The translations under genes were made by a program, and so were the position numbers. DNA of 64,000 bases, taken from the NCBI RefSeq assembly GCF_000013865.1, contig NC_007948.1, positions 3,906,001 to 3,970,000 on the forward strand, read 5' to 3'. The notes under the pieces are model-generated. The model was given only the letters and a program-made list of their open reading frames with translations. It had not been told where the DNA came from and did not search any database. Source of the stretch: Polaromonas sp. JS666 (GTDB lineage: Bacteria; Pseudomonadota; Gammaproteobacteria; Burkholderiales; Burkholderiaceae_C). This document shows positions 1 to 64,000 of this stretch, piece after piece; within the stretch, counting starts at the first letter, position 1, and each line of letters starts with the position of its first letter.

Positions 1-731
1 TTGTAACGCCCCATGGCACTGCCCTCGCCGGGCGTGATGTTGGCGGCCGCCGGCCAGTCCGGGGGGCCACCGGGAATCTTCCCGCCGGACAGCTTCTCGC
101 CATGGCAACCGATGCACATATTGGCCACATAGGCGCCATGCTGCACCGTCACGGCAGCCGCCACCGGGGTTGAGGGCGGCAGCGAGTGGTCAATCCGTTG
201 CGCCGCATCGGGAATGGCGTCAAAGCCGTAGAGCACCCAGGCTGGCAAGGGCAGTTCGATCACCGCGGCACGGGGATTTTGTGGCGGCAAGCTGCGCACA
301 TACGCCACCAATGCGGCCAGGTCTTCGTTGGTGAAGCGGTTGTAGTCCTCACTGGGCATGATCAGCGCCGGGTGCCCATCGGGTTTGACCCCATGGCGTA
401 TCGTGCGAACCCAGTCTTCGGGCTTGTACCCGGCCACCACACCGCCAGGCGTGATATTGGGTCCGGCGATGCGCGTGCCTTTGCCGTCATTGACAAAGTC
501 GCGCCCGCCCCCGTTCACGCCATGGCAGTCAACGCAACCGCGCGACTGGAATAAATACTTGCCGCGCTCCAGCGCCTGGGCATCCGAGACGTACGCCACG
601 GGTTGCACCGGCACACTCACCTGGCGCATGCGTTTTCGCTCGGCCAGCTGCGTGCCCACCACGGCCGCACCCGCGACCAGCAGTACGGCCAAGCCCAGGC
701 CGGCAGCGCTCCATTTAATCCAGCGTTTCAT
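1..731 (-). CDS. Diheme c-type cytochrome (3' end outside window)
   Basis: Reading the minus strand from the ATG at 731 gives a protein starting MKRWIKWSAAGLGLAVLLVAG, a single N-terminal membrane anchor or uncleaved signal. Two CxxCH haem c sites follow: CVDCH near residue 66 and CIGCH near residue 210. The stretch between them resembles periplasmic cytochrome c subunits of the gluconate/alcohol dehydrogenase or thiosulfate oxidation type. The frame is still open at base 1, so the C-terminus is missing. Presumed role: periplasmic electron transfer. The physiological partner cannot be told from this window. No upstream gene is coupled to it; dinB runs in the opposite direction. Confidence 0.85.
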   Translation of the reverse strand, partial: MKRWIKWSAAGLGLAVLLVAGAAVVGTQLAERKRMRQVSVPVQPVAYVSDAQALERGKYLFQSRGCVDCHGVNGGGRDFVNDGKGTRIAGPNITPGGVVAGYKPEDWVRTIRHGVKPDGHPALIMPSEDYNRFTNEDLAALVAYVRSLPPQNPRAAVIELPLPAWVLYGFDAIPDAAQRIDHSLPPSTPVAAAVTVQHGAYVANMCIGCHGEKLSGGKIPGGPPDWPAAANITPGEGSAMGRY

Positions 732-980
732 TGTATTTCCCCCTCCATTAGCCTCGATGGCGCGCCACCACCGGGCCGCATCGTCGCAGGCAAATCGGGC
801 AGTTTAGGCAGCCGCGGATTTTTTGTCAGTGAGAAATTAACATCGCCTGGCGTGAAACCGGTGTGGGCAGCCAGAGCAACCGGTCCCCCACACTCGCGCC
901 CGCATCGGCGTGGAAGTCGGCATTCCGGATGCTTGACCACACAAAAGCGATGACACGTCGACGAGCGCTATGCTTGCCAT

Positions 981-2249
981 GTGAACGTTTCAAGCCCGTC
1001 CCACAGCGCCAGACTGCGCCGTATTGCCCACCTCGACATGGATGCTTTTTTTGCGTCGATCGAGTTGCTGCGCTACCCGCAACTCAAAGGCCTGCCCGTG
1101 GTGATTGGTGGCGGGCGGCGCAAGGTGGATGAAGAACTGCTGGCGGCGCAAGGCGAGCGCGCGCTGCGCTTCATTCCGGTGGAAAATTTTCCGCTGCTCA
1201 AGGACTATGTGGGCCGCGGCGTGATCACCACGGCGACCTACGCAGCGCGGCAATTTGGCGTGGGCTCGGCCATGGGCATGATGAAGGCGGCCAAACTCTG
1301 TCCGCAGGCCATTGTGTTGCCGGTCGATTTTGAAGAAGTGCGCAAATACTCGCGGCTGTTCAAAAGCACCATCACCGAGATTGCCCCCGTGATGCAGGAC
1401 CGCGGGGTGGACGAGGTGTATATCGACTTCACCGATGTGCCCGGCGGCCAGCGCGAGGGAGGCCGGGTGCTGGCGCGGTTGATCCAGAAAGCGATTTTTG
1501 AAAAGACCGGCCTCACCTGCTCGGTTGGCGTGGCCCCCAACAAGCTGCTGGCCAAGATGGCCAGCGAGTTCGACAAGCCCAATGGCATTTCGATTGTGTA
1601 CGAGGAAGACCTGCAGCCCCGGATCTGGCCGCTCAACGTACGCAAGATCAACGGCATTGGTCCCAAGGCCGGGGAAAAGCTGGCCAGGCTGCACATCCAC
1701 ACCATCGGCGAGCTGGCCGCGCAGGATCCTTCATTTCTGATTGCCAATTTCGGCAAAGCCACGGGCGCCTGGATGCACGAGGCCGCCTGGGGCCGTGACG
1801 ACCGGCCAGTGGTCACCGAGAGCGAGCCCGTCAGCATGAGCCGGGAAACCACCTTTGACCGCGACCTGCATGCAGTGCGCGACAAGGCGGTGCTTGGCGC
1901 CATCTTCACCGATCTGTGCAGCAAACTGGCGCAGGACCTGCAGCGCAAGGGCTATGTGGCCAAAACCATAGGCATCAAGCTGCGCTATGACGATTTCAGA
2001 ATTGCAACGCGCGACCAGACCGCCGACAGCTACACCGCTGACGGTCAAGCCATCCGGAAACTGGCGGGCCTGTGCCTGAAGCGGGTTCCGCTCGAGAAAA
2101 AGCTGCGCTTGCTGGGCGTTCGCGCCAGCACGCTGGCCAAAGCCGGCGAAGAGCCGGTGCCCGAACAAAAATCGCCACCATCCCGATCGGGAAGCCCGCA
2201 ACAAGGGCAACAAGGTATTGAATCGATGGCAAGCGATCAATTGTTCTAA
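981..2249 (+). CDS. dinB: DNA polymerase IV (Y-family, DinB)
   Basis: 422-residue Y-family translesion polymerase. The N-terminus carries the catalytic-core motif HLDMDAFFASIE (about residues 17-28) and the second acidic motif VDEVYIDF (about 143-150). These are followed by the thumb helix-hairpin-helix region (VRKINGIGPKAGEKL) and the little-finger domain. After VVIGGG, near residue 45, there is an insertion of roughly 30 residues before VGRGVITTATYAAR that E. coli DinB lacks. The start is GTG at 981, chosen because the conserved core follows directly. Expected role: error-prone bypass of DNA lesions in the cytoplasm. No LexA box was recognised upstream. Confidence 0.93.
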   Translation: MNVSSPSHSARLRRIAHLDMDAFFASIELLRYPQLKGLPVVIGGGRRKVDEELLAAQGERALRFIPVENFPLLKDYVGRGVITTATYAARQFGVGSAMGMMKAAKLCPQAIVLPVDFEEVRKYSRLFKSTITEIAPVMQDRGVDEVYIDFTDVPGGQREGGRVLARLIQKAIFEKTGLTCSVGVAPNKLLAKMASEFDKPNGISIVYEEDLQPRIWPLNVRKINGIGPKAGEKLARLHIHTIGELAAQDPSFLIANFGKATGAWMHEAAWGRDDRPVVTESEPVSMSRETTFDRDLHAVRDKAVLGAIFTDLCSKLAQDLQRKGYVAKTIGIKLRYDDFRIATRDQTADSYTADGQAIRKLAGLCLKRVPLEKKLRLLGVRASTLAKAGEEPVPEQKSPPSRSGSPQQGQQGIESMASDQLF

Positions 2250-2281
2250 CGCATCGACCGCTCCACCATCAGCGCTAGCTA

Positions 2282-2869
2282 TCACCCCCTTTCAGAAACG
2301 CCGCCCAGCGGTGCAAGGTCGGATAAATAGACACGGTTGCCGAGCTGCAGCTCATGCCCTTTCTGCCGGGCGGCCTCGAAGGCGGCAAACTCTTCAGCCG
2401 TGGGGTGGTCGCGCTTGCGGTGCGGCAGTGGCAGGCCCGGCGCCTCGGTCCCGCCGCCACTGTGCTGTGCATCAGGCCGGCTGGTCTCGAAGCCCTGGAT
2501 CTGGTCGTTGACCTGCCAGTACACAGCGGACACCGTGATGCCGTACCGCGCAGCCGCATTTTTGGTGATCGCCGCACCCAGGACGACCAGTTGCCCGGGA
2601 CGGCCTTCGCGGTTGTGCAGGAAGTCGGTGGACAGATCGACCAGAACCAAATACCGGTGGCCGCGCCTGTCGTTGCGCACCACACGGAACCGGTAGCTGG
2701 CCGACAGGATGCCGTGGGCCTGCATCGTGACCGTGATGGCCTCATACAGCATTTTTCGCCGGAACCACATGCGCTCCTCAAGACTCATCTTGACGGGTGT
2801 GGTCTCCGGCCCGGCAGGCTCGGATTTTGAGCGTTTCCCGGTGCTAAACAGATTCTTGAGTACGAACAT
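2282..2869 (-). CDS. Conserved hypothetical protein, 195 aa
   Basis: No family recognised. The protein is soluble, without signal peptide or membrane segment, with a basic N-terminal third (SLEERMWFRRKMLYEAI) and a central region resembling an alpha/beta fold (ASYRFRVVRNDRRGHRYLVLVDL). The C-terminus contains a charged stretch about eating into residues 150-180. Its start lies only 18 bp downstream of the DUF3455 gene stop on the same strand, so the two are probably co-transcribed. Function unknown. Confidence 0.7.
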   Translation of the reverse strand: MFVLKNLFSTGKRSKSEPAGPETTPVKMSLEERMWFRRKMLYEAITVTMQAHGILSASYRFRVVRNDRRGHRYLVLVDLSTDFLHNREGRPGQLVVLGAAITKNAAARYGITVSAVYWQVNDQIQGFETSRPDAQHSGGGTEAPGLPLPHRKRDHPTAEEFAAFEAARQKGHELQLGNRVYLSDLAPLGGVSERG

Positions 2870-2887
2870 GCTGGGATGGCATCAGGG

Positions 2888-3457
2888 CTATTTCGCCGCA
2901 AAGAAAACATAGTCCGCCGTATAGCCTTCCTTGCTGCGCTTGCCGGCGTCGGCCTTGGTCTCGCAGCCCTTGGCCGGCGCATTGCCGCCTGCCGTGTTGA
3001 GGCGCTGCACGCTGGTAACGCTAGCCATCCTGCCGGTCGCATCGCTTGATTTGGCGGACAGCAGCAGCAGCGGAATGTCTACCGCGCGCTCACCATCGGC
3101 GCGGGCCTTGACGGTGCCTACCGTCTTGCTGCCGTCAAGCGCCGCCCAGTTGGGGCCGGCACCGTGGGTGCCGACTTTCTCGTTTTTCTGGTTGAAAAGA
3201 TCAGCCTCGGGCGCCACAAACACCCAGACCCAACCGCCCTTGTCGGCGACGCGGCATTCATAAATCTGCGAGCCGACGGCGTGCCAGGTGAACGCCACAC
3301 GCTCGCTATCGGCGGGCTTGAGCGCCGCAGGCACGGGTTTCGCGGCGTTTGCGGCTCCTCCCGGTTTGGACGAGGCGCAAGCACTGAGCAGGCCGGCGCA
3401 AAGCGCGGCCAGAACCAGGCTGGTGGCGGCGGACGGGGTTGCGGGAATCGATGTCAT
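2888..3457 (-). CDS. DUF3455-family secreted/lipoprotein
   Basis: 189-residue protein with an N-terminal signal and a lipobox-like LLSACAS, so probably a lipoprotein. The mature part (FTWHAVGSQIYECRV, GGWVWVFVAPEADLF, GTHGAGPNWAALDGS) matches the DUF3455 pattern. The family's function is unknown. The ATG at 3457 was chosen over an upstream in-frame start at 3730 because AGGAGA sits 7-8 bases before it and the signal peptide then begins at residue 1. It is divergent from the ECF sigma gene across about 200 bp, and the 195-aa hypothetical gene follows it. Secreted proteins next to ECF sigma/anti-sigma pairs are often their targets, but that link is inference. Confidence 0.82.
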   Translation of the reverse strand: MTSIPATPSAATSLVLAALCAGLLSACASSKPGGAANAAKPVPAALKPADSERVAFTWHAVGSQIYECRVADKGGWVWVFVAPEADLFNQKNEKVGTHGAGPNWAALDGSKTVGTVKARADGERAVDIPLLLLSAKSSDATGRMASVTSVQRLNTAGGNAPAKGCETKADAGKRSKEGYTADYVFFAAK

Positions 3458-3658
3458 GAAAATCTCCTGAAGTGAATTGACGGATAAACAGCCGGTCAGC
3501 TGAAGTGCGCAGCCTGGCGCCCTGCTTCCGCCGCCTTGCCTGCAAGGGACAAACGCTGCGTTTTGAAAATCGGATGCAGGTTCGCAAAAATATTTTTGTG
3601 ACGAGGCCTGGGCGTTTGCCGCCCGGCAAAATTTCAGGAACTTCATATACTCAGCCGC

Positions 3659-4270
3659 ATGAAGCTGGACACTGATGCGGACACCCGCAGCCTGGAAGCG
3701 CTGATCGCGGCTGCGGCGCAAGGCGACCATGCCTGCTTCGCCCGGATCTATTCACGCACCCATATGCATCTGTTTGGCGTTGCCCTGCGTATATTGAGAC
3801 ATGGACAGGCGGCCGAGGATGTGCTGCAAGAGGCGTATGTGAGCATCTGGAAAAATGCCGGCGGCTACCGCAGCGAGGTAGACGGGCAAACCATTCAACC
3901 CATGACATGGCTGATTGCCATCGTCCGTAACAAGGCGCTGGACGCCTTGCGCTCCCGCACGCGCCGCAAGGAAAGCGAATTGCCCGAGTCCGGCGACGTG
4001 GACGAAGAAGACACCGAAACCACCGCAACGCCCGCCCCCAGCGCCATGCAGCTTCTGGAACAGGCCAGCCAGGCCCTGCATATAGAAGGCTGCATGAATG
4101 CGCTGGAAGGCAGTTACCGCCAAAGCCTGGCGCTTGCCTACTACCAGGGCTTGTCGCACACCGAGGTGGCGGCGCAAATGGGCGCGCCGCTCGGCTCCGT
4201 CAAAGCCTGGATACGGCGCGGGCTGGAAAAACTCAGAGGCTGCCTGGCCGCGCAGGGGGTGACGCCATGA
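3659..4270 (+). CDS. ECF-subfamily RNA polymerase sigma factor
   Basis: 203 residues with region 2 (LFGVALRILRHGQAAEDVLQEAYVSIW, about 38-64) and region 4 (YRQSLALAYYQGLSHTEVAAQMG, helix-turn-helix, about 155-178), joined by an acidic linker rich in Asp/Glu. No region 3 is present, as is usual for extracytoplasmic-function sigma factors. The stop overlaps the anti-sigma gene start by 4 bp (ATGA), indicating translational coupling. The pair resembles the SigK/RskA-type arrangement responding to envelope or oxidative stress. The inducing signal is not visible here. Confidence 0.92.
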   Translation: MKLDTDADTRSLEALIAAAAQGDHACFARIYSRTHMHLFGVALRILRHGQAAEDVLQEAYVSIWKNAGGYRSEVDGQTIQPMTWLIAIVRNKALDALRSRTRRKESELPESGDVDEEDTETTATPAPSAMQLLEQASQALHIEGCMNALEGSYRQSLALAYYQGLSHTEVAAQMGAPLGSVKAWIRRGLEKLRGCLAAQGVTP

Positions 4271-5019
4271 GGTACACCCACCCTGAACTGCTGGAACACC
4301 TCGCCTCGTCTTATGTGCTGGGCACGCTGGCGGGCGGCGCACGGCGCCGCTTTGAACGCCTGCAGCGCGACCGCGCCGATGTGCGGATGCTGGTGACGCA
4401 GTGGGAAACGCGGCTGGGCCAGCTGGCCATGTCAGTGCCGGCCCAGCGGCCTTCGCCGCAGCTGTGGGCCGCAATTGCCGCACGTACGCAACCCGGCAGG
4501 GCACCCGCTGCACCGCCTGCCGCTTCCCCTTCGGCCTCCTGGCTGGGCTGGCTCAAGCCGGCAGGCTTTGGCCTGGGTGGCCTGGCGGCCGGGGTGATCG
4601 CGGCCAGCGCGCTGTTTGCAGCCATGCCCTCGCTTTTCATGTCCAGCGACCAGATCGCCATGCGATCGGGTGAAAAACTGCCGCAAAGCTATGTGGGCCT
4701 GCTCACCGATGCGCAGGGCAACGGCAAGCTGCTGGTGAGCTCGCTGCGTCACGGCAAGACCATGACGGTCAAGGTGATAGGCCCCATCACACCGCCCGCT
4801 GCCGGAACGCTGGTGCTGTGGGCCGTGCCCGCCAATGCGCCGGCCTTTGCGCTTGGCACCGTGCCCACCAGCGGTTCGGCCGTTTCCATGTTGTCCGACA
4901 CGTCGGAAAATCTGCTGTCCAAAGTGGGCAAGCTGATGGTGACGCTTGAGGCCAGCGCAGCGCCTGCCGTTCCTGGCGGGACCGTGGTCTTCAGCGGCAA
5001 TTGCGCGAAGTTGTGGTGA
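4267..5019 (+). CDS. RskA-type membrane anti-sigma factor
   Basis: 250 residues. The N-terminal cytosolic part (HPELLEHLASSYVLGTLAGGARRRFERL) matches the zinc-less anti-sigma domain of the RskA family. One transmembrane helix follows at about residues 98-118 (FGLGGLAAGVIAASALFAAM). The periplasmic domain at the C-terminus belongs to the RskA type (LLTDAQGNGKLLVSSLRHGKT, PAAGTLVLWAVP). It should sequester the preceding sigma factor at the inner membrane until an envelope signal releases it. It starts inside the sigma gene stop (4-bp overlap). Confidence 0.9.
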   Translation: MRYTHPELLEHLASSYVLGTLAGGARRRFERLQRDRADVRMLVTQWETRLGQLAMSVPAQRPSPQLWAAIAARTQPGRAPAAPPAASPSASWLGWLKPAGFGLGGLAAGVIAASALFAAMPSLFMSSDQIAMRSGEKLPQSYVGLLTDAQGNGKLLVSSLRHGKTMTVKVIGPITPPAAGTLVLWAVPANAPAFALGTVPTSGSAVSMLSDTSENLLSKVGKLMVTLEASAAPAVPGGTVVFSGNCAKLW

Positions 5020-5122
5020 TCAAGACCGAGCCGCAAGACTGGATTTGGGATGCTGGCACCACGGGCCAACATCGCGTCTATCGTTGCCAATCATGTGAAA
5101 CCTTAACCCATACACCAACCGA

Positions 5123-5629
5123 ATGAATACAACCACCCTAAACGCCCTGTCCGCATTCCCGGCGCAACTGGAAGCGCACTACGCCGCCATTCCTGCCGAG
5201 TTCAAGCACTGGGCCCCGCCATCCTGGGATGGCGTGCCGAGCGAGCCTTTCACGGCCATCGAACAGGTCTGCCATGTGCGTGACATCGAGATCGACGGCT
5301 ATCACGTGCGCTTGCACCGCACGTTAAATGAAATCAACCCGACACTGGCATCCATCGACAGCGAAGCGCTTGCAAAAGCACGTTCCTACGCCACGGCCAA
5401 TGCGGGCGAAGCGTTTTCGGCCTTTCGGGAAGCGCGGGCGAAGACCATTTCGGTCATTACCGGCCTGAGTGCGGAGCAGCTCAACAGGACTGCGGAATTT
5501 GAAGGCTACGGTCCGTTGTCACTCCGCAGCCTGGTGCACTACCTTTGCAGCCATGACCAGCAGCACCTGGCAGGTTTGCAGTGGCTGCTTGGAAAGATAG
5601 AGGCCTCGCGTGTGCAGGTGCGAAGCTAA
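5123..5629 (+). CDS. DinB-fold (YfiT-like) putative metal-binding protein
   Basis: 168-residue all-helical protein with the DinB superfamily layout: a first histidine in EQVCHVRDIE and two more in HDQQHLAGLQWLLGKIE at the C-terminus, a typical three-His metal site. This family is unrelated to DinB polymerase. Members include damage-inducible proteins and thiol transferases such as bacillithiol and mycothiol transferases. The substrate is unknown. It lies 100 bp after the anti-sigma gene on the same strand, so co-expression is possible but not shown. Confidence 0.8.
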   Translation: MNTTTLNALSAFPAQLEAHYAAIPAEFKHWAPPSWDGVPSEPFTAIEQVCHVRDIEIDGYHVRLHRTLNEINPTLASIDSEALAKARSYATANAGEAFSAFREARAKTISVITGLSAEQLNRTAEFEGYGPLSLRSLVHYLCSHDQQHLAGLQWLLGKIEASRVQVRS

Positions 5630-5768
5630 CCCTTGCGATCAACCGCCGTCCCCGTCCCAATTACAAATAAATACGAATCCAGCTGCATCCGTTTTTCAGG
5701 TTCCGTCGTTTGTCTCAGGTGCTGGTTTGCAGCGCACTTCAATCAACCGACTATTCAAGGAGCCCGAC

Positions 5769-6227
5769 ATGAACGCATTTTCAATTCGCAGCTTTATCGC
5801 CCTGCCTGTGCTGGGCCTGGCTTTCGCCGGCGCCGCCCTGGCTGCCGACTTTCAAACCATGCCCGTCCAGAACGTGCAGATCGACGATTTCGCAGCCGGC
5901 AAAAAAGCCATTGATGCCAAAAACTGGGCACAGGCCGTCAGCAGCTTCAGCAAGGTCGTCGCCAGGAACCCCACGAATGCCGACGCCTACAGCTACCTCG
6001 GTTATGCCAACCGCTGGCTGGGCAAGTACGACGAGGCCTTTGCCGCCTACGGCAAGGCGCTGGCGCTGGACCCCAGGCACAAGGGCGCGCTGGAATATTC
6101 GGGCATCGCCTACCTGAAAACCAACCAGAAAGCCCAGGCTGAAGCCCAGTTCGCCAAGCTGCAGGCCATCTGCGCGACCTGCGAGGAAACCAGCGACCTG
6201 GCCAAGGCCGTTGCAGCGGCTAAATAA
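5769..6227 (+). CDS. Secreted TPR-repeat protein
   Basis: 152 residues with a cleavable signal peptide (MNAFSIRSFIALPVLGLAFA, cut near AALAADF). Two to three tetratricopeptide repeats follow: NWAQAVSSFSKVVARNPTNADAY, KYDEAFAAYGKALALDP and NQKAQAEAQFAKL. The C-terminal CATC could bind a metal or form a disulfide. The ATG at 5769 has AAGGAG seven bases upstream. Likely a periplasmic protein-protein interaction module; partner unknown. Confidence 0.85.
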   Translation: MNAFSIRSFIALPVLGLAFAGAALAADFQTMPVQNVQIDDFAAGKKAIDAKNWAQAVSSFSKVVARNPTNADAYSYLGYANRWLGKYDEAFAAYGKALALDPRHKGALEYSGIAYLKTNQKAQAEAQFAKLQAICATCEETSDLAKAVAAAK

Positions 6228-6418
6228 CCAAAAAGCCCTGCCTGCCGCCCTGCCATCCTAGCAACCCGCCGGGATGGTTTCTCCCCTGATCCCGATCCTG
6301 TTCCCTTCCCATTGCCCCCGGAAGGCTTGCCGGGCCCGTCCCGGCCTATGAAATGGGTGTCGCAGCATTGACAGAACCTTTCATGAATCTTACAGTTAAG
6401 TCTCTGCACGGAGGCTTT

Positions 6419-6718
6419 ATGTCAGACCCTTCCAGATACCATCCACACCACCTGACCTTGGCGCAGTTGCAGCGCGTCAAAAACTGGCATGTGGCCCAGC
6501 AGGGGGCGCACCCGGTGGAACGCCAGGTCTGGGAGGCCGTGCTGACCGTATGGATCATGGGGTGGATAGGCTGGCTGCCCGCCTACACCTTTGAAGCACC
6601 TTGGGCATTTCCGCTGTGCCTGCTGGGTGTTTTCGCGCCGCGGCTTTATGTGCACTGGCGGGCACATGCCCATGCCAGGCAGCTCATCCGGTGTGAATGG
6701 CTGGATCTGGTGCGCTGA
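6419..6718 (+). CDS. Small membrane protein with 2TM-like core
   Basis: 99 residues. Two hydrophobic segments (VLTVWIMGWIGWLPAYTFE and WAFPLCLLGVFAPRLYVHW) are preceded by a soluble, His-rich N-terminus (RYHPHHLTLAQLQRVKNWH). The ATG at 6419 was preferred to 6353 because GGAGG lies six bases upstream. No family confidently recognised. The gene lies immediately left of the cassette-like region and ends 4 bp before its outermost attC-like site. Confidence 0.65.
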   Translation: MSDPSRYHPHHLTLAQLQRVKNWHVAQQGAHPVERQVWEAVLTVWIMGWIGWLPAYTFEAPWAFPLCLLGVFAPRLYVHWRAHAHARQLIRCEWLDLVR

Positions 6719-6722
6719 CTTC

Positions 6723-6812
6723 GCCTGACCGCGCTCAATGGGCGGCCGAGGGCCCGCCAACACCATCGGTCAGGCTCTTGCCGTTGAGGGGCGCTTGAGC
6801 GATGGGTCAGGC
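6723..6812 (-). repeat. attC-like recombination site 1
   Basis: In gene orientation (minus strand) the outer boxes are GCCTGAC and GTCAGGC, each one base from the integron core consensus (RYYYAAC / GTTRRRY). Matching inner arms are CGCTCAAGCGC and TTGAGCGCG, with a GGCGGGCCC centre. A shorter alternative site, 6756-6812, ending GTTGGC, aligns well with attC-like site 3. The stop codon of the DUF2784 gene falls inside the first core box, as is typical of cassettes. Boundaries are uncertain. Confidence 0.6.
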
Positions 6813-7229
6813 GCCGCCTTTGCGCCCAGGTTTTTTAAACCTTGGCGGGAAGTACCACCAAGCCGCCACAACAAGCAAGCCGAACAATGTGTACACCGCA
6901 CTGAAAACCCATGGTGGCGCCTCGTAGAAGAGCAGGCGCTGAACCCAATGCTCAATGAAACTCTCGCTGTAGAACGTGGATCCAGCCTGTATTCGAAGCC
7001 AGACTTCCGCTGCTGTCAGTGGGCAGATGATGCCCAGCCACGACTCGGCGACAACAACCCCGATTGCCGCGATATGCCCGACGCGGAACCACGGGCTGTT
7101 GACCCAACGCCAAGCCAGCAAGTTGCCGGCGACGATGAGTAGCAAGCCACCGACAACAAACAGGACGACAGCGAAATGCAGGACCAGCACCGCGTCCGCG
7201 AGAAGCTGATACGGCAGCGATGCAGGCAT
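6807..7229 (-). CDS. DUF2784-family membrane protein (cassette gene)
   Basis: 140 residues with four predicted transmembrane helices (AVLVLHFAVVLFVVGGLLLI, GHIAAIGVVVAESWLGIICP, WVFSAVYTLFGLLVVAAWWY and the RLLFYEAPPW region). It matches DUF2784 in length and in the motifs ADAVLVLHFAVVLFV and CPLTAAEVWLR. Function unknown. The ATG at 7229 is preferred over 7247 because the latter lies within the attC-like palindrome. The gene is flanked by attC-like sites on both sides. Confidence 0.8.
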   Translation of the reverse strand: MPASLPYQLLADAVLVLHFAVVLFVVGGLLLIVAGNLLAWRWVNSPWFRVGHIAAIGVVVAESWLGIICPLTAAEVWLRIQAGSTFYSESFIEHWVQRLLFYEAPPWVFSAVYTLFGLLVVAAWWYFPPRFKKPGRKGGA

Positions 7230-7236
7230 TTCGGAG

Positions 7237-7356
7237 GCCCCTAGCATTCGACGTGAGGCGGGACCGGCGGCGTGGGCTCGCGGAGCAGACCATACCTCTG
7301 GCCGTGGGGCCGGCCCATGCCGTTGGTCCCCGCATCGACGCAGTGATCAGGCCTCA
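7237..7356 (-). repeat. attC-like site 2 (degenerate)
   Basis: Located between the DUF1810 stop and the DUF2784 start. Minus strand: GCCTGATCACTGCGTCGATG at one end and TCGAATGCTAGGGGCC at the other, with inner arms GCGGGGACC / GGTCCCGC. Both core boxes are decayed (GCTAGGG instead of GTTAGGC; GCCTGAT instead of GCCTAAC), so this is the weakest site of the series, supported mostly by position. Confidence 0.35.
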
Positions 7357-7808
7357 CCCGGTTCTCCGCGCTGCGCCGCGAGCAGGGCAAGTGTCTGGCG
7401 ATCAGGCTCACCCTGGTAGTACCTGTTCAGGGCCTGGCCGAAAAGCGACTGCTGGCCCTCGACCTGGGAAAAGAGCGTCAGGCAGGACCGGAACTTGGCC
7501 GCGTCAACGTCGCCCAGGACTTGAGTCGCACTCGCGCCAGGAAGCGCGTTCAGGGCTGCCACGCACTCCTTCAGCCTTGGGCCCAGCAACGGATGCTCGA
7601 TGTAGGCGCGGGCCTCCGCCAGCGACTTGATCGCATAGAAGGTCGACATCCCACTCGAACCCAGACCTTGCAGCTGAGGCAGGATGTACCACATCCAGTG
7701 CGTTCGTTTCTTTCCTGTGCGGAGTTCACCGAGGGCTCGCTCGTAGTCACTCGCCTGGGCCTGGACGAAGCGGTCGAGGTTGTACGGGTCAGGTGGTTCG
7801 TTTGACAT
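7347..7808 (-). CDS. DUF1810-family protein (cassette gene)
   Basis: 153 residues. It carries the DUF1810 signature: NLDRFVQAQASDYERALGEL at the N-terminus, then KRTHWMWYILPQLQGLGSS and STFYAIKSLAEARAYIEHPLLGPRL. Family members are small cytosolic helical proteins of unknown function, and DUF1810 genes are found in integron gene cassettes. It is flanked by attC-like sites, and its stop lies next to site 2. The start at 7808 has no strong ribosome-binding site. Confidence 0.88.
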   Translation of the reverse strand: MSNEPPDPYNLDRFVQAQASDYERALGELRTGKKRTHWMWYILPQLQGLGSSGMSTFYAIKSLAEARAYIEHPLLGPRLKECVAALNALPGASATQVLGDVDAAKFRSCLTLFSQVEGQQSLFGQALNRYYQGEPDRQTLALLAAQRGEPGEA

Positions 7809-7889
7809 GAGGCTGGAGTTGCGAAATGGGGTGTTTCGTAAGGCCTGGACGAAAATGGTTTCGTGAACTCGGGCGGCCCGTCCCTCAAA

Positions 7890-7947
7890 GCCAAACTATC
7901 GCTCAGTTTCTTGCCGTTGTGGGGGAGTCCATAAGAAGGGTTGGGTC
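7890..7947 (-). repeat. attC-like site 3
   Basis: 58-bp element. In gene orientation it begins GACCCAAC (perfect RYYYAAC) and ends AGCGATAGTTTGGC (GTT core kept). Its internal CAACGGCAAGA and the overall pattern are shared with the short form of site 1 (6756-6812), suggesting common ancestry. The TAG stop of the NTF2-like gene directly abuts the GACCCAAC box. Confidence 0.55.
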
Positions 7948-8312
7948 TATGGCTTGGGCGCAAGCGGCCCAAAGAACCCGACGATGCGATGCAGCTTGCT
8001 ATCGGGGGACAACTTACCGAAGTCAGTTCCCTCCACAAACACCGTTCCATCCGCAAGCACCATGCGCCAGGTGAAGCGAAGCTTCTCGTGATGCGTATCG
8101 ATCCCACTGGTAAGTTCAAAACGGGCTCCCGGGAACTGCTCAAAGAACCCGCCGATGTGATCGACAAGCGCCTTTCTGCCGGCGACGTGTACGGTGGGGT
8201 CGGTGTAAGTGCCGTCCTCAGCCCATACACGTTCGAGCAATTGCTGTCTGAACGCGCGGTCAGGTTCGCTCCACGCACCCGTGTAAAGCGTGATCAGTTC
8301 GGACAGTTCCAT
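7947..8312 (-). CDS. NTF2-like (SnoaL-type) fold protein (cassette gene)
   Basis: 121 residues with the NTF2-like pattern: helical N-terminus (ELITLYTGAWSEPDRAFRQQLLERVW), DGTYTDPTVHVAGRKALVDHI, and beta strands (ARFELTSGIDTHHEKLRFTWRM, DGTVFVEGTDFGKL). Such single-domain proteins can be isomerases, hydrolases or binding proteins; no substrate can be inferred. A good ribosome-binding site (GAGGAG) precedes the ATG at 8312. It lies between attC-like sites 3 and 4. Confidence 0.83.
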   Translation of the reverse strand: MELSELITLYTGAWSEPDRAFRQQLLERVWAEDGTYTDPTVHVAGRKALVDHIGGFFEQFPGARFELTSGIDTHHEKLRFTWRMVLADGTVFVEGTDFGKLSPDSKLHRIVGFFGPLAPKP

Positions 8313-8373
8313 GCTTACGCTCCTCTTTGCGGTTGCAGAAAAACCGTTCGCTCGTCACGACGTGGTGAACGAG

Positions 8374-8481
8374 GCCCAACGCTTGAGCTCAGGGCCGTCG
8401 ACCCTGCAGCGAATTGTCAGATGCCGCCGCCTCGATTCAACCGATCCGCGAAGCCGCTTCGGCTTGAATGAATTGTCAGCC
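8374..8481 (-). repeat. attC-like site 4
   Basis: Minus strand: opens CTGACAATTCATTCAAGCC and closes CTCAAGCGTTGGGC, with inner AAGCGGCTTCGCGG. The two ends closely resemble the ends of the well-known 60-bp aadA-cassette attC (TAACAATTCGTTCAAGCC ... CTCAAGCGTTAGA) as I remember it. A second CTGACAATTCG inside suggests a nested or partly duplicated site. The cupin stop codon lies in the outer box. Confidence 0.7.
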
Positions 8482-8892
8482 GCTTGCGTGGCCTGGTGGA
8501 TTCTTGGCGAACCATTCAGCGATGCCGGGCATATGCTGCTCAAAGTTGCCGGGTGCCGAAAAGTTGAGAACCCCGGCGCGTACGGAGCCGCGATTCTCGA
8601 AGTCATGCGTGACGCCTCCTGGGGCCAATACAAATGCTCCCTTCGGCGCATCCACCCAGCGGTCCTGGATAAGGAAGCTCATCGTTCCCTCAAGAACGTA
8701 AAAGATGTCATCTTCCGGATGCGAGTGCGCCCCCGGACCCTGCGTATTGGGCTCAAGCCACCACTCTGAAATGGAATAACGGTCCGCAGTTTCAGAGCCG
8801 TCGGCCTTGAATAGTGCCGAGATCCGACCCATGGGGTAAGCCCGACCCTCTCCAGGCGCCAGGAATACTGCTTCTCGACCAGGTGGTTCCAC
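8476..8892 (-). CDS. Cupin-domain protein (cassette gene)
   Basis: 138 residues. Cupin motif 1 is GAHSHPEDDIFYVLEGTMSF (about 52-71; metal ligands His-His/Glu type) and motif 2 is PGGVTHDFENRG (about 91-102). Single-domain cupins serve as small dioxygenases, isomerases or sensors; the substrate is unknown. The start is GTG at 8892 with GGGAGA about eight bases upstream. The stop lies within attC-like site 4. Confidence 0.88.
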   Translation of the reverse strand: MEPPGREAVFLAPGEGRAYPMGRISALFKADGSETADRYSISEWWLEPNTQGPGAHSHPEDDIFYVLEGTMSFLIQDRWVDAPKGAFVLAPGGVTHDFENRGSVRAGVLNFSAPGNFEQHMPGIAEWFAKNPPGHASG

Positions 8893-8919
8893 TGATGTCT
8901 CCCGTCACGATTGGATGGC

Positions 8920-8980
8920 GGTTAACGTTAAAAAGTAAGCGGGCTCGGCAGGCGGCCCGCTCTTGGCAGACCAGTTAAAG
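8920..8980 (-). repeat. attC-like site 5
   Basis: Roughly 60-bp element between the cupin start and the next gene's stop. Minus strand CTTTAACTGG ... TTTTTAACGTTAACC with inner arms AGCGGGC / GCCCGCTT. AAC and GTT cores are kept but outer bases deviate from consensus. The TAA stop of the 8975-9382 gene is inside the first box. Confidence 0.5.
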
Positions 8981-9382
8981 CGCATCGGCGTCATATTCGA
9001 ATGTCTCGTCATGATGCCACCGAAGGACTACTGGCCCACCTTCTACAAAGACGTCCACATCATCGCTGGAAGGGTAGCAGAAGTCGCTCCAGTAAGTGAC
9101 AAAAATATCCCACGGCAACGACAAAGCGGTATCTCTGCCCCAGGCGATGACCACACGACTAACTGGCACAGGCAGGCTGGCTAGCCACCTTCGAGTTTCG
9201 TCAGTGTTTTCAGTCGCGTGATGCTTGATAGTACGCGGACCAAGAGTCTTCGGCGCAGACGCGCATAGCAAATCAACTAACTCGGTCTCCAGCGGGCACA
9301 GCGTCTCAAGAGCATCGGCAGGAAGCACGGAATACGACGGCTGCGTCCATCTCCAAAACAGAGGAAAGGCGGTAATGTCCAT
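8975..9382 (-). CDS. Hypothetical protein, faintly DUF2947-like (cassette gene)
   Basis: 135 residues, soluble, Trp-rich and acidic. The C-terminal half (RVVIAWGRDTALSLPWDIFV then TYWSDFCYPSSDDVDVF) is reminiscent of the DUF2947 pattern of a strand followed by Trp-x-x-Phe-x-x-x-Trp; I treat this as tentative. The ATG at 9382 was chosen over a TTG at 9394. The gene is bounded by attC-like sites 5 and 6. Function unknown. Confidence 0.65.
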   Translation of the reverse strand: MDITAFPLFWRWTQPSYSVLPADALETLCPLETELVDLLCASAPKTLGPRTIKHHATENTDETRRWLASLPVPVSRVVIAWGRDTALSLPWDIFVTYWSDFCYPSSDDVDVFVEGGPVVLRWHHDETFEYDADAL

Positions 9383-9396
9383 ACGCAGTTCCAATG

Positions 9397-9486
9397 CCCT
9401 TTAACATTGAAGATGACCGGCGCGCAACATACGCCGCGAAGCGGCCATTTTTTGTTGCGTGTCCGTATCGGGCCACCAGTTAGAAG
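9397..9486 (-). repeat. attC-like site 6
   Basis: Minus strand TTCTAACTGGTGG ... CTTCAATGTTAAAGGG, with inner palindromes CGCAACA / TGTTGCG and GCCGC-TTC-GCGGC. Core triplets AAC and GTT are intact and each box differs from consensus at the outermost base. It lies between the stop of the 9516-10175 gene and the start of the next cassette gene. Confidence 0.55.
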
Positions 9487-9515
9487 GCATTATGGTTCGT
9501 ACCCTAGGCCTCGCC

Positions 9516-10175
9516 TCAGCGGCCCACCCTACTTGGCACGACCGTCGACTGGTGCAGAGCCACAGGGTTGGAGAAGTAGTTGAACTCAAACTGAAAGTTC
9601 TTCTCTCGGAAGTAGATCAGGCCTGAAACCTCCGGCGCAGTATTGAACCATCCACCGTGGCGCACGTACAGGACATGCTCTATCTCCTCTGGCGATAGCG
9701 ATGCGATGAAGTCGCCGTACACCGCGAGCACATACGGGGCATTTGCGTTGCGGGCCAGTTCTGCGTACTGACCGGCTTTGTCGCTGAGCTTTCGATAGAT
9801 GTGGTCCGGCGGGATGGTGATCCAGCCAGTCCAAAGATCAGTCGAGCGAATGGATGTGGTGATCTCGCGTTCCTTCTCACTTCGCTGATGAAGCGTCAAG
9901 ACGTCAATCACCTCCAGCAGACGCTTCTTGTCATCGAGAAGCGACCAATCGGGCGTTTGACCATCAATCATTCGCTCGTACCTGAAGTCAGCGCCGCCTT
10001 CACGGATGTGCACGCCAAGGAGTAGCTCTCTGTATGTGTGAAAGCGGGCACGCAGAGGCTGCGTCGCTAGCTTCTCCACGAAGGGAGCGACATCGTCTGG
10101 ATGCAGGTGACGGACAAGGTCCTGCAAGTGCGCGTTGCCCTGTTCGTCTGGGTCGAGGCGTGGAAGCTCTGTCAC
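9516..10175 (-). CDS. Hypothetical protein, 219 aa (cassette gene)
   Basis: No family recognised. Soluble, no signal or membrane segment. It begins TELPRLDPDEQGNAHLQDLVRHLHPDD, has a central helical charged region (SEKEREITTSIRSTDLWTGW) and ends with an aromatic strand-rich segment (LIYFREKNFQFEFNYFSNPVAL). The GTG start at 10175 is eight bases from the best-preserved attC-like site, giving the very short leader expected of a cassette gene. Confidence 0.65.
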   Translation of the reverse strand: MTELPRLDPDEQGNAHLQDLVRHLHPDDVAPFVEKLATQPLRARFHTYRELLLGVHIREGGADFRYERMIDGQTPDWSLLDDKKRLLEVIDVLTLHQRSEKEREITTSIRSTDLWTGWITIPPDHIYRKLSDKAGQYAELARNANAPYVLAVYGDFIASLSPEEIEHVLYVRHGGWFNTAPEVSGLIYFREKNFQFEFNYFSNPVALHQSTVVPSRVGR

Positions 10176-10182
10176 TTGCGAG

Positions 10183-10266
10183 GCCTAACGAACAGCGTTT
10201 ATCTGCCGCGAAGCGATGCATGAAAGAAGCGCTGGACTCATACGCGGCAGATAAACCTTGTTGGAC
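10183..10266 (-). repeat. attC site 7 (well preserved)
   Basis: Textbook architecture on the minus strand: outer box GTCCAAC (fits RYYYAAC), inner arm TTTATCTGCCGCG, an unpaired centre of about 30 bases, perfectly complementary inner arm CGCGGCAGATAAA, and outer box GTTAGGC (fits GTTRRRY). Length 84 bp. In array order it would belong to a cassette lying to its right, where no gene is evident. Confidence 0.85.
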
Positions 10267-10503
10267 TGAACCGCCCGGCGCGGCGGTTGAATGTTGATCT
10301 GATGGCCTATAGGGGTTTGTAATTTCTAGGCGGCCAAGCGGATAAAATTATGACTGAGCTTTGGATGGCCGAGGCGGCACAGGGTAAGGCCGGTGCGCTG
10401 GCCGGCCTGGTCTACTGCACCGCAACACGCGCGAAGTCACGCGGGCCATGCCCGGCACTGCGAGGTTGGCCAACCCATGTGCAAATCAATACACAAATGC
10501 AAC
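10267..10503. other. Non-coding gap between attC 7 and queF
   Basis: No convincing gene on either strand. This is where an attI site or a preceding cassette gene would be expected if the array were read from the right. I see neither an integrase fragment nor an open frame with family resemblance. GGATAAAATTATG at about 10339-10352 looks promoter-like, but the short frame behind it has no protein-like composition. Confidence 0.4.
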
Positions 10504-11331
10504 TTACTGCCGCGCCATCCGGATATTGGCCGGCAGGGCTTGCGGATGGCTGGTGCGAAACGGGTTGATGTCCAGCCCTCCGCGGCGGGTGTAGCGGGCG
10601 TACACCGACAGCTTCAGCGGCCTGCAGCGCGTCCACACGTCCATGAAGATGCGCTCCACGCACTGCTCGTGAAATTCGTTGTGGTTGCGAAAGCTCACCA
10701 GGTATTGCAGCAGGCCTTCCTGGTTGATTTGTGGCCCCGAGTAGCTGATCTGCACACTGCCCCAATCGGGCTGCCCGGTCACCAGGCAGTTGCTTTTGAG
10801 CAGGTTGCTGGTCAGGGTTTCATCGACCGGCGGCTCGTCGAACTCTGCAAATAACAGTTCCGGCGCCGGCGTGAAGTGGATGCACTCCACATCGAGCCGG
10901 TCCAGGCTCAGGCCATCGAGCTCATGCACGGGTTCGCGGTCAAACAGTTCCGGCCCCAGTGTTTTAACCCCCACGCCAGCGCCCACCGCTGCATTGATGT
11001 CGGCGCGGATGCGCTCGCGCACATCGCGCGCGTCGGAAAAACGCGTGTTATTGAAGCTGTTCAGGTAAAGCTTGAAGGACTTGCTCTCGACAATGTTGGG
11101 CGACTCGCAGGGCACGGTGATGTGCGCCAAAGCCACCTGCGGCTTGCCGCGCATATTGAGCCAGCTCAGCTCGAATGCGGTCCACATGTCGGCGCCAAAA
11201 AACGGCGGTGTTCCGGTGACGCCGATTTCGGCACGTTTTTCCGCACGGGGGATCGGAAAGAGCAAGGAGGCATCGTACTGGTCAACATAGGCCGAGGACT
11301 TACCGAGTTGGGAGTGTTCAGGGGTATTCAT
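10504..11331 (-). CDS. queF: NADPH-dependent 7-cyano-7-deazaguanine reductase
   Basis: 275 residues, the bimodular (E. coli-type) QueF. It reduces preQ0 to preQ1 in queuosine tRNA modification. The N-terminal module has the motif [18 protein letters not shown] (about 75-92). The C-terminal module has the catalytic Cys182 and Asp189 in [12 protein letters not shown], the same seven-residue spacing as Cys190/Asp197 of E. coli. Length is normal. It is transcribed toward the cassette array with a 237-bp gap to attC 7. Confidence 0.96.
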
Positions 11332-11474
11332 GGGTCGTAAATTCTCTGATCATCTTGATCAATGTAGCTGACCGCGCCGCGAAGGGCCGCACCGGGCCAG
11401 CGAAGACCCCTTTACGTAGAGAAAGGGACAGCGTGCCGCCGAAGGCACGTGAAGCGACAAGCGTAGAGGCCCTA

Positions 11475-12368
11475 TCAACTTGCGGCCTGAAAGTGCGGAA
11501 TCAATAGCGCCAGCAGGCGGTCCACCACGCCCGGCGGCAAATCATGGCCCATGCCATCGATGCCGGCCAGTTTCGCGCCCGGAATGCGGCGGGCGAGGTC
11601 TTCACCACAGGCAAACGGCACCAGCGGATCGGCCTTGCCGTGCACCACCAGCGTAGGCACGGCGATGCCGGCCAGCGCTGCGGCACGCCTGCTGTCGGCC
11701 ACGGCGGCCGCCATCTGGCGGGCAATGCCCCGGGGATGGTAGCTGCGCTCGGTCGCGGCCGTCACGCGTTCGCGCAGCATCGCATCATCCATGGGAAAGC
11801 CGGGGCTGCCGATGGCCTTGAAGAGTCTGACCGTGTGGTCAATGGCGGCCGGCATGCCCTTGCCCGCCGGTCGGCTGAGCAGCGCCCGCGTCACGGCGGG
11901 CCTGGCTTCGGGCAGGCCGCGCGCGCCGCTGGAGCTCATGATGCAGGAAAGGCTGAGCGCACGCCCAGGGGCCAGCAGCGCAAGCCGCTGCGCGATCATG
12001 CCGCCCATGCTCACGCCGACCATGTGCGCCTTGTCGATTTGCAGCGCATCGAGCACACCCAGCGCATCGCGCGCCATGTCCTCCACGCTGTATGGCGGTG
12101 TGATGCGCACGCCAAACCGGTACTTGAGTCCCTCCCACAGCAGGTTGGGTGTGCCCAGGTGGTCAAAGTGCTGGCTTAACCCGGTATCGCGATTGTCAAA
12201 GCGCACCACGCGAAAGCCGGCGTCCAGCAGGCCCTGCACCAGCTCCGGCGGCCAGGCGATCAGCTGCATGCCCAGGCCCATGATGAGCAGCACCGCAGGC
12301 CGGCCCGTGGCATCGCCCGGGTAAGTGTCCTCGATTTCGATATCGATGCGGTTGGCTTTGATTTTCAT
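11475..12368 (-). CDS. Alpha/beta-fold hydrolase
   Basis: 297 residues. Motifs in order: oxyanion-region GLGMQLIAWPPELVQGL, DNRDTGLSQHFD, nucleophile elbow GVSMGG (Ser120), acid HGKADPLVP, and the catalytic His in GMGHDLPPG. Closest in style to esterases annotated as 3-oxoadipate enol-lactonase or aclacinomycin-methylesterase-like; the substrate is unknown. The ATG at 12368 was chosen because MKIKANRIDIEIED begins the conserved fold; the upstream extension runs into repeat DNA. A hairpin (CGTGCC-TTCGGC-GGCACG, about 11431-11450) follows the gene and may terminate it. Confidence 0.88.
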   Translation of the reverse strand: MKIKANRIDIEIEDTYPGDATGRPAVLLIMGLGMQLIAWPPELVQGLLDAGFRVVRFDNRDTGLSQHFDHLGTPNLLWEGLKYRFGVRITPPYSVEDMARDALGVLDALQIDKAHMVGVSMGGMIAQRLALLAPGRALSLSCIMSSSGARGLPEARPAVTRALLSRPAGKGMPAAIDHTVRLFKAIGSPGFPMDDAMLRERVTAATERSYHPRGIARQMAAAVADSRRAAALAGIAVPTLVVHGKADPLVPFACGEDLARRIPGAKLAGIDGMGHDLPPGVVDRLLALLIPHFQAAS

Positions 12369-12380
12369 CTGGTGATTATG

Positions 12381-12614
12381 TACACCCCCGTCCAGGCTCA
12401 CTGCGTGTAGCCTGTTCCCCCCTTGCAGGGGGCGGCGCCTGCGGCCTGGCAGAGCCAGTTCCGCGGCCCCTGCTGGCGGGGGATTCGTCACCCCTGTTCA
12501 CTGCGTGTAGCCCGACTCCACCAGCGGGGGCCGTGGGTCCGGCTACGCCGGCCCACAGGCGCCGTCCCCTGCAAGGGGAGAGGAGGCTACACGCAGTGAG
12601 CCTCAACAGGGGTG
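12381..12614. repeat. Composite palindromic repeat (BIME-like)
   Basis: Two long arms face each other: 12381-12440 and 12552-12614 are near-perfect inverted copies containing GGCTCACTGCGTGTAGCC and TTGCAGGGGGCGGCGCCTG. Inside, a third copy of TTCACTGCGTGTAGCC and an inverted CCCCTGCTGGCGGGGG / CCACCAGCGGGGGCC pair make a nested structure. It sits between two same-strand genes. Similar modules are scattered in Comamonadaceae genomes, as far as I recall. Confidence 0.8.
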
Positions 12615-13448
12615 TTAAACAAATTCTCGTTCACGCAGCCACTTGGTGGCAATCCACTTTTCTCCGGCCTTCACGGGCTCGCCGCCGTGCCTGGTGAGGC
12701 TGGCGGGATTCGCAGCCGGGTAACTGAAAAAAACCGCAGTGCCGCGCCGGGGCGTCACCTGCAGGCCAATGTCCGGAAATACCGTGGCGCCGCCCTGCTC
12801 GGGTTCGTTCAGGTACATGATCAGGGTGGCTACGCGCTGCCCGCCCCGCTGAAGTATGGCAGGCGTACCGGGCTCGGCCGGGTCAAAGTAATCATAGTGG
12901 GGCTTGTACTGGGCGCCCTGCCGGTAGCGCAGCACCTGCAGGCCTTCGCCCCTGTCGACCGGCCAGCCCACCAGGCGGGCAATGCGCGCCTCCACGCGCT
13001 GCACCAGCGGATTCTCGCCCCGCGCGAAAAACATGCCCTGGCTGGTGCGGTCCCGGTTGCGCTCCTCGCCCCCGGTCTTGATGTTCACCGTGAGTGATCG
13101 CGCCAGGCGTGGCTGCGCCACCTCCATCAAGGCCTCGCATTCGCTGTCGCTGAGCAAGTTGCCAAACACCACCAGATCGGGCAGTTGCAGGCGCTGCAGC
13201 ACGTCAACCCACCGGTCGCCGGCGTCCATGCTCATGCTGGCGCCTTCTGCCGGCTGGGCTAGCGCCGTAAACGCAGCTTGTTCCTGCGGCGTCAGCCTCA
13301 GGGCCCGGCAGGCGGTCGCGTGCTGCCAGCCGGCGTCCAGCATCGCCTGGAACAGGGCTGCCCGCGAATGCCCCTGGGCTGATTGAGCAAGCAGCCAGGC
13401 CCGCAGTTCACGGCTGACAGGCTGGACGCTGGCGGGTTGCTGCTTCAC
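12615..13448 (-). CDS. 2OG-Fe(II) oxygenase, prolyl-4-hydroxylase family
   Basis: 277 residues. The C-terminal double-stranded beta helix carries the iron ligands His184 and Asp186 (PHYDYFDP), distal His254 (TRHGGEPV) and the 2-oxoglutarate-binding Lys264 (GEKWIATKW), as in P4H alpha-subunit proteins. The N-terminal 90 residues are a helical domain of unknown role. The predicted reaction is hydroxylation of a prolyl peptide or similar substrate; the target is unknown. The start is GTG at 13448. The stop falls at the edge of the composite repeat, which probably serves as its 3' boundary. Confidence 0.9.
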   Translation of the reverse strand: MKQQPASVQPVSRELRAWLLAQSAQGHSRAALFQAMLDAGWQHATACRALRLTPQEQAAFTALAQPAEGASMSMDAGDRWVDVLQRLQLPDLVVFGNLLSDSECEALMEVAQPRLARSLTVNIKTGGEERNRDRTSQGMFFARGENPLVQRVEARIARLVGWPVDRGEGLQVLRYRQGAQYKPHYDYFDPAEPGTPAILQRGGQRVATLIMYLNEPEQGGATVFPDIGLQVTPRRGTAVFFSYPAANPASLTRHGGEPVKAGEKWIATKWLREREFV

Positions 13449-13475
13449 ATCGGGCCTGCCTGCAGTACTAACGCT

Positions 13476-14252
13476 TCAGGCCGCCTGCCGGCGCCGGAAC
13501 ACGAGGCGGTCGGCCTGCGATGCGGCAGGGTCGAAGCGGTACCCTTCGGCATCAAAGCCTTCCAGCTTCCTGACCGTGAGCAGCTTGTGCTCGGTGGCGT
13601 AGCGCACCATCAGGCCGCGGGCGCGCTTGGCCATGAAACTGATGATCTTGTATTTGCCGGCCCTGAACTCCTCGAAGACACAGCTCACCACGCGGGCTTT
13701 TAGCGCCTTGCGGTCGACCGCCTTGAAATACTCTTCACTCGCCAGGTTCACGATGACGGGCGAGGTGTGGGCGGCGGCGCGCTGATTGAGGTAATCGGCA
13801 ATCTGCGAGCCCCAGAACTGGTAGAGGTTCTTGCCCTGGCCGGTCGCCAGCGCCGTGCCCATCTCCAGCCGATAGGGCTGCATCCAGTCGAGCGGACGCA
13901 GCACGCCGTACAGGCCGCTGAGGATGCAGACATGCTCCTGCGCCCAGCCAAGCTGCTGTTCGCTCAGGGTCTTCGCGTCCAGCCCTCCATAGACATCGCC
14001 ATTGAAGGCCAGCACAGCCTGTTTGGAGTTTTTGGCGGTGAATTTGGGGGACCACGCCTGGTAGCGCGCGACATTCAGGCCAGACAGCGCATCCGACAGC
14101 TTCATCAGCGTGCTGATCTGCTGCGGCGTCTTGGTCTGCAGCACATCAATCAACTCGGCCGACTGGCGCGTAAACAACGGCTTGGTGTACGTGGAGACGT
14201 GCGGGGGTGTGTCGTAGTCCAGTGATTTGGCGGGCGAAAGAAGAAACAGCAT
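13476..14252 (-). CDS. yaaA: Peroxide-stress protein YaaA (DUF328)
   Basis: 258 residues, full family length. Motifs: MLFLLSPAKSLDYDTPP at the N-terminus, FNGDVYGGLDAKTLS and LSGLYGVLRPLDWMQPYRLEMG in the middle, NLASEEYFKAVD, and FMAKRARGLMVRYA near the end. Family members bind DNA and limit iron-dependent oxidative damage in peroxide stress. The neighbouring P4H-like gene is on the same strand 27 bp downstream. Confidence 0.95.
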   Translation of the reverse strand: MLFLLSPAKSLDYDTPPHVSTYTKPLFTRQSAELIDVLQTKTPQQISTLMKLSDALSGLNVARYQAWSPKFTAKNSKQAVLAFNGDVYGGLDAKTLSEQQLGWAQEHVCILSGLYGVLRPLDWMQPYRLEMGTALATGQGKNLYQFWGSQIADYLNQRAAAHTSPVIVNLASEEYFKAVDRKALKARVVSCVFEEFRAGKYKIISFMAKRARGLMVRYATEHKLLTVRKLEGFDAEGYRFDPAASQADRLVFRRRQAA

Positions 14253-14366
14253 GGTCCGGCAGAATTAAATTGACAGGCAAGCCTGCGACTGTACGACAGC
14301 CCGGCCGGGCGCCTCCGAAGGACCGGAGGGCTGCGACAAGCCCATCCCGCACGGGGAGCAGGCTTC

Positions 14367-14957
14367 TCAGCGCAGGTCGCTGGCCAGCGACGCCAGCGAT
14401 TCCGCCGGAATCATCGTGTGCGCCGGGTAATTGGTGTGGTCGCAGCCCAGCTTGACGCTGGCACCGGCCTTGACGGCGGCGCACATGGCGGGGTCCAGCT
14501 CGAAACGCACAAAATGCACGGCCGAGGTTTTCTCGTCGTTTTCGCGGTCCATGTCTTCGTCGGCAATCGCGTACACGCGGGCGTGGCCTTCCACCTCGAC
14601 AAACAGGCGGTCTTCCACGCCGATCAACCGGGCCAGCTCACGCTTGCGCTCGTTGACATCGGGGTACTCCAGCATCATGGTGGCCTTCCAGTTGCTGCCG
14701 TCGGGCATCAGGGGCGCATAGGCCTCGATCTCCTGCTCAATGCCGTCTGCCTCAAAGATTTTTTCGAGACGCAACATTTCCTGGATCTGGTAGCGGATGC
14801 TGGTTTCGCTCTCGAACTGCACGTTGATGTACTCGCCCAGGCGCACGCTGCGCAGCTTGCGGTGGGCCATGATGGCGGGCTTGTGTTCCTTGCGGTACTT
14901 GCTGTAGGCCTCGAGACTCATCAGAGACTCGCGCGTGATTTTTCCGGTGGTTTCCAT
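14367..14957 (-). CDS. DUF3501-family protein
   Basis: 196 residues. Recognised by RKEHKPAIMAHRKLRSVRLG, FESETSIRYQIQEMLRLEKIF, YPDVNERKRELARLIGVED and the ending LGCDHTNYPAHTMIP. DUF3501 genes are typically found beside a rubrerythrin and a CCG-domain iron-sulfur protein, exactly as here, suggesting a shared redox or peroxide-detoxification job. The start was placed at ATG 14957 (METTGKI); the upstream extension would read through a hairpin repeat. Confidence 0.9.
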   Translation of the reverse strand: METTGKITRESLMSLEAYSKYRKEHKPAIMAHRKLRSVRLGEYINVQFESETSIRYQIQEMLRLEKIFEADGIEQEIEAYAPLMPDGSNWKATMMLEYPDVNERKRELARLIGVEDRLFVEVEGHARVYAIADEDMDRENDEKTSAVHFVRFELDPAMCAAVKAGASVKLGCDHTNYPAHTMIPAESLASLASDLR

Positions 14958-14980
14958 GGGATGTATGCTCCAACAAATTG

Positions 14981-15046
14981 TCATGCCGGACTTGATCCGG
15001 CATCCATGTCGCTCAACCATGGATTGCGGGTCAGGCCCGCAATGAC
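14981..15046. repeat. Two-hairpin interspersed repeat
   Basis: Hairpin ATGCCGGA-CTTGA-TCCGGCAT (14983-15003) and hairpin ATTGCGGG-TCAGG-CCCGCAAT (15023-15043), 19 bases apart, fill most of the 99-bp spacer between the iron-sulfur gene and the DUF3501 gene. Such CCGGACTTGATCCGG-type modules are scattered in many proteobacterial genomes. Here the repeat could stabilise or attenuate the polycistronic mRNA. Confidence 0.7.
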
Positions 15047-15056
15047 AAAACAAAAA

Positions 15057-16406
15057 TTATTTGAGGCCATAGGCCATGCGTATCAAGGTCAGCGGATGCT
15101 TCTGCGGCGGCGCGCCCAGGTTGTTGACGTCAAAACCCTGGGCGATGTGGTGGCCGCCCAGCGGGCAGTCACTGCTGATGACATCAGGCAGGCCGCCGTC
15201 CTTGTGATTGGCCATGGCCTTGAACAGCGGCTTGCCGATTTTCATCGCCTGCTGGTGGTAGGGCACCTTGACGCCGAAGGTGCCGGCGTGGCCCGAGCAG
15301 CGCTCGTGCGTGTGCACACTGGTGCCGGGCACCATCTTGAGCATTTCCTCGGTTTTCTTGCCGATGTTCTGCACCCGGCCGTGGCAGGGAATCTGGTAGC
15401 TGATCTTGCCCAGCGGCGTGGAAAACTCGGTCTTCAGCAGGCCGTCGCGCTTGCGCGCCATCAGGTACTCGAAGGGGTCCCACATGTGTTCCTTGACCAG
15501 CTGCACCTCGGCGTCGTCCGGGTACATCAGCGGGATCTCCTGCTTGAACATCAGCGTGCAGCTGGGCACGGCGCTCAAAATGGCAAAGCCATCGCGGGCG
15601 TATCTGGCCAGCACCGGGATGTTGGCTTCCTTGCTGGTGTTCACCGAGTCCAGGTCGCCCAGCTCCAGCTTGGGCATGCCGCAGCACCTTTCCTTTTCCA
15701 CCAGCACGTAGGGCACTTCGTTGTGGTCCAGTACCTTGAGCAGGTCGTGGCCAATGCCCGGCTCGTTGTAGTTGACGTAGCAGGTCGAAAAAATCACGAC
15801 CTTGCCCGGTGTCTTGGCGCCGTCTTTTACCGGATGCGGCGGTGACTCCAGCGCACCCGAACGGAATTTTTGCGTGGCCAGCTCGGGCAGCCAGGCGTTT
15901 TTGTCGACGCCCAGCACCTTTTCCATCACGGCGCGCGCCGGCCTGGTCTTGTTGACCGCGTTGGCCACCTGCACCACGATGGGAATGCCGGCAAATTGGC
16001 CATGCACATCGGTGGAGGCCAGAAACCGCTCACCCGCGCCGACATCACCCTTCTTGAATTTGATGGCCTTGGCGCGCAGCATGGTGTGCGGAAAATCCAC
16101 GTTCCACTCGTGCGGCGGTACATAGGGACACTTGGTCATGTAGCACAGGTCACACATGTAGCACTGGTCCACCACCTTCCGGTAGTCCTTCTTGTCGACC
16201 CCATCGATCTCGCCCGTTTTGCTTTCATCGATCAGGTCAAACAGCGTGGGAAACGTGCCGCACAGGCTGACGCAGCGCCGGCAGCCGTGGCAGATATCGA
16301 AGATGCGCTCCAGCTCATGGAGGGTCGCTTCCTCGTTGTAGAACTCCGGATTTTTCCAGTCGAGTGGGTGACGGGTGGGGGCTTGCAGATTGCCTTCTGT
16401 GGCCAT
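15057..16406 (-). CDS. CCG-domain heterodisulfide-reductase-like Fe-S protein
   Basis: 449 residues. Two [4Fe-4S] ferredoxin motifs lie in the N-terminal third: CHGCRRCVSLC (near 39-49) and CYMCDLCYMTKCP (near 82-94). The C-terminal half has two CCG-type cysteine-rich modules (CCGMPKLELG and CSGHAGTFG), the architecture of GlpC/HdrD-like electron-transfer subunits. It is cytoplasmic, with no membrane span. It sits between rubrerythrin and DUF3501 on one strand, so it probably passes electrons for peroxide reduction. The substrate of the complex is unknown. Confidence 0.9.
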   Translation of the reverse strand: MATEGNLQAPTRHPLDWKNPEFYNEEATLHELERIFDICHGCRRCVSLCGTFPTLFDLIDESKTGEIDGVDKKDYRKVVDQCYMCDLCYMTKCPYVPPHEWNVDFPHTMLRAKAIKFKKGDVGAGERFLASTDVHGQFAGIPIVVQVANAVNKTRPARAVMEKVLGVDKNAWLPELATQKFRSGALESPPHPVKDGAKTPGKVVIFSTCYVNYNEPGIGHDLLKVLDHNEVPYVLVEKERCCGMPKLELGDLDSVNTSKEANIPVLARYARDGFAILSAVPSCTLMFKQEIPLMYPDDAEVQLVKEHMWDPFEYLMARKRDGLLKTEFSTPLGKISYQIPCHGRVQNIGKKTEEMLKMVPGTSVHTHERCSGHAGTFGVKVPYHQQAMKIGKPLFKAMANHKDGGLPDVISSDCPLGGHHIAQGFDVNNLGAPPQKHPLTLIRMAYGLK

Positions 16407-16607
16407 GGCACTGTCTCTCGTTTTGAGGGTGAAGGTTTAAGAAACGGCTCTGCGGCACTGGGGCTTTCGCGGCAGAACTCTTTCTTAAACTCGCTACCCC
16501 GGGGATAGCGAGCAGCAGGCATGGGACGGGACGCCGTCGCCCGGGTGTGCTACCCGAGACGACGCCGCCTTGCAGCCGTTCCAGCGCCGGCAGGGCCGGC
16601 GCGCTGG

Positions 16608-17030
16608 TCAGTCCACCAGCTCGGCCAGGGCCTTGGTGTAGCGGTTCGCATGCGAACGCTCGGCCTTGGCCAGGGTTTCAAACCAGTCCGCTACTTCGTC
16701 GTGACCTTCGTCGCGCGCGGTTTTGGCCATGCCCGGATACATGTCGGTGTACTCGTGGGTTTCGCCTGCTATGGCAGATTTGAGGTTGTCGCGGGTGGCG
16801 CCGAAGGGCATGCCGGTGGCGGGGTCGCCGCACTGTTCCAGCCATTCCAGGTGGCCGTGGGCGTGGCCGGTTTCACCTTCTGCAGTCGAGCGGAACAGTG
16901 CTGACACATCGTTCTGGCCTTCGACGTCGGCCTTGTTTGCGAAATACAGATAGCGGCGGTTGGCCTGTGATTCGCCGGCAAACGCGGCTTTCAGGTTCTC
17001 TTCCGTCCTGGAGCCTTTAAGAGCAGCCAT
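16608..17030 (-). CDS. Rubrerythrin (diiron domain only)
   Basis: 140 residues. The ferritin-like diiron domain shows the EExxH-like elements in FAGESQANRRYLYFANKADVEG, AEGETGHAHGHLEWLEQCG, AIAGETHEYTDMYPGMA and KAERSHANRYTKAL. The C-terminal rubredoxin domain of classical rubrerythrins is absent, so electrons must come from a partner, plausibly the downstream iron-sulfur protein. The ATG at 17030 has GGAGA seven bases upstream. Predicted peroxide reductase. Confidence 0.95.
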   Translation of the reverse strand: MAALKGSRTEENLKAAFAGESQANRRYLYFANKADVEGQNDVSALFRSTAEGETGHAHGHLEWLEQCGDPATGMPFGATRDNLKSAIAGETHEYTDMYPGMAKTARDEGHDEVADWFETLAKAERSHANRYTKALAELVD

Positions 17031-17341
17031 GGAAATCTCCTTCGTGGGTTGATGAATACCTTGCTTGGGGCCTCGGGCAAAGCCAGCCGAAGACGGTTCC
17101 ACCTTAGCGCTGTTGGCGTGACGCGTCCAGTTGCCGCAATCAATGAGTGAAATTGAAAATAACTATCGATCAATCTAAGTTGATAACCATCATCAATTTC
17201 CAGGAATCCTAGCAGGATCTGAGGGCGGCGGCCCAAAGTCGCCGTTTGGCGGGTATTTTTTATTACGTTATAGTAAATCAATTACGGATAGTTAAATTTT
17301 TATCGCCGCCGGCTTCCGGCGCCGCACCATGGAGACTGCAC
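17031..17341. promoter_or_regulatory. Divergent regulatory region rubrerythrin / VOC gene
   Basis: 310 bp without a gene. An AT-rich core (about 17155-17200) holds the palindrome-like TTGATAACCATCATCAA, which weakly resembles an iron- or peroxide-regulator box. A second AT-rich stretch (about 17256-17300, TTATTACGTTATAGTAAATC) precedes the VOC gene. Presumably both promoters lie here; exact elements cannot be assigned. Confidence 0.4.
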
Positions 17342-18016
17342 ATGACTTCGCTCGCCACAGGGTTCCCTTCAGGTCCGTCAGATATTTCCGGCACCCGCCT
17401 CGCCGCACCGGAAATGCCGGCCGCCGCCCCGATCCGGCAGTTGCACCACTACGCTTACCGTGCCAAAGATGCCGAGGAAACCCGGCATTTTTACGAGGAC
17501 ATCCTGGGCCTGCCGCTCTACCACATCATCCAGAGCGACTACGTGCCCAGCACCGGCGAATACTGCCCCTACACCCACTTTTTCTTTCGCCTGCAGGATG
17601 GCTCCTGCATCGCGTTTTTTGACCTGGGCAACGATGAAGCCGCCCTGCCCTCACCGAATACGCCGCTGTGGGTCAACCACATTTCGTTTCGCGTTGATTC
17701 GGTCGCCGACCTGGAAGCCACAAAAACACGGCTGCAGGCCAATGGCATTGACGTGATCGGCGTGACGGATCACCATATCTTCCAGAGCATCTATTTTTTT
17801 GATCCCAACGGCGTGCGGCTCGAACTGACAGCCCAGCAGGCCGACGAATCTGTAATGAACGAGGAGAGCAAAACCGCCCACGCCCGGCTGGCGGAGTGGA
17901 CGGCCCGCAAGGAGCAGTGGCGCAAGGACCGCGCAGCCGGCAAGGCCGGCAGTGCCCTGAAACCACAGCGCAACGACCGGCCCGAAGTTGCCGCCAGAGC
18001 GATGGCGCGGCCATAG
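17342..18016 (+). CDS. VOC-superfamily (glyoxalase/extradiol dioxygenase-like) protein
   Basis: 224 residues. One vicinal-oxygen-chelate domain: QLHHYAYRAKDAEETRHFYE at the N-terminus, LPLYHIIQSDY, then HFFFRLQDGSCIAFFDLG, WVNHISFRVDSVADLEATK and IFQSIYFFDPNGVRLELTAQ. Metal ligands are expected at His and Glu of these strands. A charged Lys/Arg tail of about 50 residues follows. The ATG at 17342 has GGAGA upstream. It is followed after 63 bp by an FAD monooxygenase, suggesting an aromatic or quinone-type substrate pathway; the precise substrate is unknown. Confidence 0.87.
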   Translation: MTSLATGFPSGPSDISGTRLAAPEMPAAAPIRQLHHYAYRAKDAEETRHFYEDILGLPLYHIIQSDYVPSTGEYCPYTHFFFRLQDGSCIAFFDLGNDEAALPSPNTPLWVNHISFRVDSVADLEATKTRLQANGIDVIGVTDHHIFQSIYFFDPNGVRLELTAQQADESVMNEESKTAHARLAEWTARKEQWRKDRAAGKAGSALKPQRNDRPEVAARAMARP

Positions 18017-18079
18017 AAGGCGGCCAGGGATTGCAGCAGGAAATCGTGTTGGTAAATGCAGGCAGGAGGGACATCACCC

Positions 18080-19837
18080 ATGCAAGAAGAACATCCGGAC
18101 TACGCTGAAGCCGCCTTCACCAACGGCTATGAATTCACGCAGGGCACGGGCTACCACCTGCCCGAATACCCATTTATCGCACCGCCCGAACTCACCTCGG
18201 GCGAGGTCAGGCGTCACCCGATTGTCATTGTGGGCGGTGGCATCACCGGCCTGACGCTGACCTGCCTGCTGGCGCATTACGGTGTGCCGGTGATACTGCT
18301 CGACGAAGACAACACGGTGGGCGTCAAGGGGGCTTCGTCCCGCGGCATTTGCTACGCGCAAAAGACACTCGAAATCTTCAAACGCCTGGGCATTTACGGG
18401 CGCATTGCCGCCAGGGGCGTGCAGTGGAGCGTGGGACGCACCTTTGCCGGCGACGACGAGGTCTACAGCTTCGACCTGCGCCAGCAGCAAACCCTCTCCC
18501 TGAGCAAAGAACCTCCCTTCATCAACATCCAGCAGTTCTATGTGGAAGGTTTTCTGGTCGAACGGCTCTACCAGCTGGCCCAGGCCCATCCGGGCGTGGA
18601 GCTCCGCTGGCGCCACCGGGTTACCGGGCTTGAGCAGAATGCCGAAACCGCGACGCTATCCATCGACACGCCGGCCGGGACCTATTCGCTGCAGGCCGAC
18701 CATGTGGTTGACTGCAGCGGCTCGCACAGCCCGTTTCGCGGCTGGTGCCAGGCCACGGTCGCCACCAAAAAGGGCGACGACCGCTGGTGCATTGCCGACG
18801 TGCGTTTCAGCAACCCGCTACCGGTGGAGCGCCACACCTGGATAGAGGCGCCATTCAACGAAGGCCGTGCCGTCTGGCAGCACCTGATGGCCGACGGCGT
18901 CTGGCGCATTGACTACCAGATGCCGCCCGACGCCGACCTGCAATCAATGAGCCGCGAAGACGTCGTGCGGGCCCGGCTGAACGCCCAATTCAAGCGTGAG
19001 CTGAGTCCGGAGGAATGTGAAATCGTCTGGGTGGGCCCTTACGCCTACCGCAGCGAATGCCTGGACATGCTGCGCCACGGCCGGGTGTTTTTTGCCGGCG
19101 ATGCTGCCCATGTGGTCAGCCCCTTTGGTGCGCGCGGCGGCAACTCGGGGGTGCAGGACGCCGACAACCTGGCCTGGAAGCTGGCCGCCGTGGTGGAGGA
19201 CCGCGCCGCGCCCCAGTTGCTGGACAGCTACAGCGACGAGCGGCGTGAGGCCGCACAGTTCAACATGCGGGTCACCAACCGCACCACACGCTTTTTGCGC
19301 CCCGCCGATGGCGCGGAACGCCTGTTTCGCAATGCCGTCCTGAGCCTGGCCAGGCAGCATGCGTTTGCCCGGCAACTGGTCAACACCGGCCGCATGTCCA
19401 CCCCCAACACCTACACCCACTCCAGCGTGTGCGGCAACACCGGTGGCCTGGCCACGCAAAACGCCGCCCTCACCTGGCCCAACGGGACCCGCGGCGAGCT
19501 GATTGACCTGCTCAACTGGGCCGGCAGCCGGCTGCTGCTGCTGGTGTTTGGCGACCTGCCCGCCACCGCCGCCAGGCGGCTCCAGGAACTGGCCGTACAA
19601 ACCGACGTACGCTGCGTGCAGGTGATTCCCCCCGACAGCCGGGCCAGCGCCGTGGAGCACGTGATTGACCAGGAGGGTCATCTGCAGGCCAGCTGCCACG
19701 TCTTTGGCCATGCCTGGGCACTGCTGCGGCCCGACAGCTACGTGGCCGCGACCGGCGAAAGCATTGACACCTCACTGGTGCATGCCATTGCCATGGCGCT
19801 TGGCACCCACTGGAGCCTGCACGGAGAAACCGCATGA
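18080..19837 (+). CDS. FAD-dependent aromatic-ring monooxygenase
   Basis: 585 residues, PheA/TfdB/MhpA-like class A flavin monooxygenase. The Rossmann motif is VIVGGGITGLTLTCLLAHYG (about 48-67), the NADPH/FAD-binding region VVDCSGSHSPFRGW, and the second FAD motif GRVFFAGDAAHVVSPFGARG (about 334-353) followed by NSGVQDADNLAWKLA. A C-terminal thioredoxin-like domain of about 170 residues completes the fold. The start was set at ATG 18080 because AGGAGG lies ten bases upstream. The gene overlaps the DUF2783 gene by 4 bp. Predicted hydroxylation of an aromatic acid; substrate unknown. Confidence 0.9.
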   Translation: MQEEHPDYAEAAFTNGYEFTQGTGYHLPEYPFIAPPELTSGEVRRHPIVIVGGGITGLTLTCLLAHYGVPVILLDEDNTVGVKGASSRGICYAQKTLEIFKRLGIYGRIAARGVQWSVGRTFAGDDEVYSFDLRQQQTLSLSKEPPFINIQQFYVEGFLVERLYQLAQAHPGVELRWRHRVTGLEQNAETATLSIDTPAGTYSLQADHVVDCSGSHSPFRGWCQATVATKKGDDRWCIADVRFSNPLPVERHTWIEAPFNEGRAVWQHLMADGVWRIDYQMPPDADLQSMSREDVVRARLNAQFKRELSPEECEIVWVGPYAYRSECLDMLRHGRVFFAGDAAHVVSPFGARGGNSGVQDADNLAWKLAAVVEDRAAPQLLDSYSDERREAAQFNMRVTNRTTRFLRPADGAERLFRNAVLSLARQHAFARQLVNTGRMSTPNTYTHSSVCGNTGGLATQNAALTWPNGTRGELIDLLNWAGSRLLLLVFGDLPATAARRLQELAVQTDVRCVQVIPPDSRASAVEHVIDQEGHLQASCHVFGHAWALLRPDSYVAATGESIDTSLVHAIAMALGTHWSLHGETA

Positions 19838-20055
19838 AAACCAACGTCAACTTCCAGGATGCCGATGCGTTTTACGAATCCCTGCTCGACGCCCACCAGG
19901 GCCTGAGCCGGGAGCAGTCCGAGTTGCTCAATGCCCGCCTGATCCTGCTCATGGCCAACCAGATCGGCAACACGGCGCTGCTGCAAGCCTGCATCGCGGC
20001 TGCGGCCGAACCAGCGACCCGGCCCGCCAAGGCCCCGCACTTGCACGGACTTTGA
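19834..20055 (+). CDS. DUF2783-family small protein
   Basis: 73 residues. FQDADAFYESLLDAHQGLS then EQSELLNARLILLMANQIG matches DUF2783. These small helical proteins are commonly coupled to FAD-dependent monooxygenases, as here with a 4-bp ATGA overlap. It may be a subunit or stability factor for the monooxygenase; function not established. Confidence 0.82.
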   Translation: MKTNVNFQDADAFYESLLDAHQGLSREQSELLNARLILLMANQIGNTALLQACIAAAAEPATRPAKAPHLHGL

Positions 20056-20109
20056 ATCGGGCGCATTCTCTGGATATACGCCTGTCACGGCGTGTCCCGG
20101 GAGTCCATC

Positions 20110-21174
20110 ATGCGTACTCTACTTGTCCGGCCGCTTCTTGCCTTGTCCCTTTCTTTAGCGCTGGCCCCGGGAGCGCTCACTGCGTCATTCGCTGCGAGCC
20201 CACTGCCGCCGCCCACGGTTCAGGCTGTGATCGATGCCCTGAGCAAGGCCAACGCAGCGGTTGTCGGCATCCAGGTGACCGCCGTTCCGGACGCCCGGTC
20301 GATACAGACACTGGGACGGGAGCGCACCGGCTCGGGCGTGGTGATAGGCGCCGATGGCCTGGTCCTGACAATCGGCTACCTGATGCTCGAAGCCCAGCGG
20401 ATCGAGGTTGTCACCCAGGACAACAAAAGCCTGCCGGCCACCGCTGTGGCCTACGACATCGCCACAGGTTTTGGCCTGGTCAGGCCGTTGCTGCCCTTGC
20501 GCGGCGTGGCACCCGTGACACTGGGAAATTCCCAGGATGTCACGCCCGGTGAAGCACTGATGGCCGCCACCGGGGCAACCGTCGACGGCGAAGACGGTGA
20601 CGTGAGCATGACGCAGCTGGTCAGCAAGCGCGCTTTTTCGGGCAACTGGGAGTACCACATCGACACCGCGCTGTTCACCAGCCCACCCGTCACTGCAGGC
20701 GGGGGCAACCACAGCGGCGCGCCGCTGTTCAACCAGATGGGTGAACTGGTCGGCATCGGCTCGCTGCTGGTGATGGACGCCAGCGGCGAAAACCGCCGCC
20801 TGCCCGGCAACATGTTCGTGCCCATCGATCTGCTCAAGCCCATCCTGGCTGAAATGCAGCAGTCGGGCAGCACCCGTCAAAGCCACCGGCCGTGGCTGGG
20901 ATTGACGTCGAATGACCACGAGGGGCGCATTCAGATCATGCGTGTCAGCGCCGACAGCCCGGCAGAGAATGCTGGCCTGCAGCCGGGTGTGGTGGTCCTG
21001 GCCGTGGACGGCACCGAAGTCACGACGCTGGAGGGCTTCTACAAGAAACTGTGGGAACGCGCGGCGCCCGACGCGCCGGTGACGCTCACGGTGCGCCAGG
21101 GCGATGAAGTCAAAACAATTGTCATCAACCCCGAGGACCGGATGCTGACGCTGAAGAAACCCCCGGGTATCTGA
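20110..21174 (+). CDS. HtrA/S1C-like secreted protein with PDZ domain, catalytic residues lost
   Basis: 354 residues. Signal peptide (MRTLLVRPLLALSLSLALAP), trypsin-like domain (GSGVVIGADGLVLTIGYLML to SGAPLFNQMGELVGIGS) and a C-terminal PDZ domain (about 255-345: VSADSPAENAGLQPGVVVLAVDG). Aligned to DegP, the catalytic His position (TNNHVV) reads TIGYLM and the Asp position (PRSDIAL) reads IATGFGL. The serine region is GGNHSGAP instead of GNSGG. I therefore expect no proteolysis; a periplasmic binding or chaperone role is possible. A terminator-like hairpin lies 117 bp downstream. Confidence 0.85.
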   Translation: MRTLLVRPLLALSLSLALAPGALTASFAASPLPPPTVQAVIDALSKANAAVVGIQVTAVPDARSIQTLGRERTGSGVVIGADGLVLTIGYLMLEAQRIEVVTQDNKSLPATAVAYDIATGFGLVRPLLPLRGVAPVTLGNSQDVTPGEALMAATGATVDGEDGDVSMTQLVSKRAFSGNWEYHIDTALFTSPPVTAGGGNHSGAPLFNQMGELVGIGSLLVMDASGENRRLPGNMFVPIDLLKPILAEMQQSGSTRQSHRPWLGLTSNDHEGRIQIMRVSADSPAENAGLQPGVVVLAVDGTEVTTLEGFYKKLWERAAPDAPVTLTVRQGDEVKTIVINPEDRMLTLKKPPGI

Positions 21175-21290
21175 GGGCGCAAAGTGAGGGCTCAACGTGA
21201 GGGCGCCAAGTCCGGTGATGGCGCAGATAGGGACCACACGGACACCGACTGGCCAGTCGAATAAAATCGGGGCAGTTACCTCCAACACCA

Positions 21291-21315
21291 AGCGGCATCC
21301 CGGATGCCGCTTTTC
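21291..21315 (+). terminator. Rho-independent terminator-like hairpin upstream of valS
   Basis: Stem AGCGGCAT / ATGCCGCT, loop CCCGG, followed by TTTTCC. It ends the HtrA-like transcript or, because a TAAAAT -10-like element lies just upstream at about 21261, could act as a leader attenuator for valS. The hairpin also contains the ATG at 21304, which is why the valS start was moved to 21325. Confidence 0.6.
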
Positions 21316-21324
21316 CATTGCCCC

Positions 21325-24225
21325 ATGACCAACGCCGCCACTCCCACGCCCGCCAGCCCCGCTCCCGACACCGCCAAGGCGCCTGTTCCCACGCCCGGGC
21401 TGGACAGCCTGGCCAAGTCCTTTGAACCGGCGGCCATTGAAAGCCGCTGGGGCCCGCTGTGGGAGCAGAGCGGGCAGTACGAGCCCACGCTGGATGCGGC
21501 CAAACCGTCGTTTTCCATCCAGCTGCCGCCGCCCAATGTGACCGGCACGCTGCACATGGGCCATGCGTTCAACCAGACCATCATGGACTCGCTCACGCGC
21601 TACCACCGCATGCGCGGCCACAACACGCTGTGGGTGCCCGGCACCGACCACGCCGGCATTGCGACGCAAATCGTCGTGGAACGGCAGCTGCAGGGTGAAG
21701 GCAAAAGCCGCCACGACCTGGGCCGCAAGAACTTTGTCGCCAAGGTCTGGGAGTGGAAAGAGGAATCCGGCTCGACCATCACGCGCCAGATGCGCCGCAT
21801 GGGCGACTCGGTGTCGTGGAAGCACGAGTACTTCACCATGGACCCCAAGATGTCCACGGTCGTCACCGAGACCTTTGTGCGGCTGTATGAGCAAGGCCTG
21901 ATCTACCGTGGCAAACGCCTGGTCAACTGGGACCCGATCCTCAAGTCCGCCGTCTCCGACCTGGAAGTGGAGAGCGAGGAGGAAGACGGCTTCCTCTGGC
22001 ACATCCGCTATCCGCTGGCCGATGGTTCCGGCTCATTGACGGTCGCCACCACCCGCCCCGAAACCATGCTGGGCGACGTGGCCGTGATGGTCCACCCCGA
22101 AGATGAACGCTACAGGCACCTGATCGGTCAGCTTGTGAAGCTGCCGCTGTGCGACCGCGAGATCCCGGTGATTGCGGACGACTATGTGGACAAGGAATTC
22201 GGCACCGGCGTGGTCAAGGTCACGCCCGCGCACGACACCAACGACTATGCCGTGGGCCAGCGCCACCAGTTGCCCATCATCGGCGTACTGACGCTGGACG
22301 CCGCCATCAACGACAACGCGCCTGAGAAATACCGCGGCCTGGACCGCTTCGATGCCCGCAAGTCGGTGGTGGCCGACCTCGAGGAGCTGGGCCTGCTGGT
22401 GGAAGTGAAGAAGCACAAGCTCATGGTGCCGCGCTGCGCCCGCACCGGCCAGGTGATCGAACCCATGCTGACCGACCAGTGGTTTGTCGCCATGACCAAG
22501 GTCAGCGACCAGGACCCGACCGGCAAATCCATCGCCCAGAAAGCCATCGACGCCGTCGAAAGCGGTGCCGTGAAGTTTGTGCCCGAACAATGGGTCAATA
22601 CCTATAACCAGTGGATGGGCAACATCCAGGACTGGTGCATTTCGCGCCAGCTCTGGTGGGGCCATCAGATCCCGGCCTGGTATGACGAAGAGGGCAAAGT
22701 CTACGTGGCGCGCGATGAGGCCGAAGCACAGCAGCAGGCCCCCGGCAAGAAGCTCACGCGCGACGAAGACGTGCTCGATACCTGGTATTCCTCGGCGCTG
22801 GTGCCCTTCTCGTCCATGGGCTGGCCCGAGAAAACCAAGGAGCTCGATCTGTTTTTGCCATCGAGCGTGCTGGTCACCGGCTACGACATCATCTTTTTCT
22901 GGGTCGCCCGGATGATCATGATGACCACGCATTTCACCGGCCAGGTGCCCTTCCACCATGTGTACATCCATGGCCTGGTGAAGGATTCCCACGGCAAGAA
23001 AATGAGCAAGTCCGAAGGCAATGTGCTGGACCCGGTCGACCTGATTGACGGCATCGAGTTGGCACCGCTGCTGGACAAGCGCTCACAGGGCCTGCGCAAG
23101 CCGGAGACGACGCCCCAGGTGCGCAAAAACACCGAAAAAGAATTTCCCGCCGGCATTCCAGGCTATGGCGCCGATGCGCTGCGCTTTACCTTCGCCTCGC
23201 TGGCCAGCCTGGGCCGCAGCATCAACTTTGACAGCAAACGCTGCGAGGGCTATCGAAACTTCTGCAACAAGCTCTGGAATGCCACGCGCTTTGTGTTGAT
23301 GAACTGCGAAGGCCAGGACTGCGGCCTGGCCGAGCACACCAAGGCGCAATGCGCACCCGGTGGCGAGTTTGAAAACTACCTGAGCTTCTCGCAGGCCGAC
23401 CGCTGGATTTCATCAACCATGCAGCGCGTGGAAGCCGACGTGGCCAAAGGCTTTGCCGACTACCGCCTCGACAATGTGGCCGGCAGCATTTACCAGTTTG
23501 TCTGGGACGAGTTCTGCGACTGGTACCTGGAAATTGCCAAGGTGCAGATCCAGACCGGCACGGATGCGCAAAAGCGCGCCACGCGCCGCACGCTAATCCG
23601 CACACTGGAAGGCGTGCTGCGCCTGGCGCATCCGCTGATTCCCTTCATCACCGAAGAGCTGTGGCAAAAAGTGGCGCCGGTGGCGGGACTCAAAAAAAGC
23701 CCCCTGATCGGCCAGGCCGCCTACCCGCAAAGCCAGCCGGGAAAAATCGATGAGCAAGCCGAAGCGCATGTAGCCAAGCTCAAGACGCTGGTCGATGCCT
23801 GCCGCAACCTGCGCGGCGAAATGAACGTCTCGCCGGCCACGCGCCTGCCGCTGTTTGTGCTGGGCGACACCGACTTCATGACGAGCGTGGCGCCCGTGCT
23901 CAAGTCATTGGCCAAGCTCAGCGAAGTCAAGGTGTTTGACGACCAGGCCGCCTGGGCCGCCGCCGCGCAGGCAGCCCCCGTGGCGGTTGTTGGCGAGGCA
24001 CATGTCTGCCTGCACATGGAAGTGGATGTGGCCGCCGAAAAAGCGCGCCTGGGCAAGGAGGCGACCCGCCTGGAGGGCGAGCTGGTCAAGGTCAATGCCA
24101 AGCTCGGCAACGAAGCCTTTGTCACCAAAGTGCCCCCTGCCGTGTTGGCGCAGGAGCGCAAGCGCCTGACCGACTTCACGGCGACGCTGGAAAAAATCAG
24201 GGACCAGCTGGCACGTCTGGCATAA
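21325..24225 (+). CDS. valS: Valyl-tRNA synthetase
   Basis: 966 residues, class I aminoacyl-tRNA synthetase charging tRNA-Val. HIGH-type motif [18 protein letters not shown] and KMSKS motif [14 protein letters not shown] are present. The editing CP1 domain lies between them ([20 protein letters not shown]). The C-terminal coiled-coil arm typical of ValRS closes the protein ([20 protein letters not shown]). Between KMSKS and GADALRF there is an insertion ([20 protein letters not shown]) common in beta-proteobacterial ValRS. Confidence 0.97.
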
Positions 24226-24278
24226 GCGCACATGCAGGCCGGAGCCGCTGTGCCGGCGCCGGGTCGCGGGTCAACCGC

Positions 24279-25322
24279 CTACACCGTGAGGTCCGGTTCG
24301 GGCCACTGCGACGGTGAGGCCGCGGCGGGCAGCGAATCCAGCCCGCTCTGTGGCGACCCGATGGCTTCATGCATGCGGTGCGCCACGTACCAGCTCGCAC
24401 GCAAGCGCGCCTCCCGCGTGTACGCCCCCAGGCGCGGGGTGACAAACAGATTCTTCAGGCCCTTGAGCGGCGAGGTGTCGCCCACAAAGCCGGGCTCGAC
24501 GCCATCCAGAATGCAGGCCTCGATGCGGCCATCGCTCAGCGCTTCGGCCAGCGCCGCCTCCTCAAACAGATCGCTGCGGCTGATGCCCACCCACAGTTGC
24601 TCTCGCCGGCAGGCGGACAGCAATTTGTCATTGACGAAACCCCTGTAACGCGTGGCATAGACCATCTGCACCGACACCGCATCGGCCTGACTCACCAGTT
24701 CTTGCAGGGAGACGGGCTGAATGCCCAGACGCTCCCAGACGGGCGCGGTATGGTGCACCGCCGGGTCGTAGCCGATCAGGCGAACGCCGAGGCCGCTCAG
24801 CATGCCGGCCAGCGTATGCGCAGCCGGCGCCAGGCCCAGAATGCCGACGGTGCTGCCATGCAGCTCGCGCCCGATCTGGCCGCTGGGGTGCTTGTGGCCC
24901 ATCAGGGCCGACACCAGACCGCGGCGGCAGAGCAGCAGCAGGCTGCTCAGCAAATACTCGGCGTTGGAGCGCACATTGGCGCTGTTGGCGTGTACGACCT
25001 TGATGTCCCGCTCCTTGCAGGCTTCCATGTCGATGTTGTCCGTGCCAACATGAAGGCGGCCAACGGCCCTGAGCTTGGGCAGGAAATCCAGAAACCCCCG
25101 GGTCACGACGGTTTGCCTGGGAAAGACAATGCCCCTGGTTTTATAAGCCACCTTGCGCAGGGCGATGGGATCGTCAGCCAGTTCGGGACGGTATTCCACG
25201 CTGTGCCGGGTTTGAAGCCAGGTCACGGCCTCCGGCACCAATGCGTCAAGAAGTAAGATGTCCACCCAGTTGTCCTTTTTGTCCTTTTCCTGCAGATCCT
25301 GTTCATTGCGTGGTTTGCGCAC
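24279..25322 (-). CDS. D-2-hydroxyacid-dehydrogenase-like protein, active-site His replaced
   Basis: 347 residues with the SerA/PGDH layout: substrate-domain motifs PKLRAVGRLHVGTDNIDMEA and VVHANSANVRSNAEYLLSSL, and a degenerate nucleotide motif TVGILGLAPAAHTLAGML (GxGxxG reads GLAPAA). The catalytic Arg (GISRSDLFEE) and Glu (DGVEPGF) are kept. The catalytic His of the usual PHLGAST box is Arg here (PRLGAYT). Activity as a dehydrogenase is therefore doubtful. The start is GTG 25322; an internal start is possible. Confidence 0.75.
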   Translation of the reverse strand: MRKPRNEQDLQEKDKKDNWVDILLLDALVPEAVTWLQTRHSVEYRPELADDPIALRKVAYKTRGIVFPRQTVVTRGFLDFLPKLRAVGRLHVGTDNIDMEACKERDIKVVHANSANVRSNAEYLLSSLLLLCRRGLVSALMGHKHPSGQIGRELHGSTVGILGLAPAAHTLAGMLSGLGVRLIGYDPAVHHTAPVWERLGIQPVSLQELVSQADAVSVQMVYATRYRGFVNDKLLSACRREQLWVGISRSDLFEEAALAEALSDGRIEACILDGVEPGFVGDTSPLKGLKNLFVTPRLGAYTREARLRASWYVAHRMHEAIGSPQSGLDSLPAAASPSQWPEPDLTV

Positions 25323-25399
25323 GCCGACTCGGGATGTCGTCCGACGTCGTGCGCTTTACCTGAGCCGCAACACTTGAGTTTTTTCACCTATCAAAGTCG

Positions 25400-26299
25400 A
25401 TGCCAAAATTCACCTTGAACAAAGCGGTTTTCCCTGTTGCCGGGCTCGGTACCCGCTTTCTGCCCGCCACCAAAGCCCAGCCCAAGGAAATGCTTCCCGT
25501 TGTGGACAAGCCGCTCATCCAGTACGCGGTGGAAGAAGCCTATGCGGCGGGTATTCGCCACATGATTTTTGTGACAGGACGCAATAAACGGGCCATCGAG
25601 GATCACTTCGATACCGCCTACGAACTGGAGAACGAACTGGAGGTCGCCCAAAAGCAGGAATTGCTGGCTTTGGTGCGTTCGGTTCAGCCCGACGACATGA
25701 ATTTTTCCTATGTCCGGCAGCCCCGTTCGCTCGGCCTCGGCCATGCAGTGCTGTGCGCCGAACACCTGGTGGGCGACGAGCCTTTTGCCGTGCTGCTGGC
25801 GGATGACCTGATGGTGGGTCCGCCGGGCGGTCTGCCAGTCCTGGCCCAGATGGCCGCGCAGTACCAGGAGCTTCACCAGTCGGTGCTGGCCGTGCAGGAG
25901 GTGCCCCTGGCGCACACGCGCCGCTATGGCATCGTGGCCGCAGAAGCCATCAGCCCGGGGGCAAATCCGAGGCTCATGAAGGTGCAGAAAATCGTGGAAA
26001 AACCGGCACCGGAGGTGGCCCCGTCCCGCATGGGCGTGGCCGGCCGCTACATTCTCACGCCCGCCATTTTTGAACATATCCGCCGCCAGGCGAGCGGTGT
26101 GGGGGGCGAAATTCAGTTGACTGACGGCATCTCAAGCCTGCTGGCCGAGGAAGCCGTTTATGCCCTGCAATACCAGGGCAAGCGTTACGACTGCGGCAGC
26201 AAGGAAGGGTTCCTGGAAGCCACCGTTGAGCTGGCGCTGCAACACCCGGAAGTGGGGCAACACTTTCGCCAATACCTCAGCGGGCTCAAGCTCGACTGA
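25400..26299 (+). CDS. galU: UTP--glucose-1-phosphate uridylyltransferase
   Basis: 299 residues. The nucleotidyltransferase signature [21 protein letters not shown] is at the N-terminus, followed by [15 protein letters not shown], the substrate loop [25 protein letters not shown] and [20 protein letters not shown]. It makes UDP-glucose for polysaccharide and lipopolysaccharide synthesis in the cytoplasm. Normal length; divergent from the dehydrogenase-like gene. Confidence 0.96.
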
Positions 26300-26368
26300 C
26301 GGCCGGACCGCGGGAGAAACCCGGGCAGGCAGCGGCGAACTTCAGGGGGCGAATTTCAGGGGCGAACC

Positions 26369-26596
26369 TCAGCGCCGTTTCAGCACGTGAATGAAGTCGC
26401 TGCCGGCAACTTGCTGGTCCACCAGTTCATTGCCGGTTTGCTTGGCAAAGGCCTGGAAATCGCGGGTCGAACCGGAGTCGGTAGACACCACGCGCAGCAA
26501 CTGTCCGCTGAGCATTTCGGTCAGCGCTTTTTTGGCTTTCAGGATGGGCAGCGGGCAATTCAGGCCGCGGGTGTCGAGTTCTTTGTCGATATGCAT
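26369..26596 (-). CDS. TusA-family sulfur-carrier protein
   Basis: 75 residues with the conserved CPxP motif in LDTRGLNCPLPILKAKKAL and the strand DSGSTRDFQAFAKQTGNEL. TusA-like proteins relay persulfide sulfur to tRNA thiolation or other sulfur pathways; which of these applies is not shown by context. The cysteine synthase gene cysM lies about 0.7 kb away, so a sulfur-metabolism neighbourhood is plausible. Confidence 0.93.
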   Translation of the reverse strand: MHIDKELDTRGLNCPLPILKAKKALTEMLSGQLLRVVSTDSGSTRDFQAFAKQTGNELVDQQVAGSDFIHVLKRR

Positions 26597-26697
26597 ACGT
26601 ATCCTTGGGTTGCTGTTATTTTAAGCACGAACAGGGCAGCGCAAAACCGCAGCCTGCGGTGACCCCACAAACCACCCCTACCACCGCAGGTACGCGT

Positions 26698-27231
26698 TCA
26701 CTCCGTCCTTTTGTCCCACGCCAGAAACTCCGGCTCATAGCCACGCGTGCGCAGCCAGTCGGCCAGCGCATAGCCGGTGCCGGCGGGCCAGCACTTGAGT
26801 TTGTCAAAATCGTATAACCGGTAATCCACCAGTTCCGGCGACAACCTGACGTCGCCGTGGCAGACGGCGTGGTAGGCGATGATGATCTGGTTCATGCGCT
26901 GAAAGTCGTAGACCCCGATCAGGTCCAGCGCGGTGGTATCCAGGTTGGTTTCTTCCTTGATTTCGCGCTGGATGCCTTCCTGCGGGGTTTCACCGGCCTC
27001 CATGAAGCCAGTGATCAGCGCGTACATCTTGCCGGACCAGGCCGCATTGCGCGCCAGCAAAATCTGCCCCTGGTATTCGACCACCGCCGCCAGCACGGGC
27101 GTGGGATTGTTCCAGTGGGTGTAATTGCAGGCCGGGCAGCGCAGGCGCGCCTTCTCCCCACTGTCCTCCATTTGCACCACCATGGCCAGCGGCGTCGCAC
27201 ATTGGGGGCAAAAACGGAATTCGTGTGTCAT
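26698..27231 (-). CDS. NUDIX hydrolase with N-terminal zinc ribbon
   Basis: 177 residues. The zinc ribbon (FCPQCATPL and LRCPACNYTHW) is followed by a NUDIX box, GFMEAGETPQEGIQREIKEE, that fits Gx5Ex7REUxEExGU except for Asn replacing the final Gly. This architecture resembles NudC-type NADH pyrophosphatase or decapping enzymes but lacks their N-terminal domain, so the substrate is left open. Cytoplasmic. Confidence 0.88.
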   Translation of the reverse strand: MTHEFRFCPQCATPLAMVVQMEDSGEKARLRCPACNYTHWNNPTPVLAAVVEYQGQILLARNAAWSGKMYALITGFMEAGETPQEGIQREIKEETNLDTTALDLIGVYDFQRMNQIIIAYHAVCHGDVRLSPELVDYRLYDFDKLKCWPAGTGYALADWLRTRGYEPEFLAWDKRTE

Positions 27232-27254
27232 GGCTGATGCCCCACGCGCAACAA

Positions 27255-27277
27255 TTTGCTATATTTTTCATAGCAAA
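27255..27277. repeat. Short hairpin repeat (ATAGC type)
   Basis: TTTGCTAT-ATTTTTC-ATAGCAAA lies in the 89-bp gap between the NUDIX start and cysM stop. A related half (GCTATGAATTCAATAGCTGC, about 28358-28377) follows the tRNA gene. Short ATAGC-containing dyads like these are common intergenic elements in Comamonadaceae, from memory. Confidence 0.5.
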
Positions 27278-27320
27278 CTATCCCAACAAAATATGGGCCT
27301 GAAACAGTATTCACGGTGAA

Positions 27321-28223
27321 TCAGGCGGGAAAGACGCCGGTAGACAGGTAGCGGTCGCCGCGGTCGCACACGACGAACACGATCACCGCATCCTTGACGG
27401 TTTTAGCGATTTCCTGCGCCACCCAGCAGGCGCCAGCCGACGAGATGCCGGCAAAAATACCCTCTTCGCGCGCCAGCCGGCGGCACATGTCTTCCGCATC
27501 GCTCTGGCTGACCAGCACCAGCTCGTCCACATGGCTGGGGTCATAAATTTTGGGCAGGTATTCTTGCTGCCATTTGCGGATGCCGGGAATCCGCGAACCT
27601 TCGCTGGGTTGCGCACCGATGACGCGTATGGCCGGATTTTTCTCTTTCAGGTAGCGCGAAACCCCGGTAATCGTGCCGGTTGTACCCATCGCACTGACAA
27701 AATGTGTCACCTTGCCTGACGTATCTGTCCATATTTCGGGGCCGGTGGTCTCGTAATGGATGCGCGGATTGTCCTGGTTGGCAAACTGGTCCAGCACCCG
27801 GCCTTTGCCCTCGTTTTGCATCTGCTCGGCCAGGTCCCGGGCGTGTTCCATACCGCCGCTTTTGGGCGTGAGCACCAGCTCGGCGCCAAAGGCCTTCATC
27901 GTCTGGGCGCGCTCAATGCTCAGGTCCTCCGGCATGATCAGCACCATCCGATAGCCCTTGATGGCCGCCGCCATGGCCAGCGCGATGCCGGTGTTGCCCG
28001 AGGTGGCCTCGATGAGGATGTCGCCGGGCTTGATGTCGCCGCGCTCCTCGGCGCGCTTGATCATCGACAGCGCTGGCCTGTCCTTGACGGAGCCGGCCGG
28101 ATTGTTGCCTTCGAGTTTGCCGAGGATGACGTTGTTGCGTTCGGTGTTTTCAGCGGCTGCGATGCGCTGCAACGCGACCAGCGGCGTTTTGCCGATCGCG
28201 TCTTCAATGGTTGGATAGTTCAT
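27321..28223 (-). CDS. cysM: O-acetylserine sulfhydrylase B (cysteine synthase)
   Basis: 300 residues. The PLP lysine lies in NPAGSVKDRPALSM (Lys47); phosphate-binding EATSGNTGIALAMAAA follows, then VSAMGTTGTITGVSRYLKE and GISSAGACWVA. CysM rather than CysK is supported by the 300-residue length and the Arg-rich region around HVDELVLVSQSDAEDMCRR. Forms cysteine from O-acetylserine and sulfide or thiosulfate. The ATG at 28223 was chosen; a longer in-frame reading would run antisense through the tRNA-Leu gene. Confidence 0.95.
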   Translation of the reverse strand: MNYPTIEDAIGKTPLVALQRIAAAENTERNNVILGKLEGNNPAGSVKDRPALSMIKRAEERGDIKPGDILIEATSGNTGIALAMAAAIKGYRMVLIMPEDLSIERAQTMKAFGAELVLTPKSGGMEHARDLAEQMQNEGKGRVLDQFANQDNPRIHYETTGPEIWTDTSGKVTHFVSAMGTTGTITGVSRYLKEKNPAIRVIGAQPSEGSRIPGIRKWQQEYLPKIYDPSHVDELVLVSQSDAEDMCRRLAREEGIFAGISSAGACWVAQEIAKTVKDAVIVFVVCDRGDRYLSTGVFPA

Positions 28224-28263
28224 ACGCCACACTGTGCCATAATTTCGGTCTTCGCTTCTTTCC

Positions 28264-28348
28264 GCCCGGGTGGTGAAATTGGTAGACGCAGGGGACTCAA
28301 AATCCCCCGCCGAAAGGCGTGCCGGTTCGATTCCGGCCCCGGGCACCA
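28264..28348 (+). tRNA. tRNA-Leu (anticodon CAA)
   Basis: Acceptor arms GCCCGGG and CCCGGGC pair fully. The anticodon stem-loop is GGGGA-CTCAAAA-TCCCC, giving CAA. A long variable arm and T-loop GGTTCGATTCC follow, and the CCA end is encoded. An 85-base class II tRNA as expected for leucine. A -10-like CATAAT lies about 20 bases upstream. Confidence 0.97.
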
Positions 28349-28560
28349 GCGGTTTAGCGCTATGAATTCAATAGCTGCTTGCACTGCTCGTTCTTCAGCT
28401 TTTCATTACCTTTGCCGCATGACGGCAAATCCACCCCCTCCCTGCTTTGCCTGAACCGGCACGTGCTGCCTCTTGCCGGAACAGATGTCAGCGCGGCCGC
28501 TGAAGCCACCCCCCGTCCCGGCACGAAAAGTGCCCCCGTGAGAGCCCTCACACTGCGGCC

Positions 28561-28793
28561 TTATTTGGGACGGCGCATCTGGAACAGTTGCTCAGGGCCG
28601 ATGGAAAAATAGTCCCCCGGCCCGCCGCCGCGCAGAATGTGGCCAGCGGCTGCGGTGTCGTAAACACCGTCCTTGAGCAGGGCCTGGGCGATATGCACGG
28701 CCACGACTTCGCCCAGCACCAGCCAGGTCGGCACCTTGTCGCCACCGGCCCCCTGAAGCTGCACGATCTGCGTGACGCGGCACTCGAACGAAA
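28561..28793 (-). pseudogene. Flavin reductase family protein, 3' part only, cut by prophage
   Basis: The frame ending at 28561 reads SFECRVTQIVQLQGAG, then WLVLGEVVAVHI, LLKDGVYDTAAAGHILRGGG and PEQLFQMRRP. This is the C-terminal third of the RutF-like FMN-binding flavin reductase family. The similarity stops at about 28793, where the frame runs into the prophage end (TGTAACG...). The missing N-terminal two thirds should lie beyond the far prophage end, outside the window. Confidence 0.8.
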
Positions 28794-28843
28794 TGTAACG
28801 CGCCACATGGTTTGATGAAGCACGACAAATGGTTTGATGTGGC
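28794..28843. repeat. Prophage left terminus with candidate transposase-binding repeats
   Basis: Starts TGTAACG at the presumed junction. Direct repeats ATGGTTTGATG at 28807-28817 and 28829-28839 have a 22-bp period, and inverted GCCACAT / ATGTGGC arms enclose them. Tandem 22-bp transposase sites are typical of Mu-type ends. The exact terminal base cannot be proven without the other end. Confidence 0.6.
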
Positions 28844-29072
28844 AGACCATCTGGCGCTCGGTTCTCGCCCCAAGTTATCCCCAGTGCTGTGGATAAGTAA
28901 CCCGGCCGGGGGCTGGTAAACCGCCCTTGAAGGGCCATTGAGCCCCAAAAAACGACCTCTCAGAACGCCCCAGGAGCTGCGATCTTACGCTGGCCAAGGC
29001 ACTGGGCAGGGGGGACCGGCTCGCGGCTCCTAGGGCCTTGGCGCTTGGCCCGCATGCCGGTGGGCCTGCTGG

Positions 29073-29894
29073 TCATCCCCCAGGCTTGAAATTGGTAATC
29101 AGCAGCTCGCCCTTGGCCTGCCTGCCCTCCCCAGATCGGCCCAGGGTGTAGCTGGTGACCAACCGTTTGATGGACAGGCCCTTGAAGGCCTGGCGCATCT
29201 CCGGGATGTCGTTCACGCTGACGGCCGCCTTGCCCTTCATGGTGCGCAGCAGCTCGGCCATCCGGTCGTACTGCTCAAGGCCGAAATCGACACCGTAACC
29301 CTCGGTTCCCCAGTAGGGCGGATCGAGGTAAAACAAGCTGTGGGGCCGGTCGTATTTTTCAACGCATTTGGCCCAGTCCAGGTGCTCAATAAACACCTGG
29401 TGTAGGCGCAGGTGGACGGCGCTTAAATCCTCTTCCATTCTGAGCAGGTTGATGCTGGCCTTGGCCGTGGTGGCGGTGCCGAAGCTCTGGCCCTTCACCT
29501 TGCCACCGAAAGCGCACTTTTGCAGGTAGTAGAACCGCGCAGCTCTCTGTATATCGGTCAGCGTGGCCGGTGGCGTCTCCTGCAGCCAATTGAACAACTC
29601 GCGGCTGTTGAGCGCCCACCTGAATTGCCGGATGAACTCGTCAAGATGGTGGGTCACTACCCGGTAAAGCCGCACCAGGTCGCTGTTGACATCATTCAGC
29701 ACCTCGACCCTGACCGGGGGCTTCATGAAGAACAGCGCTGCGGCTCCGCAGAAAGGCTCGACGTAGCAGCTGTGGTCAGGAAACATGGGCAGGATGAATT
29801 GCGCCAGGCGACGCTTGCCACCTACCCACGGCACCAAGGGCGAGGCCTGAATATGCATTGCATTGTTAATGAGCGCTCGGGGCTCCCGTTTTGT
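29073..29894 (-). CDS. Dam-type DNA adenine N6-methyltransferase (phage)
   Basis: 273 residues. Motif I, the AdoMet-binding FCGAAALFF, follows PLVPWVGGKRRLAQFILPMF, the Dam-family start. Catalytic motif IV is DPPYWGTEGYG. It sits at the prophage end in the position of Mu mom and overlaps the upstream Com-like gene, so it probably modifies phage DNA against host restriction. The ATG at 29894 (GGAG six bases upstream) is preferred to 29909. Sequence specificity cannot be predicted. Confidence 0.9.
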   Translation of the reverse strand, partial: TKREPRALINNAMHIQASPLVPWVGGKRRLAQFILPMFPDHSCYVEPFCGAAALFFMKPPVRVEVLNDVNSDLVRLYRVVTHHLDEFIRQFRWALNSRELFNWLQETPPATLTDIQRAARFYYLQKCAFGGKVKGQSFGTATTAKASINLLRMEEDLSAVHLRLHQVFIEHLDWAKCVEKYDRPHSLFYLDPPYWGTEGYGVDFGLEQYDRMAELLRTMKGKAAVSVNDIPEMRQAFKGLSIKRLVTSYTLGRSGEGRQAKGELLITNFKPGG

Positions 29895-30090
29895 CATCTT
29901 CAGCTCCATTTGCAGATGACGCTCGGGGGCGTGCTTGGGTGGTGCTCTGGCTGCTGTGATCAGCGGCTCTGGCCCTCAAAATGTTCAAGGCCCCGCATCT
30001 GGGACACTTGATCTCTAACCTGGTGTAGCAGCCTGCGCCCAACTTGCGCTGGCAGCTGCCGCACCGAATCTCTTCTAACTTCTCTTGCAT
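29866..30090 (-). CDS. Com-like zinc-finger translational regulator
   Basis: 74 residues. The N-terminal zinc finger (IRCGSCQRKLGAG then LEIKCPRCGALNILRA: CxxC...CxxC) matches Mu Com, which binds mom mRNA and opens its translation start. The tail is unstructured and polar. Its 3' end overlaps the methyltransferase gene start by about 30-45 bases, the same overlapping arrangement as com/mom in Mu. The ATG at 30090 was chosen because the finger follows directly. Confidence 0.85.
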   Translation of the reverse strand: MQEKLEEIRCGSCQRKLGAGCYTRLEIKCPRCGALNILRARAADHSSQSTTQARPRASSANGAEDDKTGAPSAH

Positions 30091-30192
30091 GGCATCACCG
30101 TTATGATCACCCGGCCTAGCTAGGCGGCAGGGTCTTCGGTCAATACCGTGCGTGTTCACGGTGGAGGCGGGGGCTTGAAGTGTTAGCGCACC

Positions 30193-30366
30193 TCAGGCCT
30201 TCGCCCTGTCTTTTTTTCTAGTTTCCCGGTCCGGCTCCTTGCCGCCCTTCAGCGCAATCCACAAAGTCACAAACGGAACCAGGTTGATGCACCAGCGACG
30301 GTTGAACGGCGACCAATGCGCGCCGATCCACAGTGCGCCAGGGTTGATCAACACGCCAACCTCCAC
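30193..30366 (-). CDS. Small phage membrane protein, start uncertain
   Basis: The reading frame gives a hydrophobic protein: EVGVLINPGALWIGAHWSPF then INLVPFVTLWIALKGG and a basic tail ending at 30193. Similar small proteins of Mu-like phages start a few residues earlier (before WLICVEVG), but there is no ATG in frame. GTG 30366 is used here and a TTG exists at 30480. It is tightly packed behind the cysteine-peptidase-like gene. Function unknown. Confidence 0.55.
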   Translation of the reverse strand: MEVGVLINPGALWIGAHWSPFNRRWCINLVPFVTLWIALKGGKEPDRETRKKDRAKA

Positions 30367-30371
30367 GCAGA

Positions 30372-30863
30372 TCAGCCACTCACCGATGCGGCTTGCAGGC
30401 GCTTGGCGGTCATGGCATCTTTGATGCCCATGATGGCCAGCTCCAGATCGGCGGGCGATGGAACCTCTTTGTTGAGCCAAAATCTCGCCGGCCAGCCGTT
30501 CGCAGCCAGGTCATTGGCCACCATCTCCGAGCAGATCACACCCGACGCATTCCGGGTGCTCTTGCCGACCAGGTGATACGCCCAGCGCACGCTGAACAGC
30601 AGGTAGTCCCAAACACCATAGACCGCCCCATCGGTATCGAGCTGGTGATCCAGGTATTCAGCCGTCACGCTGCAGCCAGCGGGCAAGTCGGCCAGGATGA
30701 CGTTTGCTTCTGCGTACACCGGCCAATTGCGACGCCGGCGGATCAGGTTCATGTCCCAGAACTTGATGCCATCCGTGAAGCCCACGTGATAGCACGTCGA
30801 GCCGGTGAAGAACTTGGTCAGGGCCGAGCTGAACGGCTTGCCGTAGACAAAGACGATTTTCAT
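30372..30863 (-). CDS. Permuted NlpC/P60-like (YiiX-type) cysteine peptidase candidate
   Basis: 163 residues. A His appears in STCYHVGFTDGIKFWDM and a Cys in NASGVICSEMVANDLAANG, in the order (His before Cys) of circularly permuted papain-like proteins of the YiiX/LRAT class. No signal peptide. It lies between tail-fibre assembly and the com/methylase end. It could cleave peptidoglycan peptides or modify host lipids/proteins; it is not needed for the recognised Mu-type virion genes. Confidence 0.65.
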   Translation of the reverse strand: MKIVFVYGKPFSSALTKFFTGSTCYHVGFTDGIKFWDMNLIRRRRNWPVYAEANVILADLPAGCSVTAEYLDHQLDTDGAVYGVWDYLLFSVRWAYHLVGKSTRNASGVICSEMVANDLAANGWPARFWLNKEVPSPADLELAIMGIKDAMTAKRLQAASVSG

Positions 30864-30871
30864 GACAGCCC

Positions 30872-31543
30872 TCAGATGCTGAAAGTCACAGATTCCATCG
30901 CCAGCTTGCCAGCCGCCTCGGCATCGGCGACAGCCAGCGCGGTGGCTGCAGCGCGGATAGCGGCCTTGGCGCGAAGCCGCGCCGCTCCACGATGGTCAAA
31001 GGCCACCGCGTTTGCTTCCGTCCACTTTTGCACCACAACCTGCGCGGCCTGCTCATCGGTCAGGCCGTAGCCTTCGGCAAGAGCCTTCACACGCTCTGGT
31101 GCGGGCTTGGTCATGTCCACCAGCCAGGCCTTCGCGGCCATGTAGGCGGCGTCATATTCGGAAGCGATCGCGCCGTTCGGAACGGTGCGACTGTAGAGAA
31201 CTTCAAAGTGTGCATCGATGGCCGCTTGGGCGGCTTCCTTCAGCGCGTCGAGGGTTGGCGCTGGAGGTGTGATCAGAACTGGGGCCCCATTAGCGTCGGC
31301 CTCGATACGCTTGCCTTGGGTTTGCCCTTCGAGAAGAGCGGCGTGCTGCTCATCGGTGATCTCGACGGCATCGGGCGGAATCTTGCAATCGGGGTTGTTG
31401 ATTTCAATGGTCGGCGCGATGGCGGAGGGGTCCGGCATACCGTCAATTAGAGGCGGCACCCACGCTGCGTCGGCTATGACCAGCGTGCGAGACCCGTGGA
31501 GGTCGGCGGAGTAAAACCCGCCTGTCAATTTTGAATAGAACAT
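30872..31543 (-). CDS. Tail fibre assembly protein-like
   Basis: 223 residues. The start MFYSKLTGGFYSADLHG and the stretch PDAVEITDEQHAALLEGQTQ are characteristic of the Caudovirales tail fibre assembly family. An Ala-rich helical C-terminus follows. It is directly downstream of the tail fibre gene (8-bp gap). Chaperones of this class help fibre trimers fold and attach. The ATG at 31543 was selected over 31648 by family alignment. Confidence 0.85.
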   Translation of the reverse strand: MFYSKLTGGFYSADLHGSRTLVIADAAWVPPLIDGMPDPSAIAPTIEINNPDCKIPPDAVEITDEQHAALLEGQTQGKRIEADANGAPVLITPPAPTLDALKEAAQAAIDAHFEVLYSRTVPNGAIASEYDAAYMAAKAWLVDMTKPAPERVKALAEGYGLTDEQAAQVVVQKWTEANAVAFDHRGAARLRAKAAIRAAATALAVADAEAAGKLAMESVTFSI

Positions 31544-31551
31544 GATTTTCC

Positions 31552-32448
31552 TTATTTGCCAATGGCAGCCCAATAATTTGAATTTGATGCAATCGAAGCG
31601 CGCCCATTGAATCCGGTCAGCAACTGGGTATCGGACCAAGCAGCGCAAGTGGCCGTCGTACCCCCTGCAGAGCCGAATGTGAGGCTGTATAAAGCGGTGG
31701 GGAAAGTTAATGGGAAGGTCACCGCAACCGGATTACCGGGCGTCGCGTTGCCGGTAAAAACACCCCACTGAATGATCAGACCGCTGGGCAGCTTCTGGTA
31801 GCCACTCGCTGCAACGCTTGCGGCGCCGCCGCTGGAAAGACCGTAATACGATCCACCGCCCGTAGCGCATAAATCGAGGAAATCTCCCACAGTGCGCAGA
31901 ATGACGGACGATGAGCTGGTGCCGCCCGCGAAGTTGTTCGTGCCGACAATCACATTCGAACCGGAGGTTACAACCGTCACAGCATTGGCTGATGAGTCCG
32001 ACTTGTATATTTTCAGCGCGGCACCAGACTGCGTAACGAGCGGCAATGTGATGGTGCGGGGCCCTCCGCTGGCGTCGACAAAAATTACCTTACCGAAGTC
32101 GGCGGCGGTCAGAACGGTGTTCGCTGCGACCGATATGGCGTCTTGATAATTTCCAAGCGCTCGCTGCACGAAAGCCGTGGTCGCGGCCTTCGTAGTGTTG
32201 TCAAACTGCGCGGGCGTGGTGAACACACCGGCCGCACGCAGCGCCAGAAGCATCTGGTTGCGCGTCGCTATCGCAGGCACCTGCCCTCCGGCCTCGATGA
32301 TGGCCAAAATCTCTTCCTGCACGCCGTTGCAAAATTCCGCGTTGAAGTCGGTAGGTGTAACGCCGAGTCCGAGATTGGCGTTCTTCCAGCCATGCTTGCC
32401 GGCCCCGAAGAGGTCAACAGCTTTTGATGCTGTGTTAATGCGATCCAT
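31552..32448 (-). CDS. Phage tail fibre protein
   Basis: 298 residues. The N-terminal part attaches to the baseplate (MDRINTASKAVDLFGAGKHG, FNAEFCNGVQEEILAIIEAGG). The middle is beta-rich and Gly/Ser/Thr-rich. The C-terminal receptor-binding domain (YQKLPSGLIIQWGVFTGN to FNGRASIASNSNYWAAIGK) resembles putative tail-fibre gp53-like C-termini. Likely determines host adsorption; short for a tail fibre. It follows the gp48-like gene in baseplate order. Confidence 0.87.
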   Translation of the reverse strand: MDRINTASKAVDLFGAGKHGWKNANLGLGVTPTDFNAEFCNGVQEEILAIIEAGGQVPAIATRNQMLLALRAAGVFTTPAQFDNTTKAATTAFVQRALGNYQDAISVAANTVLTAADFGKVIFVDASGGPRTITLPLVTQSGAALKIYKSDSSANAVTVVTSGSNVIVGTNNFAGGTSSSSVILRTVGDFLDLCATGGGSYYGLSSGGAASVAASGYQKLPSGLIIQWGVFTGNATPGNPVAVTFPLTFPTALYSLTFGSAGGTTATCAAWSDTQLLTGFNGRASIASNSNYWAAIGK

Positions 32449-32460
32449 TGGTTAGGCTCC

Positions 32461-33057
32461 TTATGCCGTGTAGGCGAAAAATACGTTGGTGTGTGCCGGC
32501 TTGCGCTCAGTGATCGGACAAACGATCAGCGAGGGCGAGGAAAGGTCCAGCGGGTCATTGCAGTCATCGTTGCAGTTCATCGGGCGGGCATTGACGGCCG
32601 CGTGTGGAATGTTCACCCGCCAGCTGAACCGGTCCTCTGGGCTGTACAGCGCGTCATTGCAGTCGTCATTGCAGTTCATCGGCCGGAACTCGGTGATCGT
32701 GCAGCCCGGCTCACCGAGCAGCTCCGCCAGACCAAGGAAATAGGAGGCTGATTGACCACCTTGCTCAACCAGGCGCTGCTGCGCCAGGCGGCGGCGCTCA
32801 ATGAGCGACAAGGCCTGATCAGCCAGGCAGTCGTCTGGCAAGCCGAGTACTCGCTCCCAATCGGTCAGCAACTCAGTGGTCGACCGAACATCCGTCTCCT
32901 CCACCAGGTCGTCAAAGCGCGCATCAAGACGCGCCAGCTCTTCCGCCAGGCCCTGCAGCAGCTTGGTAGTGACCGAGTCAGGTTCACGCGACCACGCCGG
33001 CCCCTGCGGCAGCAGTGCCTGCAGGTGAGCGACGTACTGCGAAACCGTCAGAGCCAT
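32461..33057 (-). CDS. Mu gp48-like baseplate protein (YmfQ/DUF2313)
   Basis: 198 residues. N-terminal motif YVAHLQALLPQGPAWSREPD, then LTDWERVLGLPDDC and ERRRLAQQRLVEQGGQSASYF are diagnostic for the YmfQ family, the P2 gpI equivalent in Mu-type baseplates. The C-terminal part has a 33-residue internal repeat in which RPMNCNDDCND occurs twice. It overlaps the gp47-like gene by 10 bp. Confidence 0.88.
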   Translation of the reverse strand: MALTVSQYVAHLQALLPQGPAWSREPDSVTTKLLQGLAEELARLDARFDDLVEETDVRSTTELLTDWERVLGLPDDCLADQALSLIERRRLAQQRLVEQGGQSASYFLGLAELLGEPGCTITEFRPMNCNDDCNDALYSPEDRFSWRVNIPHAAVNARPMNCNDDCNDPLDLSSPSLIVCPITERKPAHTNVFFAYTA

Positions 33058-34103
33058 GTGATGGCTCCGAAGGTGGTTATCTGCCCAGTGGTCAACACCA
33101 CGTCGGCTGCTGGCACGGTCATCACATAGTTGGTTTCACCGGCCGCCAGGCTGATGGCCTCGCGGATGTGGCTCAGCAACAGCGTGCCGCCTGGCACAGC
33201 CTCGCGCCGGATCAGATCGGTCAGCTCGGCCTGCACCGCGTTCTTGACGAGGAGCGTGTTGGGCGTGAGCGTGATGGTGAAGTTCAGCGGCACAGCCACT
33301 GGCGCCACCACCGTAACGGCGGCAGTAACAGGCCGGCGCGCATCAATATAGGCCTGCACTGCGGCCACCTCGGCGGCGTCGGGTATGCCGGTCACCGTGT
33401 CGTCATAGCGCATGAACCGGACCGTGACTGAGCCGGGGCCCAGCTCCTGGGGATAGCACCAGGCATCGGTAACGCCGGCCACTGCCTTGGCCCAGTTCAC
33501 ATAGTCAAAATCTGCGCCACCCTGGGGTGTCTCCTGGATGCGCGCCAGCAGGCGCTCTCGCAGGCTGGCGTCGTCTTCGGTGTCGCTGCCATTGACCAAG
33601 CCACCAGCAGCCACCACAGCGCCCGTATTGACGCCCGCAACCGGGGTAACGAAGGTGAGAGCGCTGACCGCCGCCGTATTGCCTGCAGCGCCCGCCACAG
33701 ACGCCGTGAGCTGCCCCGTGGCCGTGCCGGCCACCAGAGTGGCATCGGCATCCACGGTGAACTCCGCGCCGTCTGCGCGGCTCAGCACAGTGCCAGCCGG
33801 AACGGTCGAGCCCGTGAGCCCGGTAAAGGTCACCGGCCCGATGGCACGGGCAGCGGCTTTCCTGTTTACGCCCCAGATGCTGGCCCAGCGGCTCAAGTAC
33901 TCCGCGTCGGCCGTGTCAATGATCACCTGGCGCGACAGGTAGTCCAGCACGCCATAAAGACCGTGCACGGCACCGGCCAGCATGCGCGCGATGACGTTGA
34001 GGTTGCTGCGCCGCAGCCGGGCATCGGTGCCAGGTAGGCGCGTCTCGATATCGGCGATGTTGCGCTCGATGATCTGCAGCAAACTCGGGCGTGTGAATGC
34101 CAT
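33048..34103 (-). CDS. Baseplate J-like protein (Mu gp47)
   Basis: 351 residues. RPSLLQIIERNIADIETRLP and SRWASIWGVNRKAAARAIG at the N-terminus; GSTVPAGTVLSRADGAEFTVD and PQGGADFDYVNWAKAVAGVTDAW mark the baseplate J family. Forms the wedge of the contractile-tail baseplate. It is adjacent to gp46 and gp48 homologues as in Mu. Confidence 0.93.
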   Translation of the reverse strand: MAFTRPSLLQIIERNIADIETRLPGTDARLRRSNLNVIARMLAGAVHGLYGVLDYLSRQVIIDTADAEYLSRWASIWGVNRKAAARAIGPVTFTGLTGSTVPAGTVLSRADGAEFTVDADATLVAGTATGQLTASVAGAAGNTAAVSALTFVTPVAGVNTGAVVAAGGLVNGSDTEDDASLRERLLARIQETPQGGADFDYVNWAKAVAGVTDAWCYPQELGPGSVTVRFMRYDDTVTGIPDAAEVAAVQAYIDARRPVTAAVTVVAPVAVPLNFTITLTPNTLLVKNAVQAELTDLIRREAVPGGTLLLSHIREAISLAAGETNYVMTVPAADVVLTTGQITTFGAITWL

Positions 34104-34571
34104 TTAATTGCCCTTCCAGAATGCTTCAAACTGATATTTATTGACTGGCTTGCCGGCGCGCACGATCTCCACCGTCAGCAACAGAACGCCTTGCCGGCCA
34201 GCCTGCCACTCGGCCTTGACGTTGATGGCCCGCGCCAGGCCATCGTCAATCAGCCACTGCAGCGCCTCGGCCGCGAAGTCGCGGGCCTTGAGCAGCGTTG
34301 CGGTGGTTTGCTTTTCACGAGCCAGCAGCCAGAGGCGCGAGCCAATGCGGTCGCCCTCGACGTCGGCATAAGAGTCGCCCCACCAGCCCCGGCGATCACT
34401 GCCGGCAGCGCTGGCCGGCAAGTCGTCAGCATCGGCGCGGCGGTCGGTGAAGAGGCTGATGATCACGGACGTCTGTAGGCCCTCGTCCGTCGCCAGGCCG
34501 GGGCTACCCACGGCCCAGTCGAACCTGAAAGAGCCAACGTCCTGGATGAGCTGGGTTGCGATGTCGCTCAT
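34104..34571 (-). CDS. Mu gp46-like baseplate protein
   Basis: 155 residues. LQTSVIISLFTDRRADADD, RRGWWGDSYADVEGDRIGSR and LLAREKQTTATLLKARDFA are family motifs of Mu gp46 (P2 gpW / T4 gp25-like). It connects tube or sheath to the baseplate wedge. It overlaps gp45 by 4 bp and abuts gp47 with no gap. Confidence 0.9.
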   Translation of the reverse strand: MSDIATQLIQDVGSFRFDWAVGSPGLATDEGLQTSVIISLFTDRRADADDLPASAAGSDRRGWWGDSYADVEGDRIGSRLWLLAREKQTTATLLKARDFAAEALQWLIDDGLARAINVKAEWQAGRQGVLLLTVEIVRAGKPVNKYQFEAFWKGN

Positions 34572-35149
34572 ACCGGCACCCCCGACAGACCACCGCCAGG
34601 CGTAACGCCACTTTGCCTGTGCGTGCTCAGCGATATGCCGGCACCCACCACGTCGCCGGTAGCCGTGATCGACCCGGCAACGGCCGCAGAGCCCGTGACG
34701 TTCAAAGAGCCACCGGCGGTGATATTGCCCGCCACCTGCAGGTTGCCACTCATGGTGACCAACGGGCTCGTGATCACAACCTTGGTGGCATGCTTGATCT
34801 CGATCTCGCCCTGTTTGATATGGATGTAGTCACCCCACTTGGTGTAAACAGCCACCTCTCCGGGCAGCAAGCCCAGCTTGCGATAGCGGCGGTCGTCCAC
34901 CGCCACCAGAATGATGTGGTCGCGGTTGCCCTGCACCGACAGCGCCACGCCCTCGGCACCGGCCTCTGGCACGCTGGTAAAGCCGTAGTTCTGAAAGCGC
35001 TCGACCTGGTCGCGCACTTCGCCCTCCAGCAGGCTGACCTGCGCGGCCTGCACCTTGGTGTTGTCGTTGACCAGCTCCAGCACGGCACGGCCCACCATCA
35101 GCATTACGCGGCGCTGCATCGGGGCCATCATGCGTTGCAGGGCGTTCAT
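34568..35149 (-). CDS. Baseplate assembly protein V / spike (Mu gp45)
   Basis: 193 residues. The OB-like domain (VERFQNYGFTSVPEAGAEGV, DDRRYRKLGLLPGEVAVYTK) is followed by a beta-helical needle region with repeated Val/Ile strands (IKQGEIEIKHATKVVITSP, NLQVAGNITAGGSLNVTG). This is the central membrane-piercing spike of contractile tails. The ATG at 35149 overlaps the previous stop (AAATGA). Confidence 0.9.
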   Translation of the reverse strand: MNALQRMMAPMQRRVMLMVGRAVLELVNDNTKVQAAQVSLLEGEVRDQVERFQNYGFTSVPEAGAEGVALSVQGNRDHIILVAVDDRRYRKLGLLPGEVAVYTKWGDYIHIKQGEIEIKHATKVVITSPLVTMSGNLQVAGNITAGGSLNVTGSAAVAGSITATGDVVGAGISLSTHRQSGVTPGGGLSGVPV

Positions 35150-36228
35150 TTGGCCGCGTCCTTGCTGCTGGCCTTGGCCGTGTCCCAAAAGAAGCCGGGG
35201 CCTTGACCCTTGGTGTCTTTCAGTGGCAACAGCTTGTAGGCGTCAGGGCTGGTCAGCGTCAGCTCGGTGATGGAGCCGCCAGCGTCGAGCTGGTAGCCCA
35301 CCTTCTTGATGAGCAGCTCCGCATCCAGGCGCAGCCAGGCGTCCGTGATGTGCACCAGGGTGTTGGGCTCCCACAAGCCGTCAACATGGCTCCAGCCTTG
35401 CACCTTGCAGGTGATGTCGTTGCTGCGGGCAGCGCGCACGTTGGCCTCCCACAGCACACGGTCTTTCAACGATGCGGCAATGTCTTGCCCCTCGCTCACC
35501 ACCACCAGCGGGCGGTAACGCTTGATGGTCGGGTCATTGGCCACCGCCTTGATCTGCGATGCAGCCTTGCCGCTGAAAAAGTCACCGCCTGCCGCCTGGC
35601 CCTTCATGATGTAGGTGCTGAAGCGGTCGCGGTAGTTGAGCGTGGCATCGGCCTCCAGCAGGTTCTGGCCCAGCATCAGCGGCGTGCCTACGCGGGTTGT
35701 ACCGGCGCGCGTGATGACCAGGTTGCCCTTGCCGTCGTTCGTCAGCAGCACGGCCCGAATGCGCGCCATGCGCTCAATGGCCTCAAACACCGTTTCACCC
35801 TGCTGCAGCGCAAAGTTGGGGAAGGCCTTGCCCGTGCTCACCAGGGTAATAACCTCAATGCCAAAAGGCTTGCACAGGTCGGCGGCAATTTGCTCCAGCT
35901 TGCGGCCAGACCATTGGCCCGCAGGCTTCAAGGCGCTGCAGTCCACCAGGTCGGCGGTTTTGTCGCGGCCGCGCACAGCGATGTCGTGGCTGTTGGCGCT
36001 GTAGCTCAGCGTCATCTCGTCCACATAGCCGGTTATCACGGTCTGGCCATCCAGCAACACGGTGCATTCATCGCCCGGCGCAATCTCGCGGGCCGCCATC
36101 TGCTCGGGCCACAGTTCAGTCACGCCCAGATCGAACATGCCGGCGCATTGCTCCATGCCGCGCTCCAGGCGCATGCTTTTCCAACCGCCGTAGATGGCAC
36201 CGTTGACCTTGAGCTGAATGTCAGGCAT
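35146..36228 (-). CDS. Baseplate hub protein (Mu gp44 / P)
   Basis: 360 residues. The hub fold is indicated by MPDIQLKVNGAIYGGWKSMR, SANSHDIAVRGRDKTADLVD, the motif ADLCKPFGIEV and TYIMKGQAAGG, as in the Mu P / P2 gpD class that forms the ring holding the spike. The ATG at 36228 was chosen (family N-terminus). It overlaps gp43 by 8 bp. Confidence 0.9.
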   Translation of the reverse strand: MPDIQLKVNGAIYGGWKSMRLERGMEQCAGMFDLGVTELWPEQMAAREIAPGDECTVLLDGQTVITGYVDEMTLSYSANSHDIAVRGRDKTADLVDCSALKPAGQWSGRKLEQIAADLCKPFGIEVITLVSTGKAFPNFALQQGETVFEAIERMARIRAVLLTNDGKGNLVITRAGTTRVGTPLMLGQNLLEADATLNYRDRFSTYIMKGQAAGGDFFSGKAASQIKAVANDPTIKRYRPLVVVSEGQDIAASLKDRVLWEANVRAARSNDITCKVQGWSHVDGLWEPNTLVHITDAWLRLDAELLIKKVGYQLDAGGSITELTLTSPDAYKLLPLKDTKGQGPGFFWDTAKASSKDAAK

Positions 36229-37468
36229 CCGCCAGCACCTCCAGCGCCTGGCCACCGGGCACAAAGCCGGGGTGGCGCACTTTGTTGCGCGTGACGATCT
36301 CAGCCTCGCGGCCGGCATCCTCATACAGCCCATAGGCCAGCACCAGCGCCGGCTGGGTTGCCTCGGGCGTCACCGTCACCGTTCGGGCCAAGTCAGCGCC
36401 GCGCAGTGTAATGTCCCGAATCATGGCCGCCCGAACGGTGATGAGCTTGTCGTACACCGTGTCGCTGCTCGAAACCTCGGCCAGGGCATCCAGCTGCTCG
36501 GCCAGCTCATCGCGCAGCGCCACCGCATCGCCACTGCCCACATACTGCTGCCGGCCGCTCACGGTAATGCCAGACTGAAAAGCACCGCCAAACTCAATAC
36601 GGCTCGCGCTGCGCGCCGCTTCAACCGCGGCCGTGCGCTGCACCAGGGCAATCACGGCGTTCTGGTTGTCCGCCTGCTGCTGGCGGCTTGGCGTGGTGGT
36701 GGGCACCAGCTGGGCATCGTCGCCAAAGTCAAAAAGGCCGCGCAGCATGGCCACCGAGTCGCCAGGCAAGGCAACCAGGTCCACCAGGCTGCCGATCTGG
36801 CCAGACAGGGTGCTGGCCAGGCTGTCGGGCGCTTGCATCAGCGCGAGCAAGTCAGTGCGGGCATCGCCCAGGGCACCGGCAAACGTCGCCTTGGCATCGG
36901 CCAGCGTGGGCAAAGAGCCGGCCACGGCCTCCAGGGCATCCAGCGCACCGCCCAGCAGCTCTGCGGCGGCGCTGGCCACGTATTCGGGAAAACCGTCAAT
37001 GCTGAAGGTCTCGGCAAAGTCAGCATCAATCTCGGCGATCGCGTCGTCGGCCGACAGCTCAACCAGCGCGGCCGTGTCAGCGTCTGAGGACGGGAACGTC
37101 AGCTCACCGGACTCCACGCAGGTGATGGTGAAGCGCGCCATGCCGCCCTCGGCCGTGCTCTCGCGCAGCTTCAGGTCGCCCACAATGCTGACGGTCTTTT
37201 CGCCCTGGTAGGGGTGCACCAGCCTGCCGGGGCCTGGCTCCGCCAGTGCGTCCATCAGCGCGTCGCGCGCATCCATGTAATCAGCACCCAGCACATAGGC
37301 TTCCAGCGTGAAGCTGCGAGCCTTGAGGCCGAGGTCTTCTACAAAGGGGATGTCGCGCAGCGGGTATTCATGCACCACGCTACGGCGGCCAAAGCCCAGC
37401 TCCGCGCTGTCCACAAAGAAGGGAACGCCGCGAAAGCTCGCCAGCTGAAGTTCGTCTAACCAGCTCAT
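36221..37468 (-). CDS. DNA circularisation / tail protein N (Mu gp43)
   Basis: 415 residues. The N-terminal domain (LQLASFRGVPFFVDSAELGF, RRSVVHEYPLRDIPFVEDLG, ADYMDARDALMDALAEPGPG, LVHPYQGE) is the DNA-circularisation N family. The long helical C-terminus has another conserved segment, VRHPGFVPGGQALEVLA. In Mu, gpN belongs to the tail tip and is linked to circularising injected DNA. It overlaps the tape measure gene by 4 bp. Confidence 0.9.
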   Translation of the reverse strand: MSWLDELQLASFRGVPFFVDSAELGFGRRSVVHEYPLRDIPFVEDLGLKARSFTLEAYVLGADYMDARDALMDALAEPGPGRLVHPYQGEKTVSIVGDLKLRESTAEGGMARFTITCVESGELTFPSSDADTAALVELSADDAIAEIDADFAETFSIDGFPEYVASAAAELLGGALDALEAVAGSLPTLADAKATFAGALGDARTDLLALMQAPDSLASTLSGQIGSLVDLVALPGDSVAMLRGLFDFGDDAQLVPTTTPSRQQQADNQNAVIALVQRTAAVEAARSASRIEFGGAFQSGITVSGRQQYVGSGDAVALRDELAEQLDALAEVSSSDTVYDKLITVRAAMIRDITLRGADLARTVTVTPEATQPALVLAYGLYEDAGREAEIVTRNKVRHPGFVPGGQALEVLADA

Positions 37469-39087
37469 GGCGTCGCCATCACCATGCCGCTGTAAACGTC
37501 AAAGTCCACAGCCGGGTTGTTCTTCTTGACCTCTGCCACGCGGGCGCGGCCGTCCTGGTCGATCTGCAGCTTGATCGTGCCGCCCACGTCAGCCTTTTGC
37601 ATCATGTTGCGGGTGGGCAGGGCGGAGGGCACGGGCGGCGCAATGGCCAGGGGCGCATCGGCAACGCCCGTGGCGTTCCCCATCGCGTCATAGGTCACCG
37701 AGCCGTTCATCTCACCGCTGAACAGGTTTTTGACGGTCTGGCCCACCTTGGCGGCCAGCTCGACCACCGTCATGATCTTGTTCATGATCCAGTCGTAAAC
37801 CGTGCTGAAAGCCGATTTAACGCCGTCCCACAGGCCGATGAAGAACTGCTTGATAGGTGCCCAGTTCTTGTAGATCAGGAACACGATGCCCGCGATGGCT
37901 GCAACAGCCAACAGAATCCAGCCCACGGGCGTCGACATAAGCGCAACGCCCAGGCTCCACACCGTGGGGATCAAGGCGATGATGGCCTTGCCGAGGCCAA
38001 AGATGCCAACAGCCAGCTTCAAGCCAAGCAGCGCGGCAAGGCCGATGATCACGTTCTCCCAACCACCAAAGACCTGCGCCACGGTGTCAGCAGCACCGAC
38101 AATCATCACCAGGGCCCCGGTGATCTGGCCCAGCGACTTCAAGAAACCGGGCAGCGCGTTGACGATCTCGCCAATCATCTTGCCCAGGCGCTGGCCCCAC
38201 TCTTCGCGGTTGGCCGAGTTGATCTCCGTGAACTTCTTCACCATTGCGTCCAGTGCCGGCAGCGCGTTTTCCGCAATGGCCGACATGACGCCAAAAATCG
38301 AGAACTTCAGGCGGTCGAAGTTGTCATTGAAGTCAGCCATTGCCTCAGCGGTGGATCCACCGACCACCGCGCCAACCTTGTCGGCTTCCTTGTAGAAGGT
38401 CTTCAGGCCAGCGCTGCCCAGGTCAAGCACCTGTTTCAGCTCGGCACCGCCACGGCCCATCAGGGCCTTCATCACGGCAATCTTTTTCTCGGCGTTCTGG
38501 CCGGCGTCGCCCACAGACTGGAACTTGTCGGCCACCTTTTCAAACACCTGGGCCACGTTCATCTTCTTGAGCTGGTCAAGCGGGATGCCCACGCGGGCGA
38601 ACCAGGTGGCGGCCTCCTTGCTGCCATTGATCGCCTCCACCATGTTCTGGCTCAAGAACTGCAGCGCCTGGCCCATTTCTTCCTGGTTGCTGCCATTGAG
38701 CTGCGCCGCGTAGCCCATACGCTGGTATGCCTCCACGCCAATGCCCAGCTTCTTGCTGACATCCACCGCGTGGTCAGTTGCGTCAATCGTCCGCTTCAGC
38801 GCAAAAAACACACCGCCCGCAGCCAGGCTGACGGCACCAAAGCCCTGCGCAATGCCCTGGGCGCTGCCCTTCAAGGTATCGAAGCGCTCACGCACCACAC
38901 CCATCTGGTTCTGCAGCCGGTTGCCCATGAAGCGCCCAAAGCGAAACGCCGTCTGGTCAGACAGCGCGCCGATGCGCTTGATCGGCTCAGCCACCTTGTC
39001 AATGGCACGGCCAACGCGGCGAAGAGGCTCTGTCGCTTTGTCCAGAGCCTCTATCACGAATGCCAGCTTGAGATTGCCTGTGCTCAT
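37465..39087 (-). CDS. Tape measure protein (Mu gp42)
   Basis: 540 residues. TMP core motifs LKLAFVIEALDKATEPLRRV and LGIGVEAYQRMGYAAQLNGS then LQFLSQNMVEAI; a central hydrophobic region with several helices (ALVMIVGAADTVAQVFGGWE, VGWILLAVAAIAGIVFLIYK). It sets tail length and is ejected with the DNA. It is shorter than many siphophage TMPs, consistent with a Mu-sized tail. It is preceded by the frameshifted chaperone pair. Confidence 0.92.
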   Translation of the reverse strand: MSTGNLKLAFVIEALDKATEPLRRVGRAIDKVAEPIKRIGALSDQTAFRFGRFMGNRLQNQMGVVRERFDTLKGSAQGIAQGFGAVSLAAGGVFFALKRTIDATDHAVDVSKKLGIGVEAYQRMGYAAQLNGSNQEEMGQALQFLSQNMVEAINGSKEAATWFARVGIPLDQLKKMNVAQVFEKVADKFQSVGDAGQNAEKKIAVMKALMGRGGAELKQVLDLGSAGLKTFYKEADKVGAVVGGSTAEAMADFNDNFDRLKFSIFGVMSAIAENALPALDAMVKKFTEINSANREEWGQRLGKMIGEIVNALPGFLKSLGQITGALVMIVGAADTVAQVFGGWENVIIGLAALLGLKLAVGIFGLGKAIIALIPTVWSLGVALMSTPVGWILLAVAAIAGIVFLIYKNWAPIKQFFIGLWDGVKSAFSTVYDWIMNKIMTVVELAAKVGQTVKNLFSGEMNGSVTYDAMGNATGVADAPLAIAPPVPSALPTRNMMQKADVGGTIKLQIDQDGRARVAEVKKNNPAVDFDVYSGMVMATP

Positions 39088-39203
39088 TTATTCAAGTGTT
39101 TGTTAATTCGGCTTACCTGCTGGTGCCACTCCATCAGCTCGTCGATGTCCATCGCCATCAGCTCTCTGTTTGACCAGTGAAACGTGAAGGCGACCTCGGC
39201 CAT
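39084..39203 (-). CDS. Tail assembly chaperone second frame (Mu gp41' / GpE-like)
   Basis: 39 codons from an ATG that overlaps the gp41 stop (TGATG). The product MAEVAFTFHWSNRELMAMDI... matches GpE-type extensions. The frame is also open upstream and reads CPPNWRDV just before this ATG, which is how the frameshifted fusion usually looks. The likely product is therefore mainly a -1 extension of gp41 made at the G-run around 39227-39233, not a free protein. The stop overlaps the tape measure ATG. Confidence 0.7.
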   Translation of the reverse strand: MAEVAFTFHWSNRELMAMDIDELMEWHQQVSRINKHLNK

Positions 39204-39493
39204 CACGTCACGCCAATTTGGAGGGCACCCCCGATAAAACCCGCCACCAGCACGCCGACCTCCGTGACGTCTTCACCGTCGAGCTGGTCAAAGGTGCTCG
39301 GCGGAATGCCGGCACTGCGCGAAATCATCACGGCCATCATTTCGCCTTCGCCCTTGGACTTGGCATTGCCGATGGCGCGGATGTCCGCACCTTTGAAGCG
39401 CTTGAGCTGCAGCTCGGTGATGGTCTCAATGACATCACCGTCCTTGTTTTTCAGCTCGACCGGGTGCTTGAGGGTGTGAGTGATGGGCTCCAT
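39203..39493 (-). CDS. Tail assembly chaperone (Mu gp41)
   Basis: 96 residues. HPVELKNKDGDVIETITELQ and LKRFKGADIRAIGNAK match the phage tail assembly (E/gp41) family. Between tail tube and tape measure, as expected. The ATG at 39493 with AGGAG upstream is preferred to GTG 39499. Near the 3' end the codons GGG GGT offer a slippery stretch leading into the second frame (see separate entry). Confidence 0.88.
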   Translation of the reverse strand: MEPITHTLKHPVELKNKDGDVIETITELQLKRFKGADIRAIGNAKSKGEGEMMAVMISRSAGIPPSTFDQLDGEDVTEVGVLVAGFIGGALQIGVT

Positions 39494-39495
39494 GC

Positions 39496-39858
39496 TCACA
39501 TCTCCTCAGCAGGCTGGCCCGCAAACTTCAGGGGCACCTTGCCGCCGTCGCCATCGGTGGCCACGGGCGGCTCGGTCAAGAACGCGTCACGCACCACAAA
39601 GGTCTGGCCGGTGTCGCATTCAAAGGTGATGGTCGCGTCCACAATGGCGGCATACTTTTTGAGGCTCGTGCCTGGCGCGACCGAAATCTCGCACTCCACC
39701 GTCGCCTCCTTGGGCTGCTCGGAATAGCCGTGGATGGAGTTGTTCCCCTTGATGGGGCTCCGGGTTACACCGCCGATGTCGATTTTTGCGCCGGGCAGCG
39801 TTTCGAGCAGCTCGCCGTTGGCCTTGATGAAGGCCTTTCCTAGTCTCATTCCACTCAT
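39496..39858 (-). CDS. Tail tube protein (Mu gp40 / M)
   Basis: 120 residues. LGKAFIKANGELLETLPGAK and GGVTRSPIKGNNSIHGYSEQ then EATVECEISVAPGTSLKKYA fit Mu gpM-type tube proteins. Polymerises into the inner tube within the sheath. Sits between sheath and chaperone genes. Confidence 0.9.
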   Translation of the reverse strand: MSGMRLGKAFIKANGELLETLPGAKIDIGGVTRSPIKGNNSIHGYSEQPKEATVECEISVAPGTSLKKYAAIVDATITFECDTGQTFVVRDAFLTEPPVATDGDGGKVPLKFAGQPAEEM

Positions 39859-39885
39859 ACATTTACTCCTGGTATTTAGGGGTTG

Positions 39886-41346
39886 TTACAGGCGGAACTG
39901 AATCTGGCCAGCGAAGACGCGCAGCTGGTTGATCACGTCGGGCGGAATGATCGCGTCGATGCGGTTCGGGTCGCTGCCGTTGCGCTCCACGATCAGGTCC
40001 GTGTTGAACTGGTCGAAGTTCTCAGCCAGGCCGGCCAGCTCCCACTCGCGGAACAGGGCCAGCAGCTCGGCGCGGATGATCTTCGGCGTCACGATGGCCT
40101 GGCCAGCGCCAAACCGGGTGCCGTCGTTCGCCAGCTTGTGGCGCGGGAAGCGCAGGCCAATCCGGCTGCGCACGCTGAACCGCAGGTAGGCAATCGTGCG
40201 CATCGTCTCGATGTCCAGGTACGCAATGTCCGGCACACCGAAGCTGTTGGTTTTGTAAGTCGTGGTCAGCCGCTCAATCAGACAGCGGCCACCGGTGTCC
40301 ACGATGAAGGTGGCAGCGCCATCCGTCAGGTGAATGTTGCGCTCGGTCTGCGTGAAGCGGTCCTGCTCTGCGGGCGGCATCAGGCCGGTCAGCACCAGCG
40401 TCTGGCGCGGGCGGGCCGGGTCAGGCTCAAAGGCATCCACAGCGCCCAGCACGGCCGCCCATTCGTAGGGCGGGTTCGGGCTCTTGCCGCTGCCCATGAT
40501 GCTGACGTGCGGGCTGTTGCGCGCGGCCACCAGCGTGTCAATGCTGGCGTGCGTGCCGCTGGCGGCCGCAAAGGCCTGGCCTTCCTTCATCACCAGCGGG
40601 CCAAAGCGCGCGGCCAGTTCGGTCTCCAGCTTCACCAGGTTGGCCGCGTCAGTCCACGGCATGATGACCGTCTGGTACTGCTCCGCGCCAATCGCGGCGA
40701 TGGGCGTGGCCGCATCAGGGTTGCCGGTGCCGCCAGTCATCGCCGTGATGGTGATGACCAGGCCCTTGGGCGTGCGCTCGCCGAAGTAGTAGTTGGGCCG
40801 AATGTCGATGAAGTTGCCGCACTCGCCCTTGTGGCGGGCCGTCAGCGTCACGGTGGCCACAGCCACAGCGCCGGTTACAGCCAGGTCCGTGCTGGCCGCC
40901 ACGGCCGCCTGGATGGCCGTAGCCACCTGCGCAGCCGTTTGCCCGGCAGCAACAGCCACCTGCACCTGGCGCCCGCCAATGTACAGGTTCAGCGTGCCGC
41001 TCTCGGTCGGCGCGCCGCTGGCCACAATGGTGCCCGTGGCCGCCACACCCGCGCCGTTGTCATCAGACGCGCAGGCCCAGCTCTCGGTGTAGGCGTTCGC
41101 CAGCTTCAGCCGCTGGAACATGTGCGAGAGCATCGAGCCCCGGCCAAACGCGGCCTCGGCCTGGGCCGCGCTGGTGATCCGGGTAGGCACGCCGGCAACT
41201 ACCAGGCCGGTGGCCAAGCGCTGGCCAAACACCATGATCTTGTGCGGCTGCACCGGCAGGCCCTGCTGGGCACGGCTGGAGTCAAACTCGATGTACTGGC
41301 CAGGCGTGCGCAGCGAAATGGGAATAGCGTTGAAGCTGACGGGCAT
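39886..41346 (-). CDS. Tail sheath protein (Mu gpL)
   Basis: 486 residues. PVSFNAIPISLRTPGQYIEF at the N-terminus and the conserved C-terminal tail-sheath domain (SVRSRIGLRFPRHKLANDGT, IVTPKIIRAELLALFREWEL, FNTDLIVERNGSDPNRIDA) identify the contractile sheath. Normal length for Mu-type phages. RBS GGAG precedes ATG 41346. Confidence 0.95.
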   Translation of the reverse strand: MPVSFNAIPISLRTPGQYIEFDSSRAQQGLPVQPHKIMVFGQRLATGLVVAGVPTRITSAAQAEAAFGRGSMLSHMFQRLKLANAYTESWACASDDNGAGVAATGTIVASGAPTESGTLNLYIGGRQVQVAVAAGQTAAQVATAIQAAVAASTDLAVTGAVAVATVTLTARHKGECGNFIDIRPNYYFGERTPKGLVITITAMTGGTGNPDAATPIAAIGAEQYQTVIMPWTDAANLVKLETELAARFGPLVMKEGQAFAAASGTHASIDTLVAARNSPHVSIMGSGKSPNPPYEWAAVLGAVDAFEPDPARPRQTLVLTGLMPPAEQDRFTQTERNIHLTDGAATFIVDTGGRCLIERLTTTYKTNSFGVPDIAYLDIETMRTIAYLRFSVRSRIGLRFPRHKLANDGTRFGAGQAIVTPKIIRAELLALFREWELAGLAENFDQFNTDLIVERNGSDPNRIDAIIPPDVINQLRVFAGQIQFRL

Positions 41347-41352
41347 TTTGGA

Positions 41353-41547
41353 TTACTCCTTCTTTGAAGCAGGTTTGGCGGCAGCTTGCGCGGGGGCAAC
41401 GCCCTCGCTCACGTCGCCGTCATTCAGGCGGCGTATCCAGTAGGTGCCTTGCTCGACCGTGTCGCCCTCGGGCGGTAGCGGCTGGCCAGTGGCCGGGTTG
41501 ACCACGCGAAGGCCTGGGGCCGGGATGAGGTAGATTTTTTCGGGCAT
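41353..41547 (-). CDS. Mu gp38-like small protein (DUF2635)
   Basis: 64 residues: MPEKIYLIPAPGLRVVNPAT, PLPPEGDTVEQGTYWIRRLN is the DUF2635 signature. In Mu the equivalent lies directly before the sheath gene, as here (6-bp gap). Role in tail assembly not established. A Lys/Ala-rich tail closes it. Confidence 0.88.
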   Translation of the reverse strand: MPEKIYLIPAPGLRVVNPATGQPLPPEGDTVEQGTYWIRRLNDGDVSEGVAPAQAAAKPASKKE

Positions 41548-41575
41548 GGTGTTGTCCTGGAAGGGTTGGAGGGAA

Positions 41576-41878
41576 TCAGGCCGAGAGCTTTTCGCGCAGC
41601 AGGTAGCCTTCAAGCAGCCACACCTTGTCGCGCGCGTTTTCACGGGCGATTTTTCGGCCCATCTCTTCGTTGAAGTTCTCCAGGCTGACCGCTGCGCTTT
41701 CGCCGGTAGCCGTGAAGCCATTGCGAAGCGTCAAGGCGCAGACCGTCAGCGTGGTGCCCGGAAAGCGGTGGTAGGCCTCGCCCACAATCACTTTGTCGAT
41801 GTCTGCAGGGGTCAACCGCGGGGCGGTTGGTTTCAGGTCCTGCAGGCTCTTTTCAAGCTGCTGTTCGTTGGTGCTCAT
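41576..41878 (-). CDS. N4 gp49 / Sf6 gp66-family phage protein
   Basis: 100 residues. DIDKVIVGEAYHRFPGTTLT and VCALTLRNGFTATGESAAVS then FNEEMGRKIARENARDKVW are diagnostic for the Gp49/Gp66 family, small proteins of unknown function in many tailed phages. An insertion relative to Mu between gp37 and gp38. Confidence 0.85.
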   Translation of the reverse strand: MSTNEQQLEKSLQDLKPTAPRLTPADIDKVIVGEAYHRFPGTTLTVCALTLRNGFTATGESAAVSLENFNEEMGRKIARENARDKVWLLEGYLLREKLSA

Positions 41879-41886
41879 GTTGGTCC

Positions 41887-42495
41887 TTACTGCGGCACAG
41901 CGACGGTGTCGTGTGCATCGGGTTTGGTGGTGCCGTAGTTACCGTCCAGCCACTTCTGGTGTTCGGCTTCGGTTGTCAGCGGCGGCGTGTCGTACTGGGC
42001 GTCAAAGGTCTGGAACGGCGTCAGCAGGTTCATGTCAACCTCGGTAGGCCACGCCTGGGGCATGTTGAAGCTGCAGGCGTAAACCGTCACGCCCTGGCGG
42101 TCAACACTGCCGCTGTACAGGTTTTCAACGCGCTGCAGGCTCAGCGTGCCTTCGCCCGGCACGGTGTAGCCGTTGAGCAGCGGTATCAGCAGCTGCAGCA
42201 GCTCGTAGGCCCCGGCCTGCTGGCCATCGCCACGGCGGCGCGCAGCCTCACCGCTGGCGTGGCCGGTGATCACATAGACAATCCAGCTGCCCACAACCAA
42301 GCCGCCCACACCCGCGTTGCGCTCCTGCACCTGGCCACCGCCCCACACCAGGAAGATGCCCGGCAGCAGGCGCAGCAGGCGCTTGAGGGTGTCGTCGTCC
42401 CAGTTACCCGGCAGCGACTCCACCGCGCGCACCTTGTTGCCCATCACAGTCTTGATCTGGGCAATGATGTTGTCTTCAGCGCTGGTGATGCTCAT
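41887..42495 (-). CDS. Mu gp37-like tail terminator/connector (DUF1834)
   Basis: 202 residues. AEDNIIAQIKTVMGNKVRAV and LPGIFLVWGGGQ then VENLYSGSVDRQGVTVYACS match Mu gp37. Acts at the head-tail joint or tail completion, by position between gp36 and sheath. Confidence 0.87.
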   Translation of the reverse strand: MSITSAEDNIIAQIKTVMGNKVRAVESLPGNWDDDTLKRLLRLLPGIFLVWGGGQVQERNAGVGGLVVGSWIVYVITGHASGEAARRRGDGQQAGAYELLQLLIPLLNGYTVPGEGTLSLQRVENLYSGSVDRQGVTVYACSFNMPQAWPTEVDMNLLTPFQTFDAQYDTPPLTTEAEHQKWLDGNYGTTKPDAHDTVAVPQ

Positions 42496-42497
42496 GG

Positions 42498-42920
42498 TCA
42501 GTAGTCCCCGAGCGAGTCAGCCGTAAACACACGGTCGTTGCCGAAACTCGATGCGCCGCCTGCCTCGGGCGTCACCTGGTTGGCCACGTTGATGCCCAGG
42601 CTGACCTTGCCATCGGCCACCAGCTTGAGGAATTTGATGGCGTCGTCATACCGCTTGGTCACCTGCTCGGTGGCGCGGTCGTCATACAAACGGTAGCGGG
42701 CCACATCGCAGCACGCACCGATCAGAATCCTGGGAACGCTGGCCAGCGGCAGCGCGTAGCGGCCCATGAGGTAGCCGTCGATCTCGGCGTCGGCGTCCAG
42801 CAGCGCCTGGGCAAGCACCGCGTCGTCAACAGCAATGGCCGAGCCCGTGCGGTCCGTGAGCTGAATCAGCTCGGACTGCGCAAAGCGGTCGATCATGTCC
42901 TGTTTGACGGCGTAGCTCAT
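42498..42920 (-). CDS. Mu gp36-like head-tail protein (DUF1320)
   Basis: 140 residues. DMIDRFAQSELIQLTDRTG and VLAQALLDADAEIDGYLMGR then VPRILIGACCDVARYRLYDD are DUF1320 motifs. A likely head-tail adaptor; 2-bp spacing to gp37. Confidence 0.9.
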   Translation of the reverse strand: MSYAVKQDMIDRFAQSELIQLTDRTGSAIAVDDAVLAQALLDADAEIDGYLMGRYALPLASVPRILIGACCDVARYRLYDDRATEQVTKRYDDAIKFLKLVADGKVSLGINVANQVTPEAGGASSFGNDRVFTADSLGDY

Positions 42921-43035
42921 ATGTCCTTACTCGGTTGTTTGAAAGGGTCCAGACTGCGCCTGGTGACCCTTAACAGGCTCCCGATGGGGGCGCGCATGCC
43001 TTACCACCGTTCACTGCCCGCGCGGGGGGGTGTAT

Positions 43036-43215
43036 TTATTTGGCCTTGACGGCCCCGCCGATCAGCGGTGCGGCTTGGGCCTCGGTCAGTTGCACGGTCG
43101 AGCCAGGCAGGTAGGTTTCGCCGTCGTGGTCAAGGCGGCTCAGCACCTCGTATTCAGACTTGGTGGCGTCTTCGGCTTTGTTGGCCGAGGTGTTCTTTGG
43201 GTTGGAAGTAGCCAT
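43036..43215 (-). CDS. Mu gp35-like small protein
   Basis: 59 residues: MATSNPKNTSANKAEDATKS, then EYEVLSRLDHDGETYLPGST and VQLTEAQAAPLIGGAVKAK. The Tyr-x-Pro-Gly and Leu-x-x-Ala-Ala pattern fits Mu gp35 proteins found between the capsid and gp36. Strong ribosome-binding site (AGGAG) before ATG 43215. Role unknown. Confidence 0.75.
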   Translation of the reverse strand: MATSNPKNTSANKAEDATKSEYEVLSRLDHDGETYLPGSTVQLTEAQAAPLIGGAVKAK

Positions 43216-43316
43216 CGTTGCTCCTGGTTAAAAAGTGGTTTGCTGAGTGTTCAAAAAAGGCGGCGCAGCCATCAGCGCGCCGCCTTCATTCAAAACTCGT
43301 CAATAGACAAGTCTGG

Positions 43317-44279
43317 TTAGGCCACCGCGTTCTGGAAGAAGCAACCCACCTCCTGGAAGCACACCAGCTCTTTGATGTGCTCGCCCACGCGCACCCGCTG
43401 GCCGCCGTCCAGGCCGATGTTCGAGTCGGCGATGGTGCCGCCCACTGCGTCGCCCCATTGCGCGGTAAAGGCAAAGGTCGGCAGGCCGGCGCGCGGGTCG
43501 CGCACGGCTTTGTCGATGCGCAGGAACGCTGCGTGCTTGCCCCACAGCCGGTTGTAGGCGGCAGCCTGGCCCTTTTTGCTGGCGTTGTAGAAGCTCTCGC
43601 CCACGTAGATGTCATCCAGCTCCAGCAGGTCGGCCACGGCCTTGCGGGCGATCACGCCGGCTGCGGATGCGCCACCCAGGCCGTTGTTCTGGTTCAGTAC
43701 AGCGGCCACCACCTTGGGGTGCTGCCGCAGCTTGGTCCAGACCGCGCGGCCAACCACACCCACGTTCGGGCGCACCAGCATGCTGTCAAACATGGTCAGG
43801 ATGGCGCCGGTCGGGTCGCTGTTGGCAAAGTCGCTCCACTGGCCGGTACCGGACAGCGTGGTGCGCAGGCTGGCTGCGTAGGTGTTGAGCGCAAAGTACA
43901 GGTTGGACACCCGCTGCTCGCGGGCCAGCTGCACCAGCAGGGCCGTGCGCTCGGCTGCGGCTGCCAGCGGGTCGTAGTTGGTGCCGGCAGCGTTCTTGAT
44001 GTCTTTGTTGGGCACCGGGTCGTCCAGGCCGTAGTCCTCGGTCGAGTCGGTGGTGTCCACGCCGCCAAATTCAACGGTGTTAGGAGCGCCGGTGCGGCCA
44101 ACGCGCACGTCGGGGATGGTGAAGGCCTCATCGGTCGTCAACTTGGTGTAGTTGAACTTTTCGCCAGGCACGGGGATGCGCGGGCACACCAGGTCGGCAA
44201 TCATGCCCTGCGGCTTGACGGCCATCGCAATTTGCGTCAGCCGGGGAATGAGGGTAAAAGGAGCGGAATTGGTGCTCAT
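43317..44279 (-). CDS. Major capsid protein
   Basis: 320 residues. Sequence style NSAPFTLIPRLTQIAMAVKP, LVCPRIPVPGEKFNYTKLTT, DYGLDDPVPNKDIKNAAGT and VGVVGRAVWTKLRQHPKVVA indicates an HK97-fold capsid protein. It does not look like Mu gpT, so the head module is mosaic. Position after protease and decoration protein supports the assignment. RBS AGGAG before ATG 44279. Confidence 0.88.
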   Translation of the reverse strand: MSTNSAPFTLIPRLTQIAMAVKPQGMIADLVCPRIPVPGEKFNYTKLTTDEAFTIPDVRVGRTGAPNTVEFGGVDTTDSTEDYGLDDPVPNKDIKNAAGTNYDPLAAAAERTALLVQLAREQRVSNLYFALNTYAASLRTTLSGTGQWSDFANSDPTGAILTMFDSMLVRPNVGVVGRAVWTKLRQHPKVVAAVLNQNNGLGGASAAGVIARKAVADLLELDDIYVGESFYNASKKGQAAAYNRLWGKHAAFLRIDKAVRDPRAGLPTFAFTAQWGDAVGGTIADSNIGLDGGQRVRVGEHIKELVCFQEVGCFFQNAVA

Positions 44280-44344
44280 GGGTTCTCCTGAAAATCAGTG
44301 GGTGTAGTCGGTGACTGGTTGCTGCTCGGCGGTAAGTTCGCCGT

Positions 44345-44722
44345 TTAGCCCTGGAAGGAGCCCGGCTCGATCATCAAAGAGCCAATGTCGCCAAGCACCC
44401 CGGCAACCTCGGCCACGCCGATGAAGCGCACGTTGGAGCCAGCTGCGGCTGCGGCCACAATCGCGCGGCCGCTGGCATCGGCGCTGAGCAGGTCGCCCGC
44501 AGCCACTGCGCCGCCGTACTCGACCTCCGCGATGCCGTTGCGCACCACATCAATGCGGTCGCCCGAGACTGCGGCGGCCAGGCGGTCGGTAATGCCGACC
44601 AGCTTGTCGGTAGCGGCTGCGGCCTGCAGGATGCCGCCGTCTGCGGCACCAAATTTGACGATTCGATAGGCGGCAATGGCGGCTTCAGCGGTGTAATTTT
44701 TCACAAGACCTTGGTTTCGCAT
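44345..44722 (-). CDS. DUF2190-like capsid decoration protein
   Basis: 125 residues: NQGLVKNYTAEAAIAAYRIV, then KLVGITDRLAAAVSGDRIDV and VEYGGAVAAGDLLSADASGR. This Gly/Ala-rich beta pattern is typical of DUF2190/lambda-gpD-like head decoration proteins located between protease and capsid genes. It would stabilise the expanded head. Confidence 0.82.
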   Translation of the reverse strand: MRNQGLVKNYTAEAAIAAYRIVKFGAADGGILQAAAATDKLVGITDRLAAAVSGDRIDVVRNGIAEVEYGGAVAAGDLLSADASGRAIVAAAAAGSNVRFIGVAEVAGVLGDIGSLMIEPGSFQG

Positions 44723-44728
44723 GGTGGG

Positions 44729-45868
44729 TTACTCCTTATCGGTACCGGCGTGGACGGCGTCCACGGCTTCGGTGAAGCTGATGTGCGCGCCTGCCGCATC
44801 ACGCTTGGCCTTGTAGGCCGTGGCGCGGTCAGCAACCGCCTTGTCGGTCATGCCGTCGGTGAGCGACTCAGCGGCAACACCACGGCTGCCAACCTCGCCA
44901 AACTCCACCAGCTTGGGCAAGCCCTTCAGGAACTCGCGGAACACCTGCACAGCCGGCGTTTCCTTCTTGACGTCGCCCTCGCCAAACTCGACGCAGACGA
45001 CGTTGTCAGGCAGCGACTCCATGAAGGCAATCACGCGGGCCTTGTCTTTAGGCAGCAGCTGCCCGGCCTTGACCAGGTCTTCTGCAAACTCGGCCACTTC
45101 GGCATCCTTCAGCGCTTTCTCACGCGTGGCCACTGCGGTCTCGCGCTCGGTGAGCAGGCGCTGCTGCTCGGCAAAATTGGCGTCGCCGGTATTGGCTGCG
45201 CCCTGGTTGGGTGTGGTCACTTGGGGTGCTCCTTCTTGATAATTGATACCGGACATGCCAGCGACTGCCGGCTCCTGGTTGGTGCGGTGCTCGGTCGCCG
45301 TAGCCGCTTCGGCCACGGAGTCAATCTCCCATTGCGGAAGAATCTTGTCGGCCGTCTCAAGGCCCTCTTTGTCGATGAACCAGTCGCGCATGCGTTGGAA
45401 CATGCTGCGGGTGCTGGTGAAGCCCCAGTCGGCAAACTCGACCACGCCTTCGTCGCTGGCGGCAAACGAGGCAGACTTCAGGCCCTTGATGGCTGGTGGC
45501 TGCGCGCCCAGACAGCCCACGTGGCGCAGGTAGTAGCCACCCGGCTTGGGGTTGGCCGGCGCGTCGGGCAGGTACCAGCTGGCGCTGATCTTCTTGTAGC
45601 GGCCGGCATTCACCAGCTCGGCAAAAGCGGCGTCTACCTGGTCAAGCTCGGCCTTCACCGAACCATCGGCAAATTGCAGCGACTTGACCCAGCCATAGGC
45701 CGGCAGGTTGTCTTTGGGGTGGCCCACCACCAGCGGCGCTTCGTGCACGGCCGGGTCATAGGCAATGGCAGCAGCCTGCATGTCGGCTTCGGTGAAAGAG
45801 ATCACCTGGCCGCTCATGGCGGTGTGCTTACCTGGCTTGAAAATCTCGATGAGCTTCACACGGTGCAT
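44729..45868 (-). CDS. Phage head maturation protease / scaffold (Mu gpI)
   Basis: 379 residues. The N-terminal protease domain is Mu gpI type (IFKPGKHTAMSGQVISFTEA, HEAPLVVGHPKDNLPAYGWV, GRYKKISASWYLP, GYYLRHVGCLGAQPPAIKG). The C-terminal half is acidic and helical (EQQRLLTERETAVATREKAL), as expected for an internal scaffold that may also be released as a separate product. First gene of the leftward late block; a candidate activator box lies 88 bp upstream of its start. Confidence 0.9.
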   Translation of the reverse strand: MHRVKLIEIFKPGKHTAMSGQVISFTEADMQAAAIAYDPAVHEAPLVVGHPKDNLPAYGWVKSLQFADGSVKAELDQVDAAFAELVNAGRYKKISASWYLPDAPANPKPGGYYLRHVGCLGAQPPAIKGLKSASFAASDEGVVEFADWGFTSTRSMFQRMRDWFIDKEGLETADKILPQWEIDSVAEAATATEHRTNQEPAVAGMSGINYQEGAPQVTTPNQGAANTGDANFAEQQRLLTERETAVATREKALKDAEVAEFAEDLVKAGQLLPKDKARVIAFMESLPDNVVCVEFGEGDVKKETPAVQVFREFLKGLPKLVEFGEVGSRGVAAESLTDGMTDKAVADRATAYKAKRDAAGAHISFTEAVDAVHAGTDKE

Positions 45869-45955
45869 CCCAGTTGCGGTGGTTGACTACGGCTTGCCGG
45901 TCAATCAAGACCGGCGATGTAAGACCGTAGTGTTCCGCGCAAGGGCGCAGGGCTC

Positions 45956-45970
45956 TATTAACTTGCGTTA
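45956..45970 (-). promoter_or_regulatory. Candidate late-promoter activator box (left block)
   Basis: Minus strand TAACGCAAGTTAATA, part of the dyad TTAAC-GCAA-GTTAA. The same 15 bases occur at 59905-59919 before the right late block. It stands 88 bp upstream of the protease ATG. Probably the binding site of the Mor-family activator encoded at 59001-59375; inference from position and sharing. Confidence 0.55.
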
Positions 45971-46092
45971 AAGCCTGCTGTGAAGTTTGATTAGTGGGAT
46001 TGAGAGGGGCGATGCGGCCCATGAGCATGGGCGCGTGTGCGGCCACCGCAGCAAGTGCGGCGGGCCTATTCTCGCGATTCTATGACAGACGC

Positions 46093-46761
46093 CTAGGCAC
46101 CCATCACCTCATTGATGAGAGTCGGTGCCTTTAGCTCAAGATCGGCGATCTGCTCGAGCAGCTTTCGGTACAAAGCAAGCCACGAGGGATGAAATGCGTC
46201 GAGAGCGGCCTGGTGTTGTTCTACGGCATTGGCTGCCTTTGCTGACGCTAACGCAGATGCAGCCTCGGCCACTTTCATTTTCATATCGCCGGCAGTGACA
46301 ATGATCGCCATAACTTCCGACACAAGGGCGGGGAAGTAGAGGCGAGAGAGAATCTCGAGCCTAGACATGGGATTGGAGATTTCCGGCTTGTTTTTCGAAA
46401 CGACTCTGTTTTCTCTCTCTCGCTCTAACCACTCTTTCGTTTCGTAGACCAGGCTATAAAACTCCTCTAGCTTCACGCGCCTGAGGGTCTTCCACTCTTT
46501 GGCTAACCAGTCCGCGTGCGAGATTTCTACACGCACACTCTCGGCGGCCTCGGTCGTCGCCTTGAGTTGCGCGATCAGCCTTTCCCGGTCAACTGCCTCA
46601 GCAAGACTCTGCGCTCTACGAACCAAGTACGCGGCCGCGAAAGATGCAACACCCCCGGCGACGATCATCACGCAGATCAGCACACCCCAAAGCCGCCAGT
46701 TCTGAATAATCTGTTCGTTGACGATCTGTTCCGCGAGTTCTTTGATCAATGCTTCAGTCAT
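46093..46761 (-). CDS. Membrane-anchored coiled-coil protein next to repressor (accessory gene candidate)
   Basis: 222 residues. One N-terminal transmembrane helix (LWGVLICVMIVAGGVASFAA, about 25-44), then a long charged coiled coil (SLAEAVDRERLIAQLKATTE, LEEFYSLVYETKEWLERERE). A second helical region lies near the end (LASAKAANAVEQHQAALDAF). No recognised family and no equivalent in Mu. It lies 21 bp downstream of the repressor on the same strand and so is probably transcribed in the lysogen. Its base composition looks less GC-rich than its neighbours. Superinfection exclusion or a defence role is possible but unproven. Confidence 0.7.
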   Translation of the reverse strand: MTEALIKELAEQIVNEQIIQNWRLWGVLICVMIVAGGVASFAAAYLVRRAQSLAEAVDRERLIAQLKATTEAAESVRVEISHADWLAKEWKTLRRVKLEEFYSLVYETKEWLERERENRVVSKNKPEISNPMSRLEILSRLYFPALVSEVMAIIVTAGDMKMKVAEAASALASAKAANAVEQHQAALDAFHPSWLALYRKLLEQIADLELKAPTLINEVMGA

Positions 46762-46782
46762 TGGCTTGGGCCCTTAAAAAAT

Positions 46783-47415
46783 TCAGCTCGCCAGCCGCAC
46801 CAGCATGGCCACAGTCTTCTTGTGCACCTCATGGCTGTCCTCACTGGCGTGGTACGCCGCAACGATCAGCGCGGCCAGCTTGGCGGGCGGTATGTGCAAG
46901 CTCTTGCGCTCGATCTCGGTCAACACGGCCTCGATCACGCCATGCAGCAGCGGCTCATCGGGTCGTCGCTCGTCGCCAGCCCAGGCCGCCCGCTCATTGG
47001 CCACGCGAGCCTTTGACCCCGCGCGCCCACCGCCCTTGATCTGCTCCAGGGCCGCTATCACCTCGGCGGCGCTCTTGCGGCGCATCGCATAAACCAGCTG
47101 CTGCATTTCCCGCGCTGCCGTGCCCGTCAGGCCCAGCTCGGTTACCAGGCGCGTCGCCTCGGCTATTTCATCCCGCTCCTTGATGACCGGCAGTTCGTCG
47201 GCGGTCACATGCTGCGGCCCCTTGCCCGTGGTCAGCCACAGCTCATGAATGTTGTAGCGGTCCCGGATTGCCCTGGCCTCGTGCGGTTGGAGTTTTTTTA
47301 CGCGTCCACTGAGGATATTTTTTACGCGGTCCAGCGTCATGCCGATGGATGTGGCGAAGTCGCCCTGCGTGCCTCCTGCTTCTGAAAGGACAAATCTGAG
47401 TCGTTCACTCAACAT
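46783..47415 (-). CDS. Phage repressor (XRE-type, Mu c functional equivalent)
   Basis: 210 residues. The N-terminal helix-turn-helix is MLSERLRFVLSEAGGTQGDF then ATSIGMTLDRVKNILSGRVK (about 1-40). It has a linker and a helical C-terminus without the Ser/Lys peptidase found in LexA-like repressors. It is divergent from the Ner-like gene across a 64-bp AT-rich operator region. Presumed to maintain lysogeny by silencing the early promoter. Confidence 0.82.
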   Translation of the reverse strand: MLSERLRFVLSEAGGTQGDFATSIGMTLDRVKNILSGRVKKLQPHEARAIRDRYNIHELWLTTGKGPQHVTADELPVIKERDEIAEATRLVTELGLTGTAAREMQQLVYAMRRKSAAEVIAALEQIKGGGRAGSKARVANERAAWAGDERRPDEPLLHGVIEAVLTEIERKSLHIPPAKLAALIVAAYHASEDSHEVHKKTVAMLVRLAS

Positions 47416-47479
47416 TGACGGGCCTTTACAAAGATTACATTTACGCGTACATTAAGCGCAATATTAAAGGTCACTTTAA
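47416..47479. promoter_or_regulatory. Divergent early/repressor promoter and operator region
   Basis: Rightward early promoter candidate: -35 TTTACA (47425-47430), 17-bp spacer, -10 TACATT (47448-47453). Leftward repressor promoter candidate on the minus strand: TTGCGC, 16 bp, TGTAAT. Dyads TTAAAG-GTCA-CTTTAA (47464-47479) and CTTT-AC-AAAG (47424-47433) look like operators; the first overlaps the Ner-like gene's translation start. Confidence 0.6.
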
Positions 47480-47734
47480 ATGCTTATTGATTCAAGCGCA
47501 ATTAAAGCCGCAATTGTGGCAGCAGGGACGTCGCAATCGGCCATCGCCGAGTACCTCAAGATTTCGCCGTCCAGCGTTGCGAGGGTGGTTGCCGGTAAAC
47601 ACCGCAGCGCCCGCGTTGAAGCCGAGCTGGCCAAGATATTGGGGCGCATGCCCTTCGGCCCACCGGGTAAGCGGGGCCGCAAGAAAACCGTGTGGGAGGG
47701 TCGCGTAGCCAGCGCCGAGACGGAGGCTGCATGA
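47480..47734 (+). CDS. Ner-like helix-turn-helix regulator
   Basis: 84 residues. The HTH (AIVAAGTSQSAIAEYLKISP, SSVARVVAGKHRSARVEAEL) resembles Ner/Nlp proteins, which switch early transcription in Mu by repressing the repressor and early promoters. A basic C-terminal tail follows (PPGKRGRKKTVWEG). First gene of the rightward operon; AAAGG lies nine bases upstream. Confidence 0.82.
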   Translation: MLIDSSAIKAAIVAAGTSQSAIAEYLKISPSSVARVVAGKHRSARVEAELAKILGRMPFGPPGKRGRKKTVWEGRVASAETEAA

Positions 47735-48225
47735 CCGTTGGACAAAAAGTGGGCGGCAAGCGGCTCCCCGCGTTCCTGCAAATGGCCTCGGCCAACCTGG
47801 CGTACGCCCTGGCTTCCGGCCCCTGTTTGGGCAGCAAGCCACCCTTCGCCTTCAAGAGCGACCGACCCTCGGGATCAAAACCCATCGTAGAACGCCGTAG
47901 AACGGGGTCAGGTTGCGTCGTTGCGACCGGGCCGCACCACCCGGTGCTTGAAGGCATGTTCCCGGCCCGCACGGCCCCGATTGAAACCGCTGCCGAATTG
48001 CGCCAGGCATTGGGCCACCTGATGGCCCGCGACGACCTGCAGATCACCGGCCTCGCCGCCACCCTGGGCGTCAACGCGCACAGCCTCGGCCTGCTCATGC
48101 GCGGCCAATACGTCGGCAAGCCACGCACCATGCTGCAGGCTTTCAAGCGCTACCAGGAGCGCACCCAGGGCCGCTGCCGCGCCTGCGGCCAGCCCACCCC
48201 CCAGACACAGGCGGCTACTGTATGA
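47731..48225 (+). CDS. Hypothetical early protein with C-terminal HTH-like segment
   Basis: 164 residues. The C-terminal half (AELRQALGHLMARDDLQITG, LAATLGVNAHSLGLLMRGQY) looks like an XRE-type helix-turn-helix, ending with a CRACGQP zinc-like knuckle. The first 75 residues are of low structure and may derive from an inserted repeat; an internal start at about 47956 would give only the HTH part. It overlaps both neighbours by 4 bp (ATGA), so it is coupled into the early operon. Confidence 0.6.
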   Translation: MTVGQKVGGKRLPAFLQMASANLAYALASGPCLGSKPPFAFKSDRPSGSKPIVERRRTGSGCVVATGPHHPVLEGMFPARTAPIETAAELRQALGHLMARDDLQITGLAATLGVNAHSLGLLMRGQYVGKPRTMLQAFKRYQERTQGRCRACGQPTPQTQAATV

Positions 48226-50540
48226 GCGCCGTCGCCAAAGACTGGCTCACCGCCAACGAGCTGCTCGGCCTGCCCAACATGCCGGCCGACAAGCGGGGAG
48301 TGCACCGCAAGGCGCTGGCCTCCGGCTGGCAATACCGCGAAGTCGCCGGCAACGGCGGCACCCGGCGCGAGTACCACGTGGCCAGCCTACCCGCCACCAC
48401 GCGGGCCGCGCTGTCCTGGCACACCACGGCCGTGCTGGCCGGCAATGCGGGCCAGGCCCTGCAGGCCGCCGCCCAGGTCGGAACGGTGGAGGGCGCAAAA
48501 GCGGCGCTTAAAAGTAATCTTTCTACCCATGTGGCCGACACCGCCAAGGCCGAGGGCCTGCGCAACCTGGCCGCCATGCCCGCCAACGAGCAGCGCCGCA
48601 TGGACGCCCGGCTGCAGGTGCTGCAGGCCTTTGAAGCCTTCCAGCAGGCCAGCGGCGTCGCCATGACGGTGGCCGAGCACCAGTTCAGCAGCGCCTACCG
48701 GCTCGGCCATGTGGCCGTCGAGCCCTGGGTGCGCGCCCTGGTGGGCACCGTGGCCCCGGCCAGCATCCAGCGCTGGCGCCTGGCCGTGCGCAAGGGCGGC
48801 ATCACCGCGCTGGCCGGCGCTTACGGCAACCGCAAAGGCGCTTCAAAGATAGACGCCCAGCCGCAGATGCGCGAGTTTGTGCAGGCCATGCTGGTGCGCT
48901 TTCCCGAGTCCCGCGCCACGCAAATCATGCACGGCCTGCGCACCCGCCTGGCCGGCGACATTGCGGGCGGCAGCATCGAGCTGCCCAGCATGCGCAGCCT
49001 GGAGCGCTGGATGGAGACCTGGCGCGAGAAGAATGCCCAGACGCTCATGGCCCTGAGCAACCCCGACGCCTGGAAGAACAAGTTCATGGTCGCCTTCGGT
49101 TCGCAGAGCGAAGGCGTCACCGGCATCAACCAGCGCTGGGAGCTTGACAGCACCCCCGCCGACGTCATGCTCACTGACGGCCGCCACGCGGTGCTGGGCG
49201 TGGTTGACGTGTTCACCCGCCGCGCCAAGCTGCTGGTCAGCAAGACCAGCAAGTCCACGGCCGTGACCCAGGTGCTGCGCGATGCGCTGCTCGACTGGGG
49301 CGTGCCCGCCCTCATCAAGACCGACAACGGCAGCGACTACAAGAGCAAGCACGTCGGCTACGTCGCCGCCAACCTGGACATCAAGCAGGAGTTCTGCCCA
49401 CCGTTCCAGCCCTGGCACAAGCCGCACATCGAGCGCTTCTTTGGCACGTTTGCGCGCGGCATGCTGGAGCTGCTGCCCAACTTCATCGGGCACAACGTGG
49501 CCGAGCGCAGCGCCATCGAGTCGCGCACCAGCTTTGCCGACCGGCTCATGAAGCGCGGCGAGGTGGTGCCCATCAACATGAGCGCCGCCGAGTTCCAGCT
49601 CTTTTGCAACCAGTGGGTTGACGGCATGTATATGCACGAGCCCCACGAGGGCCTGCAAAGCCGCACGCCCTTTGCGGTGGCCAGCGCCAACCGCGAGCAG
49701 GTGCGCATCATCAAAGACGAGCGCGTGCTCGATGTCCTGCTGGCTGAAGCCGCAGGCAGCCAGGGCGGCTACCTCACCGTCCAGAAAAAAGGCCTCAAGA
49801 GCGACGGTGCCTGGTTCATCGCTCCCGAGCTGGAGGCCTGGGTCGGCCAGCGCGTCATGGCCCGGCAGCTGCCTGACCTCGGCCAGATCGTGGTCTACGG
49901 CGGCGACAACCGGCTCATCTGCATTGCCGAATGCCCCGAGCGCACCGGCATGGACCGCAAGGAGGTTGCCGCCAAGGGCCGCGAGCTGCAGAAAAAACGC
50001 GTGCAGGAAGAGCGCGCCGCCCTCAAGGCCGCCGCCAAGCGCCAGAACGTCGACGGCATCGTGCACGAGATCCTGCTCGACCGCGCCCAGCAGGCCGGCA
50101 AGCTGGCCATGCTGCCCAAGCAGACGGTCGAGCACACCAGCACCGGCCTGCAGGGTGCCGCCAACGCCCTGGCCGAGATCACCCGCGAGCCAGGCACCAG
50201 CGCCGAGCTGCTGCGCCTGGAGGGCGTCTCCAGCGCCTGGCAGCGCCTGCAGGCCGAGCAGGCCATCAACGACATCCCCGAGGGCAATGACAACGAGCTG
50301 GCCCGCCGCCGCGCCGAGGTGCAGCCGGTGTTCAACACCCCGCACGAGCGCGCCCAGTGGATTGAAAAGCGCAGCCGCGTGCGCGCCCTCACAGACGAAG
50401 AACGCGACTACATGGCGCGCTTCAAGAAAGACAACCTGGCGAGCTATCGCCGGATTGTGGAGCTGGTGGACGACATGACCAACGACATGTCATCCGCCCA
50501 AAAAGAAACCCCGGACGCATCCGCATCCGGGGCCAGTTAA
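48222..50540 (+). CDS. Mu-type DDE transposase (MuA homologue)
   Basis: 772 residues. The N-terminal Mu DNA-binding domain begins DWLTANELLGLPNMPADKRG, with TRREYHVASLP near residue 48. The catalytic core has Asp309 (RWELDSTPAD), Asp368 (IKTDNGSDYK) and Glu404 (PHIERFFGTF), the D-35-E pattern of the retroviral-integrase superfamily. The C-terminal beta barrel and helical tail follow. It catalyses replicative and integrative transposition of the prophage. It starts inside the previous stop. Confidence 0.95.
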   Translation: MSAVAKDWLTANELLGLPNMPADKRGVHRKALASGWQYREVAGNGGTRREYHVASLPATTRAALSWHTTAVLAGNAGQALQAAAQVGTVEGAKAALKSNLSTHVADTAKAEGLRNLAAMPANEQRRMDARLQVLQAFEAFQQASGVAMTVAEHQFSSAYRLGHVAVEPWVRALVGTVAPASIQRWRLAVRKGGITALAGAYGNRKGASKIDAQPQMREFVQAMLVRFPESRATQIMHGLRTRLAGDIAGGSIELPSMRSLERWMETWREKNAQTLMALSNPDAWKNKFMVAFGSQSEGVTGINQRWELDSTPADVMLTDGRHAVLGVVDVFTRRAKLLVSKTSKSTAVTQVLRDALLDWGVPALIKTDNGSDYKSKHVGYVAANLDIKQEFCPPFQPWHKPHIERFFGTFARGMLELLPNFIGHNVAERSAIESRTSFADRLMKRGEVVPINMSAAEFQLFCNQWVDGMYMHEPHEGLQSRTPFAVASANREQVRIIKDERVLDVLLAEAAGSQGGYLTVQKKGLKSDGAWFIAPELEAWVGQRVMARQLPDLGQIVVYGGDNRLICIAECPERTGMDRKEVAAKGRELQKKRVQEERAALKAAAKRQNVDGIVHEILLDRAQQAGKLAMLPKQTVEHTSTGLQGAANALAEITREPGTSAELLRLEGVSSAWQRLQAEQAINDIPEGNDNELARRRAEVQPVFNTPHERAQWIEKRSRVRALTDEERDYMARFKKDNLASYRRIVELVDDMTNDMSSAQKETPDASASGAS

Positions 50541-50604
50541 CCGCTGTGAGCCCAAGGCCTGAGAAACCAGACCACAGCAGAACCGAAAAAGAAAGAAAGA
50601 TTGT

Positions 50605-51330
50605 ATGCGTCAAAAACTAGCCGGTGTCAAGAACGTAGCCGCCCTTCAAGCGGCCTTTGAAACCCTTTCAAACCGCGATGCAGGCATCCCCGGCATGGGC
50701 CTGGTGCACGGCTTTACCGGCGCGGGCAAGACCACGGCCATCAGCTGGCTCGTCAACCGCACCAACGGCGTGTATGCCCGCGCCTACGGCACCTGGACGC
50801 CCAACAGCATGCTCGGCAGCATCATGCACGAGCTGGGCGCAGCTCCCCTGCAGCGCAGCGCCCAGATGCTCAAGTACATCACCGGCGACCTGGAGCGCAC
50901 CAACCGCCCGCTCTTCATCGACGAGGCCAACTACTTTGCCGGCGACACCGCCATGCTCGACACGCTGCGCGACATCCACGACGTCAGCAACGTGCCGGTC
51001 ATCCTCATCGGCCACGAAGGCACCGAGCGCAAGCTGATCCACCGCGCCCAGCTGGCCCGCCGCATCAGCGAGTGGGTCGAGTTCAAGCCGCTCGACGCTG
51101 AAGACGCCCGCATCCTGGCCGACACGGTGGCCGAGGTCGCCATTGCAGACGACCTGCTGGCCGAGCTGCACGCCCACGCCAAGGGCAGCATGGGCCTCAT
51201 GACGGTGGGCCTGGCCCGCGTCGAGGCAATGGCCAAGGCCAACGGCTGGAAGCGCGTGGACGCCGACCAGTGGGCCGGCCGCGCCTTCTTCCTGGGCAAC
51301 GCGCCCAAGTCCACGAACGGCAGGGGCTAA
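50605..51330 (+). CDS. MuB-type AAA+ ATPase, transposition target selector
   Basis: 241 residues. Walker A GFTGAGKT (36-43), Walker B PLFIDEAN (Asp106-Glu107), sensor region VPVILIGHEGTERKL, and an Arg-containing segment AQLARRISEWVEFKPLDAED. MuB binds ATP and target DNA and delivers it to the transposase, also giving target immunity. It lies 64 bp after the transposase gene. Confidence 0.93.
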   Translation: MRQKLAGVKNVAALQAAFETLSNRDAGIPGMGLVHGFTGAGKTTAISWLVNRTNGVYARAYGTWTPNSMLGSIMHELGAAPLQRSAQMLKYITGDLERTNRPLFIDEANYFAGDTAMLDTLRDIHDVSNVPVILIGHEGTERKLIHRAQLARRISEWVEFKPLDAEDARILADTVAEVAIADDLLAELHAHAKGSMGLMTVGLARVEAMAKANGWKRVDADQWAGRAFFLGNAPKSTNGRG

Positions 51331-51334
51331 GCAA

Positions 51335-51736
51335 ATGGGTCGAACCATAGGCGCTCGCTGCAAGGCCCCCAAGGCCGACAACCTGGCACGCAAGCAGGCG
51401 TGGCAAGCCATGCGCATCATGCGCAGGTTTACCCGCGCCGACATCCTCACCACGGCCGCCATCAACCAGAGCAACCTCGACAAGTATTTGCGCGCTCTGA
51501 TCAACACGGGCTTTGTGGTCGTGCAGCAAGAGCGCGTGAGCGGCCGACCCGGCAGCCGCGACGTGCTGCGCATTGCCCGAGACAACGGCCCCAAGCCGCC
51601 CGTGGCGCACACCGATGGCTCCATGCTCGACCCCAACACGGGCCAGACCTGGCATTACGAGGAGGCAGAGGCCAAGCGGCCCTTCGTGGGCATGCCAGCC
51701 GCAGATGCAGCAGATGCCGCAGAAGGCCAGCCATGA
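51335..51736 (+). CDS. Winged-helix-like early protein
   Basis: 133 residues. MRIMRRFTRADILTTAAINQ and SNLDKYLRALINTGFVVVQQ look like a winged helix; GRPGSRDVLRIARDNGPKPP follows. Small proteins of this kind sit right after the ATPase in related Mu-like phages. Role unknown. Coupled to the next gene by ATGA overlap. Confidence 0.72.
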   Translation: MGRTIGARCKAPKADNLARKQAWQAMRIMRRFTRADILTTAAINQSNLDKYLRALINTGFVVVQQERVSGRPGSRDVLRIARDNGPKPPVAHTDGSMLDPNTGQTWHYEEAEAKRPFVGMPAADAADAAEGQP

Positions 51737-52131
51737 CCGACCCCATCAAGACCGAACGCTGGCTTGACGCGCTGCGCACCGAGGTCGAGCGCACCAGCCA
51801 GGCCCGCGTGGCCGAGCGCCTGCGCATCAGCGAGGCCACCGTCAGCCAGGTGCTCAGCGGCAACTACAAGGCCAACACCCAGCGCATCGAGCGCCGCGTG
51901 CTCGGCGAGCTGCTTGGCCGCCAGGTCGAGTGCCGGGTGCTGTACGACATCAGCCTGCGCGTGTGCCAGGACGTGCAGGAGCGCCCGCGCGGCGCAGGCA
52001 GCAACCCCATGCACCAGCAGTGCTACAGCGCCTGCAGGGGCACCGGCAAGTGGGAAGAAAAAGGGCCATGCCCTCATTTCTGCGCGGCCACCAACCCGGC
52101 CAACGTTATCGCCAAGGAGCCAACGCCATGA
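51733..52131 (+). CDS. Helix-turn-helix protein with Cys/His tail
   Basis: 132 residues. Cro-like HTH at about 16-50 (RTSQARVAERLRISEATVSQ, VLSGNYKANTQRIERRVLGE). The C-terminal half is Cys-rich (ECRVLYDISLRVCQD, QQCYSACRGTGKWEEKGPCP) and may bind metal. A regulatory DNA-binding role in early control is likely but unproven. It starts inside the previous stop. Confidence 0.7.
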   Translation: MTDPIKTERWLDALRTEVERTSQARVAERLRISEATVSQVLSGNYKANTQRIERRVLGELLGRQVECRVLYDISLRVCQDVQERPRGAGSNPMHQQCYSACRGTGKWEEKGPCPHFCAATNPANVIAKEPTP

Positions 52132-52412
52132 TGACGATCAACCGCCTGCGCCTGCGCGCACGCACCGCCCTGCACACCTGGCAGGCCAAGCGCCTCATTG
52201 CCCGCATCAACAGCCGCCAGGCGGCTGCGCGCGCCAATCCCGGCCTCAACCCCAGCGCCGGCTACGACGAGCTGACCTCCGTGCCGTTTCTGGCCACGAT
52301 AGCCCTGGCCATGCTCGCCCTCTGGACTGACGTGGGCGACTACTGGCCCGAAGTCACCGCGCAGGCCGTGGCCTGGGCCAAGGCCATCAGCGCCCTGGTG
52401 GTGGGGGCCTGA
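52128..52412 (+). CDS. Small membrane protein
   Basis: 94 residues. Basic N-terminus (MMTINRLRLRARTALHTWQA, KRLIARINSRQAAARANPGL), one clear transmembrane segment (SVPFLATIALAMLALW, about 51-66), and an Ala-rich C-terminus. No family recognised. Start overlaps the preceding stop (ATGATG). Confidence 0.6.
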   Translation: MMTINRLRLRARTALHTWQAKRLIARINSRQAAARANPGLNPSAGYDELTSVPFLATIALAMLALWTDVGDYWPEVTAQAVAWAKAISALVVGA

Positions 52413-52413
52413 C

Positions 52414-52797
52414 ATGCGCGGCCGCAACTCCGCCTTGCGCGATGCCATACGTGATCTGCTCAAGCAGCACGCGCGTGACGGCATCCTCATGACTGACGTT
52501 GCCCAGCGCATTGAGGTCGTTGACCGCAAGCGCATCAGCAAGGTCCTGCATAACCTTCGCACCATTGGCGAGGCGTTTTGCGTCAATCAGCAAGGCAGGC
52601 TGTCGGGCCTCTGGTTCCCGCATAGCGGCGAGCGTGTAAGAAAACGCCAGGCTAACAACGTCGAATTCAAACGCATTCAGCGTGCCCGCCTCGAAGACCA
52701 GATCAATCCTCTCGTCCTCTACGGCCAGAGCCTCGCTGGCGGCCGCTGCGCCTCGGTCTGGGACTACGCCAGAGCATTCCAGGAGCAACGCGTATGA
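52414..52797 (+). CDS. Winged-helix early protein
   Basis: 127 residues. LRDAIRDLLKQHARDGILMT and DVAQRIEVVDRKRISKVLHN then LRTIGEAFCVNQQGRLSGLW suggest a winged-helix DNA-binding fold; the Arg-rich C-terminus (SGERVRKRQANNVEFKRIQR) may contact nucleic acid. Unknown role. Follows with a 1-bp gap and is coupled to the next gene. Confidence 0.68.
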   Translation: MRGRNSALRDAIRDLLKQHARDGILMTDVAQRIEVVDRKRISKVLHNLRTIGEAFCVNQQGRLSGLWFPHSGERVRKRQANNVEFKRIQRARLEDQINPLVLYGQSLAGGRCASVWDYARAFQEQRV

Positions 52798-53177
52798 ACG
52801 AGCAATACAGCCTGCCGCTGTCGACAACCAAGGCCCTGCACCTGGTCAACACCTCATCCGTGTTGATGGCGCTGGCCAGCCACATCGGGGCAGACAAGGG
52901 CATACACGCCCGCGACCTGGCGCGGCAGATCGTCGGCCTGGAGGGCGGCATGGCCGCCGAGCGCCGGCTGCGCCACGTCATCACCGAGCTGCGCCTGGAG
53001 GGCCACCACATCTGCGGCACGCCCGAGGCCGGCTATTACCTCGCCGCCGACGCCGACGAGCTGAACCACACCTGCGACTTCCTGTACGACCGCGCAATGG
53101 CCAGCTTGAAGCAAATCTCCAGCATGAAGCGCGTCGCGCTGCCCGACCTGCGCGGGCAGCTGCACCTCCCCACTTAA
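52794..53177 (+). CDS. Winged-helix early protein
   Basis: 127 residues. LASHIGADKGIHARDLARQI and EGGMAAERRLRHVITELRLE then GHHICGTPEAGYYLAADADE form a typical winged-helix module, as in phage proteins that control replication or read host state. The tail (NHTCDFLYDRAMASLKQISS) is helical. Unknown function. Coupled by ATGA. Confidence 0.7.
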   Translation: MNEQYSLPLSTTKALHLVNTSSVLMALASHIGADKGIHARDLARQIVGLEGGMAAERRLRHVITELRLEGHHICGTPEAGYYLAADADELNHTCDFLYDRAMASLKQISSMKRVALPDLRGQLHLPT

Positions 53178-53212
53178 CCACCACCAAACCACCATCAAAC
53201 CGAGACCCACCC

Positions 53213-53761
53213 ATGACCACCCTTGAAGCAACCGTCAACCTGGCCGACATCGAGCGCGCCGCCAAGCCCTACGCCGAATCCCGCGAGGGGCTTGGCATGT
53301 GCCTGACCAACCTCAACGAAGAGATCGCCGAGGTCAAGAAGCGCCACATGCCCTACATCAAGCGCGCCCTCAACCGCACCGCCGAGAAGCACTCCCAGCT
53401 GCAGGCACTGGTGCAGGCCGCGCCCGAGCTGTTCGTCAAACCCCGCACCGTCATCTTCCACGGCATCAAGGTCGGCTACCAGAAGGGCAAGGGCGGCATC
53501 GGCTTTGACAGCGCCGAGCGCGTGGTCGAGCTGATTCAGAAGTACCTGGCCGACCAGGCCGACGTGCTGATCAAAACCACCAAAAAGCCCGTCAAGAAGG
53601 CGCTGGCCCAGCTGGAAGTGGCCCAGCTCAAAAAGATCGGCTGCACCGTGCTGGCAACCGGCGACGCCGTGTTCATCGGCGCGGTGGACAGCGAGGTCGA
53701 CAAGATGGTTGACGCCCTGCTGGGCAACGCCGTGCAGGAAGCTGAAGAACAAGAGGACTGA
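53213..53761 (+). CDS. gam: Gam-family host-nuclease inhibitor
   Basis: 182 residues. Helical protein: TLEATVNLADIERAAKPYAE, MCLTNLNEEIAEVKKRHMPY and the central VFHGIKVGYQKGKGGIGFDS fit the Mu Gam family, which binds DNA ends as a Ku-like dimer and shields linear phage DNA from exonucleases such as RecBCD. The C-terminus is acidic. A terminator-like hairpin lies about 155 bp downstream. Confidence 0.88.
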   Translation: MTTLEATVNLADIERAAKPYAESREGLGMCLTNLNEEIAEVKKRHMPYIKRALNRTAEKHSQLQALVQAAPELFVKPRTVIFHGIKVGYQKGKGGIGFDSAERVVELIQKYLADQADVLIKTTKKPVKKALAQLEVAQLKKIGCTVLATGDAVFIGAVDSEVDKMVDALLGNAVQEAEEQED

Positions 53762-53821
53762 ACAACGCCGCAACGCGCGCCGGCCGATATTGGGCGCGAA
53801 ACCCGCAAGGGAGTCAGGCCG

Positions 53822-53986
53822 GTGGGACAAGAGGTAAGTGTCCCGGATAGCCGCAAGGCCGAACAACCACCCCAGGCAGCGATAGGCGTCACCTTTCCGC
53901 TCATGCGCTGCCCGACTGACCCCCGTAAGGGGTCACTTTTACCGCCCGGTTGCTTCACCTGCAAACGGGCTTTAACCCAGGAGTAA
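53822..53986 (+). CDS. Possible small Cys-containing protein
   Basis: 54 codons from GTG 53822: GQEVSVPDSRKAEQPPQAAI, then MRCPTDPRKGSLLPPGCFTC and KRALTQE. CxxC plus an upstream Cys could bind metal. A purine-rich stretch (AAGGGAG) lies about ten bases upstream, and the stop is 4 bases before the next ATG. Against it, the terminator-like hairpin lies inside this frame and the family is unknown. Confidence 0.35.
   Translation: MGQEVSVPDSRKAEQPPQAAIGVTFPLMRCPTDPRKGSLLPPGCFTCKRALTQE
53917..53940 (+). terminator. Rho-independent terminator-like hairpin
   Basis: TGACCCC-CGTA-AGGGGTCA followed by CTTTT, between Gam and the next early gene. It could limit read-through from the first early operon into the accessory block, or be anti-terminated late. 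Confidence 0.65.
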
Positions 53987-53990
53987 ATCC

Positions 53991-54317
53991 ATGACCGATG
54001 CGCAAAGACCCGCCGAGGCTTCGATGAAAAAGACCATCAAGGTCACCATTGAAAAGGTGATCGAGATCGAGCTGACCCCTGCAATGTTCGGCGGCATGAC
54101 CGAGGCCGAGTACATCGCCCAGTTCAAGCAAGGGCTCTGGCACATCGACGGGCTGGATGACATCTACACCTACGCGGCCCGCATGGCTGCTCACCACGGT
54201 GGCGGCATCGCGCACGACGGCCTCGGGCTGCTCTCGGCGCATTACAGCACCCACCCACGCGTGCCCGATGTGAAGTTCCGCATCGTTGACGAGTTCACCG
54301 AGGAGGAAATCCAATGA
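53991..54317 (+). CDS. Hypothetical early protein
   Basis: 108 residues. SMKKTIKVTIEKVIEIELTP and MFGGMTEAEYIAQFKQGLWH, an alpha/beta layout, then an acidic ending DEFTEEEIQ. No family recognised. First gene of a chain of overlapping frames up to GemA; ribosome-binding site CAGGAG upstream. Confidence 0.65.
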   Translation: MTDAQRPAEASMKKTIKVTIEKVIEIELTPAMFGGMTEAEYIAQFKQGLWHIDGLDDIYTYAARMAAHHGGGIAHDGLGLLSAHYSTHPRVPDVKFRIVDEFTEEEIQ

Positions 54318-54847
54318 AATCCGATCAAGTCATTGCGCTGGAGATCGCCACGCTGGCCGAGCTGGCCAAGCTCGTGCCCGAAACCATCTACGGCGTGCCG
54401 GACAACAGCCGCAACGTGATCGCCGCCCAGATCGACGTGCTGGCGCACCGGCTGACCAGTGACCAGGTGCATGACGGCTACATGGCCACGGCTCCTGACG
54501 ATATGTTTCTGGCTCTGCTGCACGCCAGTGATTGGGCGCACGACCTGCTGTCGCCCGAATATGACTTCCCGCCCAGCATGGAATGGCGCGACGTGGTCAA
54601 GTACGCGGACGGTGCCGAGCTGGTGGACGATCGCGCCAAGGCCGCGCTGCACGCCGCACTGGAGAGCTATGCCCTGGAGCGCAGCAACGAACTGAGCGCG
54701 GACATCCGCCACTCGCTGGCCAACTACGACGCAGACGAGCCGCTTATGAATGACCCTGAGCTGATCGCCGCGTCCAGGGCGGCCGTCAAGCGCCTGGTGG
54801 ATGACCGCGCCCGTGCAGGCCTTGCGCTGGAAGGCGGTGCGAAATGA
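54314..54847 (+). CDS. Hypothetical early protein
   Basis: 177 residues, helical and acidic: QVIALEIATLAELAKLVPET, MATAPDDMFLALLHASDWAH and YALERSNELSADIRHSLANY. No family recognised. 4-bp overlap with both neighbours, so its expression is tied to the accessory block. Confidence 0.65.
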   Translation: MKSDQVIALEIATLAELAKLVPETIYGVPDNSRNVIAAQIDVLAHRLTSDQVHDGYMATAPDDMFLALLHASDWAHDLLSPEYDFPPSMEWRDVVKYADGAELVDDRAKAALHAALESYALERSNELSADIRHSLANYDADEPLMNDPELIAASRAAVKRLVDDRARAGLALEGGAK

Positions 54848-55095
54848 GCACGATCCCAGCCCACAACAGTCACGACCGGCGCATCCAGATCAACCAGGTG
54901 GGCAGTTGGTCCACCATGTTTCGCTACTCAACCGAGCGCGGCCAAACCGAGCAGGTCATCCTGGAAGCCGCCGAAGAGCTGGCCTCCTGGGACGCCAACG
55001 CCGCCCCGATGCGCGTCCTCAATCGCCTCGGCGCGATTGTCGCCACCTGGACGGCGAAAGATGGCTGGACGCGCTGCGACCAGGTGACGTCATGA
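54844..55095 (+). CDS. Small paralogous early protein A
   Basis: 83 residues. RIQINQVGSWSTMFRYS, QVILEAAEELASWD and ATWTAKDGWTRC align residue by residue with the next gene (lines of QV/GSW...R/QV.L.AA..L/AKDGW), so the two arose by tandem duplication. A compact beta-alpha-beta fold is likely. Function unknown. Confidence 0.68.
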   Translation: MSTIPAHNSHDRRIQINQVGSWSTMFRYSTERGQTEQVILEAAEELASWDANAAPMRVLNRLGAIVATWTAKDGWTRCDQVTS

Positions 55096-55322
55096 GCACC
55101 AAACCAGTCACCCTCCAGGTGAACAACAGCGGCGCGTGGAAGAGCGTGATCCGCTTTGACGCGAACGACGACATGAAGTCGACCCAGGTGCTCGATGCGG
55201 CCGACACGCTGGGCCGCGTTGACGGACGGTCCAAGTTTCGCGTCGTCATGGACAACGGCCTGCAGGCCGTGCTGATGCATTGGTCAGCCAAAGACGGCTG
55301 GAAGCCCTGGAGAAAACCATGA
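55092..55322 (+). CDS. Small paralogous early protein B
   Basis: 76 residues. TLQVNNSGAWKSVIRFD, TQVLDAADTLGRVDG and MHWSAKDGWKPW repeat the pattern of the preceding gene. Overlaps both neighbours by 4 bp. The two could form a heterodimer or be diverging anti-host effectors; unproven. Confidence 0.68.
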   Translation: MSTKPVTLQVNNSGAWKSVIRFDANDDMKSTQVLDAADTLGRVDGRSKFRVVMDNGLQAVLMHWSAKDGWKPWRKP

Positions 55323-55603
55323 CGCACCAGCTTTTCATCGAGATATTCGCCACCGCCTGCGGCCTGCTCGGCAGTCTGGTGCTGTCACTCAAAGGCACCC
55401 GCGCCGCTTGGGGCTGGTTGCTGTTCGCCATGAGCAATGTCGGCTGGCTCGGTTTCAGCTTTGAAAACGGCCACTGGTTCATGTTCATCCAGCAAATCGG
55501 GTTTTCCATCACCAGCGCGCTGGGGATGTGGAACTGGTTGATCGTGCCCGCCATTGAGCGGCGTTATGAACGCATCGTCAAAGATGCAGTGGGAGGCCTA
55601 TGA
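55319..55603 (+). CDS. Small membrane protein (three-helix)
   Basis: 94 residues. Hydrophobic segments IEIFATACGLLGSLVLSL, AWGWLLFAMSNVGWLGFSF and MFIQQIGFSITSALGMWNWL are faintly reminiscent of a half PnuC-type transporter; I do not assign that function. Coupled by ATGA to its neighbours. Confidence 0.62.
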   Translation: MTHQLFIEIFATACGLLGSLVLSLKGTRAAWGWLLFAMSNVGWLGFSFENGHWFMFIQQIGFSITSALGMWNWLIVPAIERRYERIVKDAVGGL

Positions 55604-55875
55604 GAACCAACGTTCACGCTCGCGCAAAACCCCGCCGTGGCGGGGTCAGCGAAAACATCCGGCTCAGCCTGGACTTGCCCTTCATGCCGATCCTGGGCAT
55701 GGGGTTGATGCTGCCCGCCTTCGGCGGCTTCCAGGAGATCAGCTCGATCTTTTGGGACTACCGGAATCCCGGTGTTCTGGAGATTTATTTTGAGGAAGAG
55801 GCGATGTTCGAAAGCGACATGCCAACGCTCAGCGCCGCCAAGGCAGCTGGGTGGGAGGTCGACCGTGACCACTAA
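55600..55875 (+). CDS. Hypothetical early protein
   Basis: 91 residues. Basic N-terminus (NVHARAKPRRGGVSENIRLS), a hydrophobic middle (FMPILGMGLMLPAFGGFQEI) and acidic end. Unknown family. It overlaps the next frame by about 11 bases. Confidence 0.55.
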   Translation: MRTNVHARAKPRRGGVSENIRLSLDLPFMPILGMGLMLPAFGGFQEISSIFWDYRNPGVLEIYFEEEAMFESDMPTLSAAKAAGWEVDRDH

Positions 55876-56482
55876 TACCAAGCAGGCCGCGAGCAGGGCG
55901 GAGCCGATAGCGATGCCTGTCACCACCTTATCCGCCGCCCCGGCAGCACCGACCGAGCCGCCACGTCAGGCGACGATCACGCAAGCAGGCTTGCTCGATC
56001 TCGACTCGTGCATGCGGATGATGGAGTCCCACGGCGACGGGAAGATCGCAACCTCTGAAGTACGCGCCATCATGGAGCGCTCTGTGAAGTGGTCAGCTAC
56101 CCCCGCCGAGCACGCGATAAATGAGGAATTGATTGACAAGATCGCGCAGGTCTGTAACGAAGCGCGTTGTCTTAGTTCGCGCGTTATCGGAAATTTGGAA
56201 TTAGCACGACGCATCGCCCACGCAATCGCCGAGCAGGCAGCACCGAAGGCCGAGCCGGTGGCGCTGACCCTTTCATCTCGAATCGCTGAACTGATTGAAC
56301 GGCATGGATCATTACGCGCAGCGGCGCGAGTGTTGGAGTGCGATCCGGGCTACTTGTCACGGCTTCAGTCCGGAGAGAAAAACGATCCGGGAGACCCTCT
56401 GCTACGCCGCATGGGTCTGCGGCAGATCGTCACTTATGCGCGTTCCGTTATCGATGCGCAGGGGAACGAGGTGCCCGCATGA
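55865..56482 (+). CDS. Early protein with C-terminal HTH
   Basis: 205 residues from GTG 55865 (ATG 55913 is an alternative). Low-complexity Ala/Pro N-terminus, a helical middle (MMESHGDGKIATSEVRAIME), then a C-terminal HTH: LIERHGSLRAAARVLECDPG and YLSRLQSGEKND. A possible regulator of the accessory block. The fusion of a disordered arm to a small HTH is unusual for phage regulators. Confidence 0.62.
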   Translation: MTTNTKQAASRAEPIAMPVTTLSAAPAAPTEPPRQATITQAGLLDLDSCMRMMESHGDGKIATSEVRAIMERSVKWSATPAEHAINEELIDKIAQVCNEARCLSSRVIGNLELARRIAHAIAEQAAPKAEPVALTLSSRIAELIERHGSLRAAARVLECDPGYLSRLQSGEKNDPGDPLLRRMGLRQIVTYARSVIDAQGNEVPA

Positions 56483-56823
56483 TTCACACATGCCACGCCA
56501 ACCAATGCACCTGGGCGACTGATCGCAAGCTGTTCATGTGCCTGAAGCACTGGACCAAGGTGCCGTCAACGATGCAGGCCGCAATTTGGGCGGCATACCG
56601 TGCCCGCCCCACAGCATCAGCGCGCGCGCGCAGCCTTGACTACATGACGGCCTGCGCCGATGCGGTTGAGCATGTCGCCCGGCTTGAAGGCAAGCCCGAG
56701 GCCAATAACTACCGCCGCGTGGTCGCGCTCCTACAGCACCAGGCTGCGGCGCAGCTGCCGCAGATGACGGCCAACATCAGGGCGATGGTCGAGAACGCGC
56801 CACGGGCCGCAGGAGCCGCCTGA
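56479..56823 (+). CDS. Hypothetical early protein with Cys/His N-terminus
   Basis: 114 residues. The start MIHTCHANQCTWATDRKLFM and CLKHW gives a Cys-His-Cys-Cys-His pattern compatible with a small zinc site; the rest is helical (RSLDYMTACADAVEHVARLE). Unknown family; overlaps neighbours by 1-4 bp. Confidence 0.62.
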   Translation: MIHTCHANQCTWATDRKLFMCLKHWTKVPSTMQAAIWAAYRARPTASARARSLDYMTACADAVEHVARLEGKPEANNYRRVVALLQHQAAAQLPQMTANIRAMVENAPRAAGAA

Positions 56824-57119
56824 TGCCGTTCTATCGCATTCACGGTATGGCCATCCACATCAAAGGCAGCAAGAAGCTGCCGAAGCCCTGCATTGCCCAG
56901 ATCGGCATCAGCTCGCTCCATGCCGAGGCCACCTACTGCATGGATATGAGCGCTTATCTGTGCGACGGCCCTGGCGCGGCCGGCCGCACCTGCGACAAGC
57001 CGCTGTGCGAGGCCCACGCCACGCAGATCGGCAAGAACAAGCACCTTTGCCCGGACTGCAGGGCCAAGCATGCCCCGCGCGGGCAGGGCAGTCTTTTTAC
57101 TTCACTGGTTAAATCATGA
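56823..57119 (+). CDS. Hypothetical early zinc-ribbon-like protein
   Basis: 98 residues. Several Cys/His pairs (TYCMDMSAYLCDG, RTCDKPLCEAHATQIG, KHLCPDCRAKHAP) suggest one or two zinc-binding sites. No family assigned. In the accessory block before GemA. Confidence 0.62.
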   Translation: MPFYRIHGMAIHIKGSKKLPKPCIAQIGISSLHAEATYCMDMSAYLCDGPGAAGRTCDKPLCEAHATQIGKNKHLCPDCRAKHAPRGQGSLFTSLVKS

Positions 57120-57322
57120 GCACAGAAAACGAAGCCAAACGCGCCAAGGTAGCGCTCATTCTTGCAAAGAAGCTCGATGCTGCTGCCGACGCGATGGATA
57201 TGTTTGTATATGCCGGCATTGACTGCGGTCAACCCTATCCCGAGGCTGACGATCAGCGGCGGACTCTCGCAGCCGCCATGCGTGAGTATTCCGGCTACCT
57301 TGAGTCGGTGTTCCCAAAATGA
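57116..57322 (+). CDS. Hypothetical small early protein
   Basis: 68 residues, helical: ENEAKRAKVALILAKKLDAA and ADAMDMFVYAGIDCGQPYPE. Unknown function; overlaps GemA start by 4 bp. Confidence 0.58.
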   Translation: MSTENEAKRAKVALILAKKLDAAADAMDMFVYAGIDCGQPYPEADDQRRTLAAAMREYSGYLESVFPK

Positions 57323-57774
57323 GCAACCTCGTCCCCAACCACCGCAACCGCGAGCTGGCGATTATTCACATTGCCAAGCAGCAGCTGAACATGGACGATG
57401 AGAGCTACCGCGCCATGCTCTGGGCCTGCGGTCGCGTCAAGTCATCCAAAGACCTGGACTACCCCGGCCGGGTGCGGGTGATTGACCACCTGAAGAAATG
57501 CGGTTTTCAAGTCGATCAAACCAAGGGCAAGGCCGCACACCCCGGCCGCCCGCACAACATGAATAGCGAAGCGCGCGGCCCGCAGCTCAGCAAGGTCGAG
57601 GCGCTTCTGACCGACGCCGGCCGCGAGTGGGCCTATGCCGACGGCATGGCCAGGCGCATGTTCAAGGTCGAGCGCGTGGCGCTGTGCCACGAGGGCCAGC
57701 TGCAAAAGATCATCGCCGCGCTCACCTACGACCAGAAGCGTCGGGCCAAGCTGGCTGCTGGAGCTGCAGCATGA
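57319..57774 (+). CDS. gemA: GemA-like regulatory protein (Mu gp16, DUF1018)
   Basis: 151 residues. Family motifs RELAIIHIAKQQLNMDDESY, RAMLWACGRVKSSKDLDYPG and RVRVIDHLKKCGFQ at the N-terminus; LSKVEALLTDAGREWAYADG and RMFKVERVALCHEGQLQKII follow. GemA/Mor control host functions and early transcription in Mu; here it also precedes mor. Confidence 0.92.
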   Translation: MSNLVPNHRNRELAIIHIAKQQLNMDDESYRAMLWACGRVKSSKDLDYPGRVRVIDHLKKCGFQVDQTKGKAAHPGRPHNMNSEARGPQLSKVEALLTDAGREWAYADGMARRMFKVERVALCHEGQLQKIIAALTYDQKRRAKLAAGAAA

Positions 57775-58181
57775 CCGCCGACGACTGGAAGAAGGTGGAA
57801 GCCGCGTTGCAAAGCCCCTATGGCCGGGCAAAGCTGGAGGTGGACGGCTACGCCCTCGATCTGGTAGTGCAGCAGACCAAGCCCCTCAAGTTTGAGATTG
57901 GGTTTTTCGTTGACGGCTGGTTTAAAGGGGCCTGGCTGATGGCCGATTCTGAAGAGAGGCGGCGTTTTTGCTGCCCGAAACAACTTTCCCTCTACAGCCC
58001 TGCCAAAAAGGCAAAGCTGCTCAAGGGTTTGACCAAGCGCGCCATCGCCGAGTACTTCCCCAGCATTGACAAGAAGCACACCTACTACTCGTCGCACTGG
58101 TCGAGATTCGCGCCCCTCAAGCGCCACCTCATCGCCAACAACAAGAGCATCGAGCTGAAGGAGTGCAGTCCATGCAATTGA
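57771..58181 (+). CDS. Hypothetical protein between GemA and Mor
   Basis: 136 residues. TADDWKKVEAALQSPYGRAK, LEVDGYALDLVVQQTKPLKF and RRRFCCPKQLSLYSPAKKAK; mixed alpha/beta, basic. No family recognised. Coupled to gemA by ATGA. Confidence 0.62.
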   Translation: MTADDWKKVEAALQSPYGRAKLEVDGYALDLVVQQTKPLKFEIGFFVDGWFKGAWLMADSEERRRFCCPKQLSLYSPAKKAKLLKGLTKRAIAEYFPSIDKKHTYYSSHWSRFAPLKRHLIANNKSIELKECSPCN

Positions 58182-58636
58182 ACTGCCCCTGCTGCCACGC
58201 CCGCTATCCTTTTGAGGCGGCGCTGCAAGACGATGCCGCCCGCGAGGTCAATGGCCTGCTGGTGGTCATGCAGCCGCAGCTCATGCGGCCGCTGATCTCC
58301 TACATCGGCCTGTTCCGCTCGGCCGGCCGCCAGCTGGCCTGGGAGCGGGCGCTGCGCCTGATGCAGGAAACCCTCAACCTGGCGCCGTTCAACCCGGCCG
58401 CCCTGGAGTCGGCCCTGGTGGACACCATCGCCGCAATGGACGAGAAGCGCGGCCAGGGCGGCTTCAAGCCGCTGGCCAACCACAACTACCTCAAGCGGGT
58501 GATTGAAAGCACCACGGCCCGCCAGGAGGCCGCTTCAAGCCTGGTTCAAACCCCGCTTGATGGCGCGCCGCCCGCCCGTGTGCCCAAAAGCAAGAGCGGC
58601 CAGGCGGTGGTGGCGCTGGAGGGCATGAAGCGATGA
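58172..58636 (+). CDS. Zinc-finger early protein
   Basis: 154 residues. N-terminal CPCCHARYPFEAALQDDAAR zinc knuckle, then a helical region (MRPLISYIGLFRSAGRQLAW, ERALRLMQETLNLAPFNPAA). The pattern recalls phage proteins of unknown function next to gemA in Mu-like phages. AAGGAG precedes the ATG at 58172. Confidence 0.68.
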   Translation: MQLNCPCCHARYPFEAALQDDAAREVNGLLVVMQPQLMRPLISYIGLFRSAGRQLAWERALRLMQETLNLAPFNPAALESALVDTIAAMDEKRGQGGFKPLANHNYLKRVIESTTARQEAASSLVQTPLDGAPPARVPKSKSGQAVVALEGMKR

Positions 58637-59004
58637 CGCAGCAGCTGGCCCCGGCCTGGTTCCACAACGCCGTGGTGGAGGGCGTGCAGCGCCTGCACGT
58701 GCTGAGCCTGCCCGGCACCCCAGCCGCTGAAACCGTGACGCTGACCGCCCAGGTCTGGATTGACACGCTGTGGCACATGCCCCGGTTTTGGGACGAGGCC
58801 CGCGATCTGCCGCGCCTGCAGGAGGCCTTTCGCACCACGGCCCAGCGCGCCGAGCGCTGGCCAGCGCCCCGCAACGTGATGGACAACCTGCCCCGTGCCC
58901 CCGACGTGCCGCAACTGCCCGCCCCCAAGGGCGACCGCGAGAAGATCAGGGCCTACCAGGCGCAGGCGCGAGAACTTTTAACCAAATGGAAAGCCAAGCC
59001 ATGA
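58633..59004 (+). CDS. Hypothetical early protein
   Basis: 123 residues. QQLAPAWFHNAVVEGVQRLH, LTAQVWIDTLWHMPRFWDEA and REKIRAYQAQARELLTKWKA; Trp-rich helical. Same-strand overlaps both sides (4 bp). Its position between the zinc-finger gene and mor suggests co-regulation; function unknown. Confidence 0.62.
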   Translation: MTQQLAPAWFHNAVVEGVQRLHVLSLPGTPAAETVTLTAQVWIDTLWHMPRFWDEARDLPRLQEAFRTTAQRAERWPAPRNVMDNLPRAPDVPQLPAPKGDREKIRAYQAQARELLTKWKAKP

Positions 59005-59375
59005 GCCAGAGCCAGATACAAGACGACGACCAATACCCGGAGCTGCTCAGCGACATTGCCCAGCAGGTGAAGGTGCGGCTGTCCACCCTGGTCAACGAAA
59101 AGCAGGCGCTGGACGTTGAAAGGGCCAAGCAGATAGGCTGGGAAGTGGCAGAGCACGTGCGCGCGCACTTTGCCGGGGAGTTGATCTATATTCCAAAAGG
59201 CCGACAATTCGAGGCCAGCCAGCTGCACCAGGCCATTTGGGACAAGTTCAACGGCCACAACATTCCCGAGCTGGTGGGCGAGTTCAAGATGGCCGAGCAG
59301 TCGATTTACCGGGTTATAAAATTCATGCGGGCACGCAACGTGCGCCGGAATCAACTTTCACTTATTGAGGATTGA
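59001..59375 (+). CDS. mor: Mor-family middle/late transcription activator
   Basis: 124 residues. The Mor domain: YPELLSDIAQQVKVRLSTLV, HFAGELIYIPKGRQFEASQL and WDKFNGHNIPELVGEFKMAE then QSIYRVIKFMRARNVRR, the C-terminal helix-turn-helix. Mor/C proteins bind dyads and recruit host RNA polymerase for middle or late genes. Its placement directly before lysis genes, and the shared dyad in front of both late blocks, fits that role here. The ATG at 59001 overlaps the previous stop. Confidence 0.9.
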   Translation: MSQSQIQDDDQYPELLSDIAQQVKVRLSTLVNEKQALDVERAKQIGWEVAEHVRAHFAGELIYIPKGRQFEASQLHQAIWDKFNGHNIPELVGEFKMAEQSIYRVIKFMRARNVRRNQLSLIED

Positions 59376-59377
59376 TC

Positions 59378-59596
59378 ATGCTTAAAAAGGCAGCTGCAGA
59401 TTTCTGGAACAGGCTCGACACCAAGGGGCGCGACCTGGTCAAGGGCATAGCCGGCGTGCTGGTGCTGGCGGCCGTGCTGACGCTGGTGGTCAATGTCTTC
59501 ACCGACAAGCCCAAGGCCGATCCGCTGCTCGACCAGTACGGGCAGGCTATGCGCGACGCTGGCGCGCAGATCAAAAAAGACAGCTCGGGGCGCTGA
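59378..59596 (+). CDS. Small membrane protein
   Basis: 72 residues. One transmembrane helix (GIAGVLVLAAVLTLVVNVFT, about 23-42) flanked by basic and polar segments. Possibly part of the lysis or entry apparatus. RBS GAGG upstream of ATG 59378. Confidence 0.62.
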   Translation: MLKKAAADFWNRLDTKGRDLVKGIAGVLVLAAVLTLVVNVFTDKPKADPLLDQYGQAMRDAGAQIKKDSSGR

Positions 59597-59859
59597 TGGA
59601 CCTCTTAGCCACACGCAAGGCCTGCCTGAGACTTGCAGAACTCACGGGTGATGCTTTCGCCGAATTGAGCTTTAAAAACGACATTACCGGCTTGTCGATG
59701 CGAGCCAGGTGGACGGCAGCAGATGGAAAGCAGCACACGGCGCGAGAGACGTTCACCAATCTTGAACTGGAGAACACGGCCAATCCACCCATCATGTTCA
59801 TTGCAGCATTGTTGGCCCGAGTAGATCGTCAGGTGCAATCTTCCAAGGCTGCGCCGTAG
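59596..59859 (+). CDS. Hypothetical protein
   Basis: 87 residues. TRKACLRLAELTGDAFAELS, WTAADGKQHTARETFTNLEL and IMFIAALLARVDRQ. The base composition looks lower in GC than neighbours. Unknown family; last gene before the early terminator. Confidence 0.58.
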   Translation: MDLLATRKACLRLAELTGDAFAELSFKNDITGLSMRARWTAADGKQHTARETFTNLELENTANPPIMFIAALLARVDRQVQSSKAAP

Positions 59860-59876
59860 TCTCTTTTGATGCTCTG

Positions 59877-59903
59877 GCGCGGGCATCGCTCCCGCGTCTC
59901 TTT
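59877..59903 (+). terminator. Early-operon terminator candidate
   Basis: GCGCGGG-CATCGCT-CCCGCGT followed by CTCTTTC, directly upstream of the late activator box. It would separate early from late transcription on the right arm. Confidence 0.5.
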
Positions 59904-59904
59904 C

Positions 59905-59919
59905 TAACGCAAGTTAATA
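59905..59919 (+). promoter_or_regulatory. Candidate late-promoter activator box (right block)
   Basis: TAACGCAAGTTAATA, identical to the box before the left late block on the opposite strand, 34 bp before the amidase ATG. Dyad of TTAAC/GTTAA half sites with four bases between. Confidence 0.55.
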
Positions 59920-59952
59920 CCGCATTCGGCGGGCCATCGGCAATATCGCCGC

Positions 59953-60564
59953 ATGGCGCGTTCAATCAATCTCCTCGTTATTCACTGCGCGGCAACGCCG
60001 AGCGGTAAACCCCTCCAGCAAGGCAAGCCGGGCCAGCCCGGTTACCTCAATGCCCCCCAGGTCATCAACGCCTGGCACGCGGCACGCGGCTTCAAGCGCG
60101 ACCCGGCTGCATGCCGGGCTTTCAATTCCCACCTGCCGAGCATCGGCTACCACTACGTCATCGACCTGACCGGCGAGGTCTGGACAGGCCGCGCCCACAG
60201 CGAGGTCGGCGCGCACGCGCTGAACTACAACGCCAACAGCCTGGGCATCTGCCTGGTCGGCGGAGCAGAGCGCGAAGGCCGCTACACGCCCAAGCAGTGG
60301 GAGTCGCTGCAGAAGGTGGTGTCCATGCTCTGCAACCAGTACGTGCTGCCCACCCGCCCGCCACAGCGCAACTGGCTGGGCGGCGCGAACTGGGCCATAC
60401 ACGGCGGCGTTTGCGGGCACCGCGACCTCAGCCCCGACAAAGACGGCAACGGCCTGGTGGAGGCCTTTGAGTGGCTCAAAACCTGCCCCGGCTTCAACGT
60501 GAGCGACTGGCTCAGCACGGCCATGACGCCTGATCCCAAGAACGTTTTCAAGGAGACCGTATGA
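59953..60564 (+). CDS. N-acetylmuramoyl-L-alanine amidase (endolysin)
   Basis: 203 residues, amidase_2/PGRP fold. Zinc ligand His11 (LLVIHCAATPSG), then GYHYVIDLTGEVWTGRAHSE, a Tyr/His region and the distal His-Arg-Asp with Cys in CGHRDLSPDKDGNG and KTCPGFN. It cuts peptidoglycan stem peptides during host lysis. No signal peptide, so it needs the holin. Confidence 0.92.
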   Translation: MARSINLLVIHCAATPSGKPLQQGKPGQPGYLNAPQVINAWHAARGFKRDPAACRAFNSHLPSIGYHYVIDLTGEVWTGRAHSEVGAHALNYNANSLGICLVGGAEREGRYTPKQWESLQKVVSMLCNQYVLPTRPPQRNWLGGANWAIHGGVCGHRDLSPDKDGNGLVEAFEWLKTCPGFNVSDWLSTAMTPDPKNVFKETV

Positions 60565-60863
60565 GATCACTTGGCCTTGCCGTTGCCGCAATGGCAGCAA
60601 TTGCCGGCGCGGGCTTAGGTAGCCACGTGGTACTGGCCGGCGATGCACCTGGGCTTTCGCAGTCCACCCAGCGCGCTATCAACAAGAGCACGCAGAACCC
60701 CGACAAGCAGGCCGCCAACAAGATGCGCGCCATGCTGGGCGGCGGCGTGGGCTCATGGAGCAGCCGGCAGCGCCGCGCCGGCTATGGCTGGACAAACCGG
60801 CACGCGCAGCGGGTGGCGCTGAAGAAGCGCAACGTCAAGCGGCACCGTGCCGCCAGCAAATAG
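60561..60863 (+). CDS. Small secreted/membrane basic protein in lysis block
   Basis: 100 residues. N-terminal hydrophobic segment (LGLAVAAMAAIAGAGLGSHV) and a strongly basic C-terminal half (RQRRAGYGWTNRHAQRVALK). It sits between endolysin and holin; not an obvious spanin. Overlaps the amidase stop by 4 bp. Confidence 0.55.
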   Translation: MRSLGLAVAAMAAIAGAGLGSHVVLAGDAPGLSQSTQRAINKSTQNPDKQAANKMRAMLGGGVGSWSSRQRRAGYGWTNRHAQRVALKKRNVKRHRAASK

Positions 60864-60872
60864 GACGCCACC

Positions 60873-61403
60873 ATGCCACTACTCCCCATTGTTTTAAGCC
60901 TGGCGCAGTTCGCGCCATCCATCCTGCGCTTCTTTGGCGCAGGCGAGGCATCTGCCGCCGTCGCCGACAAGGTGGCCAGCGTTGCGCAGTCGGTCACCGG
61001 GGCCAGCACGCCGCAGGAGGCGCTCGACGCCATCAAGGCCAACGCGCAGCTGCAAGCCGACTTTGCGCGCCGCGTGATCGACATCGACGCCGAGCTGGAG
61101 GGCGCCTATCTGGCTGACCGGCAGGACGCCCGCAAGCGCGACATCGAATTTCTCAAGGCGGGCAAGACCAACAGCCGCGCCAACGCAATGGTGCTGTTTG
61201 ATGCACTGGGCCTGATCGCCTGCCTGGTGGTGCTGGCCTTCTTTCGCAAAGACATTCCAGGCGAGGTGGTGGGCCTGGTGTCAACCATTGCCAGCATCTT
61301 CGGCCTTTGCCTGCGCGATGCCCACCAGTTCGAGTTTGGCTCCAGCCGGGGCAGCCGCGAAAAAGACGACCTGCTTGCCAACATGCAGCAAGGGCGGAAG
61401 TGA
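60873..61403 (+). CDS. Holin of the 3TM type
   Basis: 176 residues. A helical N-terminal part (QFAPSILRFFGAGEASAAVA, YLADRQDARKRDIEFLKAGK) and hydrophobic C-terminal helices (MVLFDALGLIACLVVLAFFR, VVGLVSTIASIFGLCLRDAH) fit the 3TM holin family. It makes membrane holes to free the endolysin. Confidence 0.82.
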   Translation: MPLLPIVLSLAQFAPSILRFFGAGEASAAVADKVASVAQSVTGASTPQEALDAIKANAQLQADFARRVIDIDAELEGAYLADRQDARKRDIEFLKAGKTNSRANAMVLFDALGLIACLVVLAFFRKDIPGEVVGLVSTIASIFGLCLRDAHQFEFGSSRGSREKDDLLANMQQGRK

Positions 61404-61407
61404 GCCG

Positions 61408-61647
61408 ATGCCAGATGACTTTGACCGGGCGCAGCAGACTGAACAGATGTTCCGCGACGACGCCTTACGCGACCAGGCGCTTCGCTTTCAGCCGGGCGAC
61501 CCAACCAGGTGGCAGGGCCTTTCGGCTCTGCGTTGCCTTTATGACGGATGCGGTGAGCCCATCCCTGAACAGCGGCGCAAGGCGCTGCCAGGCGTGAAGT
61601 TTTGTGTTGAGTGCCAGCAGCGGCTGGAAAAAAAGGGGATGCGGTGA
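61408..61647 (+). CDS. TraR/DksA-type zinc-finger protein
   Basis: 79 residues. The C4-type finger lies in LRCLYDGCGEPIPEQRRKAL and GVKFCVECQQRLEKKG, the short TraR/DksA class that modifies RNA polymerase like DksA/ppGpp. A frequent Mu-like phage gene near lysis. The ATG at 61408 follows a weak RBS. Confidence 0.85.
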   Translation: MPDDFDRAQQTEQMFRDDALRDQALRFQPGDPTRWQGLSALRCLYDGCGEPIPEQRRKALPGVKFCVECQQRLEKKGMR

Positions 61648-61979
61648 AAGTTGAATTTGAGTTATGGCAACTGATCAGCCTCATGGTCGCGGTGGTGGGC
61701 GGGTTCTGGGCAATGGCCAAGATGCTGATCACTCAAACCAAAGAGCAGATCAATCAGAAATTCGTTGCCATCAGTGAGCACATGAAGGGGCAGGACGAAA
61801 GCGCCCGCCGCCTGGAGCGCGAGCTGATGGAACTCAAGGCCGAGCTGCCGCGCGACTACGTGCGCAGAGAGGACTACACGCAGGCGGTGGCCATCATCAT
61901 GACCAAGATCGACTCGCTGGGCCTGCGTATGGAAAACATGTTTAACCAGATGATGTTCAAGGGGAACTCCCGTGAGTGA
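61644..61979 (+). CDS. Membrane-anchored coiled-coil protein
   Basis: 111 residues from GTG 61644. N-terminal helix (LWQLISLMVAVVGGFWAMAK), then a coiled coil (SARRLERELMELKAELPRDY, IIMTKIDSLGLRMENMFNQM). Similar in layout to DUF2730-type Mu proteins before the terminase. It overlaps both neighbours. Confidence 0.65.
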   Translation: MKVEFELWQLISLMVAVVGGFWAMAKMLITQTKEQINQKFVAISEHMKGQDESARRLERELMELKAELPRDYVRREDYTQAVAIIMTKIDSLGLRMENMFNQMMFKGNSRE

Positions 61980-62301
61980 TGCCAACCCAGTTAACAGCGT
62001 GCTTCACAAGGCCAAGATTCGGCGCGAGCAAATCCGCTGGTTCTTGCTGACCGCCCTCAACGTGGCGCGGCCCGTGGGTATGTACACCGAGGCGCTGCTG
62101 CCCATCGTGCAGGCCACCTATACGGATGCAACGCACCAGGAAGTGCGCCGCGAGCTGGACTACCTGGAAGAGCGCACGCTGGTCAGCATCAAGCGCGACG
62201 GCATGGACCGCTGGTTTGCCGAGCTGGCCCGCTTTGGGGTGGATGTGGTTGAGTACACGGTCGACTGCGAGCCCGGCATTGCACGGCCTCGCGCCTACTG
62301 A
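61972..62301 (+). CDS. Winged-helix protein upstream of terminase (Mu gp26-like position)
   Basis: 109 residues from GTG 61972. REQIRWFLLTALNVARPVGM, YTEALLPIVQATYTDATHQE then VRRELDYLEERTLVSIKRDG fit a winged helix. Conserved in position before the small terminase in Mu-like phages. Possible role in DNA packaging recognition or regulation. Confidence 0.7.
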   Translation: MSDANPVNSVLHKAKIRREQIRWFLLTALNVARPVGMYTEALLPIVQATYTDATHQEVRRELDYLEERTLVSIKRDGMDRWFAELARFGVDVVEYTVDCEPGIARPRAY

Positions 62302-62303
62302 TC

Positions 62304-62825
62304 ATGACGCAACGCAGCAAGGTAGTCACCCTGCCAGAGGCCACCCGCGCCGAGCTGGACCGCCGCCTGATCACCGAGGGCTTTCGCGGCTATGACGAGC
62401 TGGAGCTATGGCTGCGGGAGCTGGGCTACGAGATCGGCAAAAGCAGCATCCACCGCTACGGCACCAAGCTGGAGCAGCGGCTCGACCAGCTCAAGCGCGC
62501 CACCGACCAGGCCAAGGCCCTGGTGGCCGCAGCGCCCGACGATGCAGGCGACATGAGCCAGGCCGTGCTGCGCCTGATGCAGGAAAAGATTTTCTCGGCG
62601 CTGATGGAGATGGAGGTTGACCCCGACGAGCAGTCGCTGGGCGGCCTGGCCAAGGCGCTGGCCCCGCTGGTGCGTGCCAATATCGCGCAGCAGAAGTTTG
62701 CCAGCGAGGTCAAGGAAAAAGCCCGCAGCGCGGCCGAGGCGGTGGACAAGCTGGCGCGCAAGGGCGGCTTGACCGACGACACGGTGGACGCCATCCGTCG
62801 CCAGATTTTGGGGATTGCAGCATGA
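62304..62825 (+). CDS. Small terminase subunit (Mu gp27, DUF3486)
   Basis: 173 residues. LPEATRAELDRRLITEGFRG, YDELELWLRELGYEIGKSSI then HRYGTKLEQRLDQLKRATDQ is the DUF3486 signature; a long helical C-terminus follows. Recognises phage DNA ends for headful packaging together with the large subunit. Confidence 0.92.
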   Translation: MTQRSKVVTLPEATRAELDRRLITEGFRGYDELELWLRELGYEIGKSSIHRYGTKLEQRLDQLKRATDQAKALVAAAPDDAGDMSQAVLRLMQEKIFSALMEMEVDPDEQSLGGLAKALAPLVRANIAQQKFASEVKEKARSAAEAVDKLARKGGLTDDTVDAIRRQILGIAA

Positions 62826-62992
62826 CGCTAACTCTGGTTCTCGCCTGGTGGATGTTGGTGCCTGCGGTGTGGACGGCGATATTCATCGCGTGGATGTGGA
62901 TTGTCTGTGAAACCGTCGAGGATATTGGCATCCTTTGCATCCCTTGGGTCATAGGGCTCATTTTGGTGAGCCTCGTTCGGGCTTTATCTTGA
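62822..62992 (+). CDS. Small two-helix membrane protein
   Basis: 56 residues: MTLTLVLAWWMLVPAVWTAI, FIAWMWIVCETVEDIGILCI, PWVIGLILVSLVRALS. Overlaps the small terminase stop (ATGA) and the large terminase start (TTGA). Two hydrophobic segments; possibly an accessory or lysis-inhibition protein. No family known. Confidence 0.6.
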   Translation: MTLTLVLAWWMLVPAVWTAIFIAWMWIVCETVEDIGILCIPWVIGLILVSLVRALS

Positions 62993-64000
62993 GCACCACG
63001 CCCCCGCTCCTTCAAAGCGACGCGAACAGTACGGACGCGCCGCCACCTGTCCTGTTGCCGTATCAACAGCGCTGGGTCGCCGACGATTCGCAATTCAAGA
63101 TCGGCGAGAAGTCGCGCCGGATTGGTTTTACCTGGGGCGAGGCGTCTGACGATGTATTGATTGCTGCCAAAGAAGGCGGCACGAACGTTTTCTACATCGG
63201 CCCGACTCAGGACATGGCGCTCGAATACATCGAAGCCTGCGCCATGTGGGCGCGGGTTTTCAACTTCGCGGCCAGCCAGGTTCAGGAAGGCATCTTCGAC
63301 GACGAAGATAAGGATATAAAAACCTACAAAATCGACTTCCCGGCCAGCGGCCGCCGCATCCTCGCGCTCAGCTCGCGTCCCACCAACCTGCGCGGCAAGC
63401 AGGGCGTGATCGTCATTGACGAAGCGGCCTTTCATCCCGATTTGCAAGGGCTTTTAAAGGCCGCTATGGCCATGTTGATCTGGGGCGACAAAGTCCGGGT
63501 CTTTTCCAGCCACAACGGGCTGGACAGCCCGTTCAATGAACTGATCATCGACGTCCGGTCGGGCCGACGCAAGGGCGTGGTCCACCGCGTGACGTTCATG
63601 GAGGCCGTCGCCGAGGGCCTCTATAAGCGCGTTTGCATGCGCCGCCGAATTCCCTGGACTGCCGAGGGCGAGAAGGAGTGGGTCTCCGACGTGTATGGCT
63701 TTTACGGCGACGGTGCGACCGAAGAGCTGGACGTGGTGCCATCGCAAAGCGGTGGTGCCTACCTGACGATGGCCTTGATCGAACGGCAAATGAGCGCCGA
63801 GACCCCGCTGATTCGCGGCAAGTGGAAGTCCGAGTTCAACATCCAGCCCGACTGGGAGCGCGAGGCCGAGATACAGCGCTGGTGTGAAGAACACCTGGAG
63901 CCAGTGCTCATGGCGCTGCCCAAGCACCTGTGGCACAGCTTCGGCGAAGACTTCGGCCGCGTGGGCGACCTGACCGTGATGATCGTGCTGCAGGAGCAGC
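62989..64000 (+). CDS. Large terminase subunit (Mu gp28), 3' end outside window
   Basis: Frame open to the window end (337 codons). TTG start overlapping the previous stop: STTPPLLQSDANSTD. The ATPase region is KSRRIGFTWGEASDD (Walker A variant of Mu gp28), Walker B GVIVIDEAAFHPDL, and motif III-like RVFSSHNGLDSPFNELI. The nuclease domain lies beyond (SFGEDFGRVGDLTVMIV is its start). Packages DNA headfully with host flanks. Confidence 0.93.
   Translation, partial: MSTTPPLLQSDANSTDAPPPVLLPYQQRWVADDSQFKIGEKSRRIGFTWGEASDDVLIAAKEGGTNVFYIGPTQDMALEYIEACAMWARVFNFAASQVQEGIFDDEDKDIKTYKIDFPASGRRILALSSRPTNLRGKQGVIVIDEAAFHPDLQGLLKAAMAMLIWGDKVRVFSSHNGLDSPFNELIIDVRSGRRKGVVHRVTFMEAVAEGLYKRVCMRRRIPWTAEGEKEWVSDVYGFYGDGATEELDVVPSQSGGAYLTMALIERQMSAETPLIRGKWKSEFNIQPDWEREAEIQRWCEEHLEPVLMALPKHLWHSFGEDFGRVGDLTVMIVLQEQ

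Follow-up and report, generated by a model that had tools for sequence, protein, structure and literature searches.

A Mu-like prophage of Polaromonas sp. JS666 with two divergent gene arms and a very probably inverted left half

Transposable phages are thought to be under strong constraint in their gene order (PMC8705779, section 3.8). In the available part of PMC5977238, D3112 has one-directional late genes and a transposase close to the L end, and the B3 map is presented as an inversion of the early operon. The transposase cluster of BcepMu is placed on the opposite strand in the accessible text of PMC2771037. A split head module was already described for KS10 in 2008 (PMC2628397). From the sections available of the 2021 report of Leptospira TG1 prophages (PMC8705779), these have divergent left and right arms around regulators, with TerS-TerL-Portal separate from the other structural genes. 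We analysed a stretch of 64,000 nucleotides of the Polaromonas sp. JS666 genome (the window), together with its rightward extension, and found a Mu-like prophage arranged as two divergent arms around a central control region.

Extent and gene content of the prophage

Judged from its genes and ends, the whole stretch 28794-67957 is a complete Mu-like transposable prophage and an intact phage, 39,164 bp in length, with its right end outside the window. The ends, of the form TG...CA, are exact at 28794 and 67957 and have a 5-bp target duplication, CGAAA, on both sides; the insertion splits a flavin reductase gene. The R-type end (28794..28842, + strand) reads TGTAACGCGCC... and carries a pair of transposase-site-like repeats, at offsets 11 and 33, whose 22-bp spacing is that of R1 and R2 of Mu; the L-type end lies at 67957, behind gpG.

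Through PHROG and Pfam scans, we found that the genes of the left arm, from methylase to protease (29073-45868), are on the - strand. The D12-class N6-adenine DNA methyltransferase (29073..29909; PF02086, 1.7e-28; phrog_56) occupies the position of Mu mom but belongs to a different family. It is followed by a Com-like zinc ribbon protein (29866..30159; PF10122 Zn_ribbon_Com, 7.7e-12), by tail fibre assembly, fibre, and baseplate wedge and hub genes (30872..36333; phrog_188, 4209, 203, 6, 180, and 177), and by a second baseplate hub gene, tape measure, tail tube, and tail sheath (36221..41346; phrog_184, tape-measure phrogs, phrog_185, and phrog_165). The Mu Gp37-like, Mu Gp36-like, major capsid, scaffold or cement, and head maturation protease genes complete the arm (41887..45868; PF08873, PF07030, PF09956, and PF03864; phrog_490, 195, 1005, 673, and 976), the protease holding the Mu I position. 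The 202-aa product of 41887-42495 matches phrog_490, annotated as 'portal protein', on the left arm; this label was dropped, as Pfam gives Mu Gp37 (PF08873, 1.5e-45) and the true portal is on the right arm (Portal_Mu, 2.5e-115). The names gpJ and gpH for 41887-42495 and 42498-42920 were also dropped, Pfam giving Mu Gp37 and Gp36.

Between the protease and the repressor lies an accessory ORF (46093..46761, - strand) with no family assignment, which matched only itself within the ORF set of 25 genomes. A c-like repressor (46783..47415, - strand; phrog_2328, 2.3e-8; HTH_19 below the cut-off) and a Ner-like HTH protein (47480..47734, + strand; HTH_3, 3.6e-5), both assigned by weak HTH matches, are separated by a divergent 64-bp gap (47416-47479) that is likely the operator/enhancer region. 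No repeated 10-mer was found in this gap, so the position of the enhancer is inferred only.

From Ner (47480) onwards, the genes identified are on the + strand. They include transposase A (48222..50540), with the Mu N-terminal DNA-binding (PF02316), rve core (PF00665), and Mu C-terminal (PF09299) domains and a match to phrog_310, and transposition protein B, an AAA ATPase (50605..51330; phrog_296; PF13401). A GemA-like protein (57319..57774; PF06252), an endolysin/amidase-like lysis protein (59953..60564; phrog_822), the terminase small subunit Mu Gp27 (62304..62825; PF11985; phrog_426), and the terminase large subunit (62935..64512, crossing the window edge at 64000) follow. As predicted, extension to the right yielded the rest of the latter, then portal (64514-66127), gpF (66124-66900; Phage_Mu_F), and gpG (66890-67429; Phage_tail_S), all on the + strand, and, past the phage end, the flavin reductase half that was missing. 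The Mor/C activator family had no match in a Pfam scan that covered a subset of the right-arm ORFs and not every small one.

These results agree with the original prediction of divergent arms around a central control region, protease to methylase on the - strand and transposase to gpG on the + strand, with the break separating gpG from the I (protease) operon. The transposase, predicted to lie mid-genome, sits near the genome midpoint: its frame starts 19,191 bp from R and 19,972 bp from L in the window, 19,805 and 19,587 bp in the related genome G228, and 20,947 and 20,880 bp in G011. HMM scans of 26 kb to the right and 28.8 kb to the left of the prophage found no second protease, capsid, or tail set, the sole match being a weak B-like one (25 bits); tandem or hybrid prophages were ruled out by this flank scan and the relatives.

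The features of the Mu-like group found here are the DDE transposase with Mu domains and its B partner, the TG..CA ends with short target duplications at differing sites in the window and three relatives (both ends with a 5-bp duplication in four genomes: CGAAA, GTAGG, GCTTG, and CGTCC), and the Mu-type terminase, portal, gpF, gpG, and contractile tail set. The canonical gene order with a single late direction is missing. Since gene order is variable within Mu-like phages (KS10, B3, and BcepMu), the phage was filed as Mu-like with a variant order.

End types and history of the layout

The end control examined 20 ends for a repeat of the terminal site at offset 33, scored against 300 shuffles. 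The results showed that this second copy was present in all eight tail-side ends (window, G228, G238, G011, G300, canonical G307, KS10, and TJ1), with 11-14 of 14 bases and 0 of 300 shuffles as good, and absent (1-7 of 14) in all 12 other-side ends, which came from four split phages, seven canonical relatives, and KS10. Nine of these 12 had a further site at 115-172, matched by at most 10 of 300 shuffles; it was weak in L138 and in two split phages, G228 and G011 (74 and 37 of 300 shuffles as good, respectively). In Mu, the L sites lie at distances of 105 and 145 bp from the first. Canonical A-side ends were located mostly by motif scan; on that scan alone, L142 and L168 matched the R pattern more closely than the L one, and they were separated by spacing only. 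The spacing of these predicted transposase sites marks the Com/tail end as the Mu R type and the gpG end as the L type, and we suggest as an annotation rule for prophage ends that the tail block marks R.

It had been proposed that the I-to-com block was inverted and moved to the left of the repressor; this did not hold, as the block is still on the R-type end and the other half is turned. Very probably, the left half of the phage (control, replication, lysis, and packaging) was inverted as one block, from repressor to gpG. Starting from the Mu map, L - early (c, A, B, and following) - packaging (lysis to G) - capsid/tail (I to com) - R, a single inversion of this segment between the L end and the G/I boundary would be the simplest history. 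The I-to-Com block would have stayed with its R end, the L-type end would now lie behind gpG, and the map would read R - com to I leftward - c leftward - A, B to G rightward - L. Both arms, both ends, the target duplication, the end types, and the recurrence in relatives were observed. Each late block may still be functional, because the break lies between transcription units, and a trans-acting late activator could fire both arms.

To survey relatives, contigs were searched; a single transposase query gave no matches and an alignment query was used next, giving 141 transposase loci. The label 'canonical', given to 30 loci, says no more than that at least 8 kb of upstream sequence yielded no late gene. 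Both arms were found in six records (window, G228, G011, G299, G300, and G301). It is a serious possibility, though short of probable, that the layout arose several times by separate inversions, with the L end and the G/I boundary as favoured breakpoints. The split label takes five changes on the tree, three of them forced by well-supported branches, yet one inversion combined with the exchange of early or late modules among phages would produce the same picture. In the transposase tree, split-labelled L147 (G301) groups with canonical L083 (SH-aLRT 97). Its capsid/protease is of another type, and since its gpG-like gene lies on the tail arm, the break there is not the same one; KS10 and TJ1 break nearby (gpF/protease) in a distant transposase background. 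Points against the inversion model are that the main split clade includes L124 (= G304) with canonical order, that four of the 17 distinct split-labelled transposases (L064, L092, L135, and L147) fall outside it, and that gene trees disagree. The reading of repeated origin is weakened by the tree, which came from a quick search, and by the thin or doubtful layout evidence of the outlying L092 and L135. Upstream, L092 and L132 had protease only, and L064 baseplate and tape-measure genes only. L135, whose label was rule-based, was discounted as split evidence, with a tyrosine integrase and a different tape measure upstream, and L107 and L111 were removed from the tree as unclear. Repeated origin is compatible with the inversion model for each single lineage.

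Quite improbable is a history in which the capsid/tail block (I to com) was excised, inverted, and re-inserted left of the repressor while the phage ends stayed in place. The same relative gene map would result, but an L-type end by com and an R-type end by gpG are then predicted, and the reverse was found in all four split genomes for which both ends were located; this route also requires a transfer on top of an inversion, whereas one inversion explains the map and makes block transfer unnecessary. An assembly error, or a recent inversion in one lysogen only, has next to no probability: we found no supporting points, the layout is common to other records down to ~50% transposase identity, and a join near 46 kb is contradicted by five other records with both arms and by contig L005, which spans the junction and whose transposase is 84% identical. 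The recurrence of the same map in related bacteria points to a real phage lineage.

Enhancer position and the central break

After inversion of the repressor-to-gpG segment, the c/ner enhancer/operator would lie ~19 kb inward of R and ~20 kb inward of L, not near L; the transposase is expected to bind it through its Mu-type N-terminal domain. Mu has a strong gyrase site at its genome centre; the G/I boundary is near this position, and the gpG frame of Mu ends at 48.6% of the genome. A half-genome inversion would keep the inner breakpoint near the genome middle, where this site lies. This lineage indicates that such an inversion can persist over deep divergence when its break falls between late operons, close to the centre of the genome. 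The layout thus offers a natural experiment in Mu biology: must the transposition enhancer lie near the L end, and is the central gyrase site tied to the G and I genes or merely to the midpoint?

As a tentative view, which we hold possible rather than probable, the Mu-type maps seen may all come from inversions inside the segment on the L side, the capsid/tail block keeping its place at R: Mu (+early +packaging +tail), BcepMu/B3 (-early), KS10/TJ1 (-packaging +early), and the phage here (-packaging -early). The inner breakpoint of the split forms would be at or near the central gyrase-site position, and transposition would proceed here with the enhancer ~19 kb from both ends and the enhancer-binding domain kept; if so, an L-near enhancer would not be essential.

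Comparison with known transposable phages

Mu and the canonical Mu-like phages D3112, HS6, and RcapMu have early, packaging, capsid, and tail modules of the same kinds as here, and the TG ends, L/R site spacing, and Mu-type transposase domains of Mu resemble those of this phage. In Mu, HS6, and RcapMu, unlike here, the late genes that were located share one direction, and the transposase is near the L end. As far as their available descriptions go, B3 (PMC5977238) and BcepMu (PMC2771037) resemble this phage in having early genes on the strand opposite to the late genes and a control region that is not terminal, so a transposase away from the L end is not unique; they differ in keeping packaging, capsid, and tail genes together. 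Their layout, with the early block alone on the opposite strand, was not found here, where lysis to gpG run with A, away from the protease.

The uniqueness implied by the original prediction was too strong, as the head module is already split in KS10 and the Leptospira TG1 prophages. The latter are likened here by description only, and their transposition proteins are closest to B3-like phages in the accessible text. The exact gene order here was found neither in literature searches, including the available part of PMC7354579, which has nothing on this layout, nor among the isolated phages compared. Burkholderia phage KS10 and Curvibacter phage TJ1 have the head module split around the control region, as here, with the break between gpF and protease and the tail block on the R-type end. 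Unlike here, their early block points toward the protease, the packaging block alone is turned (in KS10, inverted beside L), and a gpG-like gene is on the tail arm. In the Polaromonas prophage, early and packaging blocks are turned together and the early block points away from the protease. The split head module itself is already known from KS10 and Leptospira TG1, and the exact order here is a new variant.

Prophage extent and gene order

The source assembly comprises 5.9 Mb in three contigs, and the window corresponds to G000:C1:3906001-3970000. The prophage extends over 28794-67957 (39,164 bp, passing the window's right edge at 64000), and CGAAA flanks both ends. Family scans showed that the left arm carries, on the minus strand, methylase, Com, fibres, baseplate, tape measure, tube, sheath, Gp37-like, Gp36-like, capsid, scaffold or cement, and protease genes. 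The repressor, also on the minus strand, lies between the arms, and within the window the right arm carries Ner, transposase A, transposition protein B, GemA, lysis genes and the terminase genes terS and terL on the plus strand. The original prediction placed portal, gpF, gpG, the other phage end and the missing half of a flavin reductase gene further right, and all were found on the fetched flank: the remainder of terL is followed by portal, gpF and gpG, with all phage genes on the plus strand, and then by the other half of the interrupted gene. Its C-terminal half, apparently a flavin reductase from sequence reading, is directly left of 28794. The original prediction would have been refuted by a second copy of the protease, capsid and tail genes beyond 64000; HMM scans of the flanks detected no second structural gene set in 26 kb to the right or 28.8 kb to the left of the prophage.

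For the ORF at 46093-46761, between repressor and protease, scans gave neither a family nor a relative among the 25 genomes; it is possibly a lysogenic accessory gene. The ORF at 41887-42495 matches PHROG family 490, labelled portal protein, yet its Pfam match is the Mu Gp37 protein; this PHROG label can mislead prophage annotation. Between gpG and the L end, we found seven copies of AAGGTGGGGC(A/T), five on the plus and two on the minus strand, at 67503-67847, outside the window (9503-9847 of L002). Elsewhere in the 78 kb searched, the motif occurs with at most one mismatch only at 37739 and 9032, and the cluster behind gpG could be a group of binding sites.

Distribution of the split layout

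With A as the query (E 0.001), 85 of 299 genomes from the family, including the window's own, were matched; the own genome aside, six scored at least 280 bits and the other 78 at most 46 bits. Three of the six (G228, G238 and G011) have the split layout, and in the other three (G164, G243 and G207) the early block is divergent from a one-way late block. Both arms are also present in three IMG/VR records (G299, G300 and G301), the last with a different protease/capsid type and a gpG-like gene on the tail arm. The G238 prophage (L046/L047; 26.6 kb) is a natural deletion derivative: it retains its two ends, with a GCTTG duplication, but the stretch that starts inside B and reaches through gpG is missing.

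Searching with a transposase alignment, we collected 56 loci in genome contigs and took the best 80 of 155 in viral contigs; eight viral loci from a separate search, three of them recurring, brought the set to 141 distinct loci, which were scored by HMM. In 140 of them the transposase ORF reached at least 450 aa, and the layouts of these were canonical in 34, split in 19, with terminase/portal upstream on the opposite strand in 5, and not judgeable in 82; the canonical label stands for no late gene detected in at least 8 kb upstream in 30 loci and was set by hand from complete records in 4. With exact duplicates removed and the window included, there were 17 split transposases; the layout evidence is doubtful for L135 and thin for L064, L092 and L132. 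When 61 labelled transposases were placed in a tree, 13 split sequences joined a single canonical one, L124, in a clade (SH-aLRT 96), and the remaining four, L064, L092, L135 and L147, fell outside it. The L135 contig, where a tyrosine integrase and a different tape measure gene neighbour the Mu-type transposase, is an unusual mosaic.

The single-gene trees (sheath, gp47, gpH, which is Mu Gp36-like, terL, portal, gpF and B) disagreed in part, and the window's terL grouped with canonical G304. This terL (62935-64512) is closer to the G304 gene (66-68%) than to those in G228, G011 and G300 (54-56%); packaging modules appear to pass from one layout to another. The trees fit either a single origin with module exchange or several origins.

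Phage ends, direction of inversion and central breakpoint

In the Mu record, the further L sites are found 105 and 145 bp away from the first one, and R1 and R2 are spaced 22 bp apart. In the window's prophage, repeats resembling these sites fall at offsets 11 and 33 on the com side and at 11, 127 and 161 on the gpG side, and the G011 ends agree (11/33 and 11/128/161). On the com side of G228 and G238 the second site is 22 bp beyond the first, and their opposite ends have sites at 11/128 and 11/139, respectively.

As a control, we scored 20 ends against 300 shuffles: 8 tail-side ends (the window, G228, G238, G011, G300, canonical G307, and phages KS10 and TJ1) and 12 others (the gpG side of the window, G228 and G011; the far side of G238; the A side of canonical L065, L142, L168, L173, G305, L138 and L154; the gpF side of KS10). 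The results showed that the terminal 14 bases were repeated at offset 33 in all 8 tail-side ends (11-14 matches; 0/300 shuffles as good), with just 1-7 matches in all 12 non-tail ends. An extra site at 115-172 was found in 9 of the 12 non-tail ends (at most 10/300 shuffles reach the score) and was weak in G011 (37/300), G228 (74/300) and L138 (95/300). This site spacing indicates that the com/tail block is still on its R-type end and that the repressor-to-gpG segment was inverted beside L; the original claim that the I-to-com block was the inverted one was not borne out.

The D12 methylase gene (29073-29909) occupies the R-side end in the window and G299, but in G228, G011 and G300 it sits behind gpG at the L-side end, a single cargo gene found at opposite phage termini.

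The transposase frame starts 19,191 bp from R and 19,972 bp from L in the window, 19,805 and 19,587 bp in G228, and 20,947 and 20,880 bp in G011. In Mu the gpG frame stops 48.6% of the way along the genome; when half a genome is flipped, the inner breakpoint stays close to the middle. For the central gyrase site of Mu, PMC10052514 and PMC3820752 describe mutations mapped near G and I and a central position as best for function, and PMC8705779 (section 3.8) suggests that non-homologous recombination might occur at a site of this kind. We infer that gyrase cleavage lies behind the breakpoint position.

A Mu N-terminal DNA-binding domain (PF02316), of the kind that binds the enhancer/operator, is still present in the transposase. 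In Mu, according to PMC5977238, the enhancer is immediately right of the repressor; an enhancer positioned likewise would be near 47.45 kb, with ~19 kb to R and ~20 kb to L. For both arms to be expressed late, the protease and the lysis genes would each need a promoter ahead of them, under one common activator; no Mor/C family protein was found among the ORFs scanned.

Comparison with known phages

Among the matches listed (60 of 102 for terL, 60 of 62 for protease), 28 isolated-phage records occurred for both genes, and in all 28 the two were on the same strand. The literature searched, mostly papers open without subscription, yielded no description of the exact gene order of the window. We also annotated 13 records of isolated phages by HMM, two over 40,000 bases only. 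KS10 and TJ1 shared the KS10 map, in which the head module is split and the early block still points toward the protease; for the genes found, Mu, HS6, RR1-B, RcapMu and AFS-2018a had the canonical order; early genes were reversed in Lsp-JY19 and Bhz63; and the maps of IPK, QH16, HXX_Dennis and GXNNB6 were partial, with every gene found on one strand. The window's map was seen in 0 of 13. A divided head module is known from KS10 and the TG1 prophages, and the original prediction implied more distinctness than this allows. The KS10 paper (PMC2628397, 2008) calls that arrangement unique; Curvibacter phage TJ1 (L213/L228-L229), whose tail-side end is R-type, shares it. In BcepMu, genes 1-13, including the transposase, are on the bottom strand and 17-52 on the top, according to PMC2771037, and in the Leptospira TG1 prophages TerS-TerL-Portal is set apart and the arms are divergent (PMC8705779, sections 2.5 and 3.8).
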